From Sugiyamaella lignohabitans (Eukaryota > Ascomycota > Dipodascomycetes > Dipodascales > Trichomonascaceae): a stretch of DNA of 64,000 bases. The first letter of the stretch is position 1. Every line of letters starts with the position of its first letter. The stretch covers positions 310,001 through 374,000 of the forward strand of contig NC_031673.1 of assembly GCF_001640025.1 (NCBI RefSeq). The letters are read 5' to 3'. A program made the translations under genes and the position numbers. Under the pieces are notes generated by a model. The model saw only the letters and a list, made by a program, of their open reading frames with translations, was not told the DNA's origin and searched no databases. Below are positions 1 through 64,000 of the stretch, one piece after another.

Positions 1-239
1 AAGAGATATCTAAAACATCAATGTCATCTGTATGATAGCCGATCATTTCATATGCAACAGCCGTTCAACACCTTGTGATTTCGTCAAGGGTCCAGAATGA
101 CAATCAATGCATATGCATAATCTGCAAGGCCAACACGTAGACTAATTAATAACATAATAAATGCAATCTTCTCAGCACACTTTTCAAATTTAACTCTAAA
201 TATTAATATATTACAGGATCAATTTTAACTTGAATGAAT

Positions 240-750
240 ATGTCAAATAATAGCGATCATAAACGAGATACTCCTGCAGGAAAGCCACGGAGCTTTCAAT
301 CAGAGGGCAGAGTAATAGGTACCACCAAAACCTTTACAAAGAGTGAAAAACAGGATAACATTTCACAAGAGAGCAAATCAAAAAAGCTCCGAGCAAGTTG
401 AAAAACCTGGTATTAAAGTGAAAATTAAACCTAATGACCGTCTACGCAAAGCATTCAGGACCAGGGGCCATGTCTTAGGAACATCAGAAATTGTCGACCC
501 ACTAAACTCAGAGCTTGAATCCAAATGCGAGTCCGACTATTATTCGCAGTCCGAGTCCGACTTTGACTCCGAGTTTGAATCTGATCTTGAGTTTGATGTG
601 CTATATGGCCGACGAATTGAATTTCAGTCGAGGGTGAGTGACAATGTTCCAGCACAGCCTACAAGTGTGAATATTATTGACTTCTTAACCAACCCACTTC
701 CTAGTATACCTCCCAACCCCCAAAATAATAGGCATCTCCACCAAAGCTAG
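240..750 (+). pseudogene. Possible frameshifted small gene, acidic Ser/Glu/Asp-rich product
   Basis: An ATG at 240 opens a 53-codon frame that stops near 401. A second open frame without its own ATG overlaps it from about 316 and runs to 750. The two would join through a one-base slip, and a run of six A at 380-385 lies inside the overlap. The second part is polar, has a basic stretch (KIKPNDRLRKAFRTRG) and then a Ser/Glu/Asp repeat, and ends in a Pro/Asn-rich tail. I do not recognise the family. It may be a small gene with a sequencing or real frameshift, a spliced gene, or chance. Confidence 0.3.
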
Positions 751-902
751 CTCAGATCTGGACCTGATTTTTCTTACTCCTCGGTATTTTTCCCAAAGCT
801 GCAGTCGCAATGAACCTGTTTCTTCTACTTAATTTTTAAGCCACTCAATCAGTTTCTTATTTTATCCTATACCTACGATCAAAAACATCTGAATGGCGAG
901 AT

Positions 903-1055
903 GCCTCCGGCGGCTGGGGCTCCGCCCCAGACCCTGGTTGTGCTCGCTTCGCGAGCGACGTCACCCACTGAGCGAAATTGAGGCTGTTGTTCGTCCGGAG
1001 CGCTCGCGAAGCGAGCACAACCAGGGTCTGGGGCGGAGCCCCAGCCGCCGGAGGC
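903..1055. repeat. GCP1, full GC-rich palindrome
   Basis: Both arms are present (GCCTCCGGCGG at the left, CCGCCGGAGGC at the right). Each carries a GCTCGC-TTC-GCGAGC type hairpin around a longer spacer of about 40 bp. It lies between the end of the first ORF and the 3' end of MCR1. Confidence 0.95.
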
Positions 1056-1295
1056 AGTGCCCTTCTAGGGGTATGTTGAGGTGCAGTGAAGTCGATAAGG
1101 TTCTAGTGAATAATACGAGATGCAGCATTGCAGCATGCATGCGAGCTTAATTGAGATAGTCAGGGACATTGTTATCATACAAGTATTAAGGTACCACAAA
1201 TAGCCATATGTGGCTAGCGTGACAGAGGCGCATGCAAGTCTACCTATATACATATGTATTTCATGTATCTGTGTATATTGTTTCTATTTAGCTAC

Positions 1296-2573
1296 TTAGA
1301 ACTTGTAAACCTGGTCCTTGTTGTAGCCGAGCTCCTTCAAAGCACCAGTCAACTCACCTTGGTCTTGGGGAGAGACCTTGGGGCCAGAGAGAGCATTGTA
1401 GAATGGAGGAGGACCACAGACGAAGATCTTGATGTTCTCGGAGTCAGGCTTGGGGAGGTTCTTAGAAAGGAATTCCTTAGAAATGTAACCAGTCTCACCG
1501 GTCCATCCACTAGGAGGCTTGTCCAAGAAGTAGGTGACCTTGAATTGATCGGGACGGTCCTTGATAAGAGCCTCAATCTCGTCACGGATCAAGACATCTT
1601 CCTTAGTAACATTGGCATAGAACAGATTGACCTTAGTCTTGTCATTGGGATCCTTGTGGATAGCTTGCAAAAGTTGGTACAAAGGAGTGATACCAGTACC
1701 ACCACCAAGGAGAGCAATCTCCTTGTGGGCATTAGGAGTCCATTGGTACTTGGGGAGAGGACCCTTGAAAGACAAAACATCGTTGGGCTTGAGGCCGTGG
1801 ATATGGGTACTCATAAGACCGTTCTCGTACTTCTTAACGACCAATTCGAAATCACCCTTGTGGTCGACATCGCTGATAGGAGTATAAGGGCGCAAGACGT
1901 TCTTACCGTTCTCTCTAGTGAACTTGGCAAGAACGGCACTAGCAGTGGTCAAACCCAAAACGTGGTCCTTAGAAGGAAGCTCGAAAATGACCTTCTTGGT
2001 CTAGACCGGTTAGCTCACCAAAAACCGGGAAACCCGACACCCGACTCGAGCGAAGCGAGAGGAGCCACGGGGTCTGGGCCAGAGCCCCAGCCGCCGGAGG
2101 CACACCCCCACCCAAAAAAAACACTTACGTTAGGAGAAACATCGATGACCTCCTTGACTTTGAGGTCGACCCACTCGTTGTCTCCAAGCAGAGTCTTAGG
2201 AGAAGAGTCAGCACGGAGTTTGTCGGAGGAAACCGACCAGGTAGCGAAACCGGCGCCAGCAGCAATACCGGCGGCCATGGCCCAACTGGATCTGTTGGAC
2301 GATTTGGAAGTGGCAGTAGCGGTAGCAAACCCACGGGCCTGGGAGAAGAGTTAGTAATGCTGGTCACGGGGTTGGGTTCTGCCTCCGGCGGCTGGGGCTA
2401 CGCCCCAGACCCCATTGCTCCTGCTTCGCAGGAGTTACTGGACCCGAAGGGCCAATTCTTGAGATTTGGCACGAGAAAAAGCGTTTTTGGCCCGAGTCTA
2501 GAGATATGGCGAGGAAGCAACTTACACTGCTAGCAGCGACGTTGAAAAGTCTGGCAGAGCTGTTTCTGAACAT
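1296..2573 (-). CDS. MCR1: NADH-cytochrome b5 reductase, mitochondrial form, 3 exons
   Basis: Passes electrons from NADH through FAD to cytochrome b5. The yeast family member works at the mitochondrial outer membrane and intermembrane space, supporting ergosterol synthesis and oxidative stress defence. Exons on the minus strand are 2573-2526, 2338-2129 and 2000-1296, giving 320 residues. Introns have GTAAG starts and TTACTAAC or GCTAAC branch points. The N-terminus is Arg/Ser/Ala-rich like a mitochondrial presequence, followed by a hydrophobic anchor (about 33-50). FAD motif RPYT is at 123-126, the NADH-binding GGGTGITP at 185-192, CGPPPF at 281-286, and the end is the typical DQVYKF. The ASAVLAKF stretch and the presequence favour Mcr1 over Cbr1. 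Each intron holds a half GCP repeat. Confidence 0.95.
2042..2101. repeat. GCP2, half element in MCR1 intron 2
   Basis: Right-arm half copy, CGACTCGAG hairpin then CCGCCGGAGGC. It starts 27 nt from the 5' splice site and fills nearly all the 128-nt intron. Confidence 0.95.
2381..2434. repeat. GCP3, half element in MCR1 intron 1
   Basis: Left-arm half copy ending in the CTCCTGC-TTC-GCAGGAG hairpin. The loop of the first stem is TAC instead of TCC. Confidence 0.93.
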
Positions 2574-3086
2574 GTTTACTCTTGTTTAGCAAGTTTGTCG
2601 GTTTCGAAGTGAAAGATTTAGTCAATTGCTTGATTTGCTCGAAAACAATGAACTGTCTATACCTGTGAAGCAAGAATATTCCACAAGCAAAATGCACTAT
2701 TTTTATATTTATAAGTTGGGGACCGGTTTGTCGGAATTGGGGGCCCCGCCGATCTCTCACTCTTTTGCACGGCTGGCCCTGTCTGACGGAAGCTCGACTG
2801 CAATACGGGTATTTTAACTCCCACAACCGCTTGCTCTGAGTACCCCACCAGCCATGCCTCTTTATTGGCTGCTGCTGCCGTTCTTCGGCATGGCGTGATA
2901 GAGCCTGTTCGTAATTATGTGGTAATATGACAAATTAGGCTTATTACTATTTCGAACCTCCAGCGGTCCAGAAAAACATGTCGTCGCTATCCCGATCCCT
3001 TTCATACATACAGTTATCAGGACGCCGATAACGGTCGTCTCTGGATAAATATTCACTCTCACCAATTTTTTTGGCTGGGGTGCAAT

Positions 3087-3149
3087 GCCTCCGGGGGCTG
3101 GGGCTCCGCCCCAGACCCCGTGGCTCCTCTCGCTGCGCTCGAGTCGGGC
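3087..3149. repeat. GCP4, half element
   Basis: Left arm with a GCCTCCGGGGG variant start and a CTCGAGTCG end. Located in the MCR1/NNR2 divergent gap. Confidence 0.92.
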
Positions 3150-3754
3150 ATCGGGGGTGTCAGAATGTTAGGAAAGCACCGAGAAAGTGATAATTCGGGG
3201 ACAATTGGGCATAATCTGGTGGATTTTTGTGAATGTTTGGTGGATTCTGCTGGGGTCTGGGGTTCATAATAACCTTCACGGTACTCCACCTTATCTCATG
3301 TAATCACGTGGTTTAGTAGATATTTAAGAGACATGATTTAGAGTAGGCTGTAGACAGGCATCTGAAACTGATTTTAGACTGATATAAAACATTATCTGGC
3401 ATTTAATGTTGGATGGCCAAACCGAAAGCAGAACCTGATTTTTTTTCTGTTTTGGCTTTTTGTCAGGTGTTTGCGGTCATACCGAGACCATTTCTGGCCG
3501 TTATCAGTTAGCGACAAACCCGAGCAAGCTTGCGGTTCAGAGACGCACAATTGCATATCAGCCTTTAAAGGGTTGAAGCTCTATAAAGCAATGCAAGCTT
3601 ACTAGCATATATATATAATATAGTGTAGTATAGTATAAATTGCTAATCAGCCCATTATCGATAATATATAGTGGATAGTGAATACAAGGCTGCTTCTCCA
3701 TCACATTACAACATTGACGTCAGGCAATTTCTGAATTGAATCTATATGCAGAGA

Positions 3755-3850
3755 GAATTTATTGGTAATTGGAAATTGGGAATTGACAATTGAATTTTGA
3801 ATTTTGACTTTTGAATTGACTTTTGAATTGAATTGAACTGAACTGATTTA
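3755..3850. repeat. AATTG-rich low-complexity tract
   Basis: Repeated AATTG / TTTTGAATT words in the immediate promoter of NNR2, ending 23 nt before the ATG. Confidence 0.7.
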
Positions 3851-3872
3851 TTGATTATAGCACACACACACA

Positions 3873-4962
3873 ATGTCGCTGGAAAAATTGGGCAGGAAAG
3901 AGCTTCTGAAGTTGGCAAAAAGATTGATCCCACCTCTCAGCGACACTTTCCACAAGGGCCAAGCCGGCCGCATAGCCGTCGTAGGAGGAAGTCAAGAGTA
4001 AGCACCAACACCGGACCCCACGATCCCAGCTGCTTGCGAAGCAAGCACAACCAGGTCTGGGCGGAGCCCAGCCGCCGGAGGCACACCCACCCACTAACTA
4101 ACATCCCAGTTACACGGGAGCACCATTCTTCTCAGCAATGGCATCGACTCTGGTAGGAGCTGACATGTCACATGTTATTTGTGAGAAGTACGCCGGTGAC
4201 GTGATCAAATCGTACTCGCCCAATCTGATTGTACACCCCTATTTATTTGAAACCGAGCATCTTCCGTCAGGTCACAGCATACAAAATGTAGTTGAAAAGG
4301 TGTGTTCAGTGTTGGATCGAATTCATGTCGTAGTAATTGGACCGGGACTAGGCAGAGACAAGACGATGCTGGAAACAACGGCAGCTATTATCCAAGAAGC
4401 TAAGAAACGCAAACTGCCCATTGTCATTGATGCTGACGGGTTATATCTGATCCAAAACCAGCCGGATCTGATTAAAGGCTACGAAAAGGCCATTTTGACG
4501 CCCAATGTAGTAGAGTTCCAACGGCTATGCAAGGCACTGGAGATCGACGACGCAGGGGGAGACGATCCGGCGTCTGCACCTAAAGTGTCTAAACTGGCAA
4601 CGACGTTTGGCGGTCTGACAATCCTGGAAAAAGGTAAATTGGACAACATCTCCAACGGCCATACCACGATTTCGAACGATATCTCTGGCGGACCCAAGAG
4701 AGTCAGCGGACAGGGTGACACCCTTAGCGGGTCAATAGCAGCCTTTCTAGCCTGGCAACTGGCGTACGAACAGAAACTCTGGGACACTGAGCCTATCAAA
4801 GAAGCTCAAGACTCGCGAGACCTGACTCTCCTTGCGGTCTTTGCAGCCTCATCCATCACCCGCACCGCCTCGGCCCTCGCGTACAAAAACCACGGCCGGG
4901 CACTCCTCACCTCCGACATCTCGGATTCGGTCGGTGCTGCCTTTAAACAATTGTTCGAATGA
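3873..4962 (+). CDS. NNR2: ATP-dependent (S)-NAD(P)H-hydrate dehydratase, 2 exons
   Basis: Repairs hydrated NADH/NADPH (NADHX, NADPHX) back to the normal cofactor, a metabolite-repair enzyme of the ribokinase-like fold. Exons 3873-3997 and 4110-4962 give 325 residues. The junction makes GGSQDYTGAPFFSA, the conserved N-terminal motif of the family. GPGLGRD lies at about 119-125 and the ATP-site GQGDTL with the probable catalytic Asp at about 242-247. The intron has GTAAGC, an ACTAACTAAC branch region and CAG, and contains a half GCP. Without splicing the ORF would lack the first 51 residues. S. cerevisiae YKL151C is the expected orthologue. Confidence 0.95.
4029..4082. repeat. GCP5, half element in the NNR2 intron
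   Basis: Right-arm half copy in a shortened form: CAGGTCTGGGCGGAGCCCAG, so the main stem has lost one G:C pair on both sides. A TGCTTGC-GAA-GCAAGCA hairpin stands in the second position. It ends 27 nt before the 3' splice site. Confidence 0.92.
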
Positions 4963-4986
4963 ATAAATACATTTTGTGCCCAGTCT

Positions 4987-5123
4987 GCCTCCGGCGGCTG
5001 GGGCTGCGCCCCAGACCCCGTGGCTCCTGCTTCGCAGGAGATGACTGGGTTCGTCGACGGAACGACTCGAGCGAAGCGAGAGGAGCAACCAGGGTCTGGG
5101 GCGGAGCCCCAGCCGCCGGAGGC
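4987..5123. repeat. GCP6, full element (137 bp)
   Basis: Complete two-arm copy with the central GTCGACGG core. It starts 25 nt after the NNR2 stop and ends 71 nt before the ELA1 stop on the other strand. Confidence 0.97.
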
Positions 5124-5194
5124 ACACCCCTTAAATAAGTTCATCTATCGAGTTACTATATACAGGTCGTTAGGTCGTGAGGTTCGTGAGGTCG

Positions 5195-6171
5195 TTACTT
5201 GCGTCGCTGGAGGAAGATGCTGCTGTTGGGCCGTTTGCGAGTCGCGGGTGCGATGGTTGGCGTGGTCGGTGGTGTGTCTATTTTGGGCTTTTTGCGATTG
5301 TCCGGTGAGTTTATTATGGCAGATTCTTGAGCGGTTTGCTTGGTAGGATGAGGTTTGGTGGCGACAGCTGGTTTTAATGGACTTACAGGGCCTGTTGGTC
5401 TGACTCTCGCGTTGAGGGGCATTGATAGAGGAGATGGTGTTGGTACGTTTCTCATGGCCGGGGGAGGAATTGATCGTGGTGCTCTGATAGCTCCTGGTAT
5501 GCCTGGTGGTAGTCCGTTTATAGAACCCATTCCCATACTGGCAAATTTCGTGTTCCGCGATGAAAATAGTGGGCCCTTTGTTCTAGCAGAATTAAACGCT
5601 TTTTGGATCAGCCGCGATCCTGCTGGCGCTGAACTTGATGCTTTCCTTCGAGCAGCTGCTCGTAGCGATTGCGGATCTACTTCGAGGGAGGTGATGGTTC
5701 TTGAAGCTTTCTCTTGCTTGATCTTTTCGAGACTCTCACGTAGTCTCGAGCTGGCATTTTTCAAATGAGCCTCTTTTTCTTTATAGTATTGAGCATATGC
5801 CCTTCGGTTATGAGACTCGCTGACTGGCCTATCAGGAAAGTCGCGAGTTATAAACAGTTTCCAGAGCTCGTCAGATCTACTACGGATCTGAGGACTTTTC
5901 TTTTCAATATCTGACAACTGACGAGCACTCATTTTCCTCAAAATTGGAAACATTAAATCATACGGAGCAGTTCCAACATCTGTGATCACTACCAGTAGTT
6001 AGTATTATTATTATGCCTATAAAAAGTCCAGATCTGCTCCCCATACTATTAACATAGTATACAGTATGGTCCATTCATTCATAACTTACAGTGAGAAAAT
6101 CGCAAGCACTGTCTTTTGGCCAGCTCAACGAGACTCGGGACACCACCCGCTCCTTTGTTTTCTGGTGGCAT
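5195..6171 (-). CDS. ELA1: Elongin-A-like protein, 2 exons
   Basis: Elongin A pairs with elongin C, in yeast as part of a ubiquitin ligase that removes stalled RNA polymerase II. Exon 1 is 6171-6090 and exon 2 is 5988-5195, 291 residues. Exon 1 encodes SLVELAKRQC, a BC-box-like elongin C binding motif at about 13-22. The next region (DVGTAPYDLMFPILRKMSARQL, residues 31-52) has the F-box-like pattern of the family and is followed by a conserved DELWKLF stretch. The C-terminal half is low-complexity, Pro/Ser/Lys-rich and ends in a basic tail. The intron (5989-6089, GTAAGT, CTAAC, TAG) has no GCP. Confidence 0.88.
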
Positions 6172-6978
6172 TCTCTATCGAGCTCCCGCGTAATGTATAA
6201 TTTTCTATGTCCAAGCTTGATGAGTATTCAAGATCGATGCTCACCATATTTATATTTTAGTTTGCGTTTGACGGTCTGCAAGGCTGAAAGAGCACTCACG
6301 AGTGTAATTTAGGCATGTCCATCGTGGTCAAGATATGATAAAAGAAAAAAAATAATAATCCGGTTCATTTCCTAAGATATTCAGTGAGAGTAATAGGGTT
6401 GTGAATTGAACTTGGAGACCTGGATTATAGAAAAAGTGATATTTGGGGCTATAGATCTTTATAAACTGCTGGCCGAGAGTTGCTGCACTATGTAACGGTA
6501 AACGCAAGTCAGTATATTGAAAATAATGTATGAATTAATTATAAATATTATAAAACAAGTATTAAAAAATAAAATGTCGGCAAAAATAATAATAGAGCTG
6601 AACAAGACGTGTAATTAATCGAAGCTTGATTTTGAAAAAAGGGGTTGAGTGGAAAATAGAGGTTCCCCTGGAAATATAGAGAGATAAGAGATAAATGCAG
6701 GGTCCTGCAGTTCATTATAGCAGCTTGCATATTTAAGATAGCGATAAAAACTCCAACCTGTGTTCCAAAGTTAAAAAAGTTTCTATAGACTTTATTAAGT
6801 GATCCTACTACTAGAGTCTAATCTAACAGAAGAATCCAAGATGTTCAGGACCGAGCCCTTAACAGCCTTTCTTGCTTCACCCTCAATCACTCTTTCGAAG
6901 TCACAATTACCCAGAATATATTATAACAAAATAAAAGATCAAATAGCAAACATTACCCTCTAACTCCAGTACAATTAC
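6172..6978. other. Intergenic region upstream of ELA1
   Basis: AT-rich, about 0.8 kb between the CBF1 stop and the ELA1 start, both minus strand. No RNA gene or convincing ORF seen. No GCP. Confidence 0.6.
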
Positions 6979-7716
6979 TTATTTCGAACCAGCATCAGCT
7001 GATTTCGAAGCATCAGCGCCGGTGCTAGCACCGCAGGCTTGTTTCCAGTGCTCTACTTCTTTCCACGCCTGAGCGAGTTCTTGCTTCAAAGCTTTATTAG
7101 TGGCCGATAGCTCGGAAATAGCTTGCTCAGTGAGCAGCTTTTCAAGCGTCAGCTTCTCCATATTACGCTGCTCGTTATCCTTAAGTTTCTTAATGTAATC
7201 AACTGTCTTTTGAAGGATTTGACCCTTGTGTTTCTCGCAATCAGGAACTATGGTAGCTAGTTCACTGATTCCCTTGTTAATAGCCTCACGTCGTCGTCTC
7301 TCGACCTCCTTGTGATTATCACGGCGAATCTTGTGCCATTCTTCACTTCCTGCTGATGGTTTAAACGAGCTATCACCCACTGAGATCGTTGGTTCATGGC
7401 CGTCAACACCTGCAGAAGCACTGCCATTTGGTCTGCTATGATCGTAAGGTGATGCTGAGGTTTGGGCCTGACGAGAAACCACTGAAGGATATTCTCCACC
7501 ATTGGCAGATGCAGCAGCTGCTACCGCCGCTAATGCCGTGGCCATCTTATTCTCCAGCTCATTCGAGGCGTCATGGGTCTCACCCTGCTGGGCTTCAGTG
7601 GTTGGTACAACAGCTTCTGAAGCAGCAGTTTGCTGGTCATTCTTTAAAAGAGCATCGTCGATATTCGCAGAAGAAGGGTCTTCAATACGAGCTCGCTTTG
7701 ATGGTGGTTTGTCCAT
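6979..7716 (-). CDS. CBF1: bHLH-leucine zipper transcription factor Cbf1
   Basis: Binds CACGTG-type sites. In yeasts it acts at sulfur and respiratory gene promoters or, in some clades, ribosomal protein genes, and in S. cerevisiae at centromere element CDEI. The protein has 245 residues with no intron. The basic region and helix-loop-helix span about 128-180 (EWHKIRRDNHKEVERRRREAIN); His135, Glu139 and Arg143 are the base-contacting pattern for CACGTG. A leucine-rich coiled coil follows (about 185-225). The N-terminal half is Ala/Ser-rich and acidic. The upstream region contains CACGTG sites, which suggests autoregulation. MCY1 in this window has one too. Confidence 0.94.
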   Translation of the reverse strand: MDKPPSKRARIEDPSSANIDDALLKNDQQTAASEAVVPTTEAQQGETHDASNELENKMATALAAVAAAASANGGEYPSVVSRQAQTSASPYDHSRPNGSASAGVDGHEPTISVGDSSFKPSAGSEEWHKIRRDNHKEVERRRREAINKGISELATIVPDCEKHKGQILQKTVDYIKKLKDNEQRNMEKLTLEKLLTEQAISELSATNKALKQELAQAWKEVEHWKQACGASTGADASKSADAGSK

Positions 7717-8792
7717 TTCGCAGGTATTCTTTTAGAAAAAACTAAATCTTCTGTTAGCTCGTCATCATAACTACTAATTCTAGTTATGACAAATTTTGTA
7801 GCCGGATTCTGTGTCACATATCGAAGGCCATTTTACCATGGTCCAAGATGTTTGAGGATGGATGGATTGAAAAAGAAAGAACGGAGATGACGGAAACGGC
7901 GACACGGTCATTGCCACACAACAACGGCGTGACAAAGTTCAAAAAGTCCCATCATTCAACCTAAACACATTCAACGTCGACTTGGTTGATATTTCAAGAG
8001 CTCTTGTACTTCTTATCTGTTGTTCATATCTTCTGATCACGCGATTTTGTCATGTGATGAAACTTGCTTCAAACCCGTGTGATTCCCGTCGTCACGAGAC
8101 TTGGAAACGGACAAGGACACAAAATCCTGACTAATAATTCCCACCGACACGTATAATTAATTTCCAATGATTATAAAACACTTACATTAGTATCAGTTAG
8201 CAAAAAATTACAATTCTTGCTTCGGTTTCGACTGTTTAACCGAATTCTGGTGTTGCTAGAGCCGCTGTCAAAATTCACGTGAACTGCGTGCGGTATGAAC
8301 AAAAGAATGTAAGTGTTTCGAGCATCACGGGATCTGTGAAATACAAATTCTTTCTTGGGCAAGGGTTGAGAGTCATGCTGAACTGGAGCTACCAAGCAAT
8401 ACCACGTGGACATGGACGAATAGGTTTCTATAGACAAGTATAATCTCATGACAATTAATCAGGTGAATAGAGTATTTATTTGATGCTCTAAAGTGGACTT
8501 TTGAAGTATATCACTGGATATTATTGGTTAGTTACGAGGTCTAAATAGCGTCTATATGCATTATGTAAGACATACATATTCTGGTATTGGAACCATAACC
8601 CCATGCTCTTCTGTAAATGCATTGAAAACTTACAAAATTAGGATTTAAGTATTAGTTTTCAATGCTAGTATATAAAAAATCAAATCCTGGTCGAAAATGG
8701 TGTCAGTTTTACACGTCTGAAGTGTAGGTTCTGGTGAGATATTTCTTGTCAAAATTACGTTCAACAATTAGGCAATTAGCCTAGTCAGTTAA
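7717..8792. other. CBF1 upstream region
   Basis: About 1.1 kb between CBF1 and tRNA-Asp. It contains TCACGTGA at 8275-8282, CACGTG at 8403-8408 and CATGTGAT at 8051-8058. A 92-codon minus-strand ORF (8171-8449) followed by GTAAGT has no recognisable features, and I do not call it a gene. Confidence 0.6.
8275..8282. promoter_or_regulatory. TCACGTGA, Cbf1-type site upstream of CBF1
   Basis: Perfect 8-bp palindrome about 560 bp upstream of the CBF1 start. A second CACGTG lies at 8403-8408. Binding is inferred from the motif only. Confidence 0.45.
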
Positions 8793-8864
8793 TCCGCAAT
8801 AGTTTAATGGCTAGAATCTCCGCCTGTCACGCGGGAGATCTGGGTTCGATTCCCAGTTGCGGAG
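8793..8864 (+). tRNA. tRNA-Asp (anticodon GTC)
   Basis: 72 nt, no intron. Acceptor TCCGCAA pairs with TTGCGGA and G is the discriminator base. The anticodon loop is CTGTCAC, giving GTC. T arm is CTGGG-TTCGATT-CCCAG. A T-rich tract right after 8864 (CATCCTTTTTTTTCTC) is a good Pol III terminator. Confidence 0.97.
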
Positions 8865-8944
8865 CATCCTTTTTTTTCTCCTTTCCATTCTCTATTTTTG
8901 CTTCACACATAAATTTCAGACTTGAGCTGGCATCCGTGGAGAAT

Positions 8945-8998
8945 CTCCTGCGAAGCAGGAGCAACGGGGTCTGGGGCGGAGCCCCAGCCGCCGGAGGC
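8945..8998. repeat. GCP7, half element
   Basis: Right-arm half copy with the CTCCTGC-GAA-GCAGGAG hairpin. It lies 81 nt downstream of tRNA-Asp and 57 nt from the BRN1 stop. Confidence 0.95.
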
Positions 8999-9054
8999 TC
9001 TTGAAGGCACCTACGTTTCAGTAGTAGGTCATCAACATTATATTTAAATATACA

Positions 9055-11481
9055 TCAAAAGCTGTTGATAGCAGTACCCCGAGGAACGGAGGGGTCCCAT
9101 TTGATGGTCAGGTCGTTGTGCATTTCGTTGTCTTCGATAATCAATCCTCGTTCGTTAGCCAAGTGGAGCACGCAGATAAAGCAGAAACTGGTAGATATTT
9201 CTGACATTTGCTGGGCGGGATATACTTGTTTGAGCTCTTTGGCAAGGTCTGTGAACTTGCGCTCTGTGAACTCGGCAGCCGGGGCAAGAGATGGTTTCCG
9301 TAGCGGCTTGCCAGTAGACGGATCTACATCGTCATCGTCCACCTCATCTATCTTCGGCTCGTTTGCCGTTTCGTCACTAGACGGCTCTGGCAGTTTCATA
9401 ACAGACCAGATATTATCCTTGAGAAGTTTAACATTAACACGTTTGGCGAACTTCGCATAATTGACATAATCTGGTCTCGCCCTTTGGCCCTTTGCTAGTA
9501 GTTGGGTTGGTCCGTCTCTGTATAGAGATTCGCCAGCATCTAAAGGCAGACCATCATCTTCATCTCCTCCAATATCGGGAATACCCATTCCATCATAGTC
9601 ATCATCGTTGAAAAAGTTCTGATTGTAGTCGCTGCCCGACTTGCCATCTTCTGGTTGTTGATATTGTTTCGCCCAAAAGTTCTCATCATTCTCTTGGATT
9701 CCTTCAGAATCGTTAGAAGTTTGGTTCCCAGTGATGGCTCCTCCAAAGAGCTTGTTACTAATAACATTTCCTTTGGGTTTCGAAAATAATTTAATTAGTT
9801 TCTTCGACGAGAATTGCCTATCATCAGGTAGTAAGTTATAGTCTTTACTTTTTCGTTGAGACTTTGGAAGATTGATATTTCCACCACTGGCAAACAGTTC
9901 AGATTCGTCAATAGCTCCTTCATCGCTAAGGAAATCAATAACCAACTGCTCTTTAGTCTTTTTCGGTTTCTTAATTTCTTTGCTTGTCTCTGTTTTGATT
10001 CCAGCTACGGTAGTGTCCTTCAATTTCTGAATTTTCCAGTGCTCAGGGCCAGCCCAGTTCTTTTTCAGAGTCTCATCAAAGTAGGAAAGGATATCTGTAT
10101 CTCTTCCAGACATGACGTTTACCGAAGTGGCTCCGGTATATGGAATCACGGTGGTACTTCCCTTACCAACAGCAAAACTGGCTTCATCGTCATCGTTTGC
10201 AATTAGTTCGGGCATATCGTCATAATCCATATCGGGTGGAGCGTCGCCATAGCCGTCTTCTCCCAATGCCATGTCATCCAAAGATTCGGCAAAGGGTCGA
10301 TAATCTGCTCTGTCTTTGATGCTCATTTCTTGTAATTCCTTCACAAGCTGGCTATTGAGGAGAGCTGGGTCGTTCAAGGCGTCGTAGATACCGGGTAGAG
10401 AAGGGCAGATTTCCAGCTCATCCAAATCGTCTAAATTAGAAAAGTATTTGCTTCTTAACAAATCCATGTCAATAGTATCACCTTGGAAATGTGGATTCAG
10501 CGTCTTGTCCTTGCTACTGCCACTGCTGCTGGTACTGGTATTGGCATCCACCTCGTCTTTATCTGCCTCTTCATCTTCATCGTCATCGCCGTCATTAGCA
10601 TCTCCATCAAATACAACACGTCCGGTCTTGTCAATCATTAAACTATTCAACAACAATCCTTTGGCTCCACCTTCGTCGAAATCAGCACACATCTTCCTGA
10701 ACAGAGGATCAATGTTGAGCTCCAAATCCAGTTTTTTGACTTCCAGTTGGGAATATTCTTCGACCAGAGTATTTTCAGCTCTGGGTCTTCTCTTACGTTT
10801 CTTGCTACTTTCCTCATCATTACCGTCTTCGTCTTCATGGCCTTCATCGTCGCCTTCAACCTCCTCGTCGTCACCACCTTTACCACGATTTTTCTTGGCA
10901 TCAGCTAGACCACTCAGTAGCTTCCCGGTCTCAGTAGCGACAGAGTCAATACGAGAAGTGTAAATCTTGACACATCCATCTAAAGTATAGGAAGCTCGTT
11001 GAAAGTTGATACCATCACCATCTCTAAGAAGAGACATGTCATGGAAGTAGTCAATCAACGCAAAATTCCAGGAATTAGCAGCATTGATTTTCTGTATCAT
11101 CCGTTAGTATCGAGAACAAATTCGACTCAAATCAAAAGAAGAACTTACATTATCCTTGACAAGCTTCATCCATTGTTCAAAATTGGCCAGAATTGGTGTA
11201 GTGCTCTCTGCCGCAGCGAGAGAAGAAGGGCCATGTCCAGCATCATTAGCTGAGTTGGTTCGTGAAAGTGAATCTCTTGCTTCGGCTGCAAAACTCTGAC
11301 GTTTGCTTCCAATCTCTGAAGTTCGTGACCTTTTTTCTGCTTTGTCGTCATTTAATAAGGCTACTCTTTGTAAATTGTCACCCATTCTCTGAGACCGTCT
11401 TCTTGCGTTAGATATGGAACTGGGCGTAGCAGCACGTGAAGAACCTGTACTCGTAGGTCGAGAGTAAACTTCGTTCGGCAT
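9055..11481 (-). CDS. BRN1: Condensin subunit Brn1 / CAP-H (kleisin), 2 exons
   Basis: Kleisin of the condensin complex; it bridges the Smc2-Smc4 heads and the HEAT subunits during mitotic chromosome compaction. Exon 1 is 11481-11149 and exon 2 is 11091-9055, 789 residues. The 57-nt intron has GTAAGT, GATACTAAC and ACAG. Exon 1 gives a Ser/Arg-rich N-tail followed by ILANFEQWMKLVKDN. The junction joins KDN to KINAANSWNFALIDYF, the conserved N-terminal kleisin block. Acidic linkers occur around residues 165-200, and the C-terminal winged-helix region ends near 789. No ATG lies further upstream in frame before a stop, so the start at 11481 is preferred. Confidence 0.93.
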
Positions 11482-11890
11482 CCTCGGCTCGTGGTATTTA
11501 AGACTCTTGCACGACAAGTATTATTTGATTTGTAACCTATGAAGATGAATAAGAAAAGCCATGAGTGTTGTTTGGTTTAAACGCGCCATCTTGTTTACAA
11601 CTCAGCCGTACCAACAGTTCTGACATTACATTTCGTTGTCACAGTAACCATCTAACGCGATTTTTAAAGGTGTCGATCAACGCATTTATCTCATGTGATA
11701 ACCTGCAAGGTTCAAAGGCTCGGGATGATTAGAAATAAATCCGAAGCGACTGATCAATTCGAGGTGGGGGTAGTAGGGTCATTACAACACAACTGTAGCT
11801 TTCACATACTTAATACCGATTATACAGATTACATCTGGCGTACGACTTTTTCACCCTCACTGTTCATAATCCTACTTAGTTCGGGATACC
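11482..11890. other. Divergent promoter region of BRN1 and IME4
   Basis: About 410 bp shared by the two genes. No GCP, tRNA or clear ORF. A TCATGTGATAA motif lies at about 11691. Confidence 0.6.
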
Positions 11891-13917
11891 ATGTCATCTT
11901 CGTCATCTTCGACAATATTCTCACTAAACCAGGCTCTTTTGTATTCACCCAATACTACTATCAATCTCTCGTCATATCAAAACTCAATTGAAACACCGAG
12001 TTCTGACATTGGTTCTAGGATTGCTTCACATCACCTCAGATCGGTATCTGTGACAGGTTCTCTCGATGGTGAAATGAGTGTTAACGACAATTCGCTAGAG
12101 GAAATTGTGGTCTCCTTTCTTATCAATCATAAACCAAAACTATTCCCGGCTCTTCCATTTGGTATTAACGTCTTACTTCGAACCATCAATCAAGTTCACA
12201 ATTGTCACATTTCTTCAGACGCTTTTGATAATGCTTGTTTGAATCTTGCAATGCAGATTCCATCTTCCTTTGTGGTGTCGAAAATGTGCTCTCAAAACGC
12301 CAGCTACTCGTCCAAATACCAGCTAGAATTTTATGATCCTGAAATGCTTATTTTGTGGTCCTCTTCTTCTTTATCCACTATTTTCACTCGCTCATCGGCT
12401 TCCTCATCAGGGTCTTCTACCTTGGACTGCTCGATATCAGTTATTGCAGATCATGACACCCCTAACCGCAATCTCAACGAGAATATTGCATATGCAGATA
12501 ACTCTAAATTATATCAGACTATGCTTTCTCTCATTACAAATGACGACTCTTATTACGCACAAATGAGGCAGACTCTAGCCAATTTGCTATCTGAACCGAC
12601 TCAGAGAAATATTCTCTACAAAGAACAGATTTTATCAGCTAGCTCCACTAAACCCTATGTTGAAATTTGCCCGTATCCTAAACGCAATGAGTGTTTACTG
12701 CAAGGCAGATTAGATTGTTTACGCAAGATCCATTTTGAGCCTGTTATCACTAGTAACACTGATGTCAGTATTGGAGATTGTTCTTATTTAGACACTTGCT
12801 TCAAAGGTAAAGGGTGCAAGTACGTCCACTATCGAATTACCTATCCAGATACCTTTCAAAGGGGTCAAGCCAGACAACCACAGGAAGCCAAACAAAACCA
12901 AGGACCACTGTTCCACATTGCCGAACGAGACTATTCAAAACCGAAGGTAGGTCAGAATATCTCAGAGAAATATCTTGTTTTAATTACTCGCCAAATACAC
13001 AAGTGTTTACTAACTGGTCTCTTTAGACTTCTCCCCAGTGGATTTGCTGCGATATCAGGCGACTTGACCTCCGCATTCTCGGTAACTTTAGTGTCATCAT
13101 TGCCGACCGTAAGTGCAATTGAACCACAAACCACAGACCTGGATAATCAATTTAATCTAACTGACTTCCAGCTCCTTGGGATATACATATGAATGGGAAT
13201 CTTCAAGTTCCATCTGGGGTAATCACAGACGAGTATGTATTCTACCATGTCTGTCAAAACACAGAGTCCATATACTAACTGGCAGGGAAATCCTATCATT
13301 TAAAATCGACGAGATCCAAACCGAAGGAATTTTTTTCCTGTGGGTCACAGGAAGGGCACTTGATATCGGCAGACAGTGCCTAGCAAAATGGGGCTACACC
13401 CACATTGAGGAGATTATTTGGTGCAAGACCAACCAACTTGCCCGTACTATCTGTACTGGACGAACTGGTCATTGGCTGAATCACACTAAAGAACACGTTC
13501 TTATGGGGTAAGTGCCATACTAGCATCTAAGGTGAAAGACTGAAAAAAAAACTGGCCAGTAGTATAATGAACTAACTTTGGTCAGCATTAAAGGAGACCC
13601 AAATTGGCTGGCCAGAGGCATTGACTCAGACGTCATAGTGTCTACCACGCGAGACAAAAGCCACAAGCCTGACGAACTCTACGATATCGCAGACCGACTC
13701 GCTGGACCGTCATCAAGAAAACTCGAACTTTTTGGACGCCAGCACAATGTTCGCCCTGGATGGCTCAGTAAGTACCTATAAACCACCAACTTATCCACAG
13801 CAAATGCTAACCCCCATTTTAGCAGTCGGAAACCAGCTGAATGGTACTAAAATAGCCGATCCGGATATGGCTCAAAGATTCACTGCCTGGCAAAGGTCAC
13901 AGTCTGCCACGATCTAA
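11891..13917 (+). CDS. IME4: mRNA N6-adenosine methyltransferase Ime4 (METTL3 family), 6 exons
   Basis: Catalytic subunit of the m6A writer, linked in yeast to meiosis. Exons are 11891-12946, 13027-13108, 13172-13232, 13286-13507, 13586-13767 and 13823-13917, 565 residues. All five introns are 53-80 nt with GTAAGT-like starts, CTAAC branches and AG ends. The catalytic DPPW (379-382) is made only after splicing because an intron cuts its first Pro codon. Two zinc-finger-like groups precede it: Cys260, 268, 276, His281 and Cys297, 303, 309, His313 ([12 protein letters not shown]). Later motifs are [35 protein letters not shown], and RPGWLTVGNQL near the end. Ser-rich N-terminus. The CTG codon at the conserved Leu of FLWVTGR supports standard coding. 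Confidence 0.95.
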
Positions 13918-14256
13918 CTTCTTTTAAGCTCAATAAGCGTTAGTTGAATATATTATTTAGGATATGGCGGTCTTCTGATTACATCAGAATCGATGCAGGG
14001 TCCACGCCGCGCGACACTTTACCGACTGATCTGGGCTAGGACATGTCCAGCATTTCCAGCACCCTTTCCAGCACCCTTTCCAGCACCCTTTCCAGCGTCA
14101 TTCTGGAATCCTGAAATCGTCAGGGGAGAACTTCACCAACCACAACAGTATAACAAGCCTGCAGCGGACCGAACCTGAAACAAACCAATTGAACCATAAA
14201 GGAGGAAGACCGGATAATGCCCTCCGTGTAACCGTGACCGCAAAGACTACTGATAC
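13918..14256. other. IME4-CUL3 gap with 12-bp tandem repeats
   Basis: No gene. The segment 14048-14095 holds about three and a half direct copies of the 12-mer AGCACCCTTTCC. The promoter and 5' leader of CUL3 must lie here. Confidence 0.6.
14048..14095. repeat. 12-bp tandem repeat (AGCACCCTTTCC)n
   Basis: Head-to-tail copies with a degenerate first unit. It lies in the leader or promoter of CUL3. Confidence 0.9.
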
Positions 14257-14441
14257 GTAAGTGGGTCAGATTGCCTCCGGCGGCTGGGGCTCCGCCCCAG
14301 ACCCCGCTGCTCCTCTCGCTACGCTCGAGTCGGGCTCCATGATCCCAGCCATCTCCTGCTCAGCAGGAGCTATGGGGTCTGGGTCGGAGCCCCAGCCGCT
14401 GGAGGCCAAGCCCCCCTCCCATAAGCATCCTGGCTAACCAG
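14257..14441 (+). other. Probable 5' UTR intron of CUL3
   Basis: GTAAGT at 14257, GGCTAAC branch and CAG ending at 14441, 10 nt before the CUL3 ATG. A full GCP occupies 134 of its 185 nt. Confidence 0.7.
14273..14406. repeat. GCP8, full element in the CUL3 leader intron
   Basis: Both arms present, with a GGAGTCGG-like change in the right arm. It begins 16 nt after the 5' splice site and ends 35 nt before the 3' splice site. Confidence 0.93.
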
Positions 14442-14451
14442 AGTAGAGAAA

Positions 14452-17079
14452 ATGGCTACACGTGGAGGTAGAGCTCGGATCAGAGCGCCCAAGAAGAGTT
14501 TGGCAGACGAGGCCAATTTCGATGTGTCGTGGAATGAGAAGCTGTCGCCTGCTATTAGAGAGATTTATGACAAGAATGCGTCGAAACGATCCTTTGAAGA
14601 GCTGTATCGAACTGCCTACTACCTGGTGCTCAAAAAACATGGCAAGAGGCTATATGAATCGACGAAGCAACAGATTAGGGAACATTTAGAGAATAAGGTG
14701 GTCGGGTCACTGACGCGGTATATTCAAGATCATGGCCAGAATAGTGGGTCTGGCACCTCTGTAGCTGCAGGAGGTGACGATAATGTCGATGGTACAATAC
14801 GCGAAAATGGCACGGAATTGGCAACTACAGAAAATGCAACTAAAACGACGCCCAAAGGAACCCTGGACTTGGAATCAGTGCCTGTGGACTTTTTGAAGCA
14901 GGTGCGACGATACTGGGACGACAGCTGTCTGTGTATGAAAATGACGAGTGATATTCTCATGTATTTAGATCGTGTATATGTTCAGGACGCAAAAGTGCCG
15001 CTGATCTATGATGCTGGTCTTATACTGTTTAGAGATGCAGTAATATTCAATCAAAAACTGCCAGTGGGTTCGATTATCGACAACATCATTATAAACGAAG
15101 TGATAAATGAGCGGAATGGCCAGATCATTGACAGAGTAGCTATCAAGGCAACGGTCAATATGCTGGAATCTTTACGAGATTCTCATAATCCCCTATTTAC
15201 AAGCCCTATTAGGACAGCTCAGAATGACGGACGGCCTTATGATTATCTGAAAAATGGCACTGATGGGCTAATAGATCTCGATTCTGGCTTCGGTAGTGTA
15301 TATACAGGCGAGTTTGAGCCCAAATTCTTAGCCTCATCTGAAGAATATTACTCTACTACAGCTAGAAATGTACTGGAATCAACCCCGGATGCCCATGTAT
15401 ATATTCAAAAGGTGAAGTTTTGGCTCGAGGAAGAAGCTCAGAGATGTAACCGATACTTGTCGATCCACACTCTTGACAAAGTGATAACTCTCATAGAGGA
15501 TGTGTTGATTACGCAACGTATCTCGGAAGTACTGGAACTACCGACAACTGGACTCGTGAGTTGGATCGAAAACGAGCAGTATGAAGATCTGTCTCTTGCT
15601 TATCAGCTGGTGGGCCGTGTGGACAAGACTTACAAATGCATCTGTGAGCTAGTGAAAAAGGACCTATTAATCGCAGGAAGGGAGGCCAATAACGTAGCCA
15701 TTCGATCCAGCGAAGAGGCTAAAGCGAGCAAAGGACGACCCAAGGAGAAACAGGACGCTGCAAACCCAGCTTCTGGAGCAGCAGGAGCAGGAGCTACTGC
15801 CACTCTGAATCCGACTACTATTGCGATTAACTGGGTTGAACAAGTGATTCGACTAAAGGATAAATACGACAAAATTTTAATTCAATGTTTCGAGAATCAG
15901 CAGAACATCCGAATTGCTAATGAGGAGTCGTTCATTTTGTTTGTTAATGAAAATCCAAAGGTAGCGGAATTCCTATCTCTATTTATTGACGAGAATCTTA
16001 AACGAACCATTAAAGGTAAATCCGATGAAGAGATTGAAGATACTCTGGAAAAGGCAATCACGCTTTTTAGATATATTGCCGACAAGGACCTGTTTGAGAC
16101 ATACTATAAGGTGCATCTTGCTAAGCGACTGCTGAATGGCAAGTCGGTATCTGATGAGGTCGAAAGGAATATGATAGGAAAGATCAAACGTGAAGTTGGA
16201 ACTGCGTTTACATCCAAGCTTGAAGGAATGTTTAAAGACATGCGTATTTCCAAGGATATCAATAATGAATTCAAGGCTGCTCAATCACAATTGCAGCAAT
16301 CAGACTCTGGAAACAAGGGTCTAGCGGATATCCAAGTAAACGTTTTGACATCGACGTTTTGGCCCAGTGGTATTGTAAATACACAAGCCAAGTTCGTATT
16401 ACCTCCCGTTGTCGACGAGGCCAAGCAGCGGTTCGAGAAGTTCTATCTTGGACGGCATACTGGTAGGGTCCTAGCCTGGAACATGTCCATGGGTACAGCA
16501 GATATCAAGGCTCGTTTCAAGAAGCGTACACATGAAATCAATCTGTCGACTGTTGCCATGGTGGTTCTGATGTTATTCAACGAACTGCCGGAGGGACATT
16601 ACCTCACCTATGAAGATATTCAGAATACGACAGGCATTGCAACCAGCGAGCTAACGAGACACCTGCAGTCGATTGCTGTAGCACCTCGTACGAGACTTCT
16701 TCGTAAGGAGCCAATGTCTCGAGACGTGAAACCGACTGATAAATTCTACTTCAACGATAAATTCGAGTCACCCATGGCACGAATCAAAGTACTCGCAGTG
16801 TCAGCAAAGAGCAAAGCCGAGAACGATTCTGAACGCAAAGAGACACTTGACAGAGTAGACCAGTCTCGAAAGTACGAAACAGATGCTGCAATTGTACGTA
16901 TCATGAAATCGCGACGAACACTCGAGCACGTCCAGCTCATTGCCGATGCGACCCGCCAGCTCTCCAGCAGGTTCAAACCAGACCCCATTCTCATCAAACA
17001 ACGAATTGATGCACTGCTGGAAAGAGAATATCTCGAACGAGACCCCGAGCGACGTAATGTATATAACTATCTCGCGTAA
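14452..17079 (+). CDS. CUL3: Cullin-3 ubiquitin ligase scaffold
   Basis: Scaffold of a cullin-RING E3 ligase. The N-terminal cullin repeats bind the substrate receptor and the C-terminal domain binds Rbx1. One 875-residue coding exon. The N-terminus SWNEKLSPAIREIYDKNASKRSFEELYRTAY is the family signature. The cullin homology region includes DKDLFETYYKVHLAKRLL. The neddylation motif IVRIMKSRR places the modified Lys at about 819, and the protein ends with the usual winged-helix YLERDPERRNVYNYLA. Low-complexity inserts lie at about 100-125 and 425-445. In S. cerevisiae Cul3 is the partner of Ela1, whose gene also lies in this window. Confidence 0.95.
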   Translation: MATRGGRARIRAPKKSLADEANFDVSWNEKLSPAIREIYDKNASKRSFEELYRTAYYLVLKKHGKRLYESTKQQIREHLENKVVGSLTRYIQDHGQNSGSGTSVAAGGDDNVDGTIRENGTELATTENATKTTPKGTLDLESVPVDFLKQVRRYWDDSCLCMKMTSDILMYLDRVYVQDAKVPLIYDAGLILFRDAVIFNQKLPVGSIIDNIIINEVINERNGQIIDRVAIKATVNMLESLRDSHNPLFTSPIRTAQNDGRPYDYLKNGTDGLIDLDSGFGSVYTGEFEPKFLASSEEYYSTTARNVLESTPDAHVYIQKVKFWLEEEAQRCNRYLSIHTLDKVITLIEDVLITQRISEVLELPTTGLVSWIENEQYEDLSLAYQLVGRVDKTYKCICELVKKDLLIAGREANNVAIRSSEEAKASKGRPKEKQDAANPASGAAGAGATATLNPTTIAINWVEQVIRLKDKYDKILIQCFENQQNIRIANEESFILFVNENPKVAEFLSLFIDENLKRTIKGKSDEEIEDTLEKAITLFRYIADKDLFETYYKVHLAKRLLNGKSVSDEVERNMIGKIKREVGTAFTSKLEGMFKDMRISKDINNEFKAAQSQLQQSDSGNKGLADIQVNVLTSTFWPSGIVNTQAKFVLPPVVDEAKQRFEKFYLGRHTGRVLAWNMSMGTADIKARFKKRTHEINLSTVAMVVLMLFNELPEGHYLTYEDIQNTTGIATSELTRHLQSIAVAPRTRLLRKEPMSRDVKPTDKFYFNDKFESPMARIKVLAVSAKSKAENDSERKETLDRVDQSRKYETDAAIVRIMKSRRTLEHVQLIADATRQLSSRFKPDPILIKQRIDALLEREYLERDPERRNVYNYLA

Positions 17080-17108
17080 ATCGACCTATTTATTGCTGAC
17101 TGGACACT

Positions 17109-17244
17109 GCCTCCGGCGGCTGGGGCTCCGCTCCAGACACCGTAGCTCCTGCTTCGCAGGAGATTGCTGGCACCGTCGACAGAACGACTCGAGCGTAGCG
17201 AGAGGAGCTACGGGGTCTGGGGCAGAGCCCCAGCCGCCGGAGGC
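17109..17244. repeat. GCP9, full element
   Basis: Complete copy between the convergent stops of CUL3 (29 nt away) and the minus-strand gene ending at 17291 (46 nt away). Confidence 0.97.
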
Positions 17245-17290
17245 AGGTCCCGATCACAGGTGAAATCCCGGGTATATTGGAGTTATACAA

Positions 17291-18283
17291 CTAGAGATGC
17301 GACGACATTCTCCGTTTAGATTGTTTCTGGAACTGGCGTTCACGGCGAAACTCCTGGAGGAACCGACTGCGTTCTTCGCGCCAGGTGTCTTCCTGGCCGT
17401 TTACCTTGTACTCGTTGCGCATGAACCGGTGCCAGCCCGGATGGGCAGAGACCCAGGTCTTGCCCTGTTTGATGGGCTCGAAGTTGCGCGACTTCCAGGA
17501 TGGAGCAGGTCGCTTGGTGAAGTAGCAGCGTTGCTTGAGTCGTTCTTCGGGTTTCTTGGAGAATATGCGGGAGCTGAATGCCATGTTATGCTGTAAATTG
17601 GGTGGTGGGGATCCTGGTCCTGAACTCGACGAAACTGGCGGTCCATGATATGTGGCATCCAAAGGGTACAGCAGCGAAATCAGCTCATCTTCTTCAGGTG
17701 ACTCTGGGATGAAATACACTCCACTGTTAAATAAAGCGGTAGTGGACTCTCTCGGGTCTATTGACGATAACCGGCGATTGTTAACGTGACTGAAGCTAAG
17801 AGATCGACTTGCTCGTGAAGGTGATGGACGTCCTGATCTTGGAGGGGATCCATTATGGCCTGTAAAAGACGACGACCGACGACGGATATCAATTGGTTGA
17901 GTCGAGGGGCTGAACACACTGGTTGATGTCACTGTGTCAGAGTTCCGTCTGTGAGTGAACACCCTTGGTCTTGAGTTAGTAGGAGACACAGCATCCAATA
18001 TAGGAGATGAGGGTGGAGAGGGAGTTGCATTAGCATCTCTGTATTGTGAACCGGATAGAGAAGTTCCATTAGTAGTAGCAGCTGCTAGAATTCTCTCTGA
18101 TCGCTGATTCTCCAGTTTGGCTCGACGAATGAAATATGCCTGCTCAGCATGATGCTTGATCCTATCAGAATGCTTATTTTGAGATATTATGTTGGCAAGA
18201 GCGGTTGGGACCCTGGGCAGTGAATGCGGGTTTCTGATCAATCTCTCAGCAGCCGAAGTTGGAATTGGCGATAGTGAAGACAT
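17291..18283 (-). CDS. Hypothetical Ser/Pro/Arg-rich protein with basic C-terminus
   Basis: 330 residues with an ATG start and no visible intron. I do not recognise the family. The N-terminal part has RLIRNPHSLPRVPTALANII. The middle (about 85-200) is Ser/Pro/Arg-rich with several RRxS-type possible phosphorylation sites. The C-terminal 100 residues look conserved in type: KRPAPSWKSRNFEPIKQGKT, then VSAHPGWHRFMRNEYKVNG, then a charged helix rich in Arg/Glu/Gln. Codon use and the clean ORF make a real gene likely. No signal peptide or membrane segment. Confidence 0.8.
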   Translation of the reverse strand: MSSLSPIPTSAAERLIRNPHSLPRVPTALANIISQNKHSDRIKHHAEQAYFIRRAKLENQRSERILAAATTNGTSLSGSQYRDANATPSPPSSPILDAVSPTNSRPRVFTHRRNSDTVTSTSVFSPSTQPIDIRRRSSSFTGHNGSPPRSGRPSPSRASRSLSFSHVNNRRLSSIDPRESTTALFNSGVYFIPESPEEDELISLLYPLDATYHGPPVSSSSGPGSPPPNLQHNMAFSSRIFSKKPEERLKQRCYFTKRPAPSWKSRNFEPIKQGKTWVSAHPGWHRFMRNEYKVNGQEDTWREERSRFLQEFRRERQFQKQSKRRMSSHL

Positions 18284-18313
18284 GGTGGTATTTTTAAATG
18301 TGTACTGGCCTCA

Positions 18314-18314
<1 letters not shown>

Positions 18315-18365
<51 letters not shown>
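18315..18365. repeat. (TAA)n microsatellite
   Basis: About 17 consecutive TAA units, 32 nt upstream of the start codon of the hypothetical minus-strand gene. Confidence 0.97.
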
Positions 18366-18366
<1 letters not shown>

Positions 18367-19665
18367 CAATAAAAAAAAATAAAAAAAAAGGTCAAAGGGG
18401 TATTGCTAATAACAAAAAAAAAAAAGAATACTATCGTGCAGGGGTATCAAAGGGGTATCAGAAATGCACACAGATAGAGCCAGTAGGAAGGCTATGTTGG
18501 CCGTAGCAGCCGACTTAACCTCTACTCAGTCAAAATATCGGGTCAAAAATCAGATCAAAGAACAGATGAATACAGTCCTTTGCCTCAAGATCAAATCAGT
18601 GAATTAACAACAACCAGGCCAGAAGTCACAGATTAATTTCAAAGAGAGCAGATCAGGTTACTTATGAGCGTCAGCTAGGCGATAACAGATTGAATCGGAG
18701 TTCAACAAATTGTGGTGATGATGCAAATAAAGGTCAGTAAGGTGGATTTATAAACACTCTTCGAAGATTTTCAGTCTGAACCAGAAACCAACCAATCGCT
18801 CTGACACTCAACAGAGGCAAACAAATAAAGTTTAGCGATAGCCCACCCAATTTCGACGAAGGAATATATCAAGCCAAGCCCCTGAAAGGTATTGCTACAT
18901 GAATGTTAGTAACAAGTATCTACCACGAATATACTCAACACGATCCCATACATGAATTAGCGAACCTATCACAGCACCCCTATTCAATGATTATCGATTA
19001 TCACCCCATATCTACTACCATGACCCATCATCTGCAATGCCAAAAAGATCCAAATCACTCTACCAATGCAAAAAACTCATATCCCACCAAGTCAAGCAGT
19101 TCACAACAACTACCCAGCCATGTCTCAACATATCCATTATGCCGAAATGTCCCGCAAAAGCTCGATACCCAGCAGCCACATTTTGGAGCCCAGATGGCAT
19201 GAACCTACTACTTACACCAAGCTGCTAGCCAGCCTCTTTGCTCAGGTTTACGGAAATTACAAATCAATTTTACTATGAACCAAAAGTATAATAACAAGCG
19301 CAGTGACAAGAAACAACCGTTGAGTAACCAGAGCTATCTATCCCCAACTGCGAGAGCCAGCAAACATGTGTGGCTTATACTACAGCCCAATCATATGCAA
19401 ATGACTAGCACATTGCATTACGTCACATGCACCACGATGATTATTTATCGTGCATAACCAGCCCGAAACAGCATCTGTACCGTGTCTCTAGGCAAGATAA
19501 CGGGCTCCCTGCATCAGCGTTATCGCCATTTCCACTACTCAACTCGTATGTTCCTGTCAGAGCAAACAAATAAAGTTGGATCCTGTATTTAGATACTGAT
19601 CTGTTCCTTTATTTGATGACTTTTTTACTTTTCTCGGGTTCACACCTCTTCCGAGTCTGGGTGTT

Positions 19666-19725
19666 GCCTCCGGCGGCTGGGGCTCCGCCCCAGACCCCGC
19701 TGCTCCTCTCGCTTCGCTCGAGTCG
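19666..19725. repeat. GCP10, half element
   Basis: Left arm with the CTCGAGTCG end. Intergenic, preceded by a CTGGGTGTT flank. Confidence 0.95.
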
Positions 19726-20240
19726 TTTCTTCGGGGATTCCAGCAGTTTCTTTGGAGTCAGGAGTAAGGGTATGGTTGGGAAATACGGCTGGAAAATAGC
19801 GACTTTGGGTCCATAATCGTGCATTGTGAGCATGCTCTGGCTATCACCTATACTACTTACTACTCTATGAACCATCCTGAACCTGAAAAATAATAATCTC
19901 GTAATACACAAACCAAATCAGACGAAAACGAAACGGAGGCTGGAATACCGTCTTAAACGTAAGCGACCACAAAAATTTGGTTATTTGTAAACTTGAGCTG
20001 ATCGGAGTCCAAGACTATGTCCCAGACTTGATAACTCTTCTTGCTCTGCTGGTTCTTAACTGAGAATACACAGGCAATCAGAGAATGTCAAACTATTTCA
20101 TGTCGTCTGGAATACGGAATATTCCTCAAATTGCCTCGAACAAAGGGTCTGGCAGCTAAGCCTTCACAGCCAGCAAACCCAAAATCCAGTTGCAACCCAA
20201 AAAGCACGCCCACCACAAAATCAACTGGGAACCCCACGCA

Positions 20241-20300
20241 CGACTCGAGCGAAGCGAGAGGAGCCACGGGGTCTGGGGCGGAGCCCCAGCCGCCGGAGGC
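20241..20300. repeat. GCP11, half element
   Basis: Right arm starting CGACTCGAG. It is about 200 bp beyond the RPS17 stop codon. Confidence 0.95.
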
Positions 20301-20501
20301 AGCAGCCACCCTCGACAATCACCCCAGTACCAAGGACCAGAACCACAGTCCGATAAAAAGAGCAGAAGAGGGTAGCACAGAAGGACAAAGATTCATTACA
20401 TTTTCATTTGGATATCCAAACCTACGATTTTTTACATTCCAAGAATAAAAACAAATAAACAACAAACACCAGTTTTATATAAGAAATGTTGAATATTCGA
20501 C

Positions 20502-20918
20502 TTAGTTTCTCTTGCGGAATCTACGCTCGGGAGCTTGTTGAGAAACGTGGACAACAGAGACAGGGAGCTTGGCGAAACCCAAAGTCTTGAGGAGGTTGGC
20601 GGTGTCGGCGTCGACTTCAAGGCCGTTTTCGGTTTGAGAGACATCAAGGGCGGAAACCTCAGGAACGTATTGATCTCTTCTCTCACGCTCTTCTTCTTGG
20701 AGCTTGAAAGAGATACCTCTGACAGGACCCTTTTGGATACGCTTCATCAAGTGGGTGGTGTAACCGGCAATCTTGTTTCTAAGACGCTTAGAAGGAATGA
20801 ATGCAATTTCGTCAGCAAGACGCTTGTTGGTCTCGAAGTCGAGGGTGAGCTTGGGGTAGTAACCCTCAATGATTTGCTTAGCAGCACGCTTGACAGTCTT
20901 AGTTCTAACACGACCCAT
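20502..20918 (-). CDS. RPS17: 40S ribosomal protein eS17
   Basis: Component of the small ribosomal subunit. 138 residues, full length for the family, starting [24 protein letters not shown] and containing [29 protein letters not shown]. No intron is visible, whereas the S. cerevisiae genes have one near the start codon. The C-terminal tail ends in the basic ERRFRKRN. Confidence 0.97.
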
Positions 20919-22259
20919 TTTTGTTGATTAGTTGAAGATTTCGGTTGTACTTTCGTAAACTGTAGAAACGTTCAAGTACTTGTTCTGGCTATGTTGCACT
21001 GGCTGCTACTGTCTGCCCTTCGTGCATGTTGAGTCCCTCTGTGAGTCGATGAAAATTTCCGCGTATATTACAGCACTGCCGATCGACCGTCGTGAAAACC
21101 TGGAGTTCGCTTTCCCAAATAGGAAACTTCATATCTCTCCTGTGACTGTGGCACACCTGCTCTGCGCGCTTAAAAGCATATAATGACCCTCTTAGAGACT
21201 ACCTCTACAGTCCCCCTCCACGACCCAATCTGGGCCCTGCCCCTTTTTCAAACTCTCTATAGAATTCTTGTACAAAAAAGCCATTTCCGTAACCCATACA
21301 AGACGACCCTTAACCCCCAGAAACTCAGTCTTCTCCTGTTCTTATCTCTCCACCCCTGCACCATCATCCTGCAGGGAGCATGCACCTCCCGGTCCCTGCA
21401 TCCTCCTCTGCTCCTTAACTCCCCCCTTTCCAATCTCCTGGCTCTTCAAACCCACTCTCAAACTGGCCATTTCACTCGGAGGCGCTCTACTCGGGTCCCA
21501 TCTGCCGCCAAACCTCTCCCGACACTGGCACTGGGGGTTGGGGTCTGCCTCCGGCGGCTGGGGCTGCGCCCCAGACCCCACTGCTCCTCTCACTACGCTC
21601 GAGTCGTTCCGCCGACGGTCCCAGCCACTCCTGCGAAGCAGGAGCCACGGGGTCTGGGGCGGAGCCCCAGCCGCCGGAGGCCGTCCCCGACCCCCTGAGC
21701 CCCCACCCCGATATATGGAATATATGCTGCACGTCGGGGGTGGAAGTGAGAGAGGCGCGTTGGAGGAGGGAGGAGGTGAAGACAGGTATCGGCAGCAGCG
21801 AACAGAGCAGCAGCGGAGCAGAGTTAGCGGAACGGATCGAATCGCACCGCAGGTGGCATTGACATTGGCAATATTTTGGCATTTGGTGAGTCAATTGGAC
21901 CGCAAATTATTTATTAGTCAGGGATTTTTTTTGAGGACAGGTGCTCATTCGTCAGCAGTGTCCGATATTCAGACGGATTATTAATAGAATATCACAGTTC
22001 AGAGTGGACTCAGAAGTGGTATCAGTTGGTAATCGTCGCGAAGTGGCTATTCGGACAAAATAAAAGGACAATATAGACAGGAAAAGACAGGGTCTCGATT
22101 GGCATTTCGTGATTCTGCTGTGTCTAGAACGAGTACGAGGTTAAAGTACAGTGTTGCTCGGAGACAGGGTCTTGTCGGGCCGAGAATCGCGTATTACTGA
22201 TCTATGGACGCATCGACAACAGCACGAGCTAGTTTTTAAACTCGCAACAGAAAATAAAA
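20919..22259. other. Divergent gap between RPS17 and ADA2
   Basis: Contains a C-rich stretch (about 21200-21540) and one full GCP. The open frame 21183-21698 runs into the repeat, has no family features and is not called. Confidence 0.6.
21547..21681. repeat. GCP12, full element
   Basis: Complete copy, G-rich on its left flank and C-rich on its right flank. Confidence 0.97.
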
Positions 22260-24332
22260 ATGACAGTGATTCACCGCAAAAGTGCGGCCAATCCACTAAA
22301 AGCGGCGGAACCAGGCGTGAAGTAAGTATTGGTCGGGTCCGAACATGTGTGATTCATGTCCGAGCTAGCCTTACCTGTAAGAGCAACAACCGAAAAACAA
22401 CAACGGTGGGCTGTTAGATTTCGATTTCTTCGGCAGCTGCGAATGGTTCTTTTCACCTGATTCATGTAAAACAGGCTTTGAAAAGAACCCCCAGGTGCCG
22501 GACTCCCCACCAGTTTTCTTCACAATTATCAGATTCAGGCAGTCTATCCGGCTCGTTACAGTCTCATTCCCTACATGCCACACCTCCCAACGCCCGACTC
22601 GAGCGTAGCAAGAGGAGCCACGGGGTCTGGGGCGGAGCCCCAGTCGCCGGAGGCAGTACCCCCTTCCCCGGAATGGAAGCGATACTAACCGATAACCAGA
22701 TTCCACTGTGATATATGTTCATGCGACTGTACGAATCTCGTTCGGATCCGGTGTGCAGAATGCCAGGATTATGATTTGTGTGTGCAGTGTTTTTCGCAGG
22801 GTGGAGCATCAGGAACACACCAGCCATGGCATGATTATATGATTGTGGAGCAGCATGCGTACCCTATTTTCGACGATGATTGGGGTGCTGATGAAGAGCT
22901 GCTGCTGCTAGAAGGAGCAGAGCTCCAGGGTCTTGGTAATTGGCAAGATATCAGCGACCATATTGGAGGAAGATCTAGAGAAGAGGTGGATGAGCATTAT
23001 AATAAAGTGTATCTACAGAGTGCAACATATCCATTGCCAGAAATGAACAAGAAGTTCAATATTAGTCCAGCGGAATTCGCAGAAAAGAAGCGTCAGCGGT
23101 TAGAAGACCGACGAAAGAATGCACCAGCTCTGCCAATTCCAAAACAAAAGCCCACAGCGTCGGTTCCTGCATGCCACGAAGTACAAGGTTACATGCCAGG
23201 ACGTCTGGAGTTTGAACAAGAAACAGAAAACGAGGCGGAAATGAGTGTCAAGGATATGGTATTTGATCCGGAAGAACCGTCACAGGAAGTCAATTTCAAA
23301 CTGACTATTTTGGATATTTATAACTCGCGGTTGACGACTCGTGCCGAACGCAAACGAAGCATCCTAGCCCATGGATTACTTGATTACCGCAAGAATGCTG
23401 GTATTGAGAAAAAACGAACTAAAGAGGAGCGTGATCTGGTTAATAAACTGAAACCGTTTGCACGAATGATGACTAGAAAGGATTATGAGATGCTGACCGA
23501 TTCAATGCTCACGGAACTGAGGTGTCGACGCCGGATTGCCGAGTTACAAGAATACCGACGCAACGGTATTCGCACACTAGAAGCAGCAGCCAAGTATGAA
23601 CGTGACAAGGTGACAAGAATCAATGCTCTCAACAGAGCAGGTATCATACTCGGTGGAGGAATGACTCCGTCGAGCAATAGCACTATTTTGAACAACAGTA
23701 ATATCATAAATGGAACCAGTTTGACCCGTAATTCACTGGGCTCTAAACCTGGTACTCCCGGGCCTCTAAACAGCACTAGTTCTATCGACAGTACTAGTAC
23801 TGTTAACGACAGCACCAGCAGTACTAATGGCAGCAGCAATGTCAACAACACTGCTGTTAGTGTCATGTCCCCTCTTGGATACAAGTTCTCTCCGTCTGTA
23901 TTCACCAATATTTCTGAATCCGAACGGTCGAGTCCATTTGGCAGTCTGTCGTTGCCAGGAACCTCGTCCTCTACCGCTCTTAACGGTGGCAGTGGCAGCG
24001 GTTTAGGCAGCACCGGCGGTTCGGTCACTCCCACAGCCACCACCAATGGAACGACCCTGAAGATTCGCAAGTCCATCAGCATGACCACACCTCCACTAGA
24101 CATCTCGCAGGCAGCAGACGTGGAACTCCTATCACCACAAGAACAACTTCTCTGCTCGCAGCTCCGCATTCTCCCCAAACCATACCTCGCAATCAAAGAA
24201 ACATTATTCCGCGAGCTGGTACGCACAGGAGGTATCCTCAAACGCAAAACAGCCCGCGAGCTTATCAAAATCGACGCCGCAAAAACTGGCCGTATCTACG
24301 AGTTCTTCCAGAGCCAGAACTGGCTGTCCTAG
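22260..24332 (+). CDS. ADA2: SAGA/ADA adaptor Ada2, 2 exons
   Basis: Adaptor of the Gcn5 histone acetyltransferase module of SAGA. Exons 22260-22321 and 22700-24332 give 564 residues. Splicing joins EPGVK to FHCDICSCDCTNLVRIRC, restoring the ZZ zinc finger (about 22-68, paired CxxC motifs). A SANT domain follows (DEELLLLEGAELQGLGNWQDISDHIG, about 80-125). The conserved middle includes MPGRLEFEQETENEAE. A Ser/Thr/Asn/Gly-rich linker precedes a C-terminal SWIRM domain (about 480-564). The 20-residue extension before the ZZ finger is longer than in S. cerevisiae. The 378-nt intron (GTAAGT, GATACTAAC, CAG) carries a half GCP. Confidence 0.95.
22595..22654. repeat. GCP13, half element in the ADA2 intron
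   Basis: Right arm, 45 nt before the 3' splice site. One stem base differs (CCAGTCGCC). Confidence 0.95.
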
Positions 24333-24385
24333 TCACACACCTCTTATTTATTGTAAAATAATAATATTCGAACACCCGGCGTGAC

Positions 24386-24519
24386 ATCGGCGGCTGGGGC
24401 TGCGCCCCAGACCCCGCTGCTCCTCTGGCTTCGCTCGAGTCGTTGCGTCGACGGTCCCAGCCATCTCCTGCGAAGCAGGAGCTACGGGGTCTGGGGCAGA
24501 GCCCCAGCCGCCGGAGGCA
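24386..24519. repeat. GCP14, full element with damaged left end
   Basis: The left terminus reads ACATCGGCGG instead of GCCTCCGGCGG; the rest is intact. It sits between the convergent stops of ADA2 and the CFIm25 gene (54 and 29 nt). Confidence 0.95.
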
Positions 24520-24547
24520 GGTTGTCTACCGTTTGTGTTGTACAGAG

Positions 24548-25276
24548 TCAATTGGCGTTACTGGCGGGGTATGTGGCTATGACATTGTCGTCCGAGTCTA
24601 CGAACTCGAAGTTGTAGCGACTGAGGTAGAGTGGGATCGCGGCCAGCTGGTTGCCGTAGCGGGTGGCATTGTCGTAGAGCTCGAAGAGTGGGACAGCTAG
24701 CAGTTTCATGTTTTGTGGTACGGAGAGTACTTTGTGTTTCGGCAGGTGTATCAGGAACATCTTTTTACACTCTTTGGGTCGTGAGATGTGTGGTGGGATG
24801 AACGGGTACATGAATGTCTCGAAGTTGGGTCTCCACCATTGGGTGATACAGTCGCCGATTTCCCATTCTGAGTTAATAGGGTCACTGGCATGTTCTGAAT
24901 CTTTCGCTGGTGCTAACCTCTCGTTCAGCCTTTGCTTGAATCCAGTTATCTCGTCCTGGTCGGGCTGGATATAATCGCCTGGCAACTTGAAAAATGTATT
25001 GGCAATTTGCAGGAGAAGAACGTATGGATGGCCATGTTCATGGCAGACAAGTATCCCTTCGCAGGTCCTCCTCATACCGCTCGTTTCATACTGCTCTTGT
25101 AACCGCTGAAGCCTGCCAGTAACAGAGTTGTCTTCTTCTGGTTGTGCTTCTTTGACATCGAATGTGTAGTTTGACACCGGGTACAATCTTATTGTAGGTG
25201 CCTGTTTCTCTGTGAATGGTTTTGGTAGTGGCGGTAGAATCGTCGTTTTTCTTGCTGTTTCAGTGACTGTCGTCAT
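24548..25276 (-). CDS. mRNA 3'-processing factor CFIm25 (NUDT21/CPSF5 family)
   Basis: 25-kDa subunit of cleavage factor Im, which binds UGUA in pre-mRNA and steers poly(A)-site choice. 242 residues, close to the family length. The signature runs from TIRLYPVSNYTF through RRTCEGILVCHEHGHPYVLLLQ, FKLPGDYIQPDQDEITGFKQRL and WEIGDCITQWWRPNFE to YPFIPPHISRPKECKKMF. The Nudix box is degenerate, as expected for this RNA-binding, non-hydrolytic member. S. cerevisiae lacks the gene. Confidence 0.95.
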   Translation of the reverse strand: MTTVTETARKTTILPPLPKPFTEKQAPTIRLYPVSNYTFDVKEAQPEEDNSVTGRLQRLQEQYETSGMRRTCEGILVCHEHGHPYVLLLQIANTFFKLPGDYIQPDQDEITGFKQRLNERLAPAKDSEHASDPINSEWEIGDCITQWWRPNFETFMYPFIPPHISRPKECKKMFLIHLPKHKVLSVPQNMKLLAVPLFELYDNATRYGNQLAAIPLYLSRYNFEFVDSDDNVIATYPASNAN

Positions 25277-26512
25277 TTGTGAAATGGTGATATCAAGAAT
25301 ATCCTGATGCGATTGCTATGTGATTGCTGTGTGATTATTGAGATGAGTATGTGACTTCAAGATCAAAGTTCAACTTCAACTTCAAACACCAGCTCAAAAT
25401 ACCATCCAATTTACCTAAGAAAAGAAGGATAGGAATGTAGTATAGCTGTAAAATGTGTAATAATGGTGAACTAGGTGAACTGGGAAATGCTGCTGGTGTC
25501 AGAACTAGACGTTATTGAATCTGATAAAATGCACAAATGTGAGATGACCGCTTTAGTGTCGAGATAAATTAATAAAAACCACCTATGTTATCGTTTCGGT
25601 AGATATAACGTTTTGGGTTCTGGGGGATATATACAGTATCTTGGCGTTAACAACTGTGTCACGAAGGTTAAATTACCTATTTACAATGCCTAATTTCTAT
25701 CAAACAAAGTTATTATTCACTGTCGAGAATATTATTATTTGTTTTTTATCCTCTCTAGTAAGAGAACCTGTCTGTTACTTCCTAATACGTGTTGAATAAC
25801 AAAATTGTTTCAATAATTGCAATAATAAAATATAGGGTATGATTCTACCCTTCCATGGCTTGAATTTAATGCCCCGAAATGATCTCTTTAGTCCCGTCTG
25901 TTGCCGTGCCATGGAACTGGACTTGGAGGTTGAGGTTTAAGGTGCTTTTGGGACAATCCAGGGGTGCAGCGGAACTAGCAGTAGCCCGCAGCACGTCGCT
26001 GGATCTGAAACGTCAACTGCTGCTAGAACTGCGTGTACTCTTGTTTATTCTTAGAACAATAGCATGAATTCTCAAGTCTGTACTTTAAACAACAAGTAAC
26101 AAGTATCATCATAGAATAACTCCAGCTTCGACACAGTCGCTTAACCCTACTAATAAGAGCGGAATATCGACTAATTGACAACGAACCCAGAAAAATATCC
26201 CAATTCAATTGTCTGTAACTGTTGCATCACCATCTCATCGATCATTCATTAGGTCCGACAAGAGAGGCACCACACAAGGAAAATAGCATATTACAGCTAA
26301 TAATTGAGGATATAGTTTCTCAGAAGAGAAGACAACTACACAAATATTAGAAAACTAAATCTGTATTCTCGCTGTGGTCAATTGCATTGAATATTGAATC
26401 TAAGGAACACGTTGCTATTTACATCCAGTGTTGTTACGTAATTATTACACACTATTGTTTCTTCGACCGGCCAATCAACAAAAAAAGCCGAATTTTCGGT
26501 TAAGCATTCATT
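25277..26512. other. Divergent gap between the CFIm25 gene and the next gene
   Basis: About 1.2 kb, AT-rich, no GCP, no tRNA and no convincing ORF seen. Confidence 0.6.
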
Positions 26513-27554
26513 ATGTTATTAAAGAAAATTCTCCCTTTATTGGCACTGGCAGTGGTATCTGCTCATGAAGTGGAATCGCATGATTCCGGTATTTTACCTG
26601 GAGATGATGTAGCGGCAGGAGAGGTGGTCGGATCAAACTCAGGAACCACCAAAAGTGTCACAGGCTCGTCATCCTCACCACACGAGGAGCCTCAACTGCT
26701 GCCACAGATGCTCCCGGGCCAGAATCTCCCAGTCAGTTGCATTAGCAGACACATCGACACCGGCGAGCACAAGTTCGACATAAACAGTAAGTACCTGCTG
26801 TGAACCTTGGAATCAGGTCCAAACTTCACACATATACTGGACACCGAGACGCCCCGACTCGAGCCCAGCGAGAGGAGCCACGGGGTCTGGGGCTCCGCCC
26901 CAGCCGCCGGAGGCAGAATGGGACGCAAGACCTTGGGCTAACAACCGAATAGACAACATTATCTACACCAACTTCCCCGTGTGTAAAGAAACAGGCAAGC
27001 CGCTGGGTTTTCAGTTTCTTGTTGACGCCAAGACCAATTGTACTTTCTCGCTGGACGATGAGACGTATCACTTGTTCCAGCTCTATCTCCACGAGGACGT
27101 TCCTCTGACATGTCGAGTGCCGCTGTCTGAGACCGAGTATCTCCCTATCACCATGGATATCCGAGGAGACACTGAAGAAAGTCATATCGATTTAGATCCC
27201 ACTTTGAATGTAGTGTTCTTCGCACGCCAGGCGCCAGTGACTAACCTGCTGACCGACGAAGTCGACTACACACCGTATCCTGTGCCTGTGTCGGGCACAG
27301 CGTTTAGTTCGGCATATGCCCACAAAGAACGTCATATCATCGGCGACTCCATTACACTCCAGTTCGACACTAAATGGTACGCAGGCACTTCTTTGCCCTC
27401 ATACAACTCTGACCATTACAATTTTGGCACGACCGTGCTGTATAGCGGAGCGTCGTTCATGGCGGCCACGATCCTCGTGTCATGCGCTTTCTACGGCTTC
27501 TTGCTCCCTAAACGTCTCCGGTATCACTCTGACGAGTACACTAAACTCGACTAG
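26513..27554 (+). CDS. Type I membrane protein of the secretory pathway, unknown function, 2 exons
   Basis: Exons 26513-26786 and 26953-27554 give 291 residues. An N-terminal signal peptide (MLLKKILPLLALAVVSAHE) is followed by a Ser/Thr/Gly-rich stretch. A Cys-containing ectodomain follows (LPVSCISRHIDTGEHKFDI, then NFPVCKETGKPLGF). One membrane segment at about 255-275 and a short basic cytosolic tail complete it. The layout resembles yeast Psg1 (YKL077W), but that is only a guess from memory. The 166-nt intron contains a half GCP and has a GCTAAC branch. Confidence 0.8.
26855..26914. repeat. GCP15, half element in intron
   Basis: Right arm, but its stem loop reads GGGGC-TCC-GCCCC as in a left arm, so the loop has been inverted or converted. 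It ends 38 nt before the 3' splice site. Confidence 0.94.
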
Positions 27555-27603
27555 TTGGGGTGAAATATACTTGAATATTTATTGTTTCGGGCGGGATGGA
27601 CGA

Positions 27604-27663
27604 GCCTCCGGCGGCTGGGGCTCTGCCCCAGACCCAGTGGCTCCTCTCGCTGCGCTCGAGTCG
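27604..27663. repeat. GCP16, half element
   Basis: Left arm, between the convergent stops at 27554 and 27729. Confidence 0.95.
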
Positions 27664-27728
27664 AACGTCGCGGTCCCATGCAAGCCTGGGGTTGGTTTTA
27701 AAATGCAAATATGTTTGATATCTATGAA

Positions 27729-28937
27729 TTACAACTTTTTGGTAAAGCTTTGGAGGACAAGACGGATGTTCTGGTCGAGGGCTGGCTCCAAGGTAGGCTC
27801 GAGGTACTTCGAGGTGAGGAATTCTCGCAGATGCTGCTTGAGTTCGGGGGTTTTCTCTTCCAAGGACAACGACTTATTGTATTTAGTGATCATGAGTTTA
27901 ATCATGTCTGGGAATGTTGGATCGTCGTGCGACACATAACGGACAGGGAGCGTGGTGGATAGGAACAGCGTCTTGGGACTGGCCTGAGTATGGCTGAGGT
28001 AGTCGATGACATGCTTGGAAAGATGTGCTCGGTCGAGATCTATAAATGAGTCGAAGAGTTCAATTATTTTCAAAGAGAAATCGTACTTGGCATCCACTGT
28101 CTTGGCTCGCTCCATAGAGGCATCGTAGATAGCCAGTGCAACGTCTCCACGAAGTGCTGGGTTCGTTTGTGGGTTACCGAGCATCGACATGTCAGCCTCT
28201 GGTAACGCTTTCAAGTCGTCTTTGACCTGTTCTTTGATATCTGGTAATTCAATATGAGCCTCGCTTTCTTCGTCTTCTTCGTCTTGCTCTTTCTGGGCTT
28301 GTTGTTCCTCAGTGTCAAGGTCCAATCCTAAGAGCTTTCTACGAGCCAAAATCTTACTGACATAAATAAGTTCCAGCTTGATATACTCGTACCACAGTAA
28401 TTCGGAATCGTAATTAAATCGTAGTGATCGCTGTAAGATATATCTGGCAGCTTTCATTGATGCATTCTCGTCGGATTCGTGCTTGGCAGCCAGAATCCAA
28501 AGCTTTGGTTTCGTAGGGTGAAGTTGCAGCATTGTGGTGAAGATTTTGTTGATAACGTGGATGGCCTTTTGTTGCTTAGCATATTCAAGATACTGTAGCC
28601 ATAGTTGAATTTCTCCTGGAAATCTTTTGGTAGATCTGTCGAAAATAAACATGATTCGTCTAGGACCAGCCCAGTCAGAGATTCCTGATTTGCCTCCAAC
28701 GTCTTTGTTTCCTAATCTCTTTACACGCTTCTTTCTTAGTCTTTCGACGTTGATTTCATATTCAGCGTATTTTAGAAAATCTCGAGGTTTGACTGTTCGG
28801 CCACTAATTCTGTGTTCATGGTCGGTTCTCTTTCTCATAATCACCGCTAGTTCCTGTTTCGTAAAAAGCTCCTTCTTACGAAGGTCTTCCAGCTCAGCAA
28901 CTGACTGCTCTAAGTAAAATCGAACTTTGTCCGACAT
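27729..28937 (-). CDS. UTP6: U3 snoRNP / SSU processome protein Utp6
   Basis: Part of the UTP-B module needed for 18S rRNA processing in the nucleolus. 402 residues, close to the S. cerevisiae length. The N-terminal U3-associated block begins MSDKVRFYLEQSVAELEDLRKKELFTKQEL, with KRTDHEHRI and FLKYAEYE following. Several HAT repeats are visible (LWLQYLEYAKQQKAIHVINKIF and LLWYEYIKLELIYV). An acidic loop lies at about 215-235. No intron. Confidence 0.95.
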   Translation of the reverse strand: MSDKVRFYLEQSVAELEDLRKKELFTKQELAVIMRKRTDHEHRISGRTVKPRDFLKYAEYEINVERLRKKRVKRLGNKDVGGKSGISDWAGPRRIMFIFDRSTKRFPGEIQLWLQYLEYAKQQKAIHVINKIFTTMLQLHPTKPKLWILAAKHESDENASMKAARYILQRSLRFNYDSELLWYEYIKLELIYVSKILARRKLLGLDLDTEEQQAQKEQDEEDEESEAHIELPDIKEQVKDDLKALPEADMSMLGNPQTNPALRGDVALAIYDASMERAKTVDAKYDFSLKIIELFDSFIDLDRAHLSKHVIDYLSHTQASPKTLFLSTTLPVRYVSHDDPTFPDMIKLMITKYNKSLSLEEKTPELKQHLREFLTSKYLEPTLEPALDQNIRLVLQSFTKKL

Positions 28938-29973
28938 TTTTTTGGTAGATAAAGTCTAGTCTGTTGCAGTTGAATCAAAATAGATCTGTCGAGCCAACTT
29001 TTCATGATCAAATAATTTATTTTCTCCTAGCCCAATAACCCTTACCCGAGTGAAATATTCAGGGACTATATGAAATGCAGGGTCTACACTGGGTAAAAGC
29101 TGCAGTAACATGGGTGTTGCGATAAGCTGTGGAAAGTATATCGAATGCTATATATATATGAATTTTTTCTAAATTTTTTCAACACTAGATGCTGATTCAA
29201 GTCTGTTCCCTTACATTAATACTGTTACCCATGTCTGTTTTCTCACATTAATACTGCTACATAAGTCACTTTGAACCTTATTCAGCATTGTTAAATAGTA
29301 ATGTTCAGACCAAGCCAGATGGAGTGAATTTTATCGTTTACGGATGTTTATAAAAGCGAATTTAAAAGTTTATAATGGGTAACTCTTAATTAATATGAAA
29401 CTTGTTTTCCCGTCACAAGTTCTTCTCGATATATTTATATGAGAATATCCGGGACAGCCAAAACTTTTGACGCAACAAAAACTGAAATTGAAATAGACCC
29501 GAATGGGCTATATTGCAAATACAATCCCACCACCAAATAATATTTTCTGGCATTGTATATATTGTATATAAATCCAATGGGCGGTAAAACTTAATACGAG
29601 ATTACGTACATTTTAAAGTTACATACTGCATGTCGGCTACTGGTGGGAAATCGATTAGCCGTGCAGAATGATCGACATTTTTTGACAGGATGGAAATTCT
29701 TTTTTCCTAACCTTTCTTTCAGGTTCCTGGTTCCTGGTTCCAGACTCGTGATTTTCGAACTTGGTTTTAAAATCTTTCATTACATCTTTCAAAATATTCA
29801 GACAACACGAGCTCAGTAGAATCTTGTTTGAGTCAAGGTTTGATATCCATTTTTGAATTTTGCAGGCTCATTTGTCTCTTCTCGGAAGTCGGATCGGTAT
29901 CCGGGTTGTGGAGTATACAGAAGTTTGTCAGCTGCAATTAAACTCAAAGAAAAAGAGAAGCTCGAGGAAACTG
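28938..29973. other. Divergent gap between UTP6 and the DHA2 transporter
   Basis: About 1 kb, AT-rich, no GCP and no RNA gene seen. The transporter frame stays open upstream to 29860 but without an ATG. TTTTGCAG at 29857-29864 could be a 3' splice site of an upstream leader exon. Confidence 0.55.
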
Positions 29974-31797
29974 ATGCCTGATAACGAGCAGAATCAAAAT
30001 GGGGACTCATTCCATGAGGATAGACCTGTAGTTACAAATCGTCCTTCTCACACCTCGGCTATTCCCACATCGAACCCCCCATCCAGTCCTCCATCGATTC
30101 GTCATGTTGAATCGGAGACAAATCAACTGTGGAGTCGCATGTCTATAAAAATGTCGGTTGTGGAACAACAAAACTCAGGACTAAATTCTGAAATTGCTTC
30201 TGAAAACCATGTGGATTTATATCATCAGGGAGAAGCGGAAGAAACAGATTTAGATGTTGCATCTCGTGTACCAACAAACATGTCAGCTCTTAGTGAGTTG
30301 GCAATGAAAAGACCAGCTTGTTTCAGATCGACTTTTCATGAAGTGGTTTGTGTATTTATCCTTACAATGGCACCAGTTCTGAGTAGCACAAATAATGGTG
30401 TGCTTTATATCGCGCTGCCTAGAATCGGCAAGGAGTTTAGAGTGGCAGATGGTACTTTAAGTTGGACCATGTCGGCTTCCTCACTTGCTACTGGAGCATT
30501 TTTATTACTCATGGGCCAGCTTGCTGACACAATAGGCAGAAGACGAATGGTTTTATTCAGTTATGCATTTTATACCCTTATGTCTTTGGGAGCAGGTCTG
30601 TGCAAAAATTATATCGGGTTTACCATTCTTCGTGCTTTACAGGGTATTGCTAGTGCTGCTGGAGTAACGGCAGCAGTCGGTATTCTTGGATCGGAATATC
30701 TTCCCGGCAAAAGAAGGAATTTTGCTCTTGCTGCCTTTTCTAGTGGCGCTCCACTAGGCTTTGTGTTTGGTTTACTAGCAGGAGGAATCAGTACTGAAAT
30801 CCTTAACTGGGAATCTTCGTTATATTTCTTCGCTATGGTATACTTTGTTCTGACGATAATCGGGTTCTTCGTAATTCCCAAAAGTGATCCTCGTTTCGAT
30901 CGAAGGTTTTTGTATGAATCGCTTCAAAAGATTGACTATGTTGGTGCACTGCTGACTATTTCAGGATTCACTTTATTTGTGTTTGCTCTGTCACAATGGA
31001 GTTCCACTGCTCATGGCTGGAAAACTCCATACATTCTAGTCTGTTTATTCCTTGGAGCTCTTATTATTGCGCTTTTATGCGTTTATGAAGGATACGTACC
31101 AGCACGACCACTTATGCCCATGCACATCTGGATAGCACCAGGATTCGCTCTCTGTATGGCTACCATCATCTGTGGGTGGATCCTATTCACAGGTGTAGTT
31201 TCATATTATGCCACACTGTACTTTCAAAACATTAGACATACCAGTCCAATTCTCACAACAGCATGTTTCCTGCCTATGGCCATTGGCGGAATCATGGTCA
31301 ATGTTTTCGCCGGACTGGTACTCCACAAAATCTCGGGCCGGATTCTTCTAATCGTGGCCATGGCCTCATTCACGATATCTGCATTGCTTTGGTCTTTTGT
31401 TGGTGAACACACTCTCTACTGGGCTCTTCCATTCCCCGGATTATTACTCGTAGTAGTCGGAGCTGATCTAGCATACAATGTCTGTAACATGCATGCTCTT
31501 TCAACCGTCGACAAATCACTACAATCCACAGCCGCCGGGGTGTTTAATACGTGTCTCCAGCTTGCCACAGCCCTCGGACTCGCAATCAGCAGCTCAGTAG
31601 TGGCTGCTGTCGTCCCTGACCAGCTGAATGCCACGCCCTCGGAATTGCTCAAAGGCTACCGTGCGGGCTACTGGTTCGCCACAGGAGTCGGCGGACTCGG
31701 ACTCATCTTCTCTTTCTTCCTAAAAATAGGCACCCAGGGCGGCCGCACCAAACGCAAGACCGTCTCTGAAAAGGACCCTGCTCCATCCGACGTCTAA
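29974..31797 (+). CDS. MFS drug:H+ antiporter, DHA2 family (Atr1-like), 14 membrane segments
   Basis: Plasma-membrane proton antiporter. The closest named relatives are the S. cerevisiae Atr1/YMR279C group, which exports boron and aminotriazole. 607 residues from the first in-frame ATG. A hydrophilic Ser/Asn-rich N-terminus (about 1-110) precedes the membrane region. MFS motif A is seen as GQLADTIGRRRM, and a motif C-like GSEYLPGKRRNFALAAFSSG region follows. About 14 hydrophobic helices can be counted. The substrate cannot be told from sequence. Confidence 0.9.
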   Translation: MPDNEQNQNGDSFHEDRPVVTNRPSHTSAIPTSNPPSSPPSIRHVESETNQLWSRMSIKMSVVEQQNSGLNSEIASENHVDLYHQGEAEETDLDVASRVPTNMSALSELAMKRPACFRSTFHEVVCVFILTMAPVLSSTNNGVLYIALPRIGKEFRVADGTLSWTMSASSLATGAFLLLMGQLADTIGRRRMVLFSYAFYTLMSLGAGLCKNYIGFTILRALQGIASAAGVTAAVGILGSEYLPGKRRNFALAAFSSGAPLGFVFGLLAGGISTEILNWESSLYFFAMVYFVLTIIGFFVIPKSDPRFDRRFLYESLQKIDYVGALLTISGFTLFVFALSQWSSTAHGWKTPYILVCLFLGALIIALLCVYEGYVPARPLMPMHIWIAPGFALCMATIICGWILFTGVVSYYATLYFQNIRHTSPILTTACFLPMAIGGIMVNVFAGLVLHKISGRILLIVAMASFTISALLWSFVGEHTLYWALPFPGLLLVVVGADLAYNVCNMHALSTVDKSLQSTAAGVFNTCLQLATALGLAISSSVVAAVVPDQLNATPSELLKGYRAGYWFATGVGGLGLIFSFFLKIGTQGGRTKRKTVSEKDPAPSDV

Positions 31798-31846
31798 ACC
31801 CGTCTGTATATTTAGTACCATGCATTTTCACCGACATTGCCCCTCT

Positions 31847-31969
31847 GCCTCCGGCGGCTGGGGCGTTGCCCCAGACCCCATTGCTCGCTTCGCTCGTTAC
31901 TTGGGGACCCTCCGGCAGCTCGCGAAGCGAGCACAACCAGGTCTGGGCGGAGCCCAGCCGCTGGAGGCA
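31847..31969. repeat. GCP17, full but divergent element
   Basis: The left stem loop is GTT (GGGGC-GTT-GCCCC). The right stem is the shortened GTCTGGGCGGAGCCCAG form and the arm ends CCGCTGGAGGC. It lies 50 nt after the transporter stop. Confidence 0.93.
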
Positions 31970-32151
31970 CATTCCCATCCAAGCGTTTTCAGGGGAGCGG
32001 CGATCCCTTCCGGAACAGGACGGACGCAGGTTATCACACGATAAGGACAAGGGTTAGCCACCTCTATTTCTTATCGGCCAACCTAGTCACCAACATTAGT
32101 ACAGGTTGACAGAAACAAAACACAGATAACACGGGTTTCAGAGGACGAATA

Positions 32152-33341
32152 ATGCCTTCTTTGACCGGACCCGATGTGCTGACCCGCGGTGGAAGGGTTA
32201 TAGGCGGCCACTGTAAGTTTTGTGTGAAAATTCGACAGTTTTGTGCTGGATGAGGACAGCGGCACTTTTTTTTGCCCCTGATATCAGTCGGATGGTCATG
32301 TGGAAATTTATTCAGGGAAAGATGCGATTCTAACAGTTGTAGTTCCAGCACCTCGTAAAGCGACGATTCGAGAACTGATCGAGGAGAAAGTGGCATCTGC
32401 AAAAGAGTATCTAATCTTTGCCAAAGATGAGATTATTGATATTATCACCGAGATCCGGGTGCTTCGAGTCCCGCTGCTCAATTGGGGCATTATTCTATGG
32501 TACGCGGCATGGCTGGTGCGACTGACTCTGAGGTTTACAAAATTATATGCTAAACATGCCCTGTTTACAATGACTATAACCAATCTGCTGTTATACGGAC
32601 TTGCGGACACGCTTGCTCAAACGCTGCGGTCCATGATTGCATTTAAACCCGAAGCACGGCCCGAACGGTCCGCGGTATTTGTCAAGTATATTCTCGAGAA
32701 AGGACGTCCTCGTCGGGTTATCCTGGATGAGGAAGATGACGACCTTCTGGAACTGGGTCTAGATCCTGACCTGTTGCTAGAAGATCACGACGACCACGAA
32801 TCTGCATCACGCAACCTGCCGGTGTCTCAGCCTGAGATCTTCCATTTTCGGCGACTGGCTCTTTTCTCGGTGTGGGGCGTCATAATCTCCTTTTTCCAGT
32901 CCCCCTGGTATGCATTTCTCAACAGCTCCTACAACGAAGACAACCTGTTCCTCCAGGCCCTGAAACGGGTGCTCACCGACCAGCTCTGCTTCTCTCCAAT
33001 CTGTAAGTGACGAATGGGGGTCTGCCTCCGGCGGCTGGGGCTCCGCCCCAGACCCTGGTTGTGCTCGCTTCGCGAGCTCTGCGGGGGGTGGTGTACTAAC
33101 ATTAGCAGCTTTGGCATGTTTTCTCAGTTATATGACGGTGGTTCTTGAGGGCGGTGATAGGGAGGCCGTGGCCGTGAAGCTCAAGAGAGACTATTTGCCG
33201 ACGCTGGGTCTGAATTATTTGCTGTGGCCAGCTACCCAGTTTTTCAACTTCATGATCATGCCGAAACACCTGCAAATCCCGCTGTCTTCTACAGTCGGTG
33301 TCTTTTGGAACGCATACTTGTCCCTGAAGAATGCCCGCTAA
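32152..33341 (+). CDS. Mpv17/PMP22-family membrane protein, 3 exons
   Basis: Small integral membrane protein family of mitochondria and peroxisomes; Mpv17/Sym1 members are thought to form membrane channels. Predicted exons are 32152-32212, 32316-33002 and 33109-33341, 326 residues. The family core is HALFTMTITNLLLYGLADTLAQ, then RRLALFSVWGVIISFFQSPWYAFLN, then DQLCFSPISLACFLSYM, made across the second junction, and LNYLLWPATQFFNF. Intron 2 (GTAAGT, TACTAAC, CAG) contains a half GCP. Exon 1 and the first acceptor (TTCAG at 32311-32315) are less certain because no strong branch point is visible; they were chosen to keep phase and an ATG. The large acidic insert (about 160-180) is unusual. Confidence 0.85.
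33024..33077. repeat. GCP18, half element in intron 2 of the Mpv17-family gene
   Basis: Left arm ending in GCTCGC-TTC-GCGAGC, 21 nt after the 5' splice site and 31 nt before the 3' splice site. Confidence 0.95.
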
Positions 33342-33374
33342 TTTATTTATTTTATCATAGACATAATCTTTTTG

Positions 33375-33542
33375 TGACCATCCACCGCGCCCGAGCGAAG
33401 CGAGCCACGGGGTCTGGGGCAGAGCCCCAGCCGCCGGAGGCAGCGAGGGAACATGCTCTTGCGACCACTCACCACGCTCGAGCGAAGCGAGCCACGGGGT
33501 CTGGGGCGGAGCCCCAGCCGCCGGAGGCAGCGAGGGGACAGT
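33375..33542. repeat. 88-bp tandem duplication carrying GCP19 and GCP20
   Basis: Two right-arm half elements (about 33389-33442 and 33477-33530) lie in direct order with an 88-bp period. The unique flanks are duplicated too (GTGACCATCCACC versus GCGACCACTCACC, and CAGCGAGGG after each). This sits between the convergent stops of the Mpv17-family gene and SCH9. Confidence 0.93.
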
Positions 33543-33593
33543 GTCAGTTTATATATTCATGAATGCCCAATACGTATGTATACAAGATGAGAG

Positions 33594-36210
33594 CTACCAT
33601 CTGCCGGAGCTCGCGAGCTTGGAGTCGGTGTTGGTGTAGGTCCAGCCGCCGAACTGCTGCTGGACGCTTTCTGAGAGGTAGAAGTCCTTTTCGACGACCG
33701 AGTCGGTCGGAACTTCGCTGGTGAACTCCTGGTCGAAGTTGCTGGTATCGGTAGCACTTTCGACCGATGGCTTGAATGGAGCAGCATACTTTTTGTTCAT
33801 AAGTCGTTTCCAGTCGATTTGTGCGAAGAATGGGTGTGCCTTGATCTCGGCAGCTCCATTAACTCCAAGTCTCTTTTTGGGATCTCGGTTCAAAAGACCA
33901 GTCAGCAGTGAACGGGCTTCTCGGTCCATATCGTCAGGAAATCGCAGTGGATCCTGTAGAATCTTGCGGTACATCTCATTTGTATCCTGGTCGTAGAATG
34001 GAGGCAGACCAGTCAGCATTTCGTAGAACAATACACCTAGAGTCCACCAATCGACTACCTTCGTATATCCTTGTCCAAGTAGAAGTTCAGGTGCAAGGTA
34101 CTCGGGAGTTCCGCAAAATGTATTGGTCTTTTCCTGTCCAGCCATGTTCAGTTTACACAGTCCGAAATCACACAGGGCAATGTGTCCAGTATAGTCAAGG
34201 AGAATGTTCTCGGGTTTTAAATCTCGGTAAATGACATTGTACTCGTGCAGACACTCTAATGCACATAGTAGCTCGGCAGTGTAGAAACGTGACCGATTAA
34301 GGTCGAATCGACCTTCTCTTTGCAGATGGTGAAACAGTTCACCTCCATTGACAAATGCTAGAACTAGATAAAGTTTTTCGGGCGATTGGAAACTGAATTT
34401 CAACGGAACAATAAATGGATTGTCGATTTGTGCAAGAACTGTACGCTCGGCTAGAGTATGATTGACTTCGGATCGTGATATAATATGTGCCTTTCGAATG
34501 GTCTTAAGAGCGTAGATACGTCTGGTATCGATTTTACGCACCTGCATGACTTTGCCAAACGAACCTTTACCGACAACTTTCAGCAGATCAAAGTCTTCAA
34601 TTGTGAGATGCTTGTTATTCTTATTGGCTTTAAACTCGATTCGTACTTGGATCTTGCCGGTACCAGATGACAGCGGCAGCCATCCGTCACAGATAACTGT
34701 CTTCGACAGATTGGCGTCGATTTTGCACGTACCAAGGAATATCTCCTGATATCCCTTTTTACGGAGTGCTTCACTGTTCAAGTTGCCACCTCGAGTCGAC
34801 TCGGCTGTACCGTTATCTCCTAGTGATTGTCTTGGAGGTGTGAATGGCGACTCACCACCGACAATAACCGATCCACCAGCACCAACTGAAGAGGTTCCAT
34901 CCGTATTCACTGTCACCGGGATCTTGGCAAACACTTGAATACTCAACGATTCGATACGCGAAACATCGAAATTCGACACTTTATCCCATATCGGCCCGTC
35001 TACAGTTCCGCCCATGGCGTCTAAAATGACCTGGGTTTTATCATATTCCAAAACAATATAAATAGGTGGAGGTCTTCTACGGCCGAGGTTACTCGGGCTC
35101 TGTTTATCTCGTTGTAATTGATGTAATTGTGATGGGCTCGAAAGTTGTTGTTTTCTAGGAGAAATCGAGTTTCCATTTGATAGCGATCCTACACCGCCAA
35201 TACCCGATCCTGTACCACCGGGAGCTATACTTCCACTCACACTACCAGCACCAATACTGCTGTTAGTGGCGTTTAGAATATAGTTTGGCCACACGTTTCC
35301 CGGTGGTAAACTCAAGCCAACGGCTTTAGTGATTGATACACTTAATAGACCAGGAGTTATAGTCGATGTCGATGTTGCTGGATCTCCCTCTTTAATCGCC
35401 GCATCTGCAGCAGCTGCCGAAGCTGATGCTACTGCTGCTGCTGAAGATGACGAAGATGCCGACGAAATTGCTGGATTAGCAGCTTGCCCACTGCTGCTAT
35501 TGGTGCTATTGGCATTCAGAGAAACCGACGACGACACTGATGACGACAGAGCCGGCACAACAGATGGAGATCCCGATGTCGCTGCTCCACTGGAATTGTT
35601 ACCTGAAATTGTCTCTAAAGATGAAGCACTCGAGTTGGGAATCTTTCTGCCTGGCGAGTGGTGACCTGTAGTCACAGACACAAAACTCACTGGCGTCCTG
35701 TTCGAATTATTACTACCAGCCAGATCCGACGTCGAACTGGCTCCTGACGACGCTCCACTCTTGCCGTTCGGCGAGCTGTCTGCTCCTCCATTTGTACTGG
35801 ACGACGAAGCTGACGACCGCGGCGAAAACGCCGCCGACAAATGAGTCTCTTTCAGTTCTAGGGGGTTGGTTAGCTTGGGTTCTGGTGCTGCCTCCGGCGG
35901 CTGGGGCGCTGCCCCAGACCCCGTTGTGCTTCGCTTCGCGAAGCGGCGTCGGGGCTGACAGGTCCGATTATTGTCTTCTGTCAGTCAGACCTTGTCTGTC
36001 CTGACAGACTACAGTCTACCCACGAATCAGTTCGACGTAGATCAGATAGGCTGATATAAACTGATATTCACCCTGATTCGTGGAAATAACAAACGACTCT
36101 GTTTCGATCGTTCAACTGATTTTGATTAAGCCTGTTGCTGAACAAAAGAAGACTCCTGACTTGTCTGATCCATGTTTCTACTCACTTTTAGTCAATTTCC
36201 ACGTCGACAT
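33594..36210 (-). CDS. SCH9: AGC protein kinase Sch9, 2 exons
   Basis: TORC1 effector kinase (S6K/Akt-like) controlling ribosome synthesis, growth and stress. Exon 1 is 36210-36186 (8 codons plus one base), exon 2 is 35857-33594, 762 residues. Splicing yields MSTWKLTKKLKETHLSAAF, the fungal Sch9 N-terminus. A long Ser-rich region and a C2-like domain (from about 180) follow. The kinase domain is about 431-690, with GKGSFG (438-443), Lys460, the YRDLKPEN Asp554, DFG Asp572 and activation-loop Thr588. The AGC tail has hydrophobic motif FGGWTY with Thr748. The intron (GTGAGT, GCTAAC, TAG, 328 nt) holds a half GCP. The unspliced frame has no ATG at its start. Confidence 0.95.
35890..35944. repeat. 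GCP21, half element in the SCH9 intron
   Basis: Left arm with loop GCT (GGGGC-GCT-GCCCC) and a GCTTCGC-TTC-GCGAAGC second hairpin. It sits near the 3' splice site, 32 nt away. Confidence 0.93.
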
Positions 36211-36789
36211 AGTGCCAGATCGATTATGACGGGTTTGTTAGCACGATTGTTGTTTGATCAATCAATCTCGGGTCTGGACTATAAACGAACAAACTTGTCT
36301 TGTTGTGATTTCGCTGCCTGTGTTATTGATATATGAATAATATCTCGAACGGTGTTTTATGGCTCGACTGTTCTTTTTAATGGGCCTGTTCTCTATGATC
36401 TCGAACTTTTCGTTCGTTGTCTACTGATAGAATAATATCCAAACGATCGAGTTACCAGCAACTTTCCGCAAAACCAAAACCAAAATGGCCGATTCAACTT
36501 CTCTCAACGGGGTTCGATTCTGTGTCAACTGTAACCGGCCGTCTGGTCTGGTCTGGGTTAAGGGGTTGTACAGTTACGTTATATTTAGGTAAGTTACTCA
36601 GTGCTTGAGGCTGAGGCTGGCTGTGTTGTCGGGGTTATCGGTCGGGGTGCCGTGCATACAAACCTGCTCCGCCAAGGATAACGCGGCGATGAGGCGTTTT
36701 TCCGGACCGTCTGATATCATCGGGGTCGTCTGAAACCTGGGGTAGTTTTTGTTTTTGGGTTCCGTGGTACGGCACGCTCTGGGGTGTTT

Positions 36790-36840
36790 GCCTCCGGCGG
36801 CTGGGGTTCCGCCCCAGACCCCGTTGCTCGCTTCGCTCGG
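36790..36840. repeat. GCP22, half element
   Basis: Left arm. The stem has a G:T change (GGGGT-TCC-GCCCC) and a short GCTCGC-TTC-GCTCGG second part. Confidence 0.92.
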
Positions 36841-37122
36841 TCACTCGGGGGAGGGGAGGAGGTTCATGGTTTGCAGATGCAATGGCCTGCTGATTACCTC
36901 TGCCAGGGGGTGTGCTCGCTGGTCGGGTGATCTGGGTACATCAGGGGGCTGAAGTTAGTTTTCCGGGCAAGGATAATCAAATAATCAAACTAGTTGAAAA
37001 CACGCTTCGTTTTTGGCTATAGTGAAAGTTGTTGGAGGAGCTGGTAAAAGCGCCCTGAACAATAACCAGGTCAACTGAAACAAGCATGTTTGACCCAGAC
37101 CTGCCCGTTCCGACACATCAAA

Positions 37123-37172
37123 CGAGCGAAGCGAGCCACGGGGTCTGGGGCAGCGCCCCAGCCGCCGGAGGC
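37123..37172. repeat. GCP23, half element
   Basis: Right arm, with loop AGC in the main stem (GGGGC-AGC-GCCCC). Confidence 0.93.
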
Positions 37173-38254
37173 ATGTCTTCGGCACCAACAGACCCCGAAT
37201 CGCCGTTTCAGGGTCCTGACATAGCCCAATATTATTTTTAATTACATTACCTAATGTGGTTAGCGGGCTGGCTGGCAGCATGCCTGCAGATCGTGGCTTG
37301 TGATGACGTACATACGAGTCCCTGAGGGTTGGCTGATAAGAGAGGTTGGGCACTGAATTTGTAAAGCTGGGGTTGCTGTGGTTGTACGGGTGCTGCTGTA
37401 CGGGTGTATACGAGAAGCAACTCGAGTGAACGGAAGGACGAGGTAGTGAGGAGTTAGAGCTGATGGTGGGCTGTCTCTGTCAGCAGTATTTACCGCAGCA
37501 GTGATACATGCTCTTCTTCGGTTGCTACTGCTGTGACAGTGAACTTCTTAGCGAAATTACACTAACCGAGTCTGTTTCGCTAATAGCAAACATGCAGTGA
37601 GTGATTGTTTAACATAAAACGCAAACGGAGATTTTATTTTGAAAGTATACTCATAGAGCTCGCTAGTTGGAGCCAGAGCATGAGCATGGGTCCTTCAGTC
37701 TACAGACTGAATCAGAGCATGTCATATCACTGAAAGTTTACAGTTTAAGTACTCCCTTCTAATAGACACCCTGACCCTTGTTTAAAAAACAACTCGTATT
37801 TTCTATACAAAGTTACTAACTTATATATCCCTTATAATCATAGCTCCCCACGACTCCAAACCCTTATCGCTTATCTCAATGCAGAATCGAAATTAAAGTT
37901 TTATGATCTGCATAAACCGTTAAAGTCCGAACGGTCTGCACGCTAACCAGCGCTTGGGCCCCTGGTACCGCACGTCGTCCACCCTCTCTTTCCAAGCCCA
38001 ACACCAACTCACACCACTAACCGGAAAAAACCACGAATGACGTCAGATGATACCAACTAACCACTATTTATTTACACATACTCACTAATCGATATGGCGC
38101 TATCACTACCCGATGGAACCAGACCACACAGTCCATGCCACGGCGACCACACCGACCTCCACATTGTCATAAGTTGCTGGTGCTATGCGCCGTTGGCTTA
38201 TCAATTCCTCGCAACATCGGCCGGATTCCGATAGCAACTCGTGGGGTGAGCAAT

Positions 38255-38327
38255 CTCCTGCGAAGCAGGAGCCACGGGGTCTGGGGCGAAGCCCCAGCGG
38301 GTCCGGGCGGAGCCCGGAGACCCCCGA
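38255..38327. repeat. GCP24, variant element with a different tail
   Basis: It starts like a right arm (CTCCTGC-GAA-GCAGGAG, then GGGTCTGGGGCGAAGCCCCA) but then has a second stem, GTCCGGGCGGAGCCCGGAGAC, instead of CCGCCGGAGGC. It looks like a fusion of two stem types. Confidence 0.85.
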
Positions 38328-39233
38328 GGTGTCGGATGTGTTATCAGAGCCTTGCGATTAGGACCAGCTTCAGGACTGAGAAGATTGCGTGACTACGAGA
38401 TACGAATTGGGACTGTCGAAACAAGACCAGGCTCGTCCCTGAATGGCTAACAAACTCACAACGACGCCATTCATGCTACGGCCGTCGGTGGCTCCATTGT
38501 CACAGCTTCGCCGGCTGGTCTGGTCTGATCAGGTAGCCATCCGCCTTTGAAGGCGATCTCTCGTTGCTGGATCGATGGAATGCTCCCTGTGTTTGACGAC
38601 GCGTTTACCTGCAGACTTTAAATTCTTGGATCAGCACTGACCTCGACATATGCACTTTCATCTGACAAGCTGCAGCAACGCAGGAGGTATCTGCCAGATC
38701 CAAACAGCCTACCTACGCCATTCGGTCTAGCTTTGTTTCACACCAATTCGACCAGTTCAGTTAGTCTGAAGCTTATTTTTCAATAGTTTGTTACTACGCT
38801 AGGACAAACAATACCCACGATCGGCCCTCTCAAACGCACATCCCACCGCTCCCCAAACACATTATTAGATTTATAGGTCTCTCAGAGCTATAGCACCAAC
38901 ACCCACCAACTGTAATAATAAGATTAGTTAATTCTTTAGTAAGTTTAGTAATAACAAAAAAACCTGATAACACAGAATCGCACTCTGATAAAACGAGAAA
39001 CGAACAATCTGTCGCCGATGGCACAATACCACCCTCCACCCTCCTCTCCATCGCCCATTGGCCCTCCACCCACTTTCAACCACTGGTGTTTGTTTGTTTA
39101 TTTACACAATTTTTTCAGCTGCTGTCGCTAACCGTTTTTTTTCAGCCCGTTTGTTTGTTTGTTTGTTTATTTATTTATTTCAGTGGTCACTTACCACGGG
39201 ACGCCAGACCTGCACCAGGCGGGAGGGGGGCCT

Positions 39234-39367
39234 GCCTCCGGCGGCTGGGGCTCCGCCCCAGACCCTGGTTGCTCCTCTCGCTGCGCTCGAGTCGTTCCGC
39301 CGACGGTCCCAGCCGCTCGCGAAGCGAGCACAACGGGGTCTGGGGCAGCGCCCCAGCCGCCGGAGGC
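39234..39367. repeat. GCP25, full element
   Basis: Complete copy with CTCGAGTCG and GCTCGC-GAA-GCGAGC hairpins around a CCGCCGACGG core. Confidence 0.96.
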
Positions 39368-39790
39368 AGCACCCGCCCATCCCCCATGGCCCGTTCGCGA
39401 GCCCGAGCGCATTCTTGCCCCGAAACGATCACAAGCATGTCGCCAATTCCAGGCCGGGGGGTATGGTATGTGGTGCCGGACAGGGATGTGGGCTTGAAAG
39501 CACGAGCCTGAGCTCGGGCATGACTGCGAGCGTCGTCTGTGGACGGGCAGCAGCAGCAGCAGCAGGCAGAAGGGTCCAGACCGGTCTGTAGTGGTGGATT
39601 GCCAGGAGGATAGCTGCTGCTGGGGTGGACCCCCCAAAATGGACTGGGAATGGCAGTAGTGAAATGCCAGCTGCCGAGCTAGCGTCCATTCGTCTATCGT
39701 TCTCGAGCTAGCAGTGCAGTCTGGCGCTAAGATTGACAGGCACATACGTACATTACAGCAAATATCACCTAAAGCCCATCCGTACATGAG

Positions 39791-39814
39791 CAGCAGCAGC
39801 AGCAGCAGCAGCAG
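39791..39814. repeat. (CAG)8 microsatellite
   Basis: Eight CAG units, interrupted further on by GTAGGAGCGA and more CAG. Confidence 0.95.
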
Positions 39815-39885
39815 TAGGAGCGACAGCAGCAGATTTCAAGCCAGCAAAGAGAGGATGAATCCAGTAAAACCAAAACAGCGGAACC

Positions 39886-39946
39886 AGGCAGGCCAGACAG
39901 GCCAGGCAGGCCAAGCGAGCCAAGCTAGCCAAGCGAGACAACGAGC
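39886..39946. repeat. Degenerate 9-10 bp repeat (GCCAGGCAG / GCCAAGCGA)
   Basis: Several imperfect head-to-tail units in the SCH9 to Gin4-like intergenic region. Confidence 0.75.
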
Positions 39947-40214
39947 CGGTAGAACCAGACTTGGTCTAGCTAACCAGCTATCAGTGAAGCTTACTGGGTG
40001 GTCATGGTAACGGAACTGTCAACGGGTGTTGCTATAGTGAAACAGACAGGGTGGTGGGAGCCAAACGGCCGGCAGCCGGCTCTGGCTCTGACAATGCCGT
40101 CTGAGCTTGGACCATACCATATCCAGCAGGCTGCCGGGCAGGCAGGCTGCCAAGCAGGTTGCTGTAACACCGGTGGTACGATTTATTTGACGCACTGTCC
40201 CGTCCCGTTTCGCT

Positions 40215-40216
<2 letters not shown>

Positions 40217-40246
<30 letters not shown>
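40217..40246. repeat. (CAG)10 microsatellite
   Basis: Ten uninterrupted CAG units. Confidence 0.96.
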
Positions 40247-40248
<2 letters not shown>

Positions 40249-40352
40249 CATCCACCAGCTGGCTCCAGCCGGCCTGCTGGCTGCCCCACATTATTTCCTT
40301 GCAGACAACCTCATTCTGCCAATGGCCCTAGCTCATATTCTGCTCACCACTA

Positions 40353-40385
40353 CTCTGATCTGATCTGATCTGATCCGATCCGATC
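40353..40385. repeat. 5-bp tandem repeat (CTGAT/CCGAT)n
   Basis: Consecutive CTGAT units followed by CCGAT variants. Confidence 0.92.
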
Positions 40386-40405
40386 CCAGGCGTCAGGCGT
40401 CAAGT

Positions 40406-40460
40406 GACCGACTGACTGACTGACTGACTGATTGACAGACAAACAGACAGACAGACAGAC
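40406..40460. repeat. (GACT)n then (GACA)n tract
   Basis: Adjacent tetranucleotide tracts, GACT repeated then GACA/ACAG repeated. Confidence 0.93.
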
Positions 40461-41038
40461 CATAGATCTCTCAATATTATTAATTAGCAGATCGTACGTT
40501 CTGTGCAATGTACACTGTACAACTTATAATGTAGCATGTACTTTATACGACAGCCGACTTACAACCAGCCGACAGCCAGCTTACATCCGACCTAAACACC
40601 CGCTCGACATAAACACACCTGCGATATAAACAAACATAAACAAACACACACCCGTATAAAACTAAAAGTATAATAATAAAAATAAAAATCTCCAGTAGCT
40701 AAACACACAGGCAGCCAAACGGGCAGCAGCACCCACACAATTGCAGCAGTATTTCCGGCTTATAAACTGTAATCCCAATAAACTCGGATATATCTGGGCT
40801 AATGGGCCTTGGACCAGTTCGCTCATTCATTTAGCAGCCCATTTAAGGTTATACAAAGATCGCTGCTGCTCAGCGACCAGATCGGCGTCCTGCTGACGGG
40901 CCCTTCCAAACGCGTCGCGTTTCAGTCGCGGACCATCTGCAGAGAAAAAGGTACCAAGCGTCATTTGTTGCCTGATAGACACACATGCGTCGCCGGTCTC
41001 AGTCGGGCTGCATGCCCGTACTCACGGACTGGGGGCCT

Positions 41039-41099
41039 GCCTCCGGCGGCTGGGGCTCCGCCCCAGACCCTGGTTGCTCCTCTCGCTTCGCTCGAGTCG
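41039..41099. repeat. GCP26, half element
   Basis: Left arm with the CTCGAGTCG end and a G-rich left flank. Confidence 0.95.
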
Positions 41100-41397
41100 G
41101 GCGTGGGGTGTCAGCGGGCTGGGGGGACTGAGCTAGAGTTTGGGCCGGGTGGCAGCTGGCGGGGGAAGTGAATGAGTGAGCGAGCTCAGAGGAGTGAATA
41201 CGCAGAAACAACAGCAGGCAGTTCTAGACAGCAGCCTTCCACACGGAATCTGAGACAGACACTCAGACAGACAGATTATTTTCTGCCAGTCAGCCAGTGC
41301 TGGCACCAAACACACAAAAGGTAGCTTACCATTTCCCACAGCCCACATCCCAGCCTATGGCTCACATAGCCCCGTTACTCGCCGTCCCCAGCAGACA

Positions 41398-41422
41398 CCC
41401 CCCCCCCCCCCCCCCCCCCCCC
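41398..41422. repeat. Poly-C run of 25
   Basis: Uninterrupted C run immediately left of a half GCP. Assembly length here is likely to be uncertain. Confidence 0.95.
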
Positions 41423-41432
41423 GCCCGACGCC

Positions 41433-41493
41433 CGACTCGAGCGCAGCGAGAGGAGCAACCAGGGTCTGGGGCGGAGCCCCAGCCGCCGGAGGC
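41433..41493. repeat. GCP27, half element
   Basis: Right arm beginning CGACTCGAG, preceded by the C run and followed by a C-rich flank. Confidence 0.95.
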
Positions 41494-42710
41494 AGACCCC
41501 CTCTCCCCCAGCGAGGCCCCCCAGGCCGCCTGTCACCTCCTCTCATCGCGGCGATTGCAGGTCACATTCCAGTGGGCGCCGCAGGTGTACAGAATCAACC
41601 CGCCTATACAAACAATTGACCGATTAGGAAACAAAATGACAGACAGGGCCCGGGAGGGCTCACTAACCAAAACAGATCAGGATCTGGTTAAATTTCTTTT
41701 TTATCAGTGGATTCAGGAACTAAAGCACAAGCAATAGTGGGAGAGAGAAAAAAAAAACCACTATCAGGAAAAAAGAAAACCCAGACTAGGTCGGAGCGAC
41801 AGATCAGAGAGTGAAGGAGACACACCAGAGCACCAGGAATTTACTTTTTAGTTGAAAATGCTACTAATGCACCAGCACTGACAGTAGAACCACGAGCAGA
41901 ATTCTTCATCGAAGCGGAATTATCCTGGTTGAACAGGCTTGGTTAGGTGTGGAATTTGGTATCTATTGCATTAACACAAAGAACCAGCGAGCGGCGAGCT
42001 AGTGATTCTCGGTTTTTTCTATTATTACTTTTTGTAGATTGGACTGTTCAGTTTCATTTGTAGATTTGGTTCTGGGATTTGTACAGTCAAATATTGCCAT
42101 TCAGTTGTGTGAACCAGACAATAGCAGTTGCCAGTTGCCGAACGATAACAATTGCCAGATAATAACCAATAAACCAAACGAGATATTGCGGACAATCGCA
42201 GAAACAGCAGTCCGAAAACCGAGATTAATAATAACCACAACAGCACCACCGGCTGGCAGATATCAGGCGTGCACATCATCACACACCAGCAGCAGCAGAA
42301 GCAGCAGCATCGACAGCATTGCCTGTACCAACAAAGACACATACACGGACTGATTGACTGTTTTAATAATAGCAAACTGTAATAGCCACTATTGTTAGTG
42401 GGTGGATTGCAATCAGATCGCCGTCACCCGACTCGAGCATTTTCATATTAACATTGCACACTGATAGACGGACCGGCATCCCTGCTAAAGTGCGTGCAGT
42501 AAGCAGATCTGTCCGTCTCTAGCTGCACTTATCCTTGGACTCTTTCTCAGATTGTATTGATAATTAGGTTTGTTTCCATCCTGACTGACACCCACTCACT
42601 TCATCACTCACCACCACCACAACACACACGACGTGATTCTCGGCACAAACATCGGCTCCACAGGTGGATGATACGTTCAGACACGCTCCTCACCGGTTTA
42701 TTTCACAATT

Positions 42711-42913
42711 GTAAGTGGTTTTGGAGGGCCGGGGTGTGCCTCCGGCGGCTGGGGCTCCGCCCCAGACCCTGGTTGCTCCTGCTTCGCAGGAGTTTGGATG
42801 GGTTCTCGACGGAACGACTCGAGCGAAGCGAGAGGAGCTACCAGGGTCTGGGGCGGAGCCCCAGCCGCCGGAGGCAGTCCACCCCTCCAGAAGGTCCAGA
42901 ACTAACAGTTTAG
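42711..42913 (+). other. Probable 5' UTR intron of the Gin4-like kinase
   Basis: GTAAGT at 42711, ACTAAC branch and TAG ending at 42913, 7 nt before the ATG at 42921. The only upstream ATG (42668) would run into a stop just after the junction. A full GCP fills most of the intron. Confidence 0.7.
42738..42875. repeat. GCP28, full element in a leader intron
   Basis: Complete 138-bp copy, 27 nt after the 5' splice site and 38 nt before the 3' splice site. Confidence 0.96.
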
Positions 42914-42920
42914 ACACGAG

Positions 42921-45900
42921 ATGACGACTGTAGCGGTAGCAGCAGCTCAGGCTGCGACCCATACCGCTAGCAGTGGCCCGGCGGCTGGGAGCGACGAGGC
43001 GGTCAAAGCGAATCACCGGCTGTCGCAGACGTCGAACCATTCGAGTGCTAGTAAGCGGTCAAAGAGCCATGTCGGCCCGTGGCGACTAGGTCGCACGCTG
43101 GGACGAGGCAGTTCCGGCAGGGTCAGGCTGGCCAAACATTCGTTGACTGGCCAGCTCGCTGCTGTTAAGATTGTTCCTAAGGAGATAGTAGTTGGAGGCG
43201 GTAGCGCGGGAAATGGCGCTGCTACTTCGCCTTCTGCTAATGGAGGAGCTGGACCAGGTGCTACTGCAGTGGTAGATGCTACTCAGTACGGATCAGATCC
43301 GAAAGATCAGGGCGGACTGCCTTATGGAATCGAACGTGAGGTCATTATTATGAAACTTATAGAACATCCCAATGTCATGGCTTTATACGACGTGTGGGAG
43401 AATAAGGGCGAGCTTTATCTCGTTCTAGAGTATGTAGAAGGCGGAGAATTGTTCGATTATCTGATTAAAAAGGGCCGTTTAGATGAGCGTGAAGCCGTCA
43501 ACTATTTCCGACAAATTATATACGGAGTCGACTATTGTCACAAGTTTAATATCTGTCATCGAGATTTAAAACCCGAAAACCTGCTACTCGACAAGAATCG
43601 TAACATTAAAATCGCCGACTTCGGTATGGCCGCTTTAGAAACTTCAGACCGTATGCTGGAAACTTCCTGTGGTTCTCCTCACTATGCATCGCCAGAAATC
43701 GTCGCTGGTAAGAACTACCATGGAGCTCCCAGCGATATCTGGTCCTGCGGTGTTATTTTGTTTGCATTATTAACTGGTCATTTACCGTTTGACGACGATA
43801 ATATCCGGAAACTGCTTCTCAAAGTGCAGACTGGTAAGTTTATTATGCCCAGTGATATCTCTAGTGAAGCTCAGGATCTCATTTGGAGAATGTTGAGGGT
43901 CGATCCTATTAAACGAATCTCCATGGCAGAAATTCTACGGCATCCTCTTCTTAAAAAGTATCCAGTACGGAAAAATGGCCATCATAATACGCGTCTTCAT
44001 CAACCAGTTGACACGATTTTCGCCAATGCCGATAGACCTGTAAAGACAGTTTCTGATATAGACCCTGAAATCCTCAAAAACCTGCAAATTCTCTGGCATG
44101 GCGCGTCCAAAAAGGCTGTGATTGAGAAATTGCTTGCCCCAGGCCCTAATTCCGAAAAAACTTTCTACTGTTTACTGATGAAATACCGACATGACCATCG
44201 TCAAGACGAAGAGTATTCTAATAACAAAAACAACTCTGTATCTAGAGATAACGAATCGTCCAGCCATCATCACGCTTCTCGACATAACCACACTCATACC
44301 CATCATCAATCGCATCATAGAAAACGCAGCAGTCAGGTGTCCATCACTTTGAAAAAGACGGCTGTTAGAAATGCCGCTGGCGCTGCTGGTCCTCATTCGC
44401 GTAATCATTCCAGAAGTAATTCAGTCGCTTCTGTCATTACTGCTTCTTCTAGTCATCGACGAAATGTCGCGTTCGTCAGAAAGAGAGCCTCTTCTTCGCA
44501 TATGAGACACCAGTCTGGTAACACGACCCCTCAAAAAACCACTCCACCATCATCAATTATCGCTCGAAATGCTACCACCACCACCACAACTTCAACTGCC
44601 AACCCAACATCAGCAGGTGCTACTACTACTTCGACTGAAATAGAAACAGCAACTACTGCAGTGACAGCGAAGCCCCAGGTTGAGTCACTGCCAATACCAC
44701 GTACATACATCAACCAAACACCAACACCTCACTTGACACCAGAAGAAGATTTCAACTTCATTAGTAAACGTGCTTCGGTCGAGTTAGCATCTATGTGTGA
44801 ACAGGCGTTTTTCTCTACCGACCTGCCTTCACGAACCAGTGACCGTGCCGTGTCGGATCCTTTAAGCAGTATTAAAGCACCAAAGATGGCCACCACTGAA
44901 AAACGGGTGTTTTCTCTTGGAGAACACGAAGTCAATTCAGTCGAGCCAGGATCTCGTCCTTATTCTGCTTATTCGACTGTATCAGAAGCTTCAACCACTT
45001 CGACTGCAACACCATATTTCTTGCCAATGATTTTTGAGGAAGACCGGTTTGCTGATGCTATTGAAGAGGAGGTTGATCTGAAGATATATAAACGTCCAAA
45101 CAGAGCACATGACAAGCGCGATACTATAACCCAGGACTATGATTACGACTACGACTACTTCAAGCAAGAAAGTGTATTAGCCCAACCCAAGAAAAGAGAA
45201 TTGGTTCCACCGTCTGCTCACACTGCAGTAACTAAGGAGTCTAGTCGACTCCAGATTTCTGGTCTGGTCAAGACTGATAGTTTCAAAGCCAGAAGCCATA
45301 CGGGATTTGCTGCTTATAGAACACCATCAGCTCCAGTACCAAAACCCAATCCCGTAGTCACTACTGAGCCAGTTTTGCTGATATCACCATCACCACCGCC
45401 ATCTCCTATCGAAGCCACTAATTCCATCACCACAGCCACTGGAAAGGACAGTAGCGACAACACCACGAAACCGAGCCAGTCAGATCGTAGACCTAATACC
45501 GCCAATAACAACACCAAGTCTAGTGCCAAGTCTACTAACAGACCAGCCACCACCACCAAACAAGCTCCTGTTGTCTCTACTTCCACCATCACTACTACTA
45601 ATGCATCCAAACCCATCTCCAACCCCTACAAGAACTCGCAAGTTTCTCAAGTTCAGCGCACCAAGACTGATCCTTTGAAGAATCACGACCAACAACCAGT
45701 GTCTAAACCCGTAAGAAAGCCACTGGCCGTGAAATCGAATAATATCATGATCACTTCAAACGACGTTACTGACATGTCTGACCTGAAATCAAAAGAAGCT
45801 GCTGCCACAGCCAAACCGAATGCAGCCACTTCACTATTCAGACGATTAACATTGAATCCTCGTAGACCACCACCACCTCCACCACCAGCAACAGCAGTAT

Positions 45901-46430
45901 CTACTACTCAACCACAGGCTGTGAGACCAGCACCTCCACCACCACCAGCACCCACTGTTGCTACACGTACATCGTCTGGCAAGTCCAACGAAGTCAAGCA
46001 GAACTGGTTCATGAAGATGCTGAATCCCAATCCACAATACACCACCCGACCCACTCCTTCTACCGCCAAAAAGTCTCAGTACGCTACCAAGACTCTCTTC
46101 TCGACCTCGTCAGTGACCACCATGAGACATATCATAGTCGAAGTGCTAGAAGACTGGCAAAAGTACGGTATCTCGCAAATCAACGAGGACTCAGTCTCAT
46201 CAACTGTCACAGCCGTCATCTCGTCACGAAACGTGCTATCGATGCGGTCTGCCAAGTTCCGAATCAACGTGTACCCCATGCAAGGAGGCACTCGAGCCGT
46301 CTTCACACAAGAAAAAGGTTCCAACACCACCTTCCTACGATTCCTTGGCGAACTCGAACGCGCTCTCGGCGAAATGGACGTCCTTTCACCCCCACGAACC
46401 GACGCTCGCACCGCCATCGGGCTCAGATAA
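42921..46430 (+). CDS. Gin4/Hsl1/Kcc4-type morphogenesis kinase
   Basis: Nim1-related bud-neck kinase family coordinating septins, cell shape and mitotic entry. 1169 residues. The kinase domain is about 54-347: GRGSSG, Lys83, HRDLKPEN with Asp215, DFG Asp233, activation segment LETSCGSPHYASPE (246-258). A Gly/Ala/Ser insert of about 45 residues between Lys83 and helix C is unusual. The UBA-like segment after the kinase includes ILKNLQILWHGASKKAVIEKLL. The long middle is Ser/Thr-rich with poly-Pro runs near 980-1010. The last about 110 residues resemble the lipid-binding KA1 domain of this family. I cannot choose between GIN4, HSL1 and KCC4. Confidence 0.92.
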   Translation: MTTVAVAAAQAATHTASSGPAAGSDEAVKANHRLSQTSNHSSASKRSKSHVGPWRLGRTLGRGSSGRVRLAKHSLTGQLAAVKIVPKEIVVGGGSAGNGAATSPSANGGAGPGATAVVDATQYGSDPKDQGGLPYGIEREVIIMKLIEHPNVMALYDVWENKGELYLVLEYVEGGELFDYLIKKGRLDEREAVNYFRQIIYGVDYCHKFNICHRDLKPENLLLDKNRNIKIADFGMAALETSDRMLETSCGSPHYASPEIVAGKNYHGAPSDIWSCGVILFALLTGHLPFDDDNIRKLLLKVQTGKFIMPSDISSEAQDLIWRMLRVDPIKRISMAEILRHPLLKKYPVRKNGHHNTRLHQPVDTIFANADRPVKTVSDIDPEILKNLQILWHGASKKAVIEKLLAPGPNSEKTFYCLLMKYRHDHRQDEEYSNNKNNSVSRDNESSSHHHASRHNHTHTHHQSHHRKRSSQVSITLKKTAVRNAAGAAGPHSRNHSRSNSVASVITASSSHRRNVAFVRKRASSSHMRHQSGNTTPQKTTPPSSIIARNATTTTTTSTANPTSAGATTTSTEIETATTAVTAKPQVESLPIPRTYINQTPTPHLTPEEDFNFISKRASVELASMCEQAFFSTDLPSRTSDRAVSDPLSSIKAPKMATTEKRVFSLGEHEVNSVEPGSRPYSAYSTVSEASTTSTATPYFLPMIFEEDRFADAIEEEVDLKIYKRPNRAHDKRDTITQDYDYDYDYFKQESVLAQPKKRELVPPSAHTAVTKESSRLQISGLVKTDSFKARSHTGFAAYRTPSAPVPKPNPVVTTEPVLLISPSPPPSPIEATNSITTATGKDSSDNTTKPSQSDRRPNTANNNTKSSAKSTNRPATTTKQAPVVSTSTITTTNASKPISNPYKNSQVSQVQRTKTDPLKNHDQQPVSKPVRKPLAVKSNNIMITSNDVTDMSDLKSKEAAATAKPNAATSLFRRLTLNPRRPPPPPPPATAVSTTQPQAVRPAPPPPPAPTVATRTSSGKSNEVKQNWFMKMLNPNPQYTTRPTPSTAKKSQYATKTLFSTSSVTTMRHIIVEVLEDWQKYGISQINEDSVSSTVTAVISSRNVLSMRSAKFRINVYPMQGGTRAVFTQEKGSNTTFLRFLGELERALGEMDVLSPPRTDARTAIGLR

Positions 46431-46498
46431 TCTCTCTCTGGCATTTGTATTTTTATTTGTAATTGACGATTTATTTATATACCTCCCGGCCCCTCTTT

Positions 46499-46552
46499 GC
46501 CTCCGGCGGCTGGGGCTCCGCCCCAGACCCCGTAGCTCCTGCTTCGCAGGCG
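46499..46552. repeat. GCP29, half element
   Basis: Left arm, 68 nt after the kinase stop codon. A remnant of the central core (GTTGACGAGCGACTCGAG) follows to about 46586. Confidence 0.9.
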
Positions 46553-46609
46553 ATGGCTGTGATCGTTGTTGACGAGCGACTCGAGCATTATACACCTTCC
46601 GGGCCCTGT

Positions 46610-46746
46610 GCCTCCGGCGGCTGGGGCTCTGCCCCAGACCCCGTAGCTCCTGCGAAGCAGGAGATGGCCGGGACCGTCGACGAAAACGACTCGAGCGAAG
46701 CGAGAGGAGCCACGGGGTCTGGGGCAGAGCCCCAGCCGCCGGAGGC
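46610..46746. repeat. GCP30, full element
   Basis: Complete 137-bp copy directly after GCP29, between the kinase and NAM9. Confidence 0.97.
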
Positions 46747-46773
46747 ATCATCCCTCCAGACCCTAGATCTCCA

Positions 46774-46781
46774 TCACGTGA
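46774..46781. promoter_or_regulatory. TCACGTGA site upstream of NAM9
   Basis: Perfect Cbf1-type palindrome about 96 bp before the NAM9 ATG. Function inferred from the motif only. Confidence 0.45.
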
Positions 46782-46876
46782 CGCAGATGCAAGGTGTTGA
46801 AAAAAAGTCGGGATGAAAAATTGAAAATTCAGATCACCAATTGAGGAGGACGTGAGCCCGACGGAAAACAACACAG

Positions 46877-48460
46877 ATGACTCGGAGGAATAAGGTGCTG
46901 TTTTCCTTGACCAGGAAGCGGATTCGTCCGTCGTACAATAAGTACAATGTGTTTAATGCCATGACTTGGCGGAAGAATATTCGTCGCGGCACTCTGTATC
47001 AGCAAATCTTTTCTGCAAAGCAGGAGTCGAGAAGCTACCATGGTGAGCATTTGACGGAAACTCAATTTCGAAATATTTTCAAGAGCGAGCTCAACTCGGT
47101 GAATCCTCTTCAGTCGACCAAATCTGCAGGCTCAGCCGAGTCCAAGAGCTCGCAAGACGAGATTCCTTGGGCTTTGCAAACGTACGTGGGTCTTGAACGT
47201 CGTCTTGATACAGCCGTTTTCCGGGCTATGTTTGCTTCCAGTATTCGTCAATCGGCGCAATTTATTGTCCGGGGAAATGTCAAAGTCAACGGCATCAAAA
47301 TTAAACAGCCTGGATATATTTTGCGTCCTGGAGACGTCTTCTCAGTCGAGCCAGAACGGGTTCTCGAGGCACTTGGCCGTCAGAAACCTACCATCAAGCA
47401 ATCGGTCGAACTCGTCAACAAACAGATTAAAAAGTATAATAAATATCTCGACAAGTGCCGAGCCAAGCCAGAAGTCATGTGGAGAATCCGCCAACACAAC
47501 AGAAAGAGAAACAAGGCCTACTACACCAAATATCTCGAGAAGCAAACTGCTAGGAACATTGCCTGGAACAAACAGGTTCGTGAGGACATGAGCAAGAAAA
47601 TTGACGAGGTCACACCAGTGTCGGTTCTCGAGGGTATTCTTCGTAACGAAGCTTACTTCAACAAACACGGTACACTACCACAAGACGGCGGCAAGGCCAT
47701 TCTCGCCAAATCCTTGAGTATTTATGGTCTTGTCAAGGGCGTCAATGTCAACTTGAAGGTCGATTCTGCTCCTGCTGTTAAAGCTGCTGCTACCGAAACC
47801 ACAACCGAAAATACTGCCTCAGAAACTGCTTCAGAAACTGCTTCAGAGACTGCTACAGAAACTGCTACAGAGAGTACAACCGAATCGTCAGCTGCTGCTG
47901 CTGCTGAAACAGGAGAAGTTGCTAGTGCCGATGTCAGCAAAACCGTTTCGAAATACTACTCGAAGGAAGAATCTGGAGAATCCGGACCAGCTAACAAGTC
48001 TGATGTGAAGAAGCTTGTTCAGGACGTGGTCAAGCTGCGTCAAGAGCATATTAGACAGACGTACTCAAGCAAGATCCGAGACCTGAAAAACAGCAGTGAA
48101 GAGTACGATCCTACCTGGGTCGACAGACTGCCCGAGAAGCTACCAATAGTGCGAGCCAAAGACGCTCGTGAAGATATCAACTCGGTGTTGCCCATTCGAT
48201 TACCATACGGGCACGGTAAACTGTACGGACTTTCCAAGCCCGAAAAGGGCTACTTCACGCCATGGACCCCCCGACAGTTCCTGACTCCATTCGCGGTGCT
48301 GCCCCACCACATCGAAGTGTCGTTCCTGACATGCCACGCAGTCTACCTACGAGACCCCGTGGCCCGACCAGGCCACTCGGAGCTCGTGTCTCCCTTCCCT
48401 CTCGACATGCATGAACGAGCTCACATGTACTACTTTGCCAGAAGACGTAAGAACATCTAA
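46877..48460 (+). CDS. NAM9: Mitochondrial small-subunit ribosomal protein uS4m
   Basis: Mitochondrial ribosomal protein of the S4 family. 527 residues from MTRRNKVLFSLTRKRIRPSYNKYNVF. An S4 RNA-binding domain lies at about 108-160 (LERRLDTAVFRAMFA, then GNVKVNGIKIKQPGYILRPGD). A Thr/Glu/Ala/Ser run with repeated ETAS/ETAT units lies at about 305-345 and is a lineage-specific expansion. The C-terminal region YGLSKPEKGYFTPWTPRQFLTPF and PFPLDMHERAHMYYFARRRK matches fungal Nam9. No intron. Confidence 0.95.
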   Translation: MTRRNKVLFSLTRKRIRPSYNKYNVFNAMTWRKNIRRGTLYQQIFSAKQESRSYHGEHLTETQFRNIFKSELNSVNPLQSTKSAGSAESKSSQDEIPWALQTYVGLERRLDTAVFRAMFASSIRQSAQFIVRGNVKVNGIKIKQPGYILRPGDVFSVEPERVLEALGRQKPTIKQSVELVNKQIKKYNKYLDKCRAKPEVMWRIRQHNRKRNKAYYTKYLEKQTARNIAWNKQVREDMSKKIDEVTPVSVLEGILRNEAYFNKHGTLPQDGGKAILAKSLSIYGLVKGVNVNLKVDSAPAVKAAATETTTENTASETASETASETATETATESTTESSAAAAAETGEVASADVSKTVSKYYSKEESGESGPANKSDVKKLVQDVVKLRQEHIRQTYSSKIRDLKNSSEEYDPTWVDRLPEKLPIVRAKDAREDINSVLPIRLPYGHGKLYGLSKPEKGYFTPWTPRQFLTPFAVLPHHIEVSFLTCHAVYLRDPVARPGHSELVSPFPLDMHERAHMYYFARRRKNI

Positions 48461-48515
48461 TCCGCATCCTGTAAATAATCTATGTACATATCTTCCAACC
48501 CTGGTGTGTCTACCT

Positions 48516-48652
48516 GCCTCCGGCGGCTGGGGCTTCGCCCCAGACCCCGTAGCTCCTGCTTCGCAGGAGATGGCTGGGACCATCGACGAAAACGACTCGA
48601 GCGAAGCGAGAGGAGCCGGGGGGTCTGGGGCGCAGCCCCAGCCGCCGGAGGC
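48516..48652. repeat. GCP31, full element
   Basis: Complete copy between the convergent stops of NAM9 (55 nt) and SRV2 (30 nt). Main stem loops are TTC at the left and GCA at the right. Confidence 0.97.
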
Positions 48653-48682
48653 AGCACGCGAACTAATGAAATAGGAATCGAT

Positions 48683-50675
48683 TTAACCATCTATAGCGAC
48701 AACGGTGCTGGTGAGCTGGCCGTTAGGACCGATGCGGTGGACCACTTGCTCGGGGAGAGGCGTTTCGGAGTAGTCGCCCTCTTCAGCGTTTCTGGGCACT
48801 TCGATGTTGATGGCCGAGGTCTGCGAGGTGTAGATGTCGACATTGAGAGACTCCTCGCTGAGGTAGATTTGTCCTTCGTGACTCTGGTCGATGGTCAGAG
48901 TGGGCATGCTGCCGGTGACTTGAAGCCCGAATCCAGTAGATTTGATCACGTCGACACCAGAAACAAGGTTCTCAAATAGAACACCCACTTTAGAACATTC
49001 GTTGATGGTGATGGCACTGACTTTGCCCTTGATTTGAATGGTACAGTTGGAACAGCGGTCGATGAACACTCCTTGGTTCATTTCACCCTCAATAACAATC
49101 TTGTGCTCATTTTCAAAGTATTCAACAATCCATTTAGTGTCAATGAGCTCTTTATGAGCAGGCTTCTTCTTGGATTGAACGTTACTAGCAGCAGATGGTG
49201 CTCCAGCAGCGAGACTGGCGGGTTTCTTGGGTGGAGGAGGTGATTTCTTGACCTTTGAAGCTTCATTTGCACCGGCACGAAGTGCTGGGTTCTTATGAGT
49301 CATCTCGCTCTTATCGACCTTCTTCAATGACGAGGTAATACCTTCTCCTTGGTTAAGAGCAGCAAATACCGCGTTCATACCACCGCCAGAACTGCTCGAC
49401 GAATCAGTCTCTGGACCAGATTTGGCGTCGTCAGTGAACAAAGAAGCTGGAGGTGGTGGAGGAGGGGGTGGTGCACCACCAGTCTTAGCAGCACCAGATG
49501 TAGAGTCAGGAGGAGTGACAGCTGGAGTAGCGATAACAGAGGTACTAGCACCCTCTTCGTTCTTCTCTTTAATAACAACATCTAAAGGTTTACCGTTTTC
49601 ATTCCATTGAAGACCCTTGGGATAATGTTTACGAACAAACGACTGTAAATCGACAATGACACTGGAGAAGGTACGAGCCCAATCGACATGTTTCTTCTCC
49701 ACATCCTTATACTCCTTGAGAATCCGGTTGCTATAGAATTGGGCACTGTCTTTGAAATCACTGATATAATCAACAGGCGAGTCAACAGTGACCCAACCAA
49801 GAGCAGGAATGCCTTCTGCAACAGTTGCCAAGTGGTTAATGAATTTCGAGCCTCGATTGGTCTCACGGATGTTAATAATGGTTTCTGCATGCTGTTGAAT
49901 AGGAGCAAACAGTTCAGAAAACGTCTTTGACGACACATCTGGTTTCGATGCTTTAAGTGACACAATCAAGAAATCTCTCTCGGCCTCAAAAGCTCTCAAA
50001 AGAGGAATCACCTGTTCCTCAATCAACGGGTCCAAACTCTTACTCAAAGCCAGCAATTGAGTGAGTCCGGTCTTGATAATCGTCTCGAACTCTTCAATAA
50101 TAGGAGACGAAGAGGGCGAATCAACAGATTTAGCAGCTGGTGTCGATCCCACGCCTCCAGAACCACTTGTATCAGTAGGAGAAGTAGCAATAGAATCAGC
50201 ACCCGAACCCACTCCCTTCTCACCCACAGCACTTCCGGCATCAGAACCAGCCGCTGCCTCAGCTCTCTTCTCTGCCGTGACTCCAGCAGCTGTACCCAAA
50301 GCCGACCTACTCAGCGCCTCCGAATGATAAACAGTCAGATCTTCCAACCGCGAAGTCGCCGCTTCCAACCTAAAAACCCCTGTTAGTCACTTCATTCACC
50401 CCACAACCCCCTGCTGCTCGCGAAGCTAGCACTACGGGTCCTGGCGGAGCCCGGCCGCCGGAGGCATATTTCCGGGTCGGGGTGTGCCTCCGGCAGCTGG
50501 GGCGCTGCCCCAGACTCCGTTGTGCTCCGCTTCGCGGAGTGGTTTGGACTTTGGCAACCGCAATGGGGTGCCGGTCCTGTTGTAAATGTGTCCCCGGCGG
50601 GAGTGGTACGTACCGCTTCATGAGCGTGACAATGTTGTAACCCGGGCCCGAGGGCGTGTTCTCGTTGACACTCAT
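48683..50675 (-). CDS. SRV2: Adenylyl cyclase-associated protein (CAP), 2 exons
   Basis: Binds actin monomers and recycles them from cofilin; in yeast it also tethers adenylyl cyclase for Ras signalling. Exon 1 is 50675-50614 and exon 2 is 50369-48683, 582 residues. Splicing gives TLMKRLEAATSRLEDLTVYH, the cyclase-binding N-terminal motif. The helical CAP-N domain contains LGWVTVDSPVDYISDFKDSAQFYSNR. A poly-Pro run of eight with PPASLF follows, then a WH2-like region (LKKVDKSEMTHKNPALR) and the beta-helical CARP domain to the C-terminus. The 244-nt intron (GTACGT, ACTAAC, TAG) carries two different half GCPs. Confidence 0.94.
50416..50465. repeat. GCP32, divergent half element in the SRV2 intron
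   Basis: Right arm of the second stem type (GTCCTGGCGGAGCCCGGCCG) ending CCGCCGGAGGC. Confidence 0.88.
50486..50539. repeat. GCP33, half element in the SRV2 intron
   Basis: Left arm with the changed start GCCTCCGGCAG, loop GCT, and hairpin CTCCGC-TTC-GCGGAG. Confidence 0.9.
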
Positions 50676-50823
50676 CTTTCGACAGTAACTCAATTGACTC
50701 TGTAAACCTGTGAAAAGGCCTGTTTGCCGTTTGTTTCGTTGCGTCAGACGTCGTTGTTTGCGGAGACATCCCGTGAACCTGGCGTGGCGATGCTGACCTG
50801 GTCCTGCCGCCCCTGCAGACACA

Positions 50824-50831
50824 TCACGTGA
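50824..50831. promoter_or_regulatory. TCACGTGA between SRV2 and ARP5
   Basis: One of two such palindromes in this divergent promoter; the other, AGATCACGTGATCT, is centred on 51079-51086. Confidence 0.45.
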
Positions 50832-50898
50832 CAATCTCAGGGGTACTTTCTCCTCCTGCCTTTTTACGGGTTGATTCTGGGGTTGGGGGGTCGGGTTT

Positions 50899-51035
50899 GC
50901 CTCCGGCGGCTGGGGCTCCGCCCCAGACCCTGGTTGCTCCTGCTTGGCAGGAGATGGCGGAGACCGTTGCGAAACGACTCGAGCGTAGCGAGAGGAGCAA
51001 CCAGGGTCTGGGGCGGAGCCCCAGCCGCCGGAGGC
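50899..51035. repeat. GCP34, full element
   Basis: Complete 137-bp copy in the divergent SRV2/ARP5 promoter region, between the two CACGTG palindromes. Confidence 0.97.
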
Positions 51036-51078
51036 AGCGCCACCGCTCCCTGGATCCAGAAACCAGGAAGAACCCAGA

Positions 51079-51086
51079 TCACGTGA
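51079..51086. promoter_or_regulatory. TCACGTGA upstream of ARP5
   Basis: Core of a perfect 14-bp palindrome about 110 bp before the ARP5 ATG. Confidence 0.45.
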
Positions 51087-51196
51087 TCTGGCGGGGAAAT
51101 AGTGGACGTGCGGCTGGCCTCAGTTGGAGAGTCGCATGTTGGAAGGTGAGATAGGAACATAAGGATTGAGTTCGGGTGTCAGCGAGAAGAGTAGAA

Positions 51197-53431
51197 ATGC
51201 CTCCATCGATTGACTCGGTCAAGGTTGAGGAGCCTGTTGAGGAATTTGCTCCTGTTTTGTATCCGTTGAGGGATATTGAGAAGCCCGAGGCTGTTGAACC
51301 GATTACTGGAGGATGGAAAGAGGGCGTGCCTATTGCAATAGATTTCGGGTCGTACCAGACTCGGATTGGATATGCGAATGAGGAGAGTCCGAGTCATGAG
51401 TTTTTCTCTCAGGTTTCGAAGTTCAGAGACAGGAGAGCTAATCGAAGTTATACTTTGGTGGGCAACGATATTTATTTAGATGCTACAGCTCGTCAGAGCA
51501 TCAAGTCTCCGTTTGATGGTCCATTGATATCGAATTGGGACGCTACTGAGACGATATTAGATTACAGTTTTGCCAAATTGTCAGTGGGATCCAGAAACGG
51601 GGTTGAAAATCCGATTGTAATGACGGAGATTTTGGGTGCACCAGAACCGCAGCGGAAATTCATGAATGAACTGCTGTTTGAAGGGTACAATGTTCCTAGT
51701 TTGACTTATGGTATTGATTCGCTGTTCTCGTTCCATTATAATCAGGGTGTCAATGTTTCAGACAGCAGTCATACGGGTATTGTGGTTTCTTGTGGCCATG
51801 AAGCGACACATATCATTCCAGTAATTAAAGGAAGAGGAATTCTGTCCCAGGCTAAACGAATCAATTGGGGTGGTAGACAGGCGTCTTCGTATCTCCAAGC
51901 TCTACTGGCACTGAAATATCCTTACTTTCCAACGAAAGTGACACCCAGTCAAGCCACATATATGATCCACGATCACTGCTACGTGTCGTCAGATTACCCT
52001 CAAGAACTGTCGAATTACCTTGAATACTCGACAATGTCGACTCGTGAACGGATAATACAGGCTCCGTTTACTGAAGTGGTGGTACAGGAAAAATCAGAAG
52101 AAGAGCTGGCACGTATTGCTGAGCAGAGAAAAGAGTCGGGTAGGAGATTACAAGAGCAGGCTGCAAAAAAGAGACTGGAGAAACTGGTGCAACAAGAACA
52201 GGAATTAGAGTATTATAACGAGCTTAAAAACCGAATTGCCAGTGCCCCGAATAAAAAAGAAGTCAAGAGAATGCTAGATGGCGAGGGTATTAAAGACGAG
52301 GCAGCACTTCAAAAGACGATCTCAGAGCTTGAGAAAACCATTCGACGAGGTCGTAAGCAGGATGTAGGTGATGACACTGAAGAACAGGTGGCCCCGTCGT
52401 TCCCATTAGTTGAGATTCCAGATGAAGATCTCGATGAAGAGCAGATTAAAGAAAAGCGACGACAGCGGCTGTTAAAGGCCAGTTACGACGCTAGAATGAG
52501 AGCTAAAGAAGAGAAACTGCTTGAAGAGCAGCGACTGGCTGAAGAAGCTCGAAAAGATGATGAATGGAGAGAAGCAGATTTAGAAGGCTGGATAAAGGAA
52601 AAACGGGATAAATTGGATGGATTACTAGCAAATGTTCGAGAGAAAGAACGACTTCGGGAAGAATTAAGTAATCGTAAATCGCATGCCTCACAAATGAGAA
52701 TGAAATCAATTGCAGTTTTGGCTTCTGATTCACGAGGTGGTAATAAACGAAGACGAGCTGCTGGAGCTGGAGATGACGATCCTGACGATACGTTTGGAGC
52801 CAACGACGACGACTGGGCTGTATATCGCCGTATTGCGAATGCCAGTGACAGTGAAGAAGAGGAAGAAGAAAAGAATACAATTAAAGCATTACAAGAACAA
52901 CTACTTCAACACGACCCTACATTCTCAATTGAAGACACGCGAGAAGCACAACTGGACTGGAGAAAAAGTACCATTCACATGTTCTTACGAGGACCGCACG
53001 AGTTCGATCCCGAGTCGCGAGCTCAGTCACATCAACTGAACTTGAATGTCGAACGAATCAGAGTTCCCGAAGTGCTTTTCCAGCCATCAATTGCCGGTGT
53101 CGACCAAGCAGGCATTGTCGAAGTCTGCGGAGATATCCTTCTCCGGAACAAGACTATCCCCTACGCCAACAACCTCTTCCTTCACGGCGGTCAAGCACAC
53201 TTCCCCAACTTCGAAGACCGTCTTTTCAACGAACTACGGGCCATTCTCCCTGTCAATACCTCTCTCTCGGTCAAACGAGCGTCCAACCTCTCCTTCGACG
53301 CCTGGCGCGGCATGGCTCAGTGGTCGCTAACCGACGACTTCCGGTCCTCAGTGGTGACCCGCGAGGACTACCTCGAAATGGGCAGTGGCTACATCAAAGA
53401 GCACGGCTTTGGCAATGCTCTAGTACGATAG
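51197..53431 (+). CDS. ARP5: Actin-related protein Arp5 (INO80 complex)
   Basis: Subunit of the INO80 chromatin remodeller, needed with Ies6 for nucleosome sliding. 744 residues from the first ATG, close to the 755 of S. cerevisiae. The actin fold is seen in VPIAIDFGSYQTRIGYANE, TGIVVSCGHEATHIIPVIKG and, at the end, VEVCGDILLRNKTIPYANNLFLHGGQAHFPNFEDRL. The Arp5-specific insertion is a long charged coiled coil (about 300-530), followed by acidic DPDDTFGANDDDWAVYRRI and a poly-Glu run. No intron. Confidence 0.95.
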   Translation: MPPSIDSVKVEEPVEEFAPVLYPLRDIEKPEAVEPITGGWKEGVPIAIDFGSYQTRIGYANEESPSHEFFSQVSKFRDRRANRSYTLVGNDIYLDATARQSIKSPFDGPLISNWDATETILDYSFAKLSVGSRNGVENPIVMTEILGAPEPQRKFMNELLFEGYNVPSLTYGIDSLFSFHYNQGVNVSDSSHTGIVVSCGHEATHIIPVIKGRGILSQAKRINWGGRQASSYLQALLALKYPYFPTKVTPSQATYMIHDHCYVSSDYPQELSNYLEYSTMSTRERIIQAPFTEVVVQEKSEEELARIAEQRKESGRRLQEQAAKKRLEKLVQQEQELEYYNELKNRIASAPNKKEVKRMLDGEGIKDEAALQKTISELEKTIRRGRKQDVGDDTEEQVAPSFPLVEIPDEDLDEEQIKEKRRQRLLKASYDARMRAKEEKLLEEQRLAEEARKDDEWREADLEGWIKEKRDKLDGLLANVREKERLREELSNRKSHASQMRMKSIAVLASDSRGGNKRRRAAGAGDDDPDDTFGANDDDWAVYRRIANASDSEEEEEEKNTIKALQEQLLQHDPTFSIEDTREAQLDWRKSTIHMFLRGPHEFDPESRAQSHQLNLNVERIRVPEVLFQPSIAGVDQAGIVEVCGDILLRNKTIPYANNLFLHGGQAHFPNFEDRLFNELRAILPVNTSLSVKRASNLSFDAWRGMAQWSLTDDFRSSVVTREDYLEMGSGYIKEHGFGNALVR

Positions 53432-53466
53432 TTAATGTATATTTTACGACTGTGAGGGGTCTTTTT

Positions 53467-53640
53467 GCCTCCGGCGGCCGGGCTCCGCCCGGACCCGTTG
53501 TGCTCGCTTCGCGAGCGGGGTCGGGCTGTGGTCGGTCTGTCCTCTCGCTTCGCTGGAATCGTTTCGTCGACGGTCCCAACGAAAACTCCTGCGAAGCAGG
53601 AGCAACCAGGGTCTGGGGCGGAGCCCCAGCCGCCGGAGGC
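53467..53640. repeat. GCP35, composite element with two stem types
   Basis: Its left part is the second type (GGCCGGGC-TCC-GCCCGGACC plus GCTCGC-TTC-GCGAGC). A CTCTCGCTTCGCTGGAATCG segment and a normal right arm follow. It lies 36 nt after the ARP5 stop. Confidence 0.92.
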
Positions 53641-53828
53641 ATGTCCGGGAACTCTAAAGTTAGGATTGGAGGAAAAATTGGAGTCGACTCGTGCGATTGG
53701 AGATGTTTTGGATGGATTTGAAGGATTGTGAGGGTGATTTGTTTGGTTCGCGGAGGTCTATGGATCGGGAGTGGAGAGGTCTGGTCACAGGGAGCAGCAG
53801 CGGTCGGGGGGTTGCGGTTCCAGAAATA

Positions 53829-53940
53829 GACACTTTGGCCGAGCGGTTAAGGCGTTAGACTCAAGTTGCAAGACTTACCCTCGAGAAGAGGGAGCATTCT
53901 AATATCGCAAGATGCAAGGGTTCGAATCCCTTAGGTGTCA
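53829..53940 (+). tRNA. tRNA-Leu (anticodon CAA) with intron
   Basis: Acceptor GACACTT pairs with AGGTGTC, discriminator A. D arm is GGCCGAGCGGTTAAGGC. Anticodon stem TTAGA/TCTAA with CAA followed by G, then an intron of about 31 nt (roughly 53867-53897), as in other yeast tRNA-Leu(CAA) genes. The variable arm is ATC-GCAA-GAT and the T arm AAGGG-TTCGAAT-CCCTT. A T-rich terminator follows (CTCTTTTTTTGC). Confidence 0.95.
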
Positions 53941-54017
53941 CCATCTCTTTTTTTGCACCTTTTTTGTGCCCCCGTCACTGTCACCCACCTCCCAATCCAA
54001 CAGGGGACCCCCAGTAA

Positions 54018-54067
54018 GCTCGCGAAGCGAGCACAACAGGTCCGGGCGGAGCCCGGCCGCCTAAGGC
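54018..54067. repeat. GCP36, half element of the second stem type
   Basis: GCTCGC-GAA-GCGAGC, then GGTCCGGGCGGAGCCCGG, with a worn end CCGCCTAAGGC. It lies 78 nt after tRNA-Leu and 47 nt from the NOP2 stop. Confidence 0.9.
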
Positions 54068-54113
54068 AAAAAAGAGACACTCAAAGAAATCAGATGCTAT
54101 TTGTACATAAAAA

Positions 54114-55994
54114 TTAGTTCTTGGCAGGCTTGGGTTTGTGTGCATTGGGGTTGAGACCCTTCTTTTTCATGGAGCGACGTCTAGTTTGCTCGATGAGGGC
54201 AGAGTCTTCGGGGTCGTTGAACTCGGCAAAGTCGCCGTGGATGAGTGGCTCAGCATCCTCATCTTCGCGGATGGCTCGTTCCTTTTCTCTGGCACCAGCC
54301 TTGCTGTTGTCGTGGAACGAACCTGAGGTCTTCTGGAATTTGGCCACGTAGAATCCGTCGACATTGTATGTGTGAGGGTAGTATCTTCGGGTCAGTTTGA
54401 CTGAAGGATCAAACTTCTTGCCTCGGAAATTCGTGAACCCTTCTTTTCCGATCTCCAGATGAGTCTCAACAAGCTTGACGTTGGGTCGTTTACGGAGAAC
54501 ATAGTCAACAACAGCCTCGTTCTCTTCAACCATGACCGAACAGGTCGAGTATACAATCACACCTCCGGTCTTTGAACTGGCATCCACAGAGTCTATGGCC
54601 GACAGAAGCAGTTGTTTCTGGAGATGTGGCAGTTGAATGAAATCTTTCTCGGTTCTACTGGTCTTGACAGCTGGGTCCTTGGCAATAACACCAGTACCTG
54701 AACATGGAGCATCCAACAGCACTCTGTCGAATCCACCAATGACTTTAGGGAACTCACGAGCATCGTAGTTACATACAATGGTGTTGGAACAGCCAAGACG
54801 GTGGATGTTGGCAATCAGAGACTTGGTTCTCGATTTGTTAGAGTCGTTGGCAAACACACAACCGGTGTTTTTCATCATGGCAGAAATGAATGTCGTTTTA
54901 CCACCGGGAGCCGAGGCCATATCTAGCACCCGCTCATTCTCCTGTGGATCCAAGGCCATGACTGGTAAGAAAGAAGATGCGGCTTGAAGAATATAGTGTC
55001 CAGCAAGGTATTCTGGGGTGGCTCCAATAGGCACTTGAGACTCGAACACTTGTAAACCGACCTTAGTCCATTTACCAATGGGTTGAAGGTTGACTCCTCT
55101 GTTAATAAGAGCCTGAGCAAGGTCTCTTCTTCTTGTTTTCAAGGTGTTGGTACGAATAGTAACTGGTCTGGCTACTTCGTTGGCCTCGAAGAACTCAATA
55201 GCTTCAGCTGGTGAAAACAGATTAAACAGCTTTTCAGCCAAATAACGTGAATATCCGTAGTAAGCGGCAATATCGTCTAACAGCTGGTCGGTATATTCAG
55301 ATCTGCTACGGCCTTCTTCAGCCAGGGTCTTGAAATCTTCAAGAACCTTGACAACTTCGAGAATACGGGTTCGTAATGCGTGCAAGTCTGTTGGATGTTG
55401 TGTTTCTATCTCTTTTTCTTGTTCAGAAGGCAGAACATGTGCTTTAGGAGCTTCTTCAGTGGCATATTTGCCACTATCATCTTCTCCATCTTCGTCATCT
55501 TCGTCATCGTCCTCGTCTTCCTCATCGACATCAAACTCGTCATTCTCCTCTTCATCCTCGTCATCGTCCTCTTCGTCTTCACTATCTTCTAAACCGAAAG
55601 TAGCAGCGGCTTTCTTATTCATTTGTTCAAGAATCTCGTCATCTTCATCGTCATCACTGAACATTGGTTTAGCTTGACGGTCTTCGTCTGAATCATAGAA
55701 TTCATCATCATCTAGCTCACTTCCTACCACATCGTCATCTTCCTCCTCATCAGAGTTCTCAAACAGACTCTTCTTGGTCTTTTCAATTTCCTCTTTATCA
55801 ATAGGAGCAGAAGTTTTCGATTTTGAGCTTCTTTTACTTTTGTGTTCAGTGGTGCCATTAGTACCATTAGGCTTATGTTTCTTCGAGGAAGACGAGCTCG
55901 AACCGGCTGATTTGTGTCCCTTACGCTTCTTACCCTCATGAAACTCATCTAATGAGGGAGGAGCGGGTTGCTTATTCTTGGCTTTTCTTCCCAT
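54114..55994 (-). CDS. NOP2: 25S rRNA cytosine-C5 methyltransferase Nop2
   Basis: Nucleolar m5C methyltransferase (position 2870 in S. cerevisiae) needed for 60S assembly. 626 residues. The N-terminus is Lys/Ser-rich, then strongly acidic (about 80-175). The NOL1/NOP2/Sun catalytic domain has SAM motif I DMASAPGGKT (about 358-367), DAPCSGTG with Cys431 and YSTCSVMVEENE with Cys485, the two catalytic cysteines of the family. Ends with a basic tail. No intron. Confidence 0.96.
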   Translation of the reverse strand: MGRKAKNKQPAPPSLDEFHEGKKRKGHKSAGSSSSSSKKHKPNGTNGTTEHKSKRSSKSKTSAPIDKEEIEKTKKSLFENSDEEEDDDVVGSELDDDEFYDSDEDRQAKPMFSDDDEDDEILEQMNKKAAATFGLEDSEDEEDDDEDEEENDEFDVDEEDEDDDEDDEDGEDDSGKYATEEAPKAHVLPSEQEKEIETQHPTDLHALRTRILEVVKVLEDFKTLAEEGRSRSEYTDQLLDDIAAYYGYSRYLAEKLFNLFSPAEAIEFFEANEVARPVTIRTNTLKTRRRDLAQALINRGVNLQPIGKWTKVGLQVFESQVPIGATPEYLAGHYILQAASSFLPVMALDPQENERVLDMASAPGGKTTFISAMMKNTGCVFANDSNKSRTKSLIANIHRLGCSNTIVCNYDAREFPKVIGGFDRVLLDAPCSGTGVIAKDPAVKTSRTEKDFIQLPHLQKQLLLSAIDSVDASSKTGGVIVYSTCSVMVEENEAVVDYVLRKRPNVKLVETHLEIGKEGFTNFRGKKFDPSVKLTRRYYPHTYNVDGFYVAKFQKTSGSFHDNSKAGAREKERAIREDEDAEPLIHGDFAEFNDPEDSALIEQTRRRSMKKKGLNPNAHKPKPAKN

Positions 55995-56365
55995 TTTTCC
56001 ACAATTGTGATTTTATTTATGAATCAAAAATAAATAAATACAAGTTCCAATGCTTGATAATTTTCAGGATCTTCAGATAATGCGGCAGGTACACCTAGAA
56101 AAAAATAATTTTTCAAATGCAGGGAACCGATGTTAGGTTATACATTGATTGTCAGGAAGGGAAGGATCGACCAAATTTTTCAGATTCAGCAGTAAACGAT
56201 ATTTACAGCATCAGATATTGAATCTGAAGCCGTGTCAAGAGCATTCATCAGATTTTTTTTATACCACCACAGTATCACTGTTATAAAAGAAACAGAGGTA
56301 GTTCGTTACTGCTGGAAATTTATCAAAACTGTAAATTGGAGGAGAGAACAGGTTTTGGCGAAGTT
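55995..56365. other. Divergent promoter of NOP2 and TRM6
   Basis: About 370 bp, AT-rich, no repeat and no RNA gene. TTATAAAAG at 56281-56289 could be a TATA element. Confidence 0.55.
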
Positions 56366-57721
56366 ATGACATCCACGAGGCAGCAGAAACAGCTTCAGTC
56401 GCTGCAACAGCAGGATCCTGAATCAATTGATTATTCTCACGAGTTTGATCAGACTCATATTAAACCAGGCCAATATGTCATGATTCGATTGCCTTCAGAA
56501 AACTTCCGAGTTTTACAGCTACATCCAGGTCAGACGGTGAATCTGGGAAAATTCGGCAGTTTCAAAGTAGACGACATTCTTAATCATCCATATGGATATA
56601 CTTATGAAATTGGTGCTGATAACAAACTATCTATTGTGAATCATAACTACGAATTAGATAACCAGGACGAGCCTGTATCGGAATTAGCTCCTCATGAGAA
56701 CAACCGAGAGCTGGTGGATGATTCCTCAGTACAGGGTCTGTCTATGGCCGAGATTGAAGAACTCAAAAAAGGTGGTCTGTCAGGAAAACAAATCATCGAA
56801 AAAGTCAAGACATCACATTCCAGTTTTGACAAGAAGACGGCATTTTCAAAAGAAAAATATCTCAAGCGTAAACAACAGAAATTCTTGAATCAGTTCACAC
56901 CTGAACCCATTGGCAGTGCCGAACTGATTGATATTTATTTAGATAAAGACGCTTCGCGTATTCAGAATATGAGTGAAGAGTCTCTTGCATTAATGCTGAG
57001 TTTGGCCAATGTTCGACCAGGAGGTACTTATCTTGTTGTAGACGACATCAGTGGATTGCTTGTTGGAGCTATGATGGAACGAATGGGTGGTGAAGGACTG
57101 ATTGTAGTGGCTCATGATAACGAGCATCCTAATCTCGATGGACTACGATATATGAACTACTCTCAAGGACTCATTGCCAAAATGATCAAAACTGTCAATT
57201 GGTTAGAGTTCTTTGAACCGTCGGAAATCGAGCCGTTTGAGGAAAAAACCACTGAAGAGCTGCAGCAACTCAAGTCAAACCAACGAGGACAATACTATCG
57301 TCGTCGTACCAGATATAATGACTCGGTTACCGTTCAAAATCTCATCAGCAATTCCGGTTTTGATGGATTATTAGTTGCTACTGGTCTTCATTTAGCGTCC
57401 TTGATCCCCCGTATCATTCCCGCTGTTGGCGGATCACGACCAATTGTAATGTTCAGCGAGACCAAAGAATTACTCACTGAAACAACCCTGGTCCTACATA
57501 AGGATTTCCGAGTCATTTCTCCCACAATCTTAGAGACTCGACTCCGTAAATACCAGACACTTCCTGGCAGAATGCATCCTCACATGACGTCTCGTGGCGG
57601 CGGTGGATATGTTCTCTGGGGAATCCGTGTGTTCCCAGACGAAAATGCCAATGCTGTTGGTAAGGTCCACAGAAAGCGGAAAGCCACTGATTCGGGTACA
57701 AGCACACCTGCTGAAGAATAA
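56366..57721 (+). CDS. TRM6: tRNA m1A58 methyltransferase non-catalytic subunit (Gcd10)
   Basis: Partner of Trm61/Gcd14; the heterodimer makes m1A58 and stabilises initiator tRNA-Met. 451 residues from the first in-frame ATG; the frame is open a little further upstream but only with TTG. Family features: IKPGQYVMIRLPSENFRVLQL, GKFGSFKVDDILNHPYGYTYEI and KKGGLSGKQIIEKV. The degenerate Rossmann part shows MLSLANVRPGGTYLVVDDISGLLVGAMMERMGGEG, without the SAM-binding residues of the catalytic partner. No intron. Confidence 0.94.
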   Translation: MTSTRQQKQLQSLQQQDPESIDYSHEFDQTHIKPGQYVMIRLPSENFRVLQLHPGQTVNLGKFGSFKVDDILNHPYGYTYEIGADNKLSIVNHNYELDNQDEPVSELAPHENNRELVDDSSVQGLSMAEIEELKKGGLSGKQIIEKVKTSHSSFDKKTAFSKEKYLKRKQQKFLNQFTPEPIGSAELIDIYLDKDASRIQNMSEESLALMLSLANVRPGGTYLVVDDISGLLVGAMMERMGGEGLIVVAHDNEHPNLDGLRYMNYSQGLIAKMIKTVNWLEFFEPSEIEPFEEKTTEELQQLKSNQRGQYYRRRTRYNDSVTVQNLISNSGFDGLLVATGLHLASLIPRIIPAVGGSRPIVMFSETKELLTETTLVLHKDFRVISPTILETRLRKYQTLPGRMHPHMTSRGGGGYVLWGIRVFPDENANAVGKVHRKRKATDSGTSTPAEE

Positions 57722-57771
57722 AAAATAGCATTAGACTTTTAATAAAATAAATAATAAACCAACCGGGCACT

Positions 57772-57825
57772 GCCTCCGGCGGCTGGGGCTCCGCCCCAGA
57801 CCCCGTGGCTCCTGCTTCGCAGGAG
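57772..57825. repeat. GCP37, half element
   Basis: Left arm with CTCCTGC-TTC-GCAGGAG, followed by the core remnant GACCGTCGACGG to 57847. It lies between the convergent stops of TRM6 and MTQ1. Confidence 0.95.
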
Positions 57826-57872
57826 TTTGCTAGGACCGTCGACGGTGGGAGAGGGTTGAAAGGGATCATGGC

Positions 57873-58985
57873 TCATAGAGCTTCTAAGAATGACCAGGAG
57901 GGGTCCTTCCACATGACTACGGCACGGGGATGTCCATTGAGATCGTGGAACTCCGAGCTGGACCACCCGTTTTTTGCTCCTAACGACCTCATGAAATCGA
58001 TCTGACCCGCATTTCCTACTTCACACACTAGTCCTTTTGCTTGGAGGTGGACAGAAAGATCATAGATCCATCGGTAGAATTCCAGTCCTCCAAGAAGCGC
58101 TTGATGTGGCTCGTACAGCCTGACTGACCGCTCTGTTTGGCTGAAAAACTCTCTTCTGCCGATATACGGTGGATTTGCCGTGACAATATCAGCATCAGTA
58201 ATGCCTGTTTTTTCACAGAACACATACGGATCAATTGAGATATCTCCCTGAGCTGGGATCACCTTGCTGTTACGTTTGTCGAGCCGCCGCGAGCGGTTCA
58301 CACTCTTGATATTAGATTTGAATAATTTCACTGCCTTTTGTGAAATATCCACTCCATATGCTACAGTATTTCTCAATTTACTGGCTAGAGACAGTGGAAT
58401 ACAACCAGTACCTGTACAAAGATCAACTACTGTCATCTGGCTGTGAGGTCTGCTGCTGTTCTGATCCTGCTCTATCAGCTGCTGATACTGTAGTAGTTGG
58501 GCCAATTTCAGAGTCCATTCTTCAGTTTCCCACCGTGGAATCAGCACACCTCTAGCACATTTAATATCGAGGTCGCCAAATGGCTGTGATCCAATAATAT
58601 ACTGTAATGGAACTCCACGACCTCGCATATAGCAGGCCTTTTCAAGTTTATGAGACGGAACCTCCCTCCTTAACCACATCAATTCACGCTGAGCATCGGG
58701 AATGTTTCGGAGCGTGGGCAGCAACAGCGGCAGATGCCTGTCGAGCTGCCGAGCCCGCGAAATCAGTTGCTGGCTCAGACGCATCGCAGATGTCACACGG
58801 TCAACAGCCAGATCAATCTCTCGCGATCCTGTACTTATAGCTGCATATAATTTTTCAGTCTCGGTCGATCCTTCCCCCCTGCAGCCGCGTCTTACCCCTG
58901 AGTTTTCCCATACCAGCCAGGGGTCCTGCTCCTGTGCGCACTTTTCACTTTCGAAAATGGTTCTGGACTTTTTAGGGGTGGTCAT
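57873..58985 (-). CDS. MTQ1: Mitochondrial release-factor glutamine methyltransferase (HemK family)
   Basis: Methylates the Gln of the GGQ motif in mitochondrial release factor. 370 residues from the most upstream ATG. The N-domain contains LPLLLPTLRNIPDAQRELMWLRREV and RGRGVPLQYIIGSQPFGDLDI. SAM motif I VDLCTGTGCIPL lies at about 187-198 and the catalytic NPPY at 271-274. The start is doubtful: the ATG touches a GCP directly, the first about 50 residues do not look like a targeting sequence, and they contain a GTAAGA that could be a splice donor. A later start or extra exon is possible. Confidence 0.88.
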   Translation of the reverse strand: MTTPKKSRTIFESEKCAQEQDPWLVWENSGVRRGCRGEGSTETEKLYAAISTGSREIDLAVDRVTSAMRLSQQLISRARQLDRHLPLLLPTLRNIPDAQRELMWLRREVPSHKLEKACYMRGRGVPLQYIIGSQPFGDLDIKCARGVLIPRWETEEWTLKLAQLLQYQQLIEQDQNSSRPHSQMTVVDLCTGTGCIPLSLASKLRNTVAYGVDISQKAVKLFKSNIKSVNRSRRLDKRNSKVIPAQGDISIDPYVFCEKTGITDADIVTANPPYIGRREFFSQTERSVRLYEPHQALLGGLEFYRWIYDLSVHLQAKGLVCEVGNAGQIDFMRSLGAKNGWSSSEFHDLNGHPRAVVMWKDPSWSFLEAL

Positions 58986-59180
58986 GCCTCCGGCGGCTGG
59001 GGCTCCGCCCCAGACCCTGGTTGCTCCTCTCGCTTCGCTCGAGTCGGGGCGGGGACTGTCGCCAAAGCCTGGAAACCACCAACTCTGAGCCTGTTAGAAA
59101 GTGTCTGGCACCCCGTGCCCGACTCGAGCCAAGAGAGAGGAGCAGCCAGGGTCTGGGGCGGAGCCCCAGCCGCCGGAGGC
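58986..59180. repeat. GCP38, two facing arms with a long central insert
   Basis: Left arm 58986-59046 and right arm about 59118-59180, separated by about 70 bp of unrelated sequence. The right arm is worn (CGACTCGAGCCAAGAGAG). It covers most of the MTQ1 to MCY1 promoter gap. Confidence 0.93.
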
Positions 59181-59370
59181 AGGTTGGCACCCCGAGAGTT
59201 TATCTCCCCAGGTGAAGAAATGTCAGCCGACACCCATACAAAGAGAGAAGGGTCTGTTGAGAGAGACTCAATTAATAGATAAATATTGTTGGTAGAGCGT
59301 GATTTGTTGTTGGAAAGGTGGTTTTGGTGGTCCAGGGATGGAGTTGAGAGTGGGATGTGAAGACACCATT

Positions 59371-59378
59371 GCACGTGA
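59371..59378 (+). promoter_or_regulatory. CACGTG (Cbf1/Met4-type) site upstream of MCY1
   Basis: GCACGTGA with CACGTG at 59372-59377, 81 bp before the MCY1 ATG. Sulfur-gene promoters in yeasts are classical Cbf1 targets and CBF1 itself is in this window. Binding is inferred. Confidence 0.5.
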
Positions 59379-59457
59379 TACGCGGCATTACATGACACAT
59401 TATAGCCGATCTGAAGATATCGTTTTGACGATATATATTCGAGATCCAGACCGAACG

Positions 59458-60609
59458 ATGCTGGCCAAGAGACTTGTTTTGAGCAGTGGGCTCCTTGGCA
59501 AGGGAAGTGTGTCGTTGGCTGCTAGAGGCTATGCTACAATTGGTACTGCTGCCGATGGTGGGCCATTTGTCCCTCCATTCATTCCGCTGGTGTCCGAGAG
59601 TGGATTCCCAGGAGCAGTTGGTAATACTCCACTTGTGCGATTAAACAAGTTGAGTGACGAGACTGGTACCAATATTTATGGAAAAGCCGAGTTTATGAAC
59701 CCTGGTGGTTCGGTTAAGGATAGAGCTGCGTTGTTCATTATCCAGGATGCCGAAAAGAAGGGACTTATTAAACCAGGTGGTACCATTGTCGAAGGTACCG
59801 CTGGTAACACCGGTATCGGTCTTGCTCACATGTGTCGTGCTAGAGGCTATAAGTGTGTCATTTATATGCCCAACACCCAATCTCAAGGTAAAATTGACCA
59901 TCTTAGAAGATTAGGTGCCGAGGTGTATCCAGTGCCGGCAGTTGCATTTGATAATCCTGACAATTATAACCACCAAGCCAAGCGTCATGCCGACAGATTG
60001 GACAATGCTGTGTGGACCAACCAATTCGACAATGTTGCCAACCGTCAAGCTCATATTGAGACCACAGGTCCTGAAATCTGGGCTCAGACCAATGGCAAAT
60101 TAGATGCTTTTACATGTGCTACTGGTACCGGAGGTTCTCTCGCTGGTACTACCAGATATCTGAAAGAGATTTCCAATGGTCGAGTCAAGGCATTTTTGGC
60201 TGATCCACCAGGCAGTGTTCTCCACAGCTATATTTCATCTGGTGGTAAACTGATTGAGCGAAGCGGATCCAGTATTACTGAGGGAATTGGTCAAGGTAGA
60301 GTTACCGATAACCTTAAGCCCGATATTGAGCTTATGGACGGTTCCCTGACCATTTCTGATGAAAAGACCATCAACATGGTATACAGACTTCTGGATGAAG
60401 AGGGGCTTTATCTCGGAGCATCGTCTTGTTTGAATGTTGTAGCTGCCTATGAAGTAGCACAAAAGCTTGGACCAGGAAGCACCGTCGTTACTCTTCTCTG
60501 TGACAGTGCTGACAGATATGCCGACCGACTGTTCAGTCGCAAATGGCTTCAATCCAAGAACTTGGACGTTCTTCCTGAACACCTGCAAAAATATATCGTT
60601 TTGGAGTAA
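59458..60609 (+). CDS. MCY1: Cysteine synthase-like PLP enzyme, mitochondrial (Mcy1)
   Basis: O-acetylserine sulfhydrylase / cysteine synthase fold type II enzyme; the yeast orthologue YGR012W is at the mitochondrial outer membrane. 383 residues. The ATG at 59458 is chosen because it gives a typical basic, Ser/Leu/Ala-rich N-terminus ([17 protein letters not shown]). An in-frame ATG further up (59299) would add an unlikely leader and include the CACGTG site. [15 protein letters not shown]-binding Lys87 in [10 protein letters not shown], phosphate-binding GTAGNTGIG (about 114-122) and [18 protein letters not shown] are all present. Confidence 0.93.
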
Positions 60610-60668
60610 ACGGATCTGTATAAATAGACTTGCACATAATATTAGATCTGACGCTCTTGCCGGCGTAA

Positions 60669-60729
60669 CGACTCGAGCGTCAGCGAGAGGAGCAACGGGG
60701 TCTGGGGCGGAGCCCCAGCCGCCGGAGGC
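60669..60729. repeat. GCP39, half element
   Basis: Right arm beginning CGACTCGAG, between the convergent stops of MCY1 (60 nt) and the PP2A gene (34 nt). C-rich right flank. Confidence 0.96.
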
Positions 60730-60762
60730 AAAAGCCCCCCCTCTCTCCCATCTACCAGAAAG

Positions 60763-61788
60763 CTATAAAAAGTAATCTGGAGTGCGACGAGAGAAATTAG
60801 ATTGTCCAGAGCGCGGACTGGGGTCGAACTGGAGGAAGGTTGTGTTCATGTTTTCGTCGACTTCCATGATAGCGGCCTGGTTTCCACATCGGTAGCAGTA
60901 GTTTGGGGCCGAGAAGATGGTGACAACCCGTTCTTCGTGGGTGAATTGGTAGCCTTCCATGATGAGCTGATGGGCTCGAGCTATTAGAGAGAGCGAGTTG
61001 GCATGGTTGAATTGACTGGATATATCGAAACCAAAAGTGAATCCAGCACCTCGAGGAGATACACCCCATGCCGAGCGTTCATCGGGATCCGACCACAGCA
61101 AGTCACATACTGGTCCTTCATGAGGAGCTTCCTGAAATCTGTCCAATTGCACGATTTGGTCCAGAGTTTCAATAGAAGGAGACAGTCCTCCATGTAAACA
61201 GAAAATCCTATTCTCAACTAAAGCAGTCAGAGGCAGGTAATCAAACAAGTCAGTAAATGCTGTCCATACTTTAGTATTGCCATATTTTCGCAAACATTCA
61301 TCATAAAACCCATAAACCTGAGTAATCTGGCGTGATTCGTGATTTCCACGAAGAATCGTTATACGATGAGGATAGCGGACTTTGTATGCAAGTAGCAGGC
61401 TAATAGTCTCTACCGAGAAATACCCTCTATCGACATAATCACCCATGAACAAGTAATTGGTGTCTGGACAAGGGCCGCCTATACGGAAAAGTTCCAGCAA
61501 GTCGTGGAACTGGCCATGAATATCGCCACAAATAGTGACTGGCGAGCTCACTGGCTGGACATTGGATTCATTGACGAGGATCTCTCGTGCTGTGTCACAT
61601 AATCTCATCACCTGAGATTCGCTAAGAATCTCGCATTTTAGCAGTCGTTCAATCCAGGTTTCTAGAATGCCAATACCGATAGAATGCAGATTTTCAGCGG
61701 GTTTGATTTCTGGGATGCCATCTCCCGAGCGGGACGTCGACGCTGGATGTTTAACCTGACTCAGAGGATCTTCTTGGTCGACTTCCAT
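60763..61788 (-). CDS. Serine/threonine protein phosphatase 2A catalytic subunit
   Basis: Catalytic C subunit of PP2A (Pph21/Pph22 type). 341 residues from the ATG at 61788. The frame is open further upstream but that extension is Cys/His-rich without family support. Metal-binding motifs GDIHG (88-92), GDYVDRG (116-122) and RGNHES (147-152) are intact. The C-terminus RRTPDYFL carries the Leu that is carboxymethylated and the Tyr that can be phosphorylated. An N-terminal extension of about 30 residues over mammalian PP2A is typical of yeast Pph21/22. Confidence 0.95.
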
Positions 61789-61998
61789 GGCAAATCGAAT
61801 CGAAAGTCTGACATATGAAACGTCCAAAGTCTCTGTACGATAACAACAAGGATTGAGAGCAATCAAGCAGCCGCTTGAAACGGGATTGATTTTATATGCA
61901 CGATAACAACACTTGCATAAGATAGAGTGCAGCTGATTGCACCCGTGCATATGACTTCCCTGCAATGCCTCTTCATGAATTCTTTATGGCCGGCCTGT

Positions 61999-62134
61999 GC
62001 CTCCGGCGGCTGGGGCTCCGCCCCAGACCCTGGTTGCTCCTGCTTCGCAGGAGATGGCGGGGACCCCGACGAAACGACTCGAGCGCAGCGGGAGGAGCAG
62101 AGGGGTCTGGGGCCGAGCTCCAGCCGCAGGAGGC
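61999..62134. repeat. GCP40, full element with a worn right arm
   Basis: The left arm is perfect; the right arm has several changes (GGGGCCGAGCTCCAGCCGCAGGAGGC), so the terminal pairing is partly lost. Confidence 0.95.
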
Positions 62135-62984
62135 AAAAGGTCGGGATCTTGTGGTCCACGGAAAGTGGCAAATATGCTAAGTTTTGTGTGGCGAGTGGCA
62201 CATGAGAGAGCCTGTCACGGGATTGAGCTTCGTTTGGGTCGTGGCCACAGCTGACTTGTGCTCCAGCCCCATAGCATTCCAGATTGCGTTTGGTTTATGG
62301 GATGAACTATTCTGATTAATATATCCGCTGATGGGTTTAACTGGTATTTCCAGCCAACGTCGGCTAATCAACGGTTTTTACTCGAAGAATTCAAGTGTTC
62401 AGACTTGAAATGTGCAGAGTGGATGGCATATGTAGAAGTTACTGATGTGTAAGAAAATTCACGGTTTCCTGAGAAACGCAGACCTGGATTAGTAATATTG
62501 CAAATGAGTTGAAATGAACTGGCTCGTATCAGTAAGTGGATACAGTAGGCTCACAGGGTCGCAAGTGAATTTATTAGAAACAGCATCTCTAATATTTTCT
62601 CACGGTAAAGGGCTGCACAGAGCGGTCTAGATTTGGAATAAGCACCTTGACAGTTAGAACTTTATAAAATATGAAACAGAAATCATTTTAGGCTGTGTTG
62701 GATAACTGAGGAGTCTCGGATAAATATGCAGTATCTAAGTGCTAGTCAGATATGGTCCTCGGTAATTGAGGCTAACTCTAATTTCACGAAGATGCCTCTG
62801 TTTCATATTCATGAGCAAAGTCTCAAAAATATCACGAACTTGGGCCCAGGAAAAATATAAATTGGGTCAAAAATGTCTTGTCAGGGGTCTTCTTTCTTTC
62901 TTATCATATTCAACATCGATCTGATTCTCATTCGTTTTACAACATCTTTCCAACTACAAATCACTCTTTTTTACCAATCTAAAA
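62135..62984. other. Upstream region of the secreted-protein gene
   Basis: No gene seen. AATATAAATT at 62854-62863, about 125 bp before the ATG, is a plausible TATA box; a pyrimidine-rich stretch follows (TTCTTTCTTTCTTATC), as in strongly expressed yeast genes. Confidence 0.55.
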
Positions 62985-63971
62985 ATGGTCGCTTCTAAGT
63001 TTATCATCTCTGTTTTCCTTGCTCTTGGCGCTGCCAATGCTGCTGCTTCTGAAGGCACTATTGCTGCTCGTCAATTCGCTCTTTTGGACGGTGTTCAAAG
63101 TGGTGTCACCAACTACCGTCAAACTGTCGATACTCTTATCAGACAGCTTGAGTCTGGTAATGGTCATGCAGCTGCTGACTCCATTGCTGCTGCTATCACT
63201 GGTCTCGATTCGCAAATCGATAATGCCATTGGAACTGTATCTGATGCTTTGGCTCCTTTCACTCTTGGCGTTTCCAAGGCTATTGGCAATGTCTTGCTTG
63301 GACCTTTCGTCCAATCCGTCACCAACGGTGCTGAGGTTGTTCTTTCCAACATCATCGGTGGTGCCGTCGATGGTATCTCTGCTCCTATTGTTGCCAGCTT
63401 GACTGGAAATATCAACAACTTGGTTCAACAGGGTCAACACTACAACATTGACACCTCGAAGTTGGCTGATCTCAACTCTCAGCTTCAAGAGCACCTTCCT
63501 CAAATGCAGCAAAGAAGCCTTGTCACTCGTCAAAACGCTTTGCTTGATGGTGTTGAGAGCGGTGTTACTAACTACCGTCAAACTGTCGACACTCTTACCA
63601 GACAGCTTGAATCTGGTAATGGTCACGCAGCTGCTGACTCCATTGCTGCTGCTATCACTGGTCTCGATTCGCAAATCGATAATGCCATTGGAACTGTATC
63701 TGATGCTTTGGCTCCTTTCACTCTTGGCGTTTCCAAGGCTATTGGCAATGTCTTGCTTGGACCATTTGTTCAATCAGTCACCAACGGTGCTGAGGTTCTC
63801 CTCTCCAACCTTGTTGGTGGTGCCATTGATGGTGTCTCTGCTCCCATCGTCGCCAGCTTGACTGGTAACATCAACAACTTGGTCCAGCAGGGTCAACATT
63901 ACAATATCGACACCTCCAAGCTCGCCAACCTCAACACCGAGCTCCAAAACCACTTGCCTGCTATGAACTGA
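62985..63971 (+). CDS. Secreted protein with two near-identical tandem domains
   Basis: 328 residues. Signal peptide at about 1-20 (MVASKFIISVFLALGAANAA). Two copies of a domain of about 153 residues follow, each after an Arg-Gln site (IAAR-QFALLDG and LVTR-QNALLDG) that could be a protease cleavage point. Each copy has an N-terminal YRQTVDTL block, an Ala/Ile-rich helix (HAAADSIAAAITGLDSQID), a hydrophobic middle, and a C-terminal LTGNINNLVQQGQHYNIDTSKL block. No Cys, no membrane anchor and no clear GPI signal. The helical, Ala/Ser-rich, Cys-free make-up recalls fungal hydrophobic-surface-binding or cell-wall mannoproteins, but I cannot assign a family. Confidence 0.85.
   Translation: MVASKFIISVFLALGAANAAASEGTIAARQFALLDGVQSGVTNYRQTVDTLIRQLESGNGHAAADSIAAAITGLDSQIDNAIGTVSDALAPFTLGVSKAIGNVLLGPFVQSVTNGAEVVLSNIIGGAVDGISAPIVASLTGNINNLVQQGQHYNIDTSKLADLNSQLQEHLPQMQQRSLVTRQNALLDGVESGVTNYRQTVDTLTRQLESGNGHAAADSIAAAITGLDSQIDNAIGTVSDALAPFTLGVSKAIGNVLLGPFVQSVTNGAEVLLSNLVGGAIDGVSAPIVASLTGNINNLVQQGQHYNIDTSKLANLNTELQNHLPAMN
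63082..63968 (+). repeat. 459-bp direct repeat inside the secreted-protein gene
   Basis: The second unit starts about 459 bp (153 codons) after the first. Segments 63171-63303 and 63630-63762 are identical at all positions I compared, including silent sites, while flanks differ at many third positions. Confidence 0.93.
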
Positions 63972-64000
63972 ACTGTCTGGCTGATTAGCGACTTCTTATA

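Follow-up and report, generated by a model that had tools for sequence, protein, structure and literature searches.

The nuclear genome of Sugiyamaella lignohabitans carries a high-copy, non-coding family of palindromic elements, as an earlier reading made from the letters alone (hereafter the sequence-only reading) had proposed. On balance, we interpret it as a non-autonomous, hairpin-based mobile family that works in a REPIN-like manner and is related to a family of bacterial doublets, possibly via horizontal transfer. Within the window (the whole 64,000-nucleotide stretch analyzed), the exact 11-base end motif GCCTCCGGCGG occurred 46 times compared to 0.03 expected, a number that none of 100 shuffles reached. 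The sequence-only reading had called for a whole-assembly count: across the genome searched (15.9 Mb, four contigs) the motif was found 6,286 times versus 9 for the reversed control, establishing the family as high-copy genome-wide, while a 37-nt end-plus-flank pattern allowing ≤2 mismatches gave 2,252 matches versus 0 reversed. Defining an arm by ≤4 mismatches across its outer 18 bases, we counted 53 arms in the window, 42 of them exact. These make up 38 copies, close to the roughly 40 claimed earlier, namely 23 single arms versus 15 full inverted doublets, the first copy starting at 903 and the last ending at 62134. Eleven of the 15 full copies measured 134-138 bp, where at least nine had been reported, and the other four measured 122, 153, 174 and 195 bp. 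The copies and the introns assigned to genes are given below; full elements are listed without strand, and half-element coordinates are those of the outer 18 nt of the arm.

903..1055, full element, 153 bp
2084..2101, minus strand, half element with B-type inner hairpin, in intron 2001-2128
2381..2398, plus strand, half element, A-type, in intron 2339-2525
3087..3104, plus strand, half element, B-type
4065..4082, minus strand, half element, C/D-type, in intron 3998-4109
4987..5123, full element, 137 bp
8981..8998, minus strand, half element, A-type
14273..14406, full element, 134 bp, in intron candidate 14257-14441
17109..17244, full element, 136 bp
19666..19683, plus strand, half element, B-type
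20283..20300, minus strand, half element, B-type
21547..21681, full element, 135 bp
22637..22654, minus strand, half element, B-type
24383..24518, full element, 136 bp, one end decayed
26897..26914, minus strand, half element, B-type, in intron 26787-26952
27604..27621, plus strand, half element, B-type
31847..31968, full element, 122 bp, one end decayed
33024..33041, plus strand, half element, C/D-type, in intron 33003-33105/33108
33424..33441, minus strand, half element, C/D-type
33511..33528, minus strand, half element, C/D-type, in tandem with the 33424..33441 copy
35890..35907, plus strand, half element, C/D-type
36790..36807, plus strand, half element, C/D-type
37155..37172, minus strand, half element, C/D-type
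39234..39367, full element, 134 bp
41039..41056, plus strand, half element, B-type
41476..41493, minus strand, half element, B-type, with a 25-base G run on its inner side (on the plus strand a C run, 41398-41422)
42738..42875, full element, 138 bp, in intron 42711-42933 (putative acceptor)
46499..46516, plus strand, half element, A-type
46610..46746, full element, 137 bp; 46605-46751 is one long predicted hairpin
48516..48652, full element, 137 bp; one long predicted hairpin
50448..50465, minus strand, half element, in weak intron candidate 50370-50613 with a GTACGT donor
50486..50503, plus strand, half element, back to back with the 50448..50465 copy
50899..51035, full element, 137 bp
53467..53640, full element, 174 bp
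57772..57789, plus strand, half element, A-type, core kept
58986..59180, full element with altered core, 195 bp
60712..60729, minus strand, half element, inner type uncalled
61999..62134, full element, 136 bp
2001..2128, minus strand, intron with half element; its gene encodes FAD- and NAD-binding oxidoreductase domains and is NADH-cytochrome b5 reductase-like
2339..2525, minus strand, first intron of the NADH-cytochrome b5 reductase-like gene, its half element in the opposite orientation to that of the 2001..2128 intron
3998..4109, plus strand, intron with half element, NAD(P)H-hydrate dehydratase gene
33003..33108, plus strand, intron with half element, Mpv17/PMP22-family gene

The neighboring genes have recognizable domains, in agreement with the earlier statement that the copies lie among nuclear genes. 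In a 264-kb sample comprising the window and C1:200001-400000, the latter picked after its crowding was seen, 125 element loci spanned 12.4 kb, or 4.7%. Since this sample was denser in the motif than the genome (0.65/kb versus 0.39/kb), the element's share of the genome is by proportion ~2.9%. The family is homogeneous, with 154 of 204 arms exact (arms with ≤4 mismatches in the outer 18 bases). An adaptor artefact, raised earlier as a concern, is ruled out because mutated copies hold matching positions in members of a dispersed repeat that have diverged to 75-93% identity. A text search of the literature found no unbroken print of any of five 15-20-base element stretches, and of 69 papers matching six 10-14-base stretches, the 40 listed appeared chance-like by title and abstract.

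In the yeast, a pair of arms in inverted orientation makes up the unit, whose median length is 139 bp, and this arrangement, with both tips outward, predominated among neighboring arm pairs within 330 bp (62/94). Each arm consists of a constant outer tip, TGCCTCCGGCGG, followed by a constant hairpin (CTGGGGC-nnn-GCCCCAG) with a free loop, then ACCC and an inner segment of one of a few interchangeable types, and the two arms are joined via a short core. Subtypes were partly mixed within doublets, A+B accounting for 37 of 60 and B+C for 8 of 60. This mixing and the excess of single arms in the window would fit the earlier suggestion that the arm may be what moves or recombines, but the predominance of inverted pairs among neighbors would not. 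Stems departed from consensus at 47 of 2,338 sites and loops at 85 of 501, using 167 of 172 exact-11-mer arms (5 were dropped). Inner-hairpin pairing exceeded all 1,000 shuffles; it was nevertheless partial (43-82% per position across 28 distinct rows), pairing at this place being absent from B and D arms. The sequence-only reading had assigned two stem-loops to every arm, which holds for A- and C-type arms, with their two adjacent predicted hairpins, but not for the B type, whose second stem is only 4 bp in the predicted fold. Two full copies were predicted to fold into one long hairpin (z of -12.2 and -11.5), whereas two single-arm pieces folded alone gave a z of only -1.5. The core resembling CCGTCGACG described earlier was present in many full copies but altered in others; similarly, many single arms end just after CTCGAGTCG, as expected if half copies break at the core, but others end at scattered points. 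The greater conservation of doublets that would be expected of REPINs was only marginal in the yeast, with 99/124 arms exact in doublets and 55/80 among single arms (permutation p 0.052).

The outer ~33-base arm of the yeast element also forms a high-copy inverted doublet in a few Alphaproteobacteria (Roseococcus, Polymorphobacter and others), and apart from loop letters the two are identical; the eukaryote side of this comparison is this one yeast genome. An exact 18-mer scan of one genome per species for 84,980 prokaryote species returned at least 119 stretches, and the viral collection returned 22. Among the matches listed from both collections, 94 of 141 stretches held the whole arm, and 65 of 99 neighboring arm pairs in those 94 were inverted doublets, with a median of 122 bp. 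A rough script sorted the remaining 47 of those listed into 2 cut by a contig end, 9 variant-like and 36 others, many of which look like coding coincidences. Twelve alphaproteobacterial genomes out of 19 picked among the matches listed contained 7 to 279 arms each, compared to 0 for the reversed control. The distribution of the exact pattern was patchy: it was found in 1 of 289 genomes in a class sample and in 1 of 119 and 1 of 80 in family samples, each time the starting genome only. The yeast inner hairpins and core had no match at ≤1 mismatch in the retrieved loci of the prokaryote and viral collections (1.01 Mb). Stem and loop lengths differed slightly (GGGGCC-n-GGCCCC in bacteria versus GGGGC-nnn-GCCCC in yeast), as did the flanks of the arm, A-rich in bacteria and, in yeast, G-rich followed by T. 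Among 39 bacterial doublets, 14 had an A-rich left and a T-rich right flank. The closest relatives found appear, by sequence, to be bacterial rather than mitochondrial, the mitochondrial elements being compared by description only. The likeness to GC clusters and double-hairpin elements noted in the sequence-only reading stands. That reading had missed both the arm shared with bacterial inverted doublets and the copies lodged in introns.

With respect to mobility, none of 128 k/offset tests on 58 full copies revealed a target-site duplication (highest z, 2.25), nor did direct repeats of 2-9 bases at their ends show an excess. Since a joined-flank search of the 264 kb for empty sites gave only alignments to each element's own locus, the case for mobility is made by dispersal and homogeneity. 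Our search for a mobilizing enzyme covered three families (Y1, Helitron N-terminus and TnpB), and within that range no autonomous partner was found in the yeast. Y1/RAYT had no match in the yeast genome (E up to 0.001; 5 of 14 control genomes were positive) or in any of 8 arm-bearing bacteria, and the Helitron N-terminus matched neither the yeast nor any control genome. A dispersed 2.4-kb repeat with members 75-93% identical, the only larger one found with arms near both ends, carried them there in 6 of 10 copies. By eye, its homology continues beyond the right arm, which means that the repeat is not bounded by the arms.

The element tends to avoid coding DNA, and copies are found close to gene ends and within introns. 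Using crude ORFs of ≥150 aa as gene models, we found 14 of 125 loci overlapping such ORFs, several of which look spurious. Proximity (≤150 nt) of a locus to a gene 3' end was seen in 41 of 94 chances versus 14 of 120 for the 5' end, and relative to length expectation loci numbered 22 versus 12.7 in convergent and 35 versus 39.7 in divergent intergenic regions. This 3' bias, together with the conserved stems and the flanks of the 14 bacterial doublets, which resemble those of bidirectional terminators, would fit hairpins selected as terminators, insulators or RNA-stability signals and homogenized by gene conversion. We regard such a function as very improbable, given that the position data rest on crude gene models and that copies also occupy divergent regions and, in both orientations, introns; selection against harm therefore explains the bias equally well. 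Strong intron candidates (score ≥7) held 11 of 125 loci, two with weak GTACGT donors, and splicing out element-bearing introns restored conserved proteins. Such introns occur in at least six genes in this window alone, compared to only 5% of genes split in the published annotation (PMC5499181); this disparity could mean that introns with elements are over-represented or that the annotation is incomplete. These observations would be expected if, like introners, insertions created host introns, which is nevertheless the most doubtful of the explanations considered: 114 of 125 loci lie outside strong candidates, and splice sites fall outside the detected element at varying distances (donor 16-100 nt, acceptor 27-85 nt), so the element does not carry them. 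Element-free intron candidates also exist (53 versus 51 with decoy signals, a weak scan), and relatives are richer in introns (2,362 in Trichomonascus vanleenenianus and 914 in Blastobotrys raffinosifermentans; PMC13130702), so older introns into which elements could insert exist in the family.

Terminal inverted repeats, high copy number and the bias to non-coding DNA would likewise suit a MITE family, in which some unseen transposase mobilizes DNA-transposon derivatives that have lost internal sequence and keep these arms as terminal inverted repeats. We consider this distinctly improbable, as full copies lack a detectable target-site duplication, the 2.4-kb repeat is by eye not bounded by its arms, and single arms are commoner than doublets in the window, although a transposase outside the three enzyme families searched may exist. 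A more serious contender, albeit still unlikely, is convergence, by which GC-rich hairpin repeats arose independently in the yeast and in some bacteria, their similarity being accidental or due to a structural optimum common to both. On that view, the yeast family would have no bacterial kin and would correspond, in the nucleus, to mitochondrial GC clusters. The search space was huge (84,980 genomes), a third of the stretches listed (47/141) lacked the whole arm, only a short stretch is specific, the two families have neither inner hairpins nor core in common, and our rough estimate of a chance match (1e-4 or lower) hinges on the number of existing repeat families. Against convergence, the shared 11-nt tip forms no hairpin, ACCC falls beyond the stem, the doublet architecture is identical at a similar length in both, and distant bacterial groups carry this arm in high copy number while the reversed control gives no match. 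The shared stretch spans only ~30-33 bases, partly constrained by hairpin pairing, which weighs against common descent.

Returning to the mobile, REPIN-like reading that we prefer, the likeness of the arms suggests a common origin of the yeast and bacterial families, horizontal transfer being the simplest route. Copies would spread as hairpin or single-stranded intermediates, joined by some enzyme at breaks or at the replication fork, and single arms might arise through loss of one arm at an unstable center or move independently. Tentatively, we envisage that a REPIN-like selfish repeat crossed between Alphaproteobacteria and the yeast nucleus, picked up inner hairpins that it had lacked and multiplied into thousands of copies, some of them tolerated within spliceosomal introns, without the REPIN transposase. 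If true, this mobile hairpin would depend on machinery common to bacteria and eukaryotes and would be a rare case of non-coding mobile DNA common to bacteria and a eukaryote. A family with REPIN architecture in nuclear DNA, whose arm is shared by bacteria that likewise show no RAYT transposase (8 examined), raises the question of whether a bare hairpin can spread in any cell via general replication and repair, and would offer a tractable yeast model for palindrome-driven genome change.

REPINs are bacterial elements tied to a transposase, while GC clusters and double-hairpin elements are mitochondrial. As described, REPINs are inverted REP doublets mobilized by RAYT, and the yeast family resembles them in being high-copy and extragenic, in its pair of inverted arms that fold into a hairpin around a variable spacer, in its compensatory changes and in the abundance of single arms (PMC3116915). 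It also shares its arm with REPIN-like doublets of Alphaproteobacteria. It differs in its eukaryote host, its copies in introns, the second hairpin of A- and C-type arms, the lack of a RAYT/Y1 match in the yeast or the 8 arm-bearing bacteria, and the absence, by eye, of a GTAG/CGTC tag at its tips. CGTC REPs are described as predominant in Alphaproteobacteria and reported absent from Acetobacteraceae (PMC3733652); the shared arm, by eye, carries neither tag. Saccharomyces mitochondrial GC clusters (GC42) are likewise short GC-rich palindromes with conserved stems and variable loops, whose units merge and shuffle with high reported turnover, but they are described with AG or ACT direct repeats at their ends, which the yeast nuclear element lacks; judged by descriptions, the latter is also set apart by its larger size and its place on large nuclear contigs (PMC4478555). 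Double-hairpin elements of chytrid and Schizosaccharomyces mitochondria are GC-rich, occur as single units and recall the A and C arms, whereas, compared by description, the yeast family is nuclear, present in thousands of copies as inverted doublets, and has B and D arms with a weak or no second stem (PMC10085805). Introners, as described, are also short non-autonomous elements in introns; in contrast, the yeast copies lie mostly outside introns, with splice sites beyond the element (PMC9860276). Taken together, the yeast family works like a REPIN or a mitochondrial GC cluster but departs from each in a defining trait (no RAYT match and no AG/ACT duplication, respectively), and we favor a nuclear REPIN-like element related to a bacterial one, possibly by horizontal transfer.

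We counted 46 copies of the element's end motif, GCCTCCGGCGG, in the window where 0.03 were expected, and 0 of 100 shuffles reached that count; the whole genome (15,932,016 bases in four contigs) holds 6,286, compared to 9 for the reversed control, in which the pattern is read reversed. These counts bear out the high-copy palindromic family proposed in the sequence-only reading. Allowing up to 4 mismatches in the outer 18 bases, we found 53 arms in the window (42 of them exact) between 903 and 62134; they make up 15 full inverted doublets, with 23 arms standing singly. About 40 copies had been claimed, with nine or more full copies of 134-138 bp; the length of 11 of the 15 doublets lies in that range, and the window loci number 37 by clustering or 38 by arms. 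The window sits on a 2.28-Mb contig, and the nearest named relatives of one of its proteins are from Trichomonascus and Blastobotrys. The published genome of S. lignohabitans has 16.0 Mb in 4 chromosomes (PMC5499181).

Detailed counts rest on 264 kb, namely the window and positions 200001-400000 of contig C1 of the yeast genome, a stretch picked after its crowding was noticed, such that the sample carries 0.65 motifs per kb compared to 0.39 for the genome. Elements cover 4.7% of this sample, or about 2.9% genome-wide when scaled by density, and full elements within it number 58, 60 or 62, depending on which of three criteria is used. Density along C1 looks uneven among the first 100 places listed, with crowded and sparse stretches. 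Five element stretches of 15-20 bases had no occurrence as unbroken print in the papers searched, while six of 10-14 bases gave chance-like occurrences among the matches listed. Among the matches listed, a description of the element was likewise absent from the literature on the Sugiyamaella genome, repeats and introns, from that on REPINs, RAYTs, Alphaproteobacteria and the bacterial carriers, and from that on nuclear GC clusters, eukaryote REPs and double-hairpin elements.

Each arm reads, in order, T-GCCTCCGGCGG, the outer hairpin CTGGGGC-nnn-GCCCCAG, ACCC with a short variable joint, and lastly an inner segment, of which we distinguish four types:

Type A: CTCCTGC-TTC-GCAGGAG
Type B: CTCTCGCT.CGCTCGAGTCG
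Type C: such as GCTCGC-TTC-GCGAGC or GCTCCGC-TTC-GCGGAGC
Type D: GCTCGCTTCGCTCG

Since A+B (37/60) and B+C (8/60) pairings prevail among the sample doublets, the full unit is usually asymmetric. The joint subtype was equal in both arms of 32 of the 46 doublets in which it was determined (the remainder of the 60 being left out), compared to a shuffled mean of 23, and 12 of 2,000 shuffles reached this value. The other 14 doublets were mixed, which suggests some arm reassortment. For each of two full copies (147- and 137-base stretches) the predicted fold was a single long hairpin (z -12.2 and -11.5); that of two single-arm pieces was only weakly better than the fold of shuffles (z -1.55 and -1.52). 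Differences from the consensus affected 2.0% of stem sites, a lower bound because the 5 rows left out each had more than six stem differences, and 17% of loop sites (167 of 172 exact-motif arms). Alternative inner stems change in sequence while keeping their pairing, more so than in all 1,000 shuffles of 28 distinct rows; this pairing is partial (43-82% per position in the same rows), and related copies inflate such tests. A homopolymer of 25 C at 41398-41422 (G on the element strand), the only one of G or C in the window to reach a length of 12, lies at the inner end of, and inside, the half element at 41476-41493.

The outer 18 bases were exact in 154 of the 204 arms identified with up to 4 mismatches, indicating that most copies are young or under homogenisation. 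Older copies are also present. A 2.4-kb dispersed repeat occurs in about 10 copies, 75-93% identical, on all four contigs (positions 6240-8650 of fetched locus L026, that is C1:376240-378650, and loci L175-L182); 6 of the 10 have arms close to each end. Arms common to its diverged members bear substitutions, one of which is matched by a change in the other stem strand. Such shared, substituted arms argue against a library artefact, the outcome that the sequence-only reading had named as counting against the family.

We found no excess of target-site duplications among 58 full copies when direct repeats of 2-9 bases were scored at small offsets (best z 2.25 in 128 tests), and no empty site in the 264-kb sample. 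Of 145 arms, 95% had a T directly before the tip, and outside it lie about 10 G-rich bases. The 58 full copies (window and loci L009-L028) have G-rich left and C-rich right flanks, mutually complementary at positions 2-12 to a degree matched by 0 of 500 shuffles of the pairs; this complementarity may reflect either target choice or a variable stem base. Left and right flanks of B-type single arms (n=17) showed no similarity (z 0.14). The surroundings include other features: Rfam places a 112-nt tRNA gene, probably with an intron, at window 53829-53940, near the full element at 53467-53640, and tandem duplications of ~434 bp (87.6% identical) and ~499 bp (97% identical) lie at window 63067-63959 and at positions 5123-6121 of locus L021 (C1:325123-326121), respectively.

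With respect to genes, 14 of the 125 loci in the 264 kb overlap ORFs that are 150 aa or longer, 4 lie at sequence edges, and 50, 22 and 35 occupy tandem, convergent and divergent spaces, compared to 54.6, 12.7 and 39.7, respectively, expected from length. Loci lie within 150 nt of a gene end in 41 of 94 cases, versus 14 of 120 for a gene start. Eleven of the 125 loci are within strong intron candidates (score of at least 7); eight of the eleven belong to the window and the other three to the C1 stretch, and two have weak GTACGT donors. A crude intron scan gave 53 candidates compared to 51 for decoy signals and so failed to discriminate, and the intron case therefore rests on the element-centred scan, which returned 15 candidates (11 with a score of at least 7) against 3 decoy-signal ones of any score, together with the conserved proteins restored by splicing. 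Removing the intron yields one continuous ORF from ATG for 7 of the 8 window introns, in six genes; the candidate at 14257-14441 has no in-frame start codon. The spliced products of these six genes included five that were scanned for domains, the fifth of which gave no match, while four contain conserved domains:

FAD/NAD-binding oxidoreductase, NADH-cytochrome b5 reductase kind
NAD(P)H-hydrate dehydratase
Mpv17/PMP22
CAP

An introner origin, the first idea given the intronic copies, was rejected as the main explanation by the element-centred scan. Elements lie in both orientations, at distances of 16-100 nt to the donor and 27-85 nt to the acceptor, as expected if they entered existing introns. 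Against such insertion, only 5% of genes are split in the published annotation (PMC5499181), which makes the number of element-bearing introns in the window notable. Relatives are richer in introns than S. lignohabitans (PMC13130702).

The lack of detectable duplication, the structural constraint and the doublet form lead us to infer that the element may move by a hairpin or single-strand route. Half copies could arise when a long palindrome loses one arm at its centre, which established work on yeast palindromes makes plausible; alternatively, arms may move independently. The RAYT transposase, which mobilises classical REPINs, had no match in the one yeast genome or in 8 arm-bearing bacteria, with 5 of 14 control genomes positive. 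TnpB likewise had no match in yeast, with controls positive, and a Helitron search matched neither the yeast nor any control genome. The 2.4-kb repeat was rejected as an autonomous mother element because its homology passes the right arm by eye. Its ~400-aa ORF was rejected as a transposase because Pfam gave nothing for it up to E = 1, a protein search found no relative, and its fold presumably resembles that of a lipid kinase, judged by eye.

Several searches sought the element elsewhere. The yeast inner hairpins and core were absent, at up to 1 mismatch, from 1.01 Mb of fetched prokaryote and viral-collection loci; a composite yeast element had no match in plasmid and phage collections, the bacterial element none in the plasmid collection, two yeast-specific inner motifs none in the viral collection, and a spurious ORF through the element, used as bait, none in other eukaryotes. 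The yeast outer hairpin alone matched 5 stretches, rejected because they differ from this arm. Tagged-REP super-families were also set aside, as neither a GTAG nor a CGTC tag was seen at the arms by eye.

The exact outer 18 bases, by comparison, occurred in at least 119 stretches in 84,980 prokaryote species genomes and in 22 in the viral collection. The whole arm was missing from 47 of the 141 stretches listed (by a rough script, 2 contig-end cuts, 9 variant-like and 36 other); among the matches listed, many of these seem to be chance occurrences in coding sequence, for example in Streptomyces. Among 19 genomes picked from the stretches listed, 12 alphaproteobacterial ones carried 7-279 arms, a Deltaproteobacteria MAG carried one, and six (five Actinomycetota and an Acetobacteraceae MAG) carried none; the reversed control was 0 in all 19. 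Because carriers include isolates or type strains by title (Roseococcus sp. SDR, Polymorphobacter multimanifer and P. glacialis), a binning artefact fails as an explanation. By the exact pattern, which diverged arms would escape, the distribution is patchy, the starting genome standing alone among 289 of its class and among 119 and 80 of two families. Across 58 genomes of one class, the starting genome alone showed the bare 11-base tip in strong excess over the reversed control (432 vs 47). Excesses in other genomes were small (e.g. 27 vs 11 in G012), and the tip is not a general alphaproteobacterial feature. At four bacterial or viral-collection loci (L136, L140, L143 and L153), a second bare GCCTCCGGCGG lies ~9-11 bases outside the element tip.

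We roughly estimate the probability of a chance match to the 18-mer among all prokaryote repeat families to be near 1%, and about 1e-4 or less once ACCCC and the doublet architecture are included; chance is hard to invoke. It is unlikely, rather than negligibly so, that the yeast and bacterial arms became alike independently, a reading that keeps some weight since the common stretch is short. Common descent with horizontal transfer, in either direction, would be the simplest account of the patchy spread across domains. In 94 of the 141 stretches listed the arm runs on as in yeast, GCCTCCGGCGGCTGGGGC-n-GCCCCAGACCC; neighbour pairs within 330 bp among these 94 formed inverted doublets in 65 of 99 cases (median 122 bp), and the yeast equivalent was 62 of 94 (median 139 bp).
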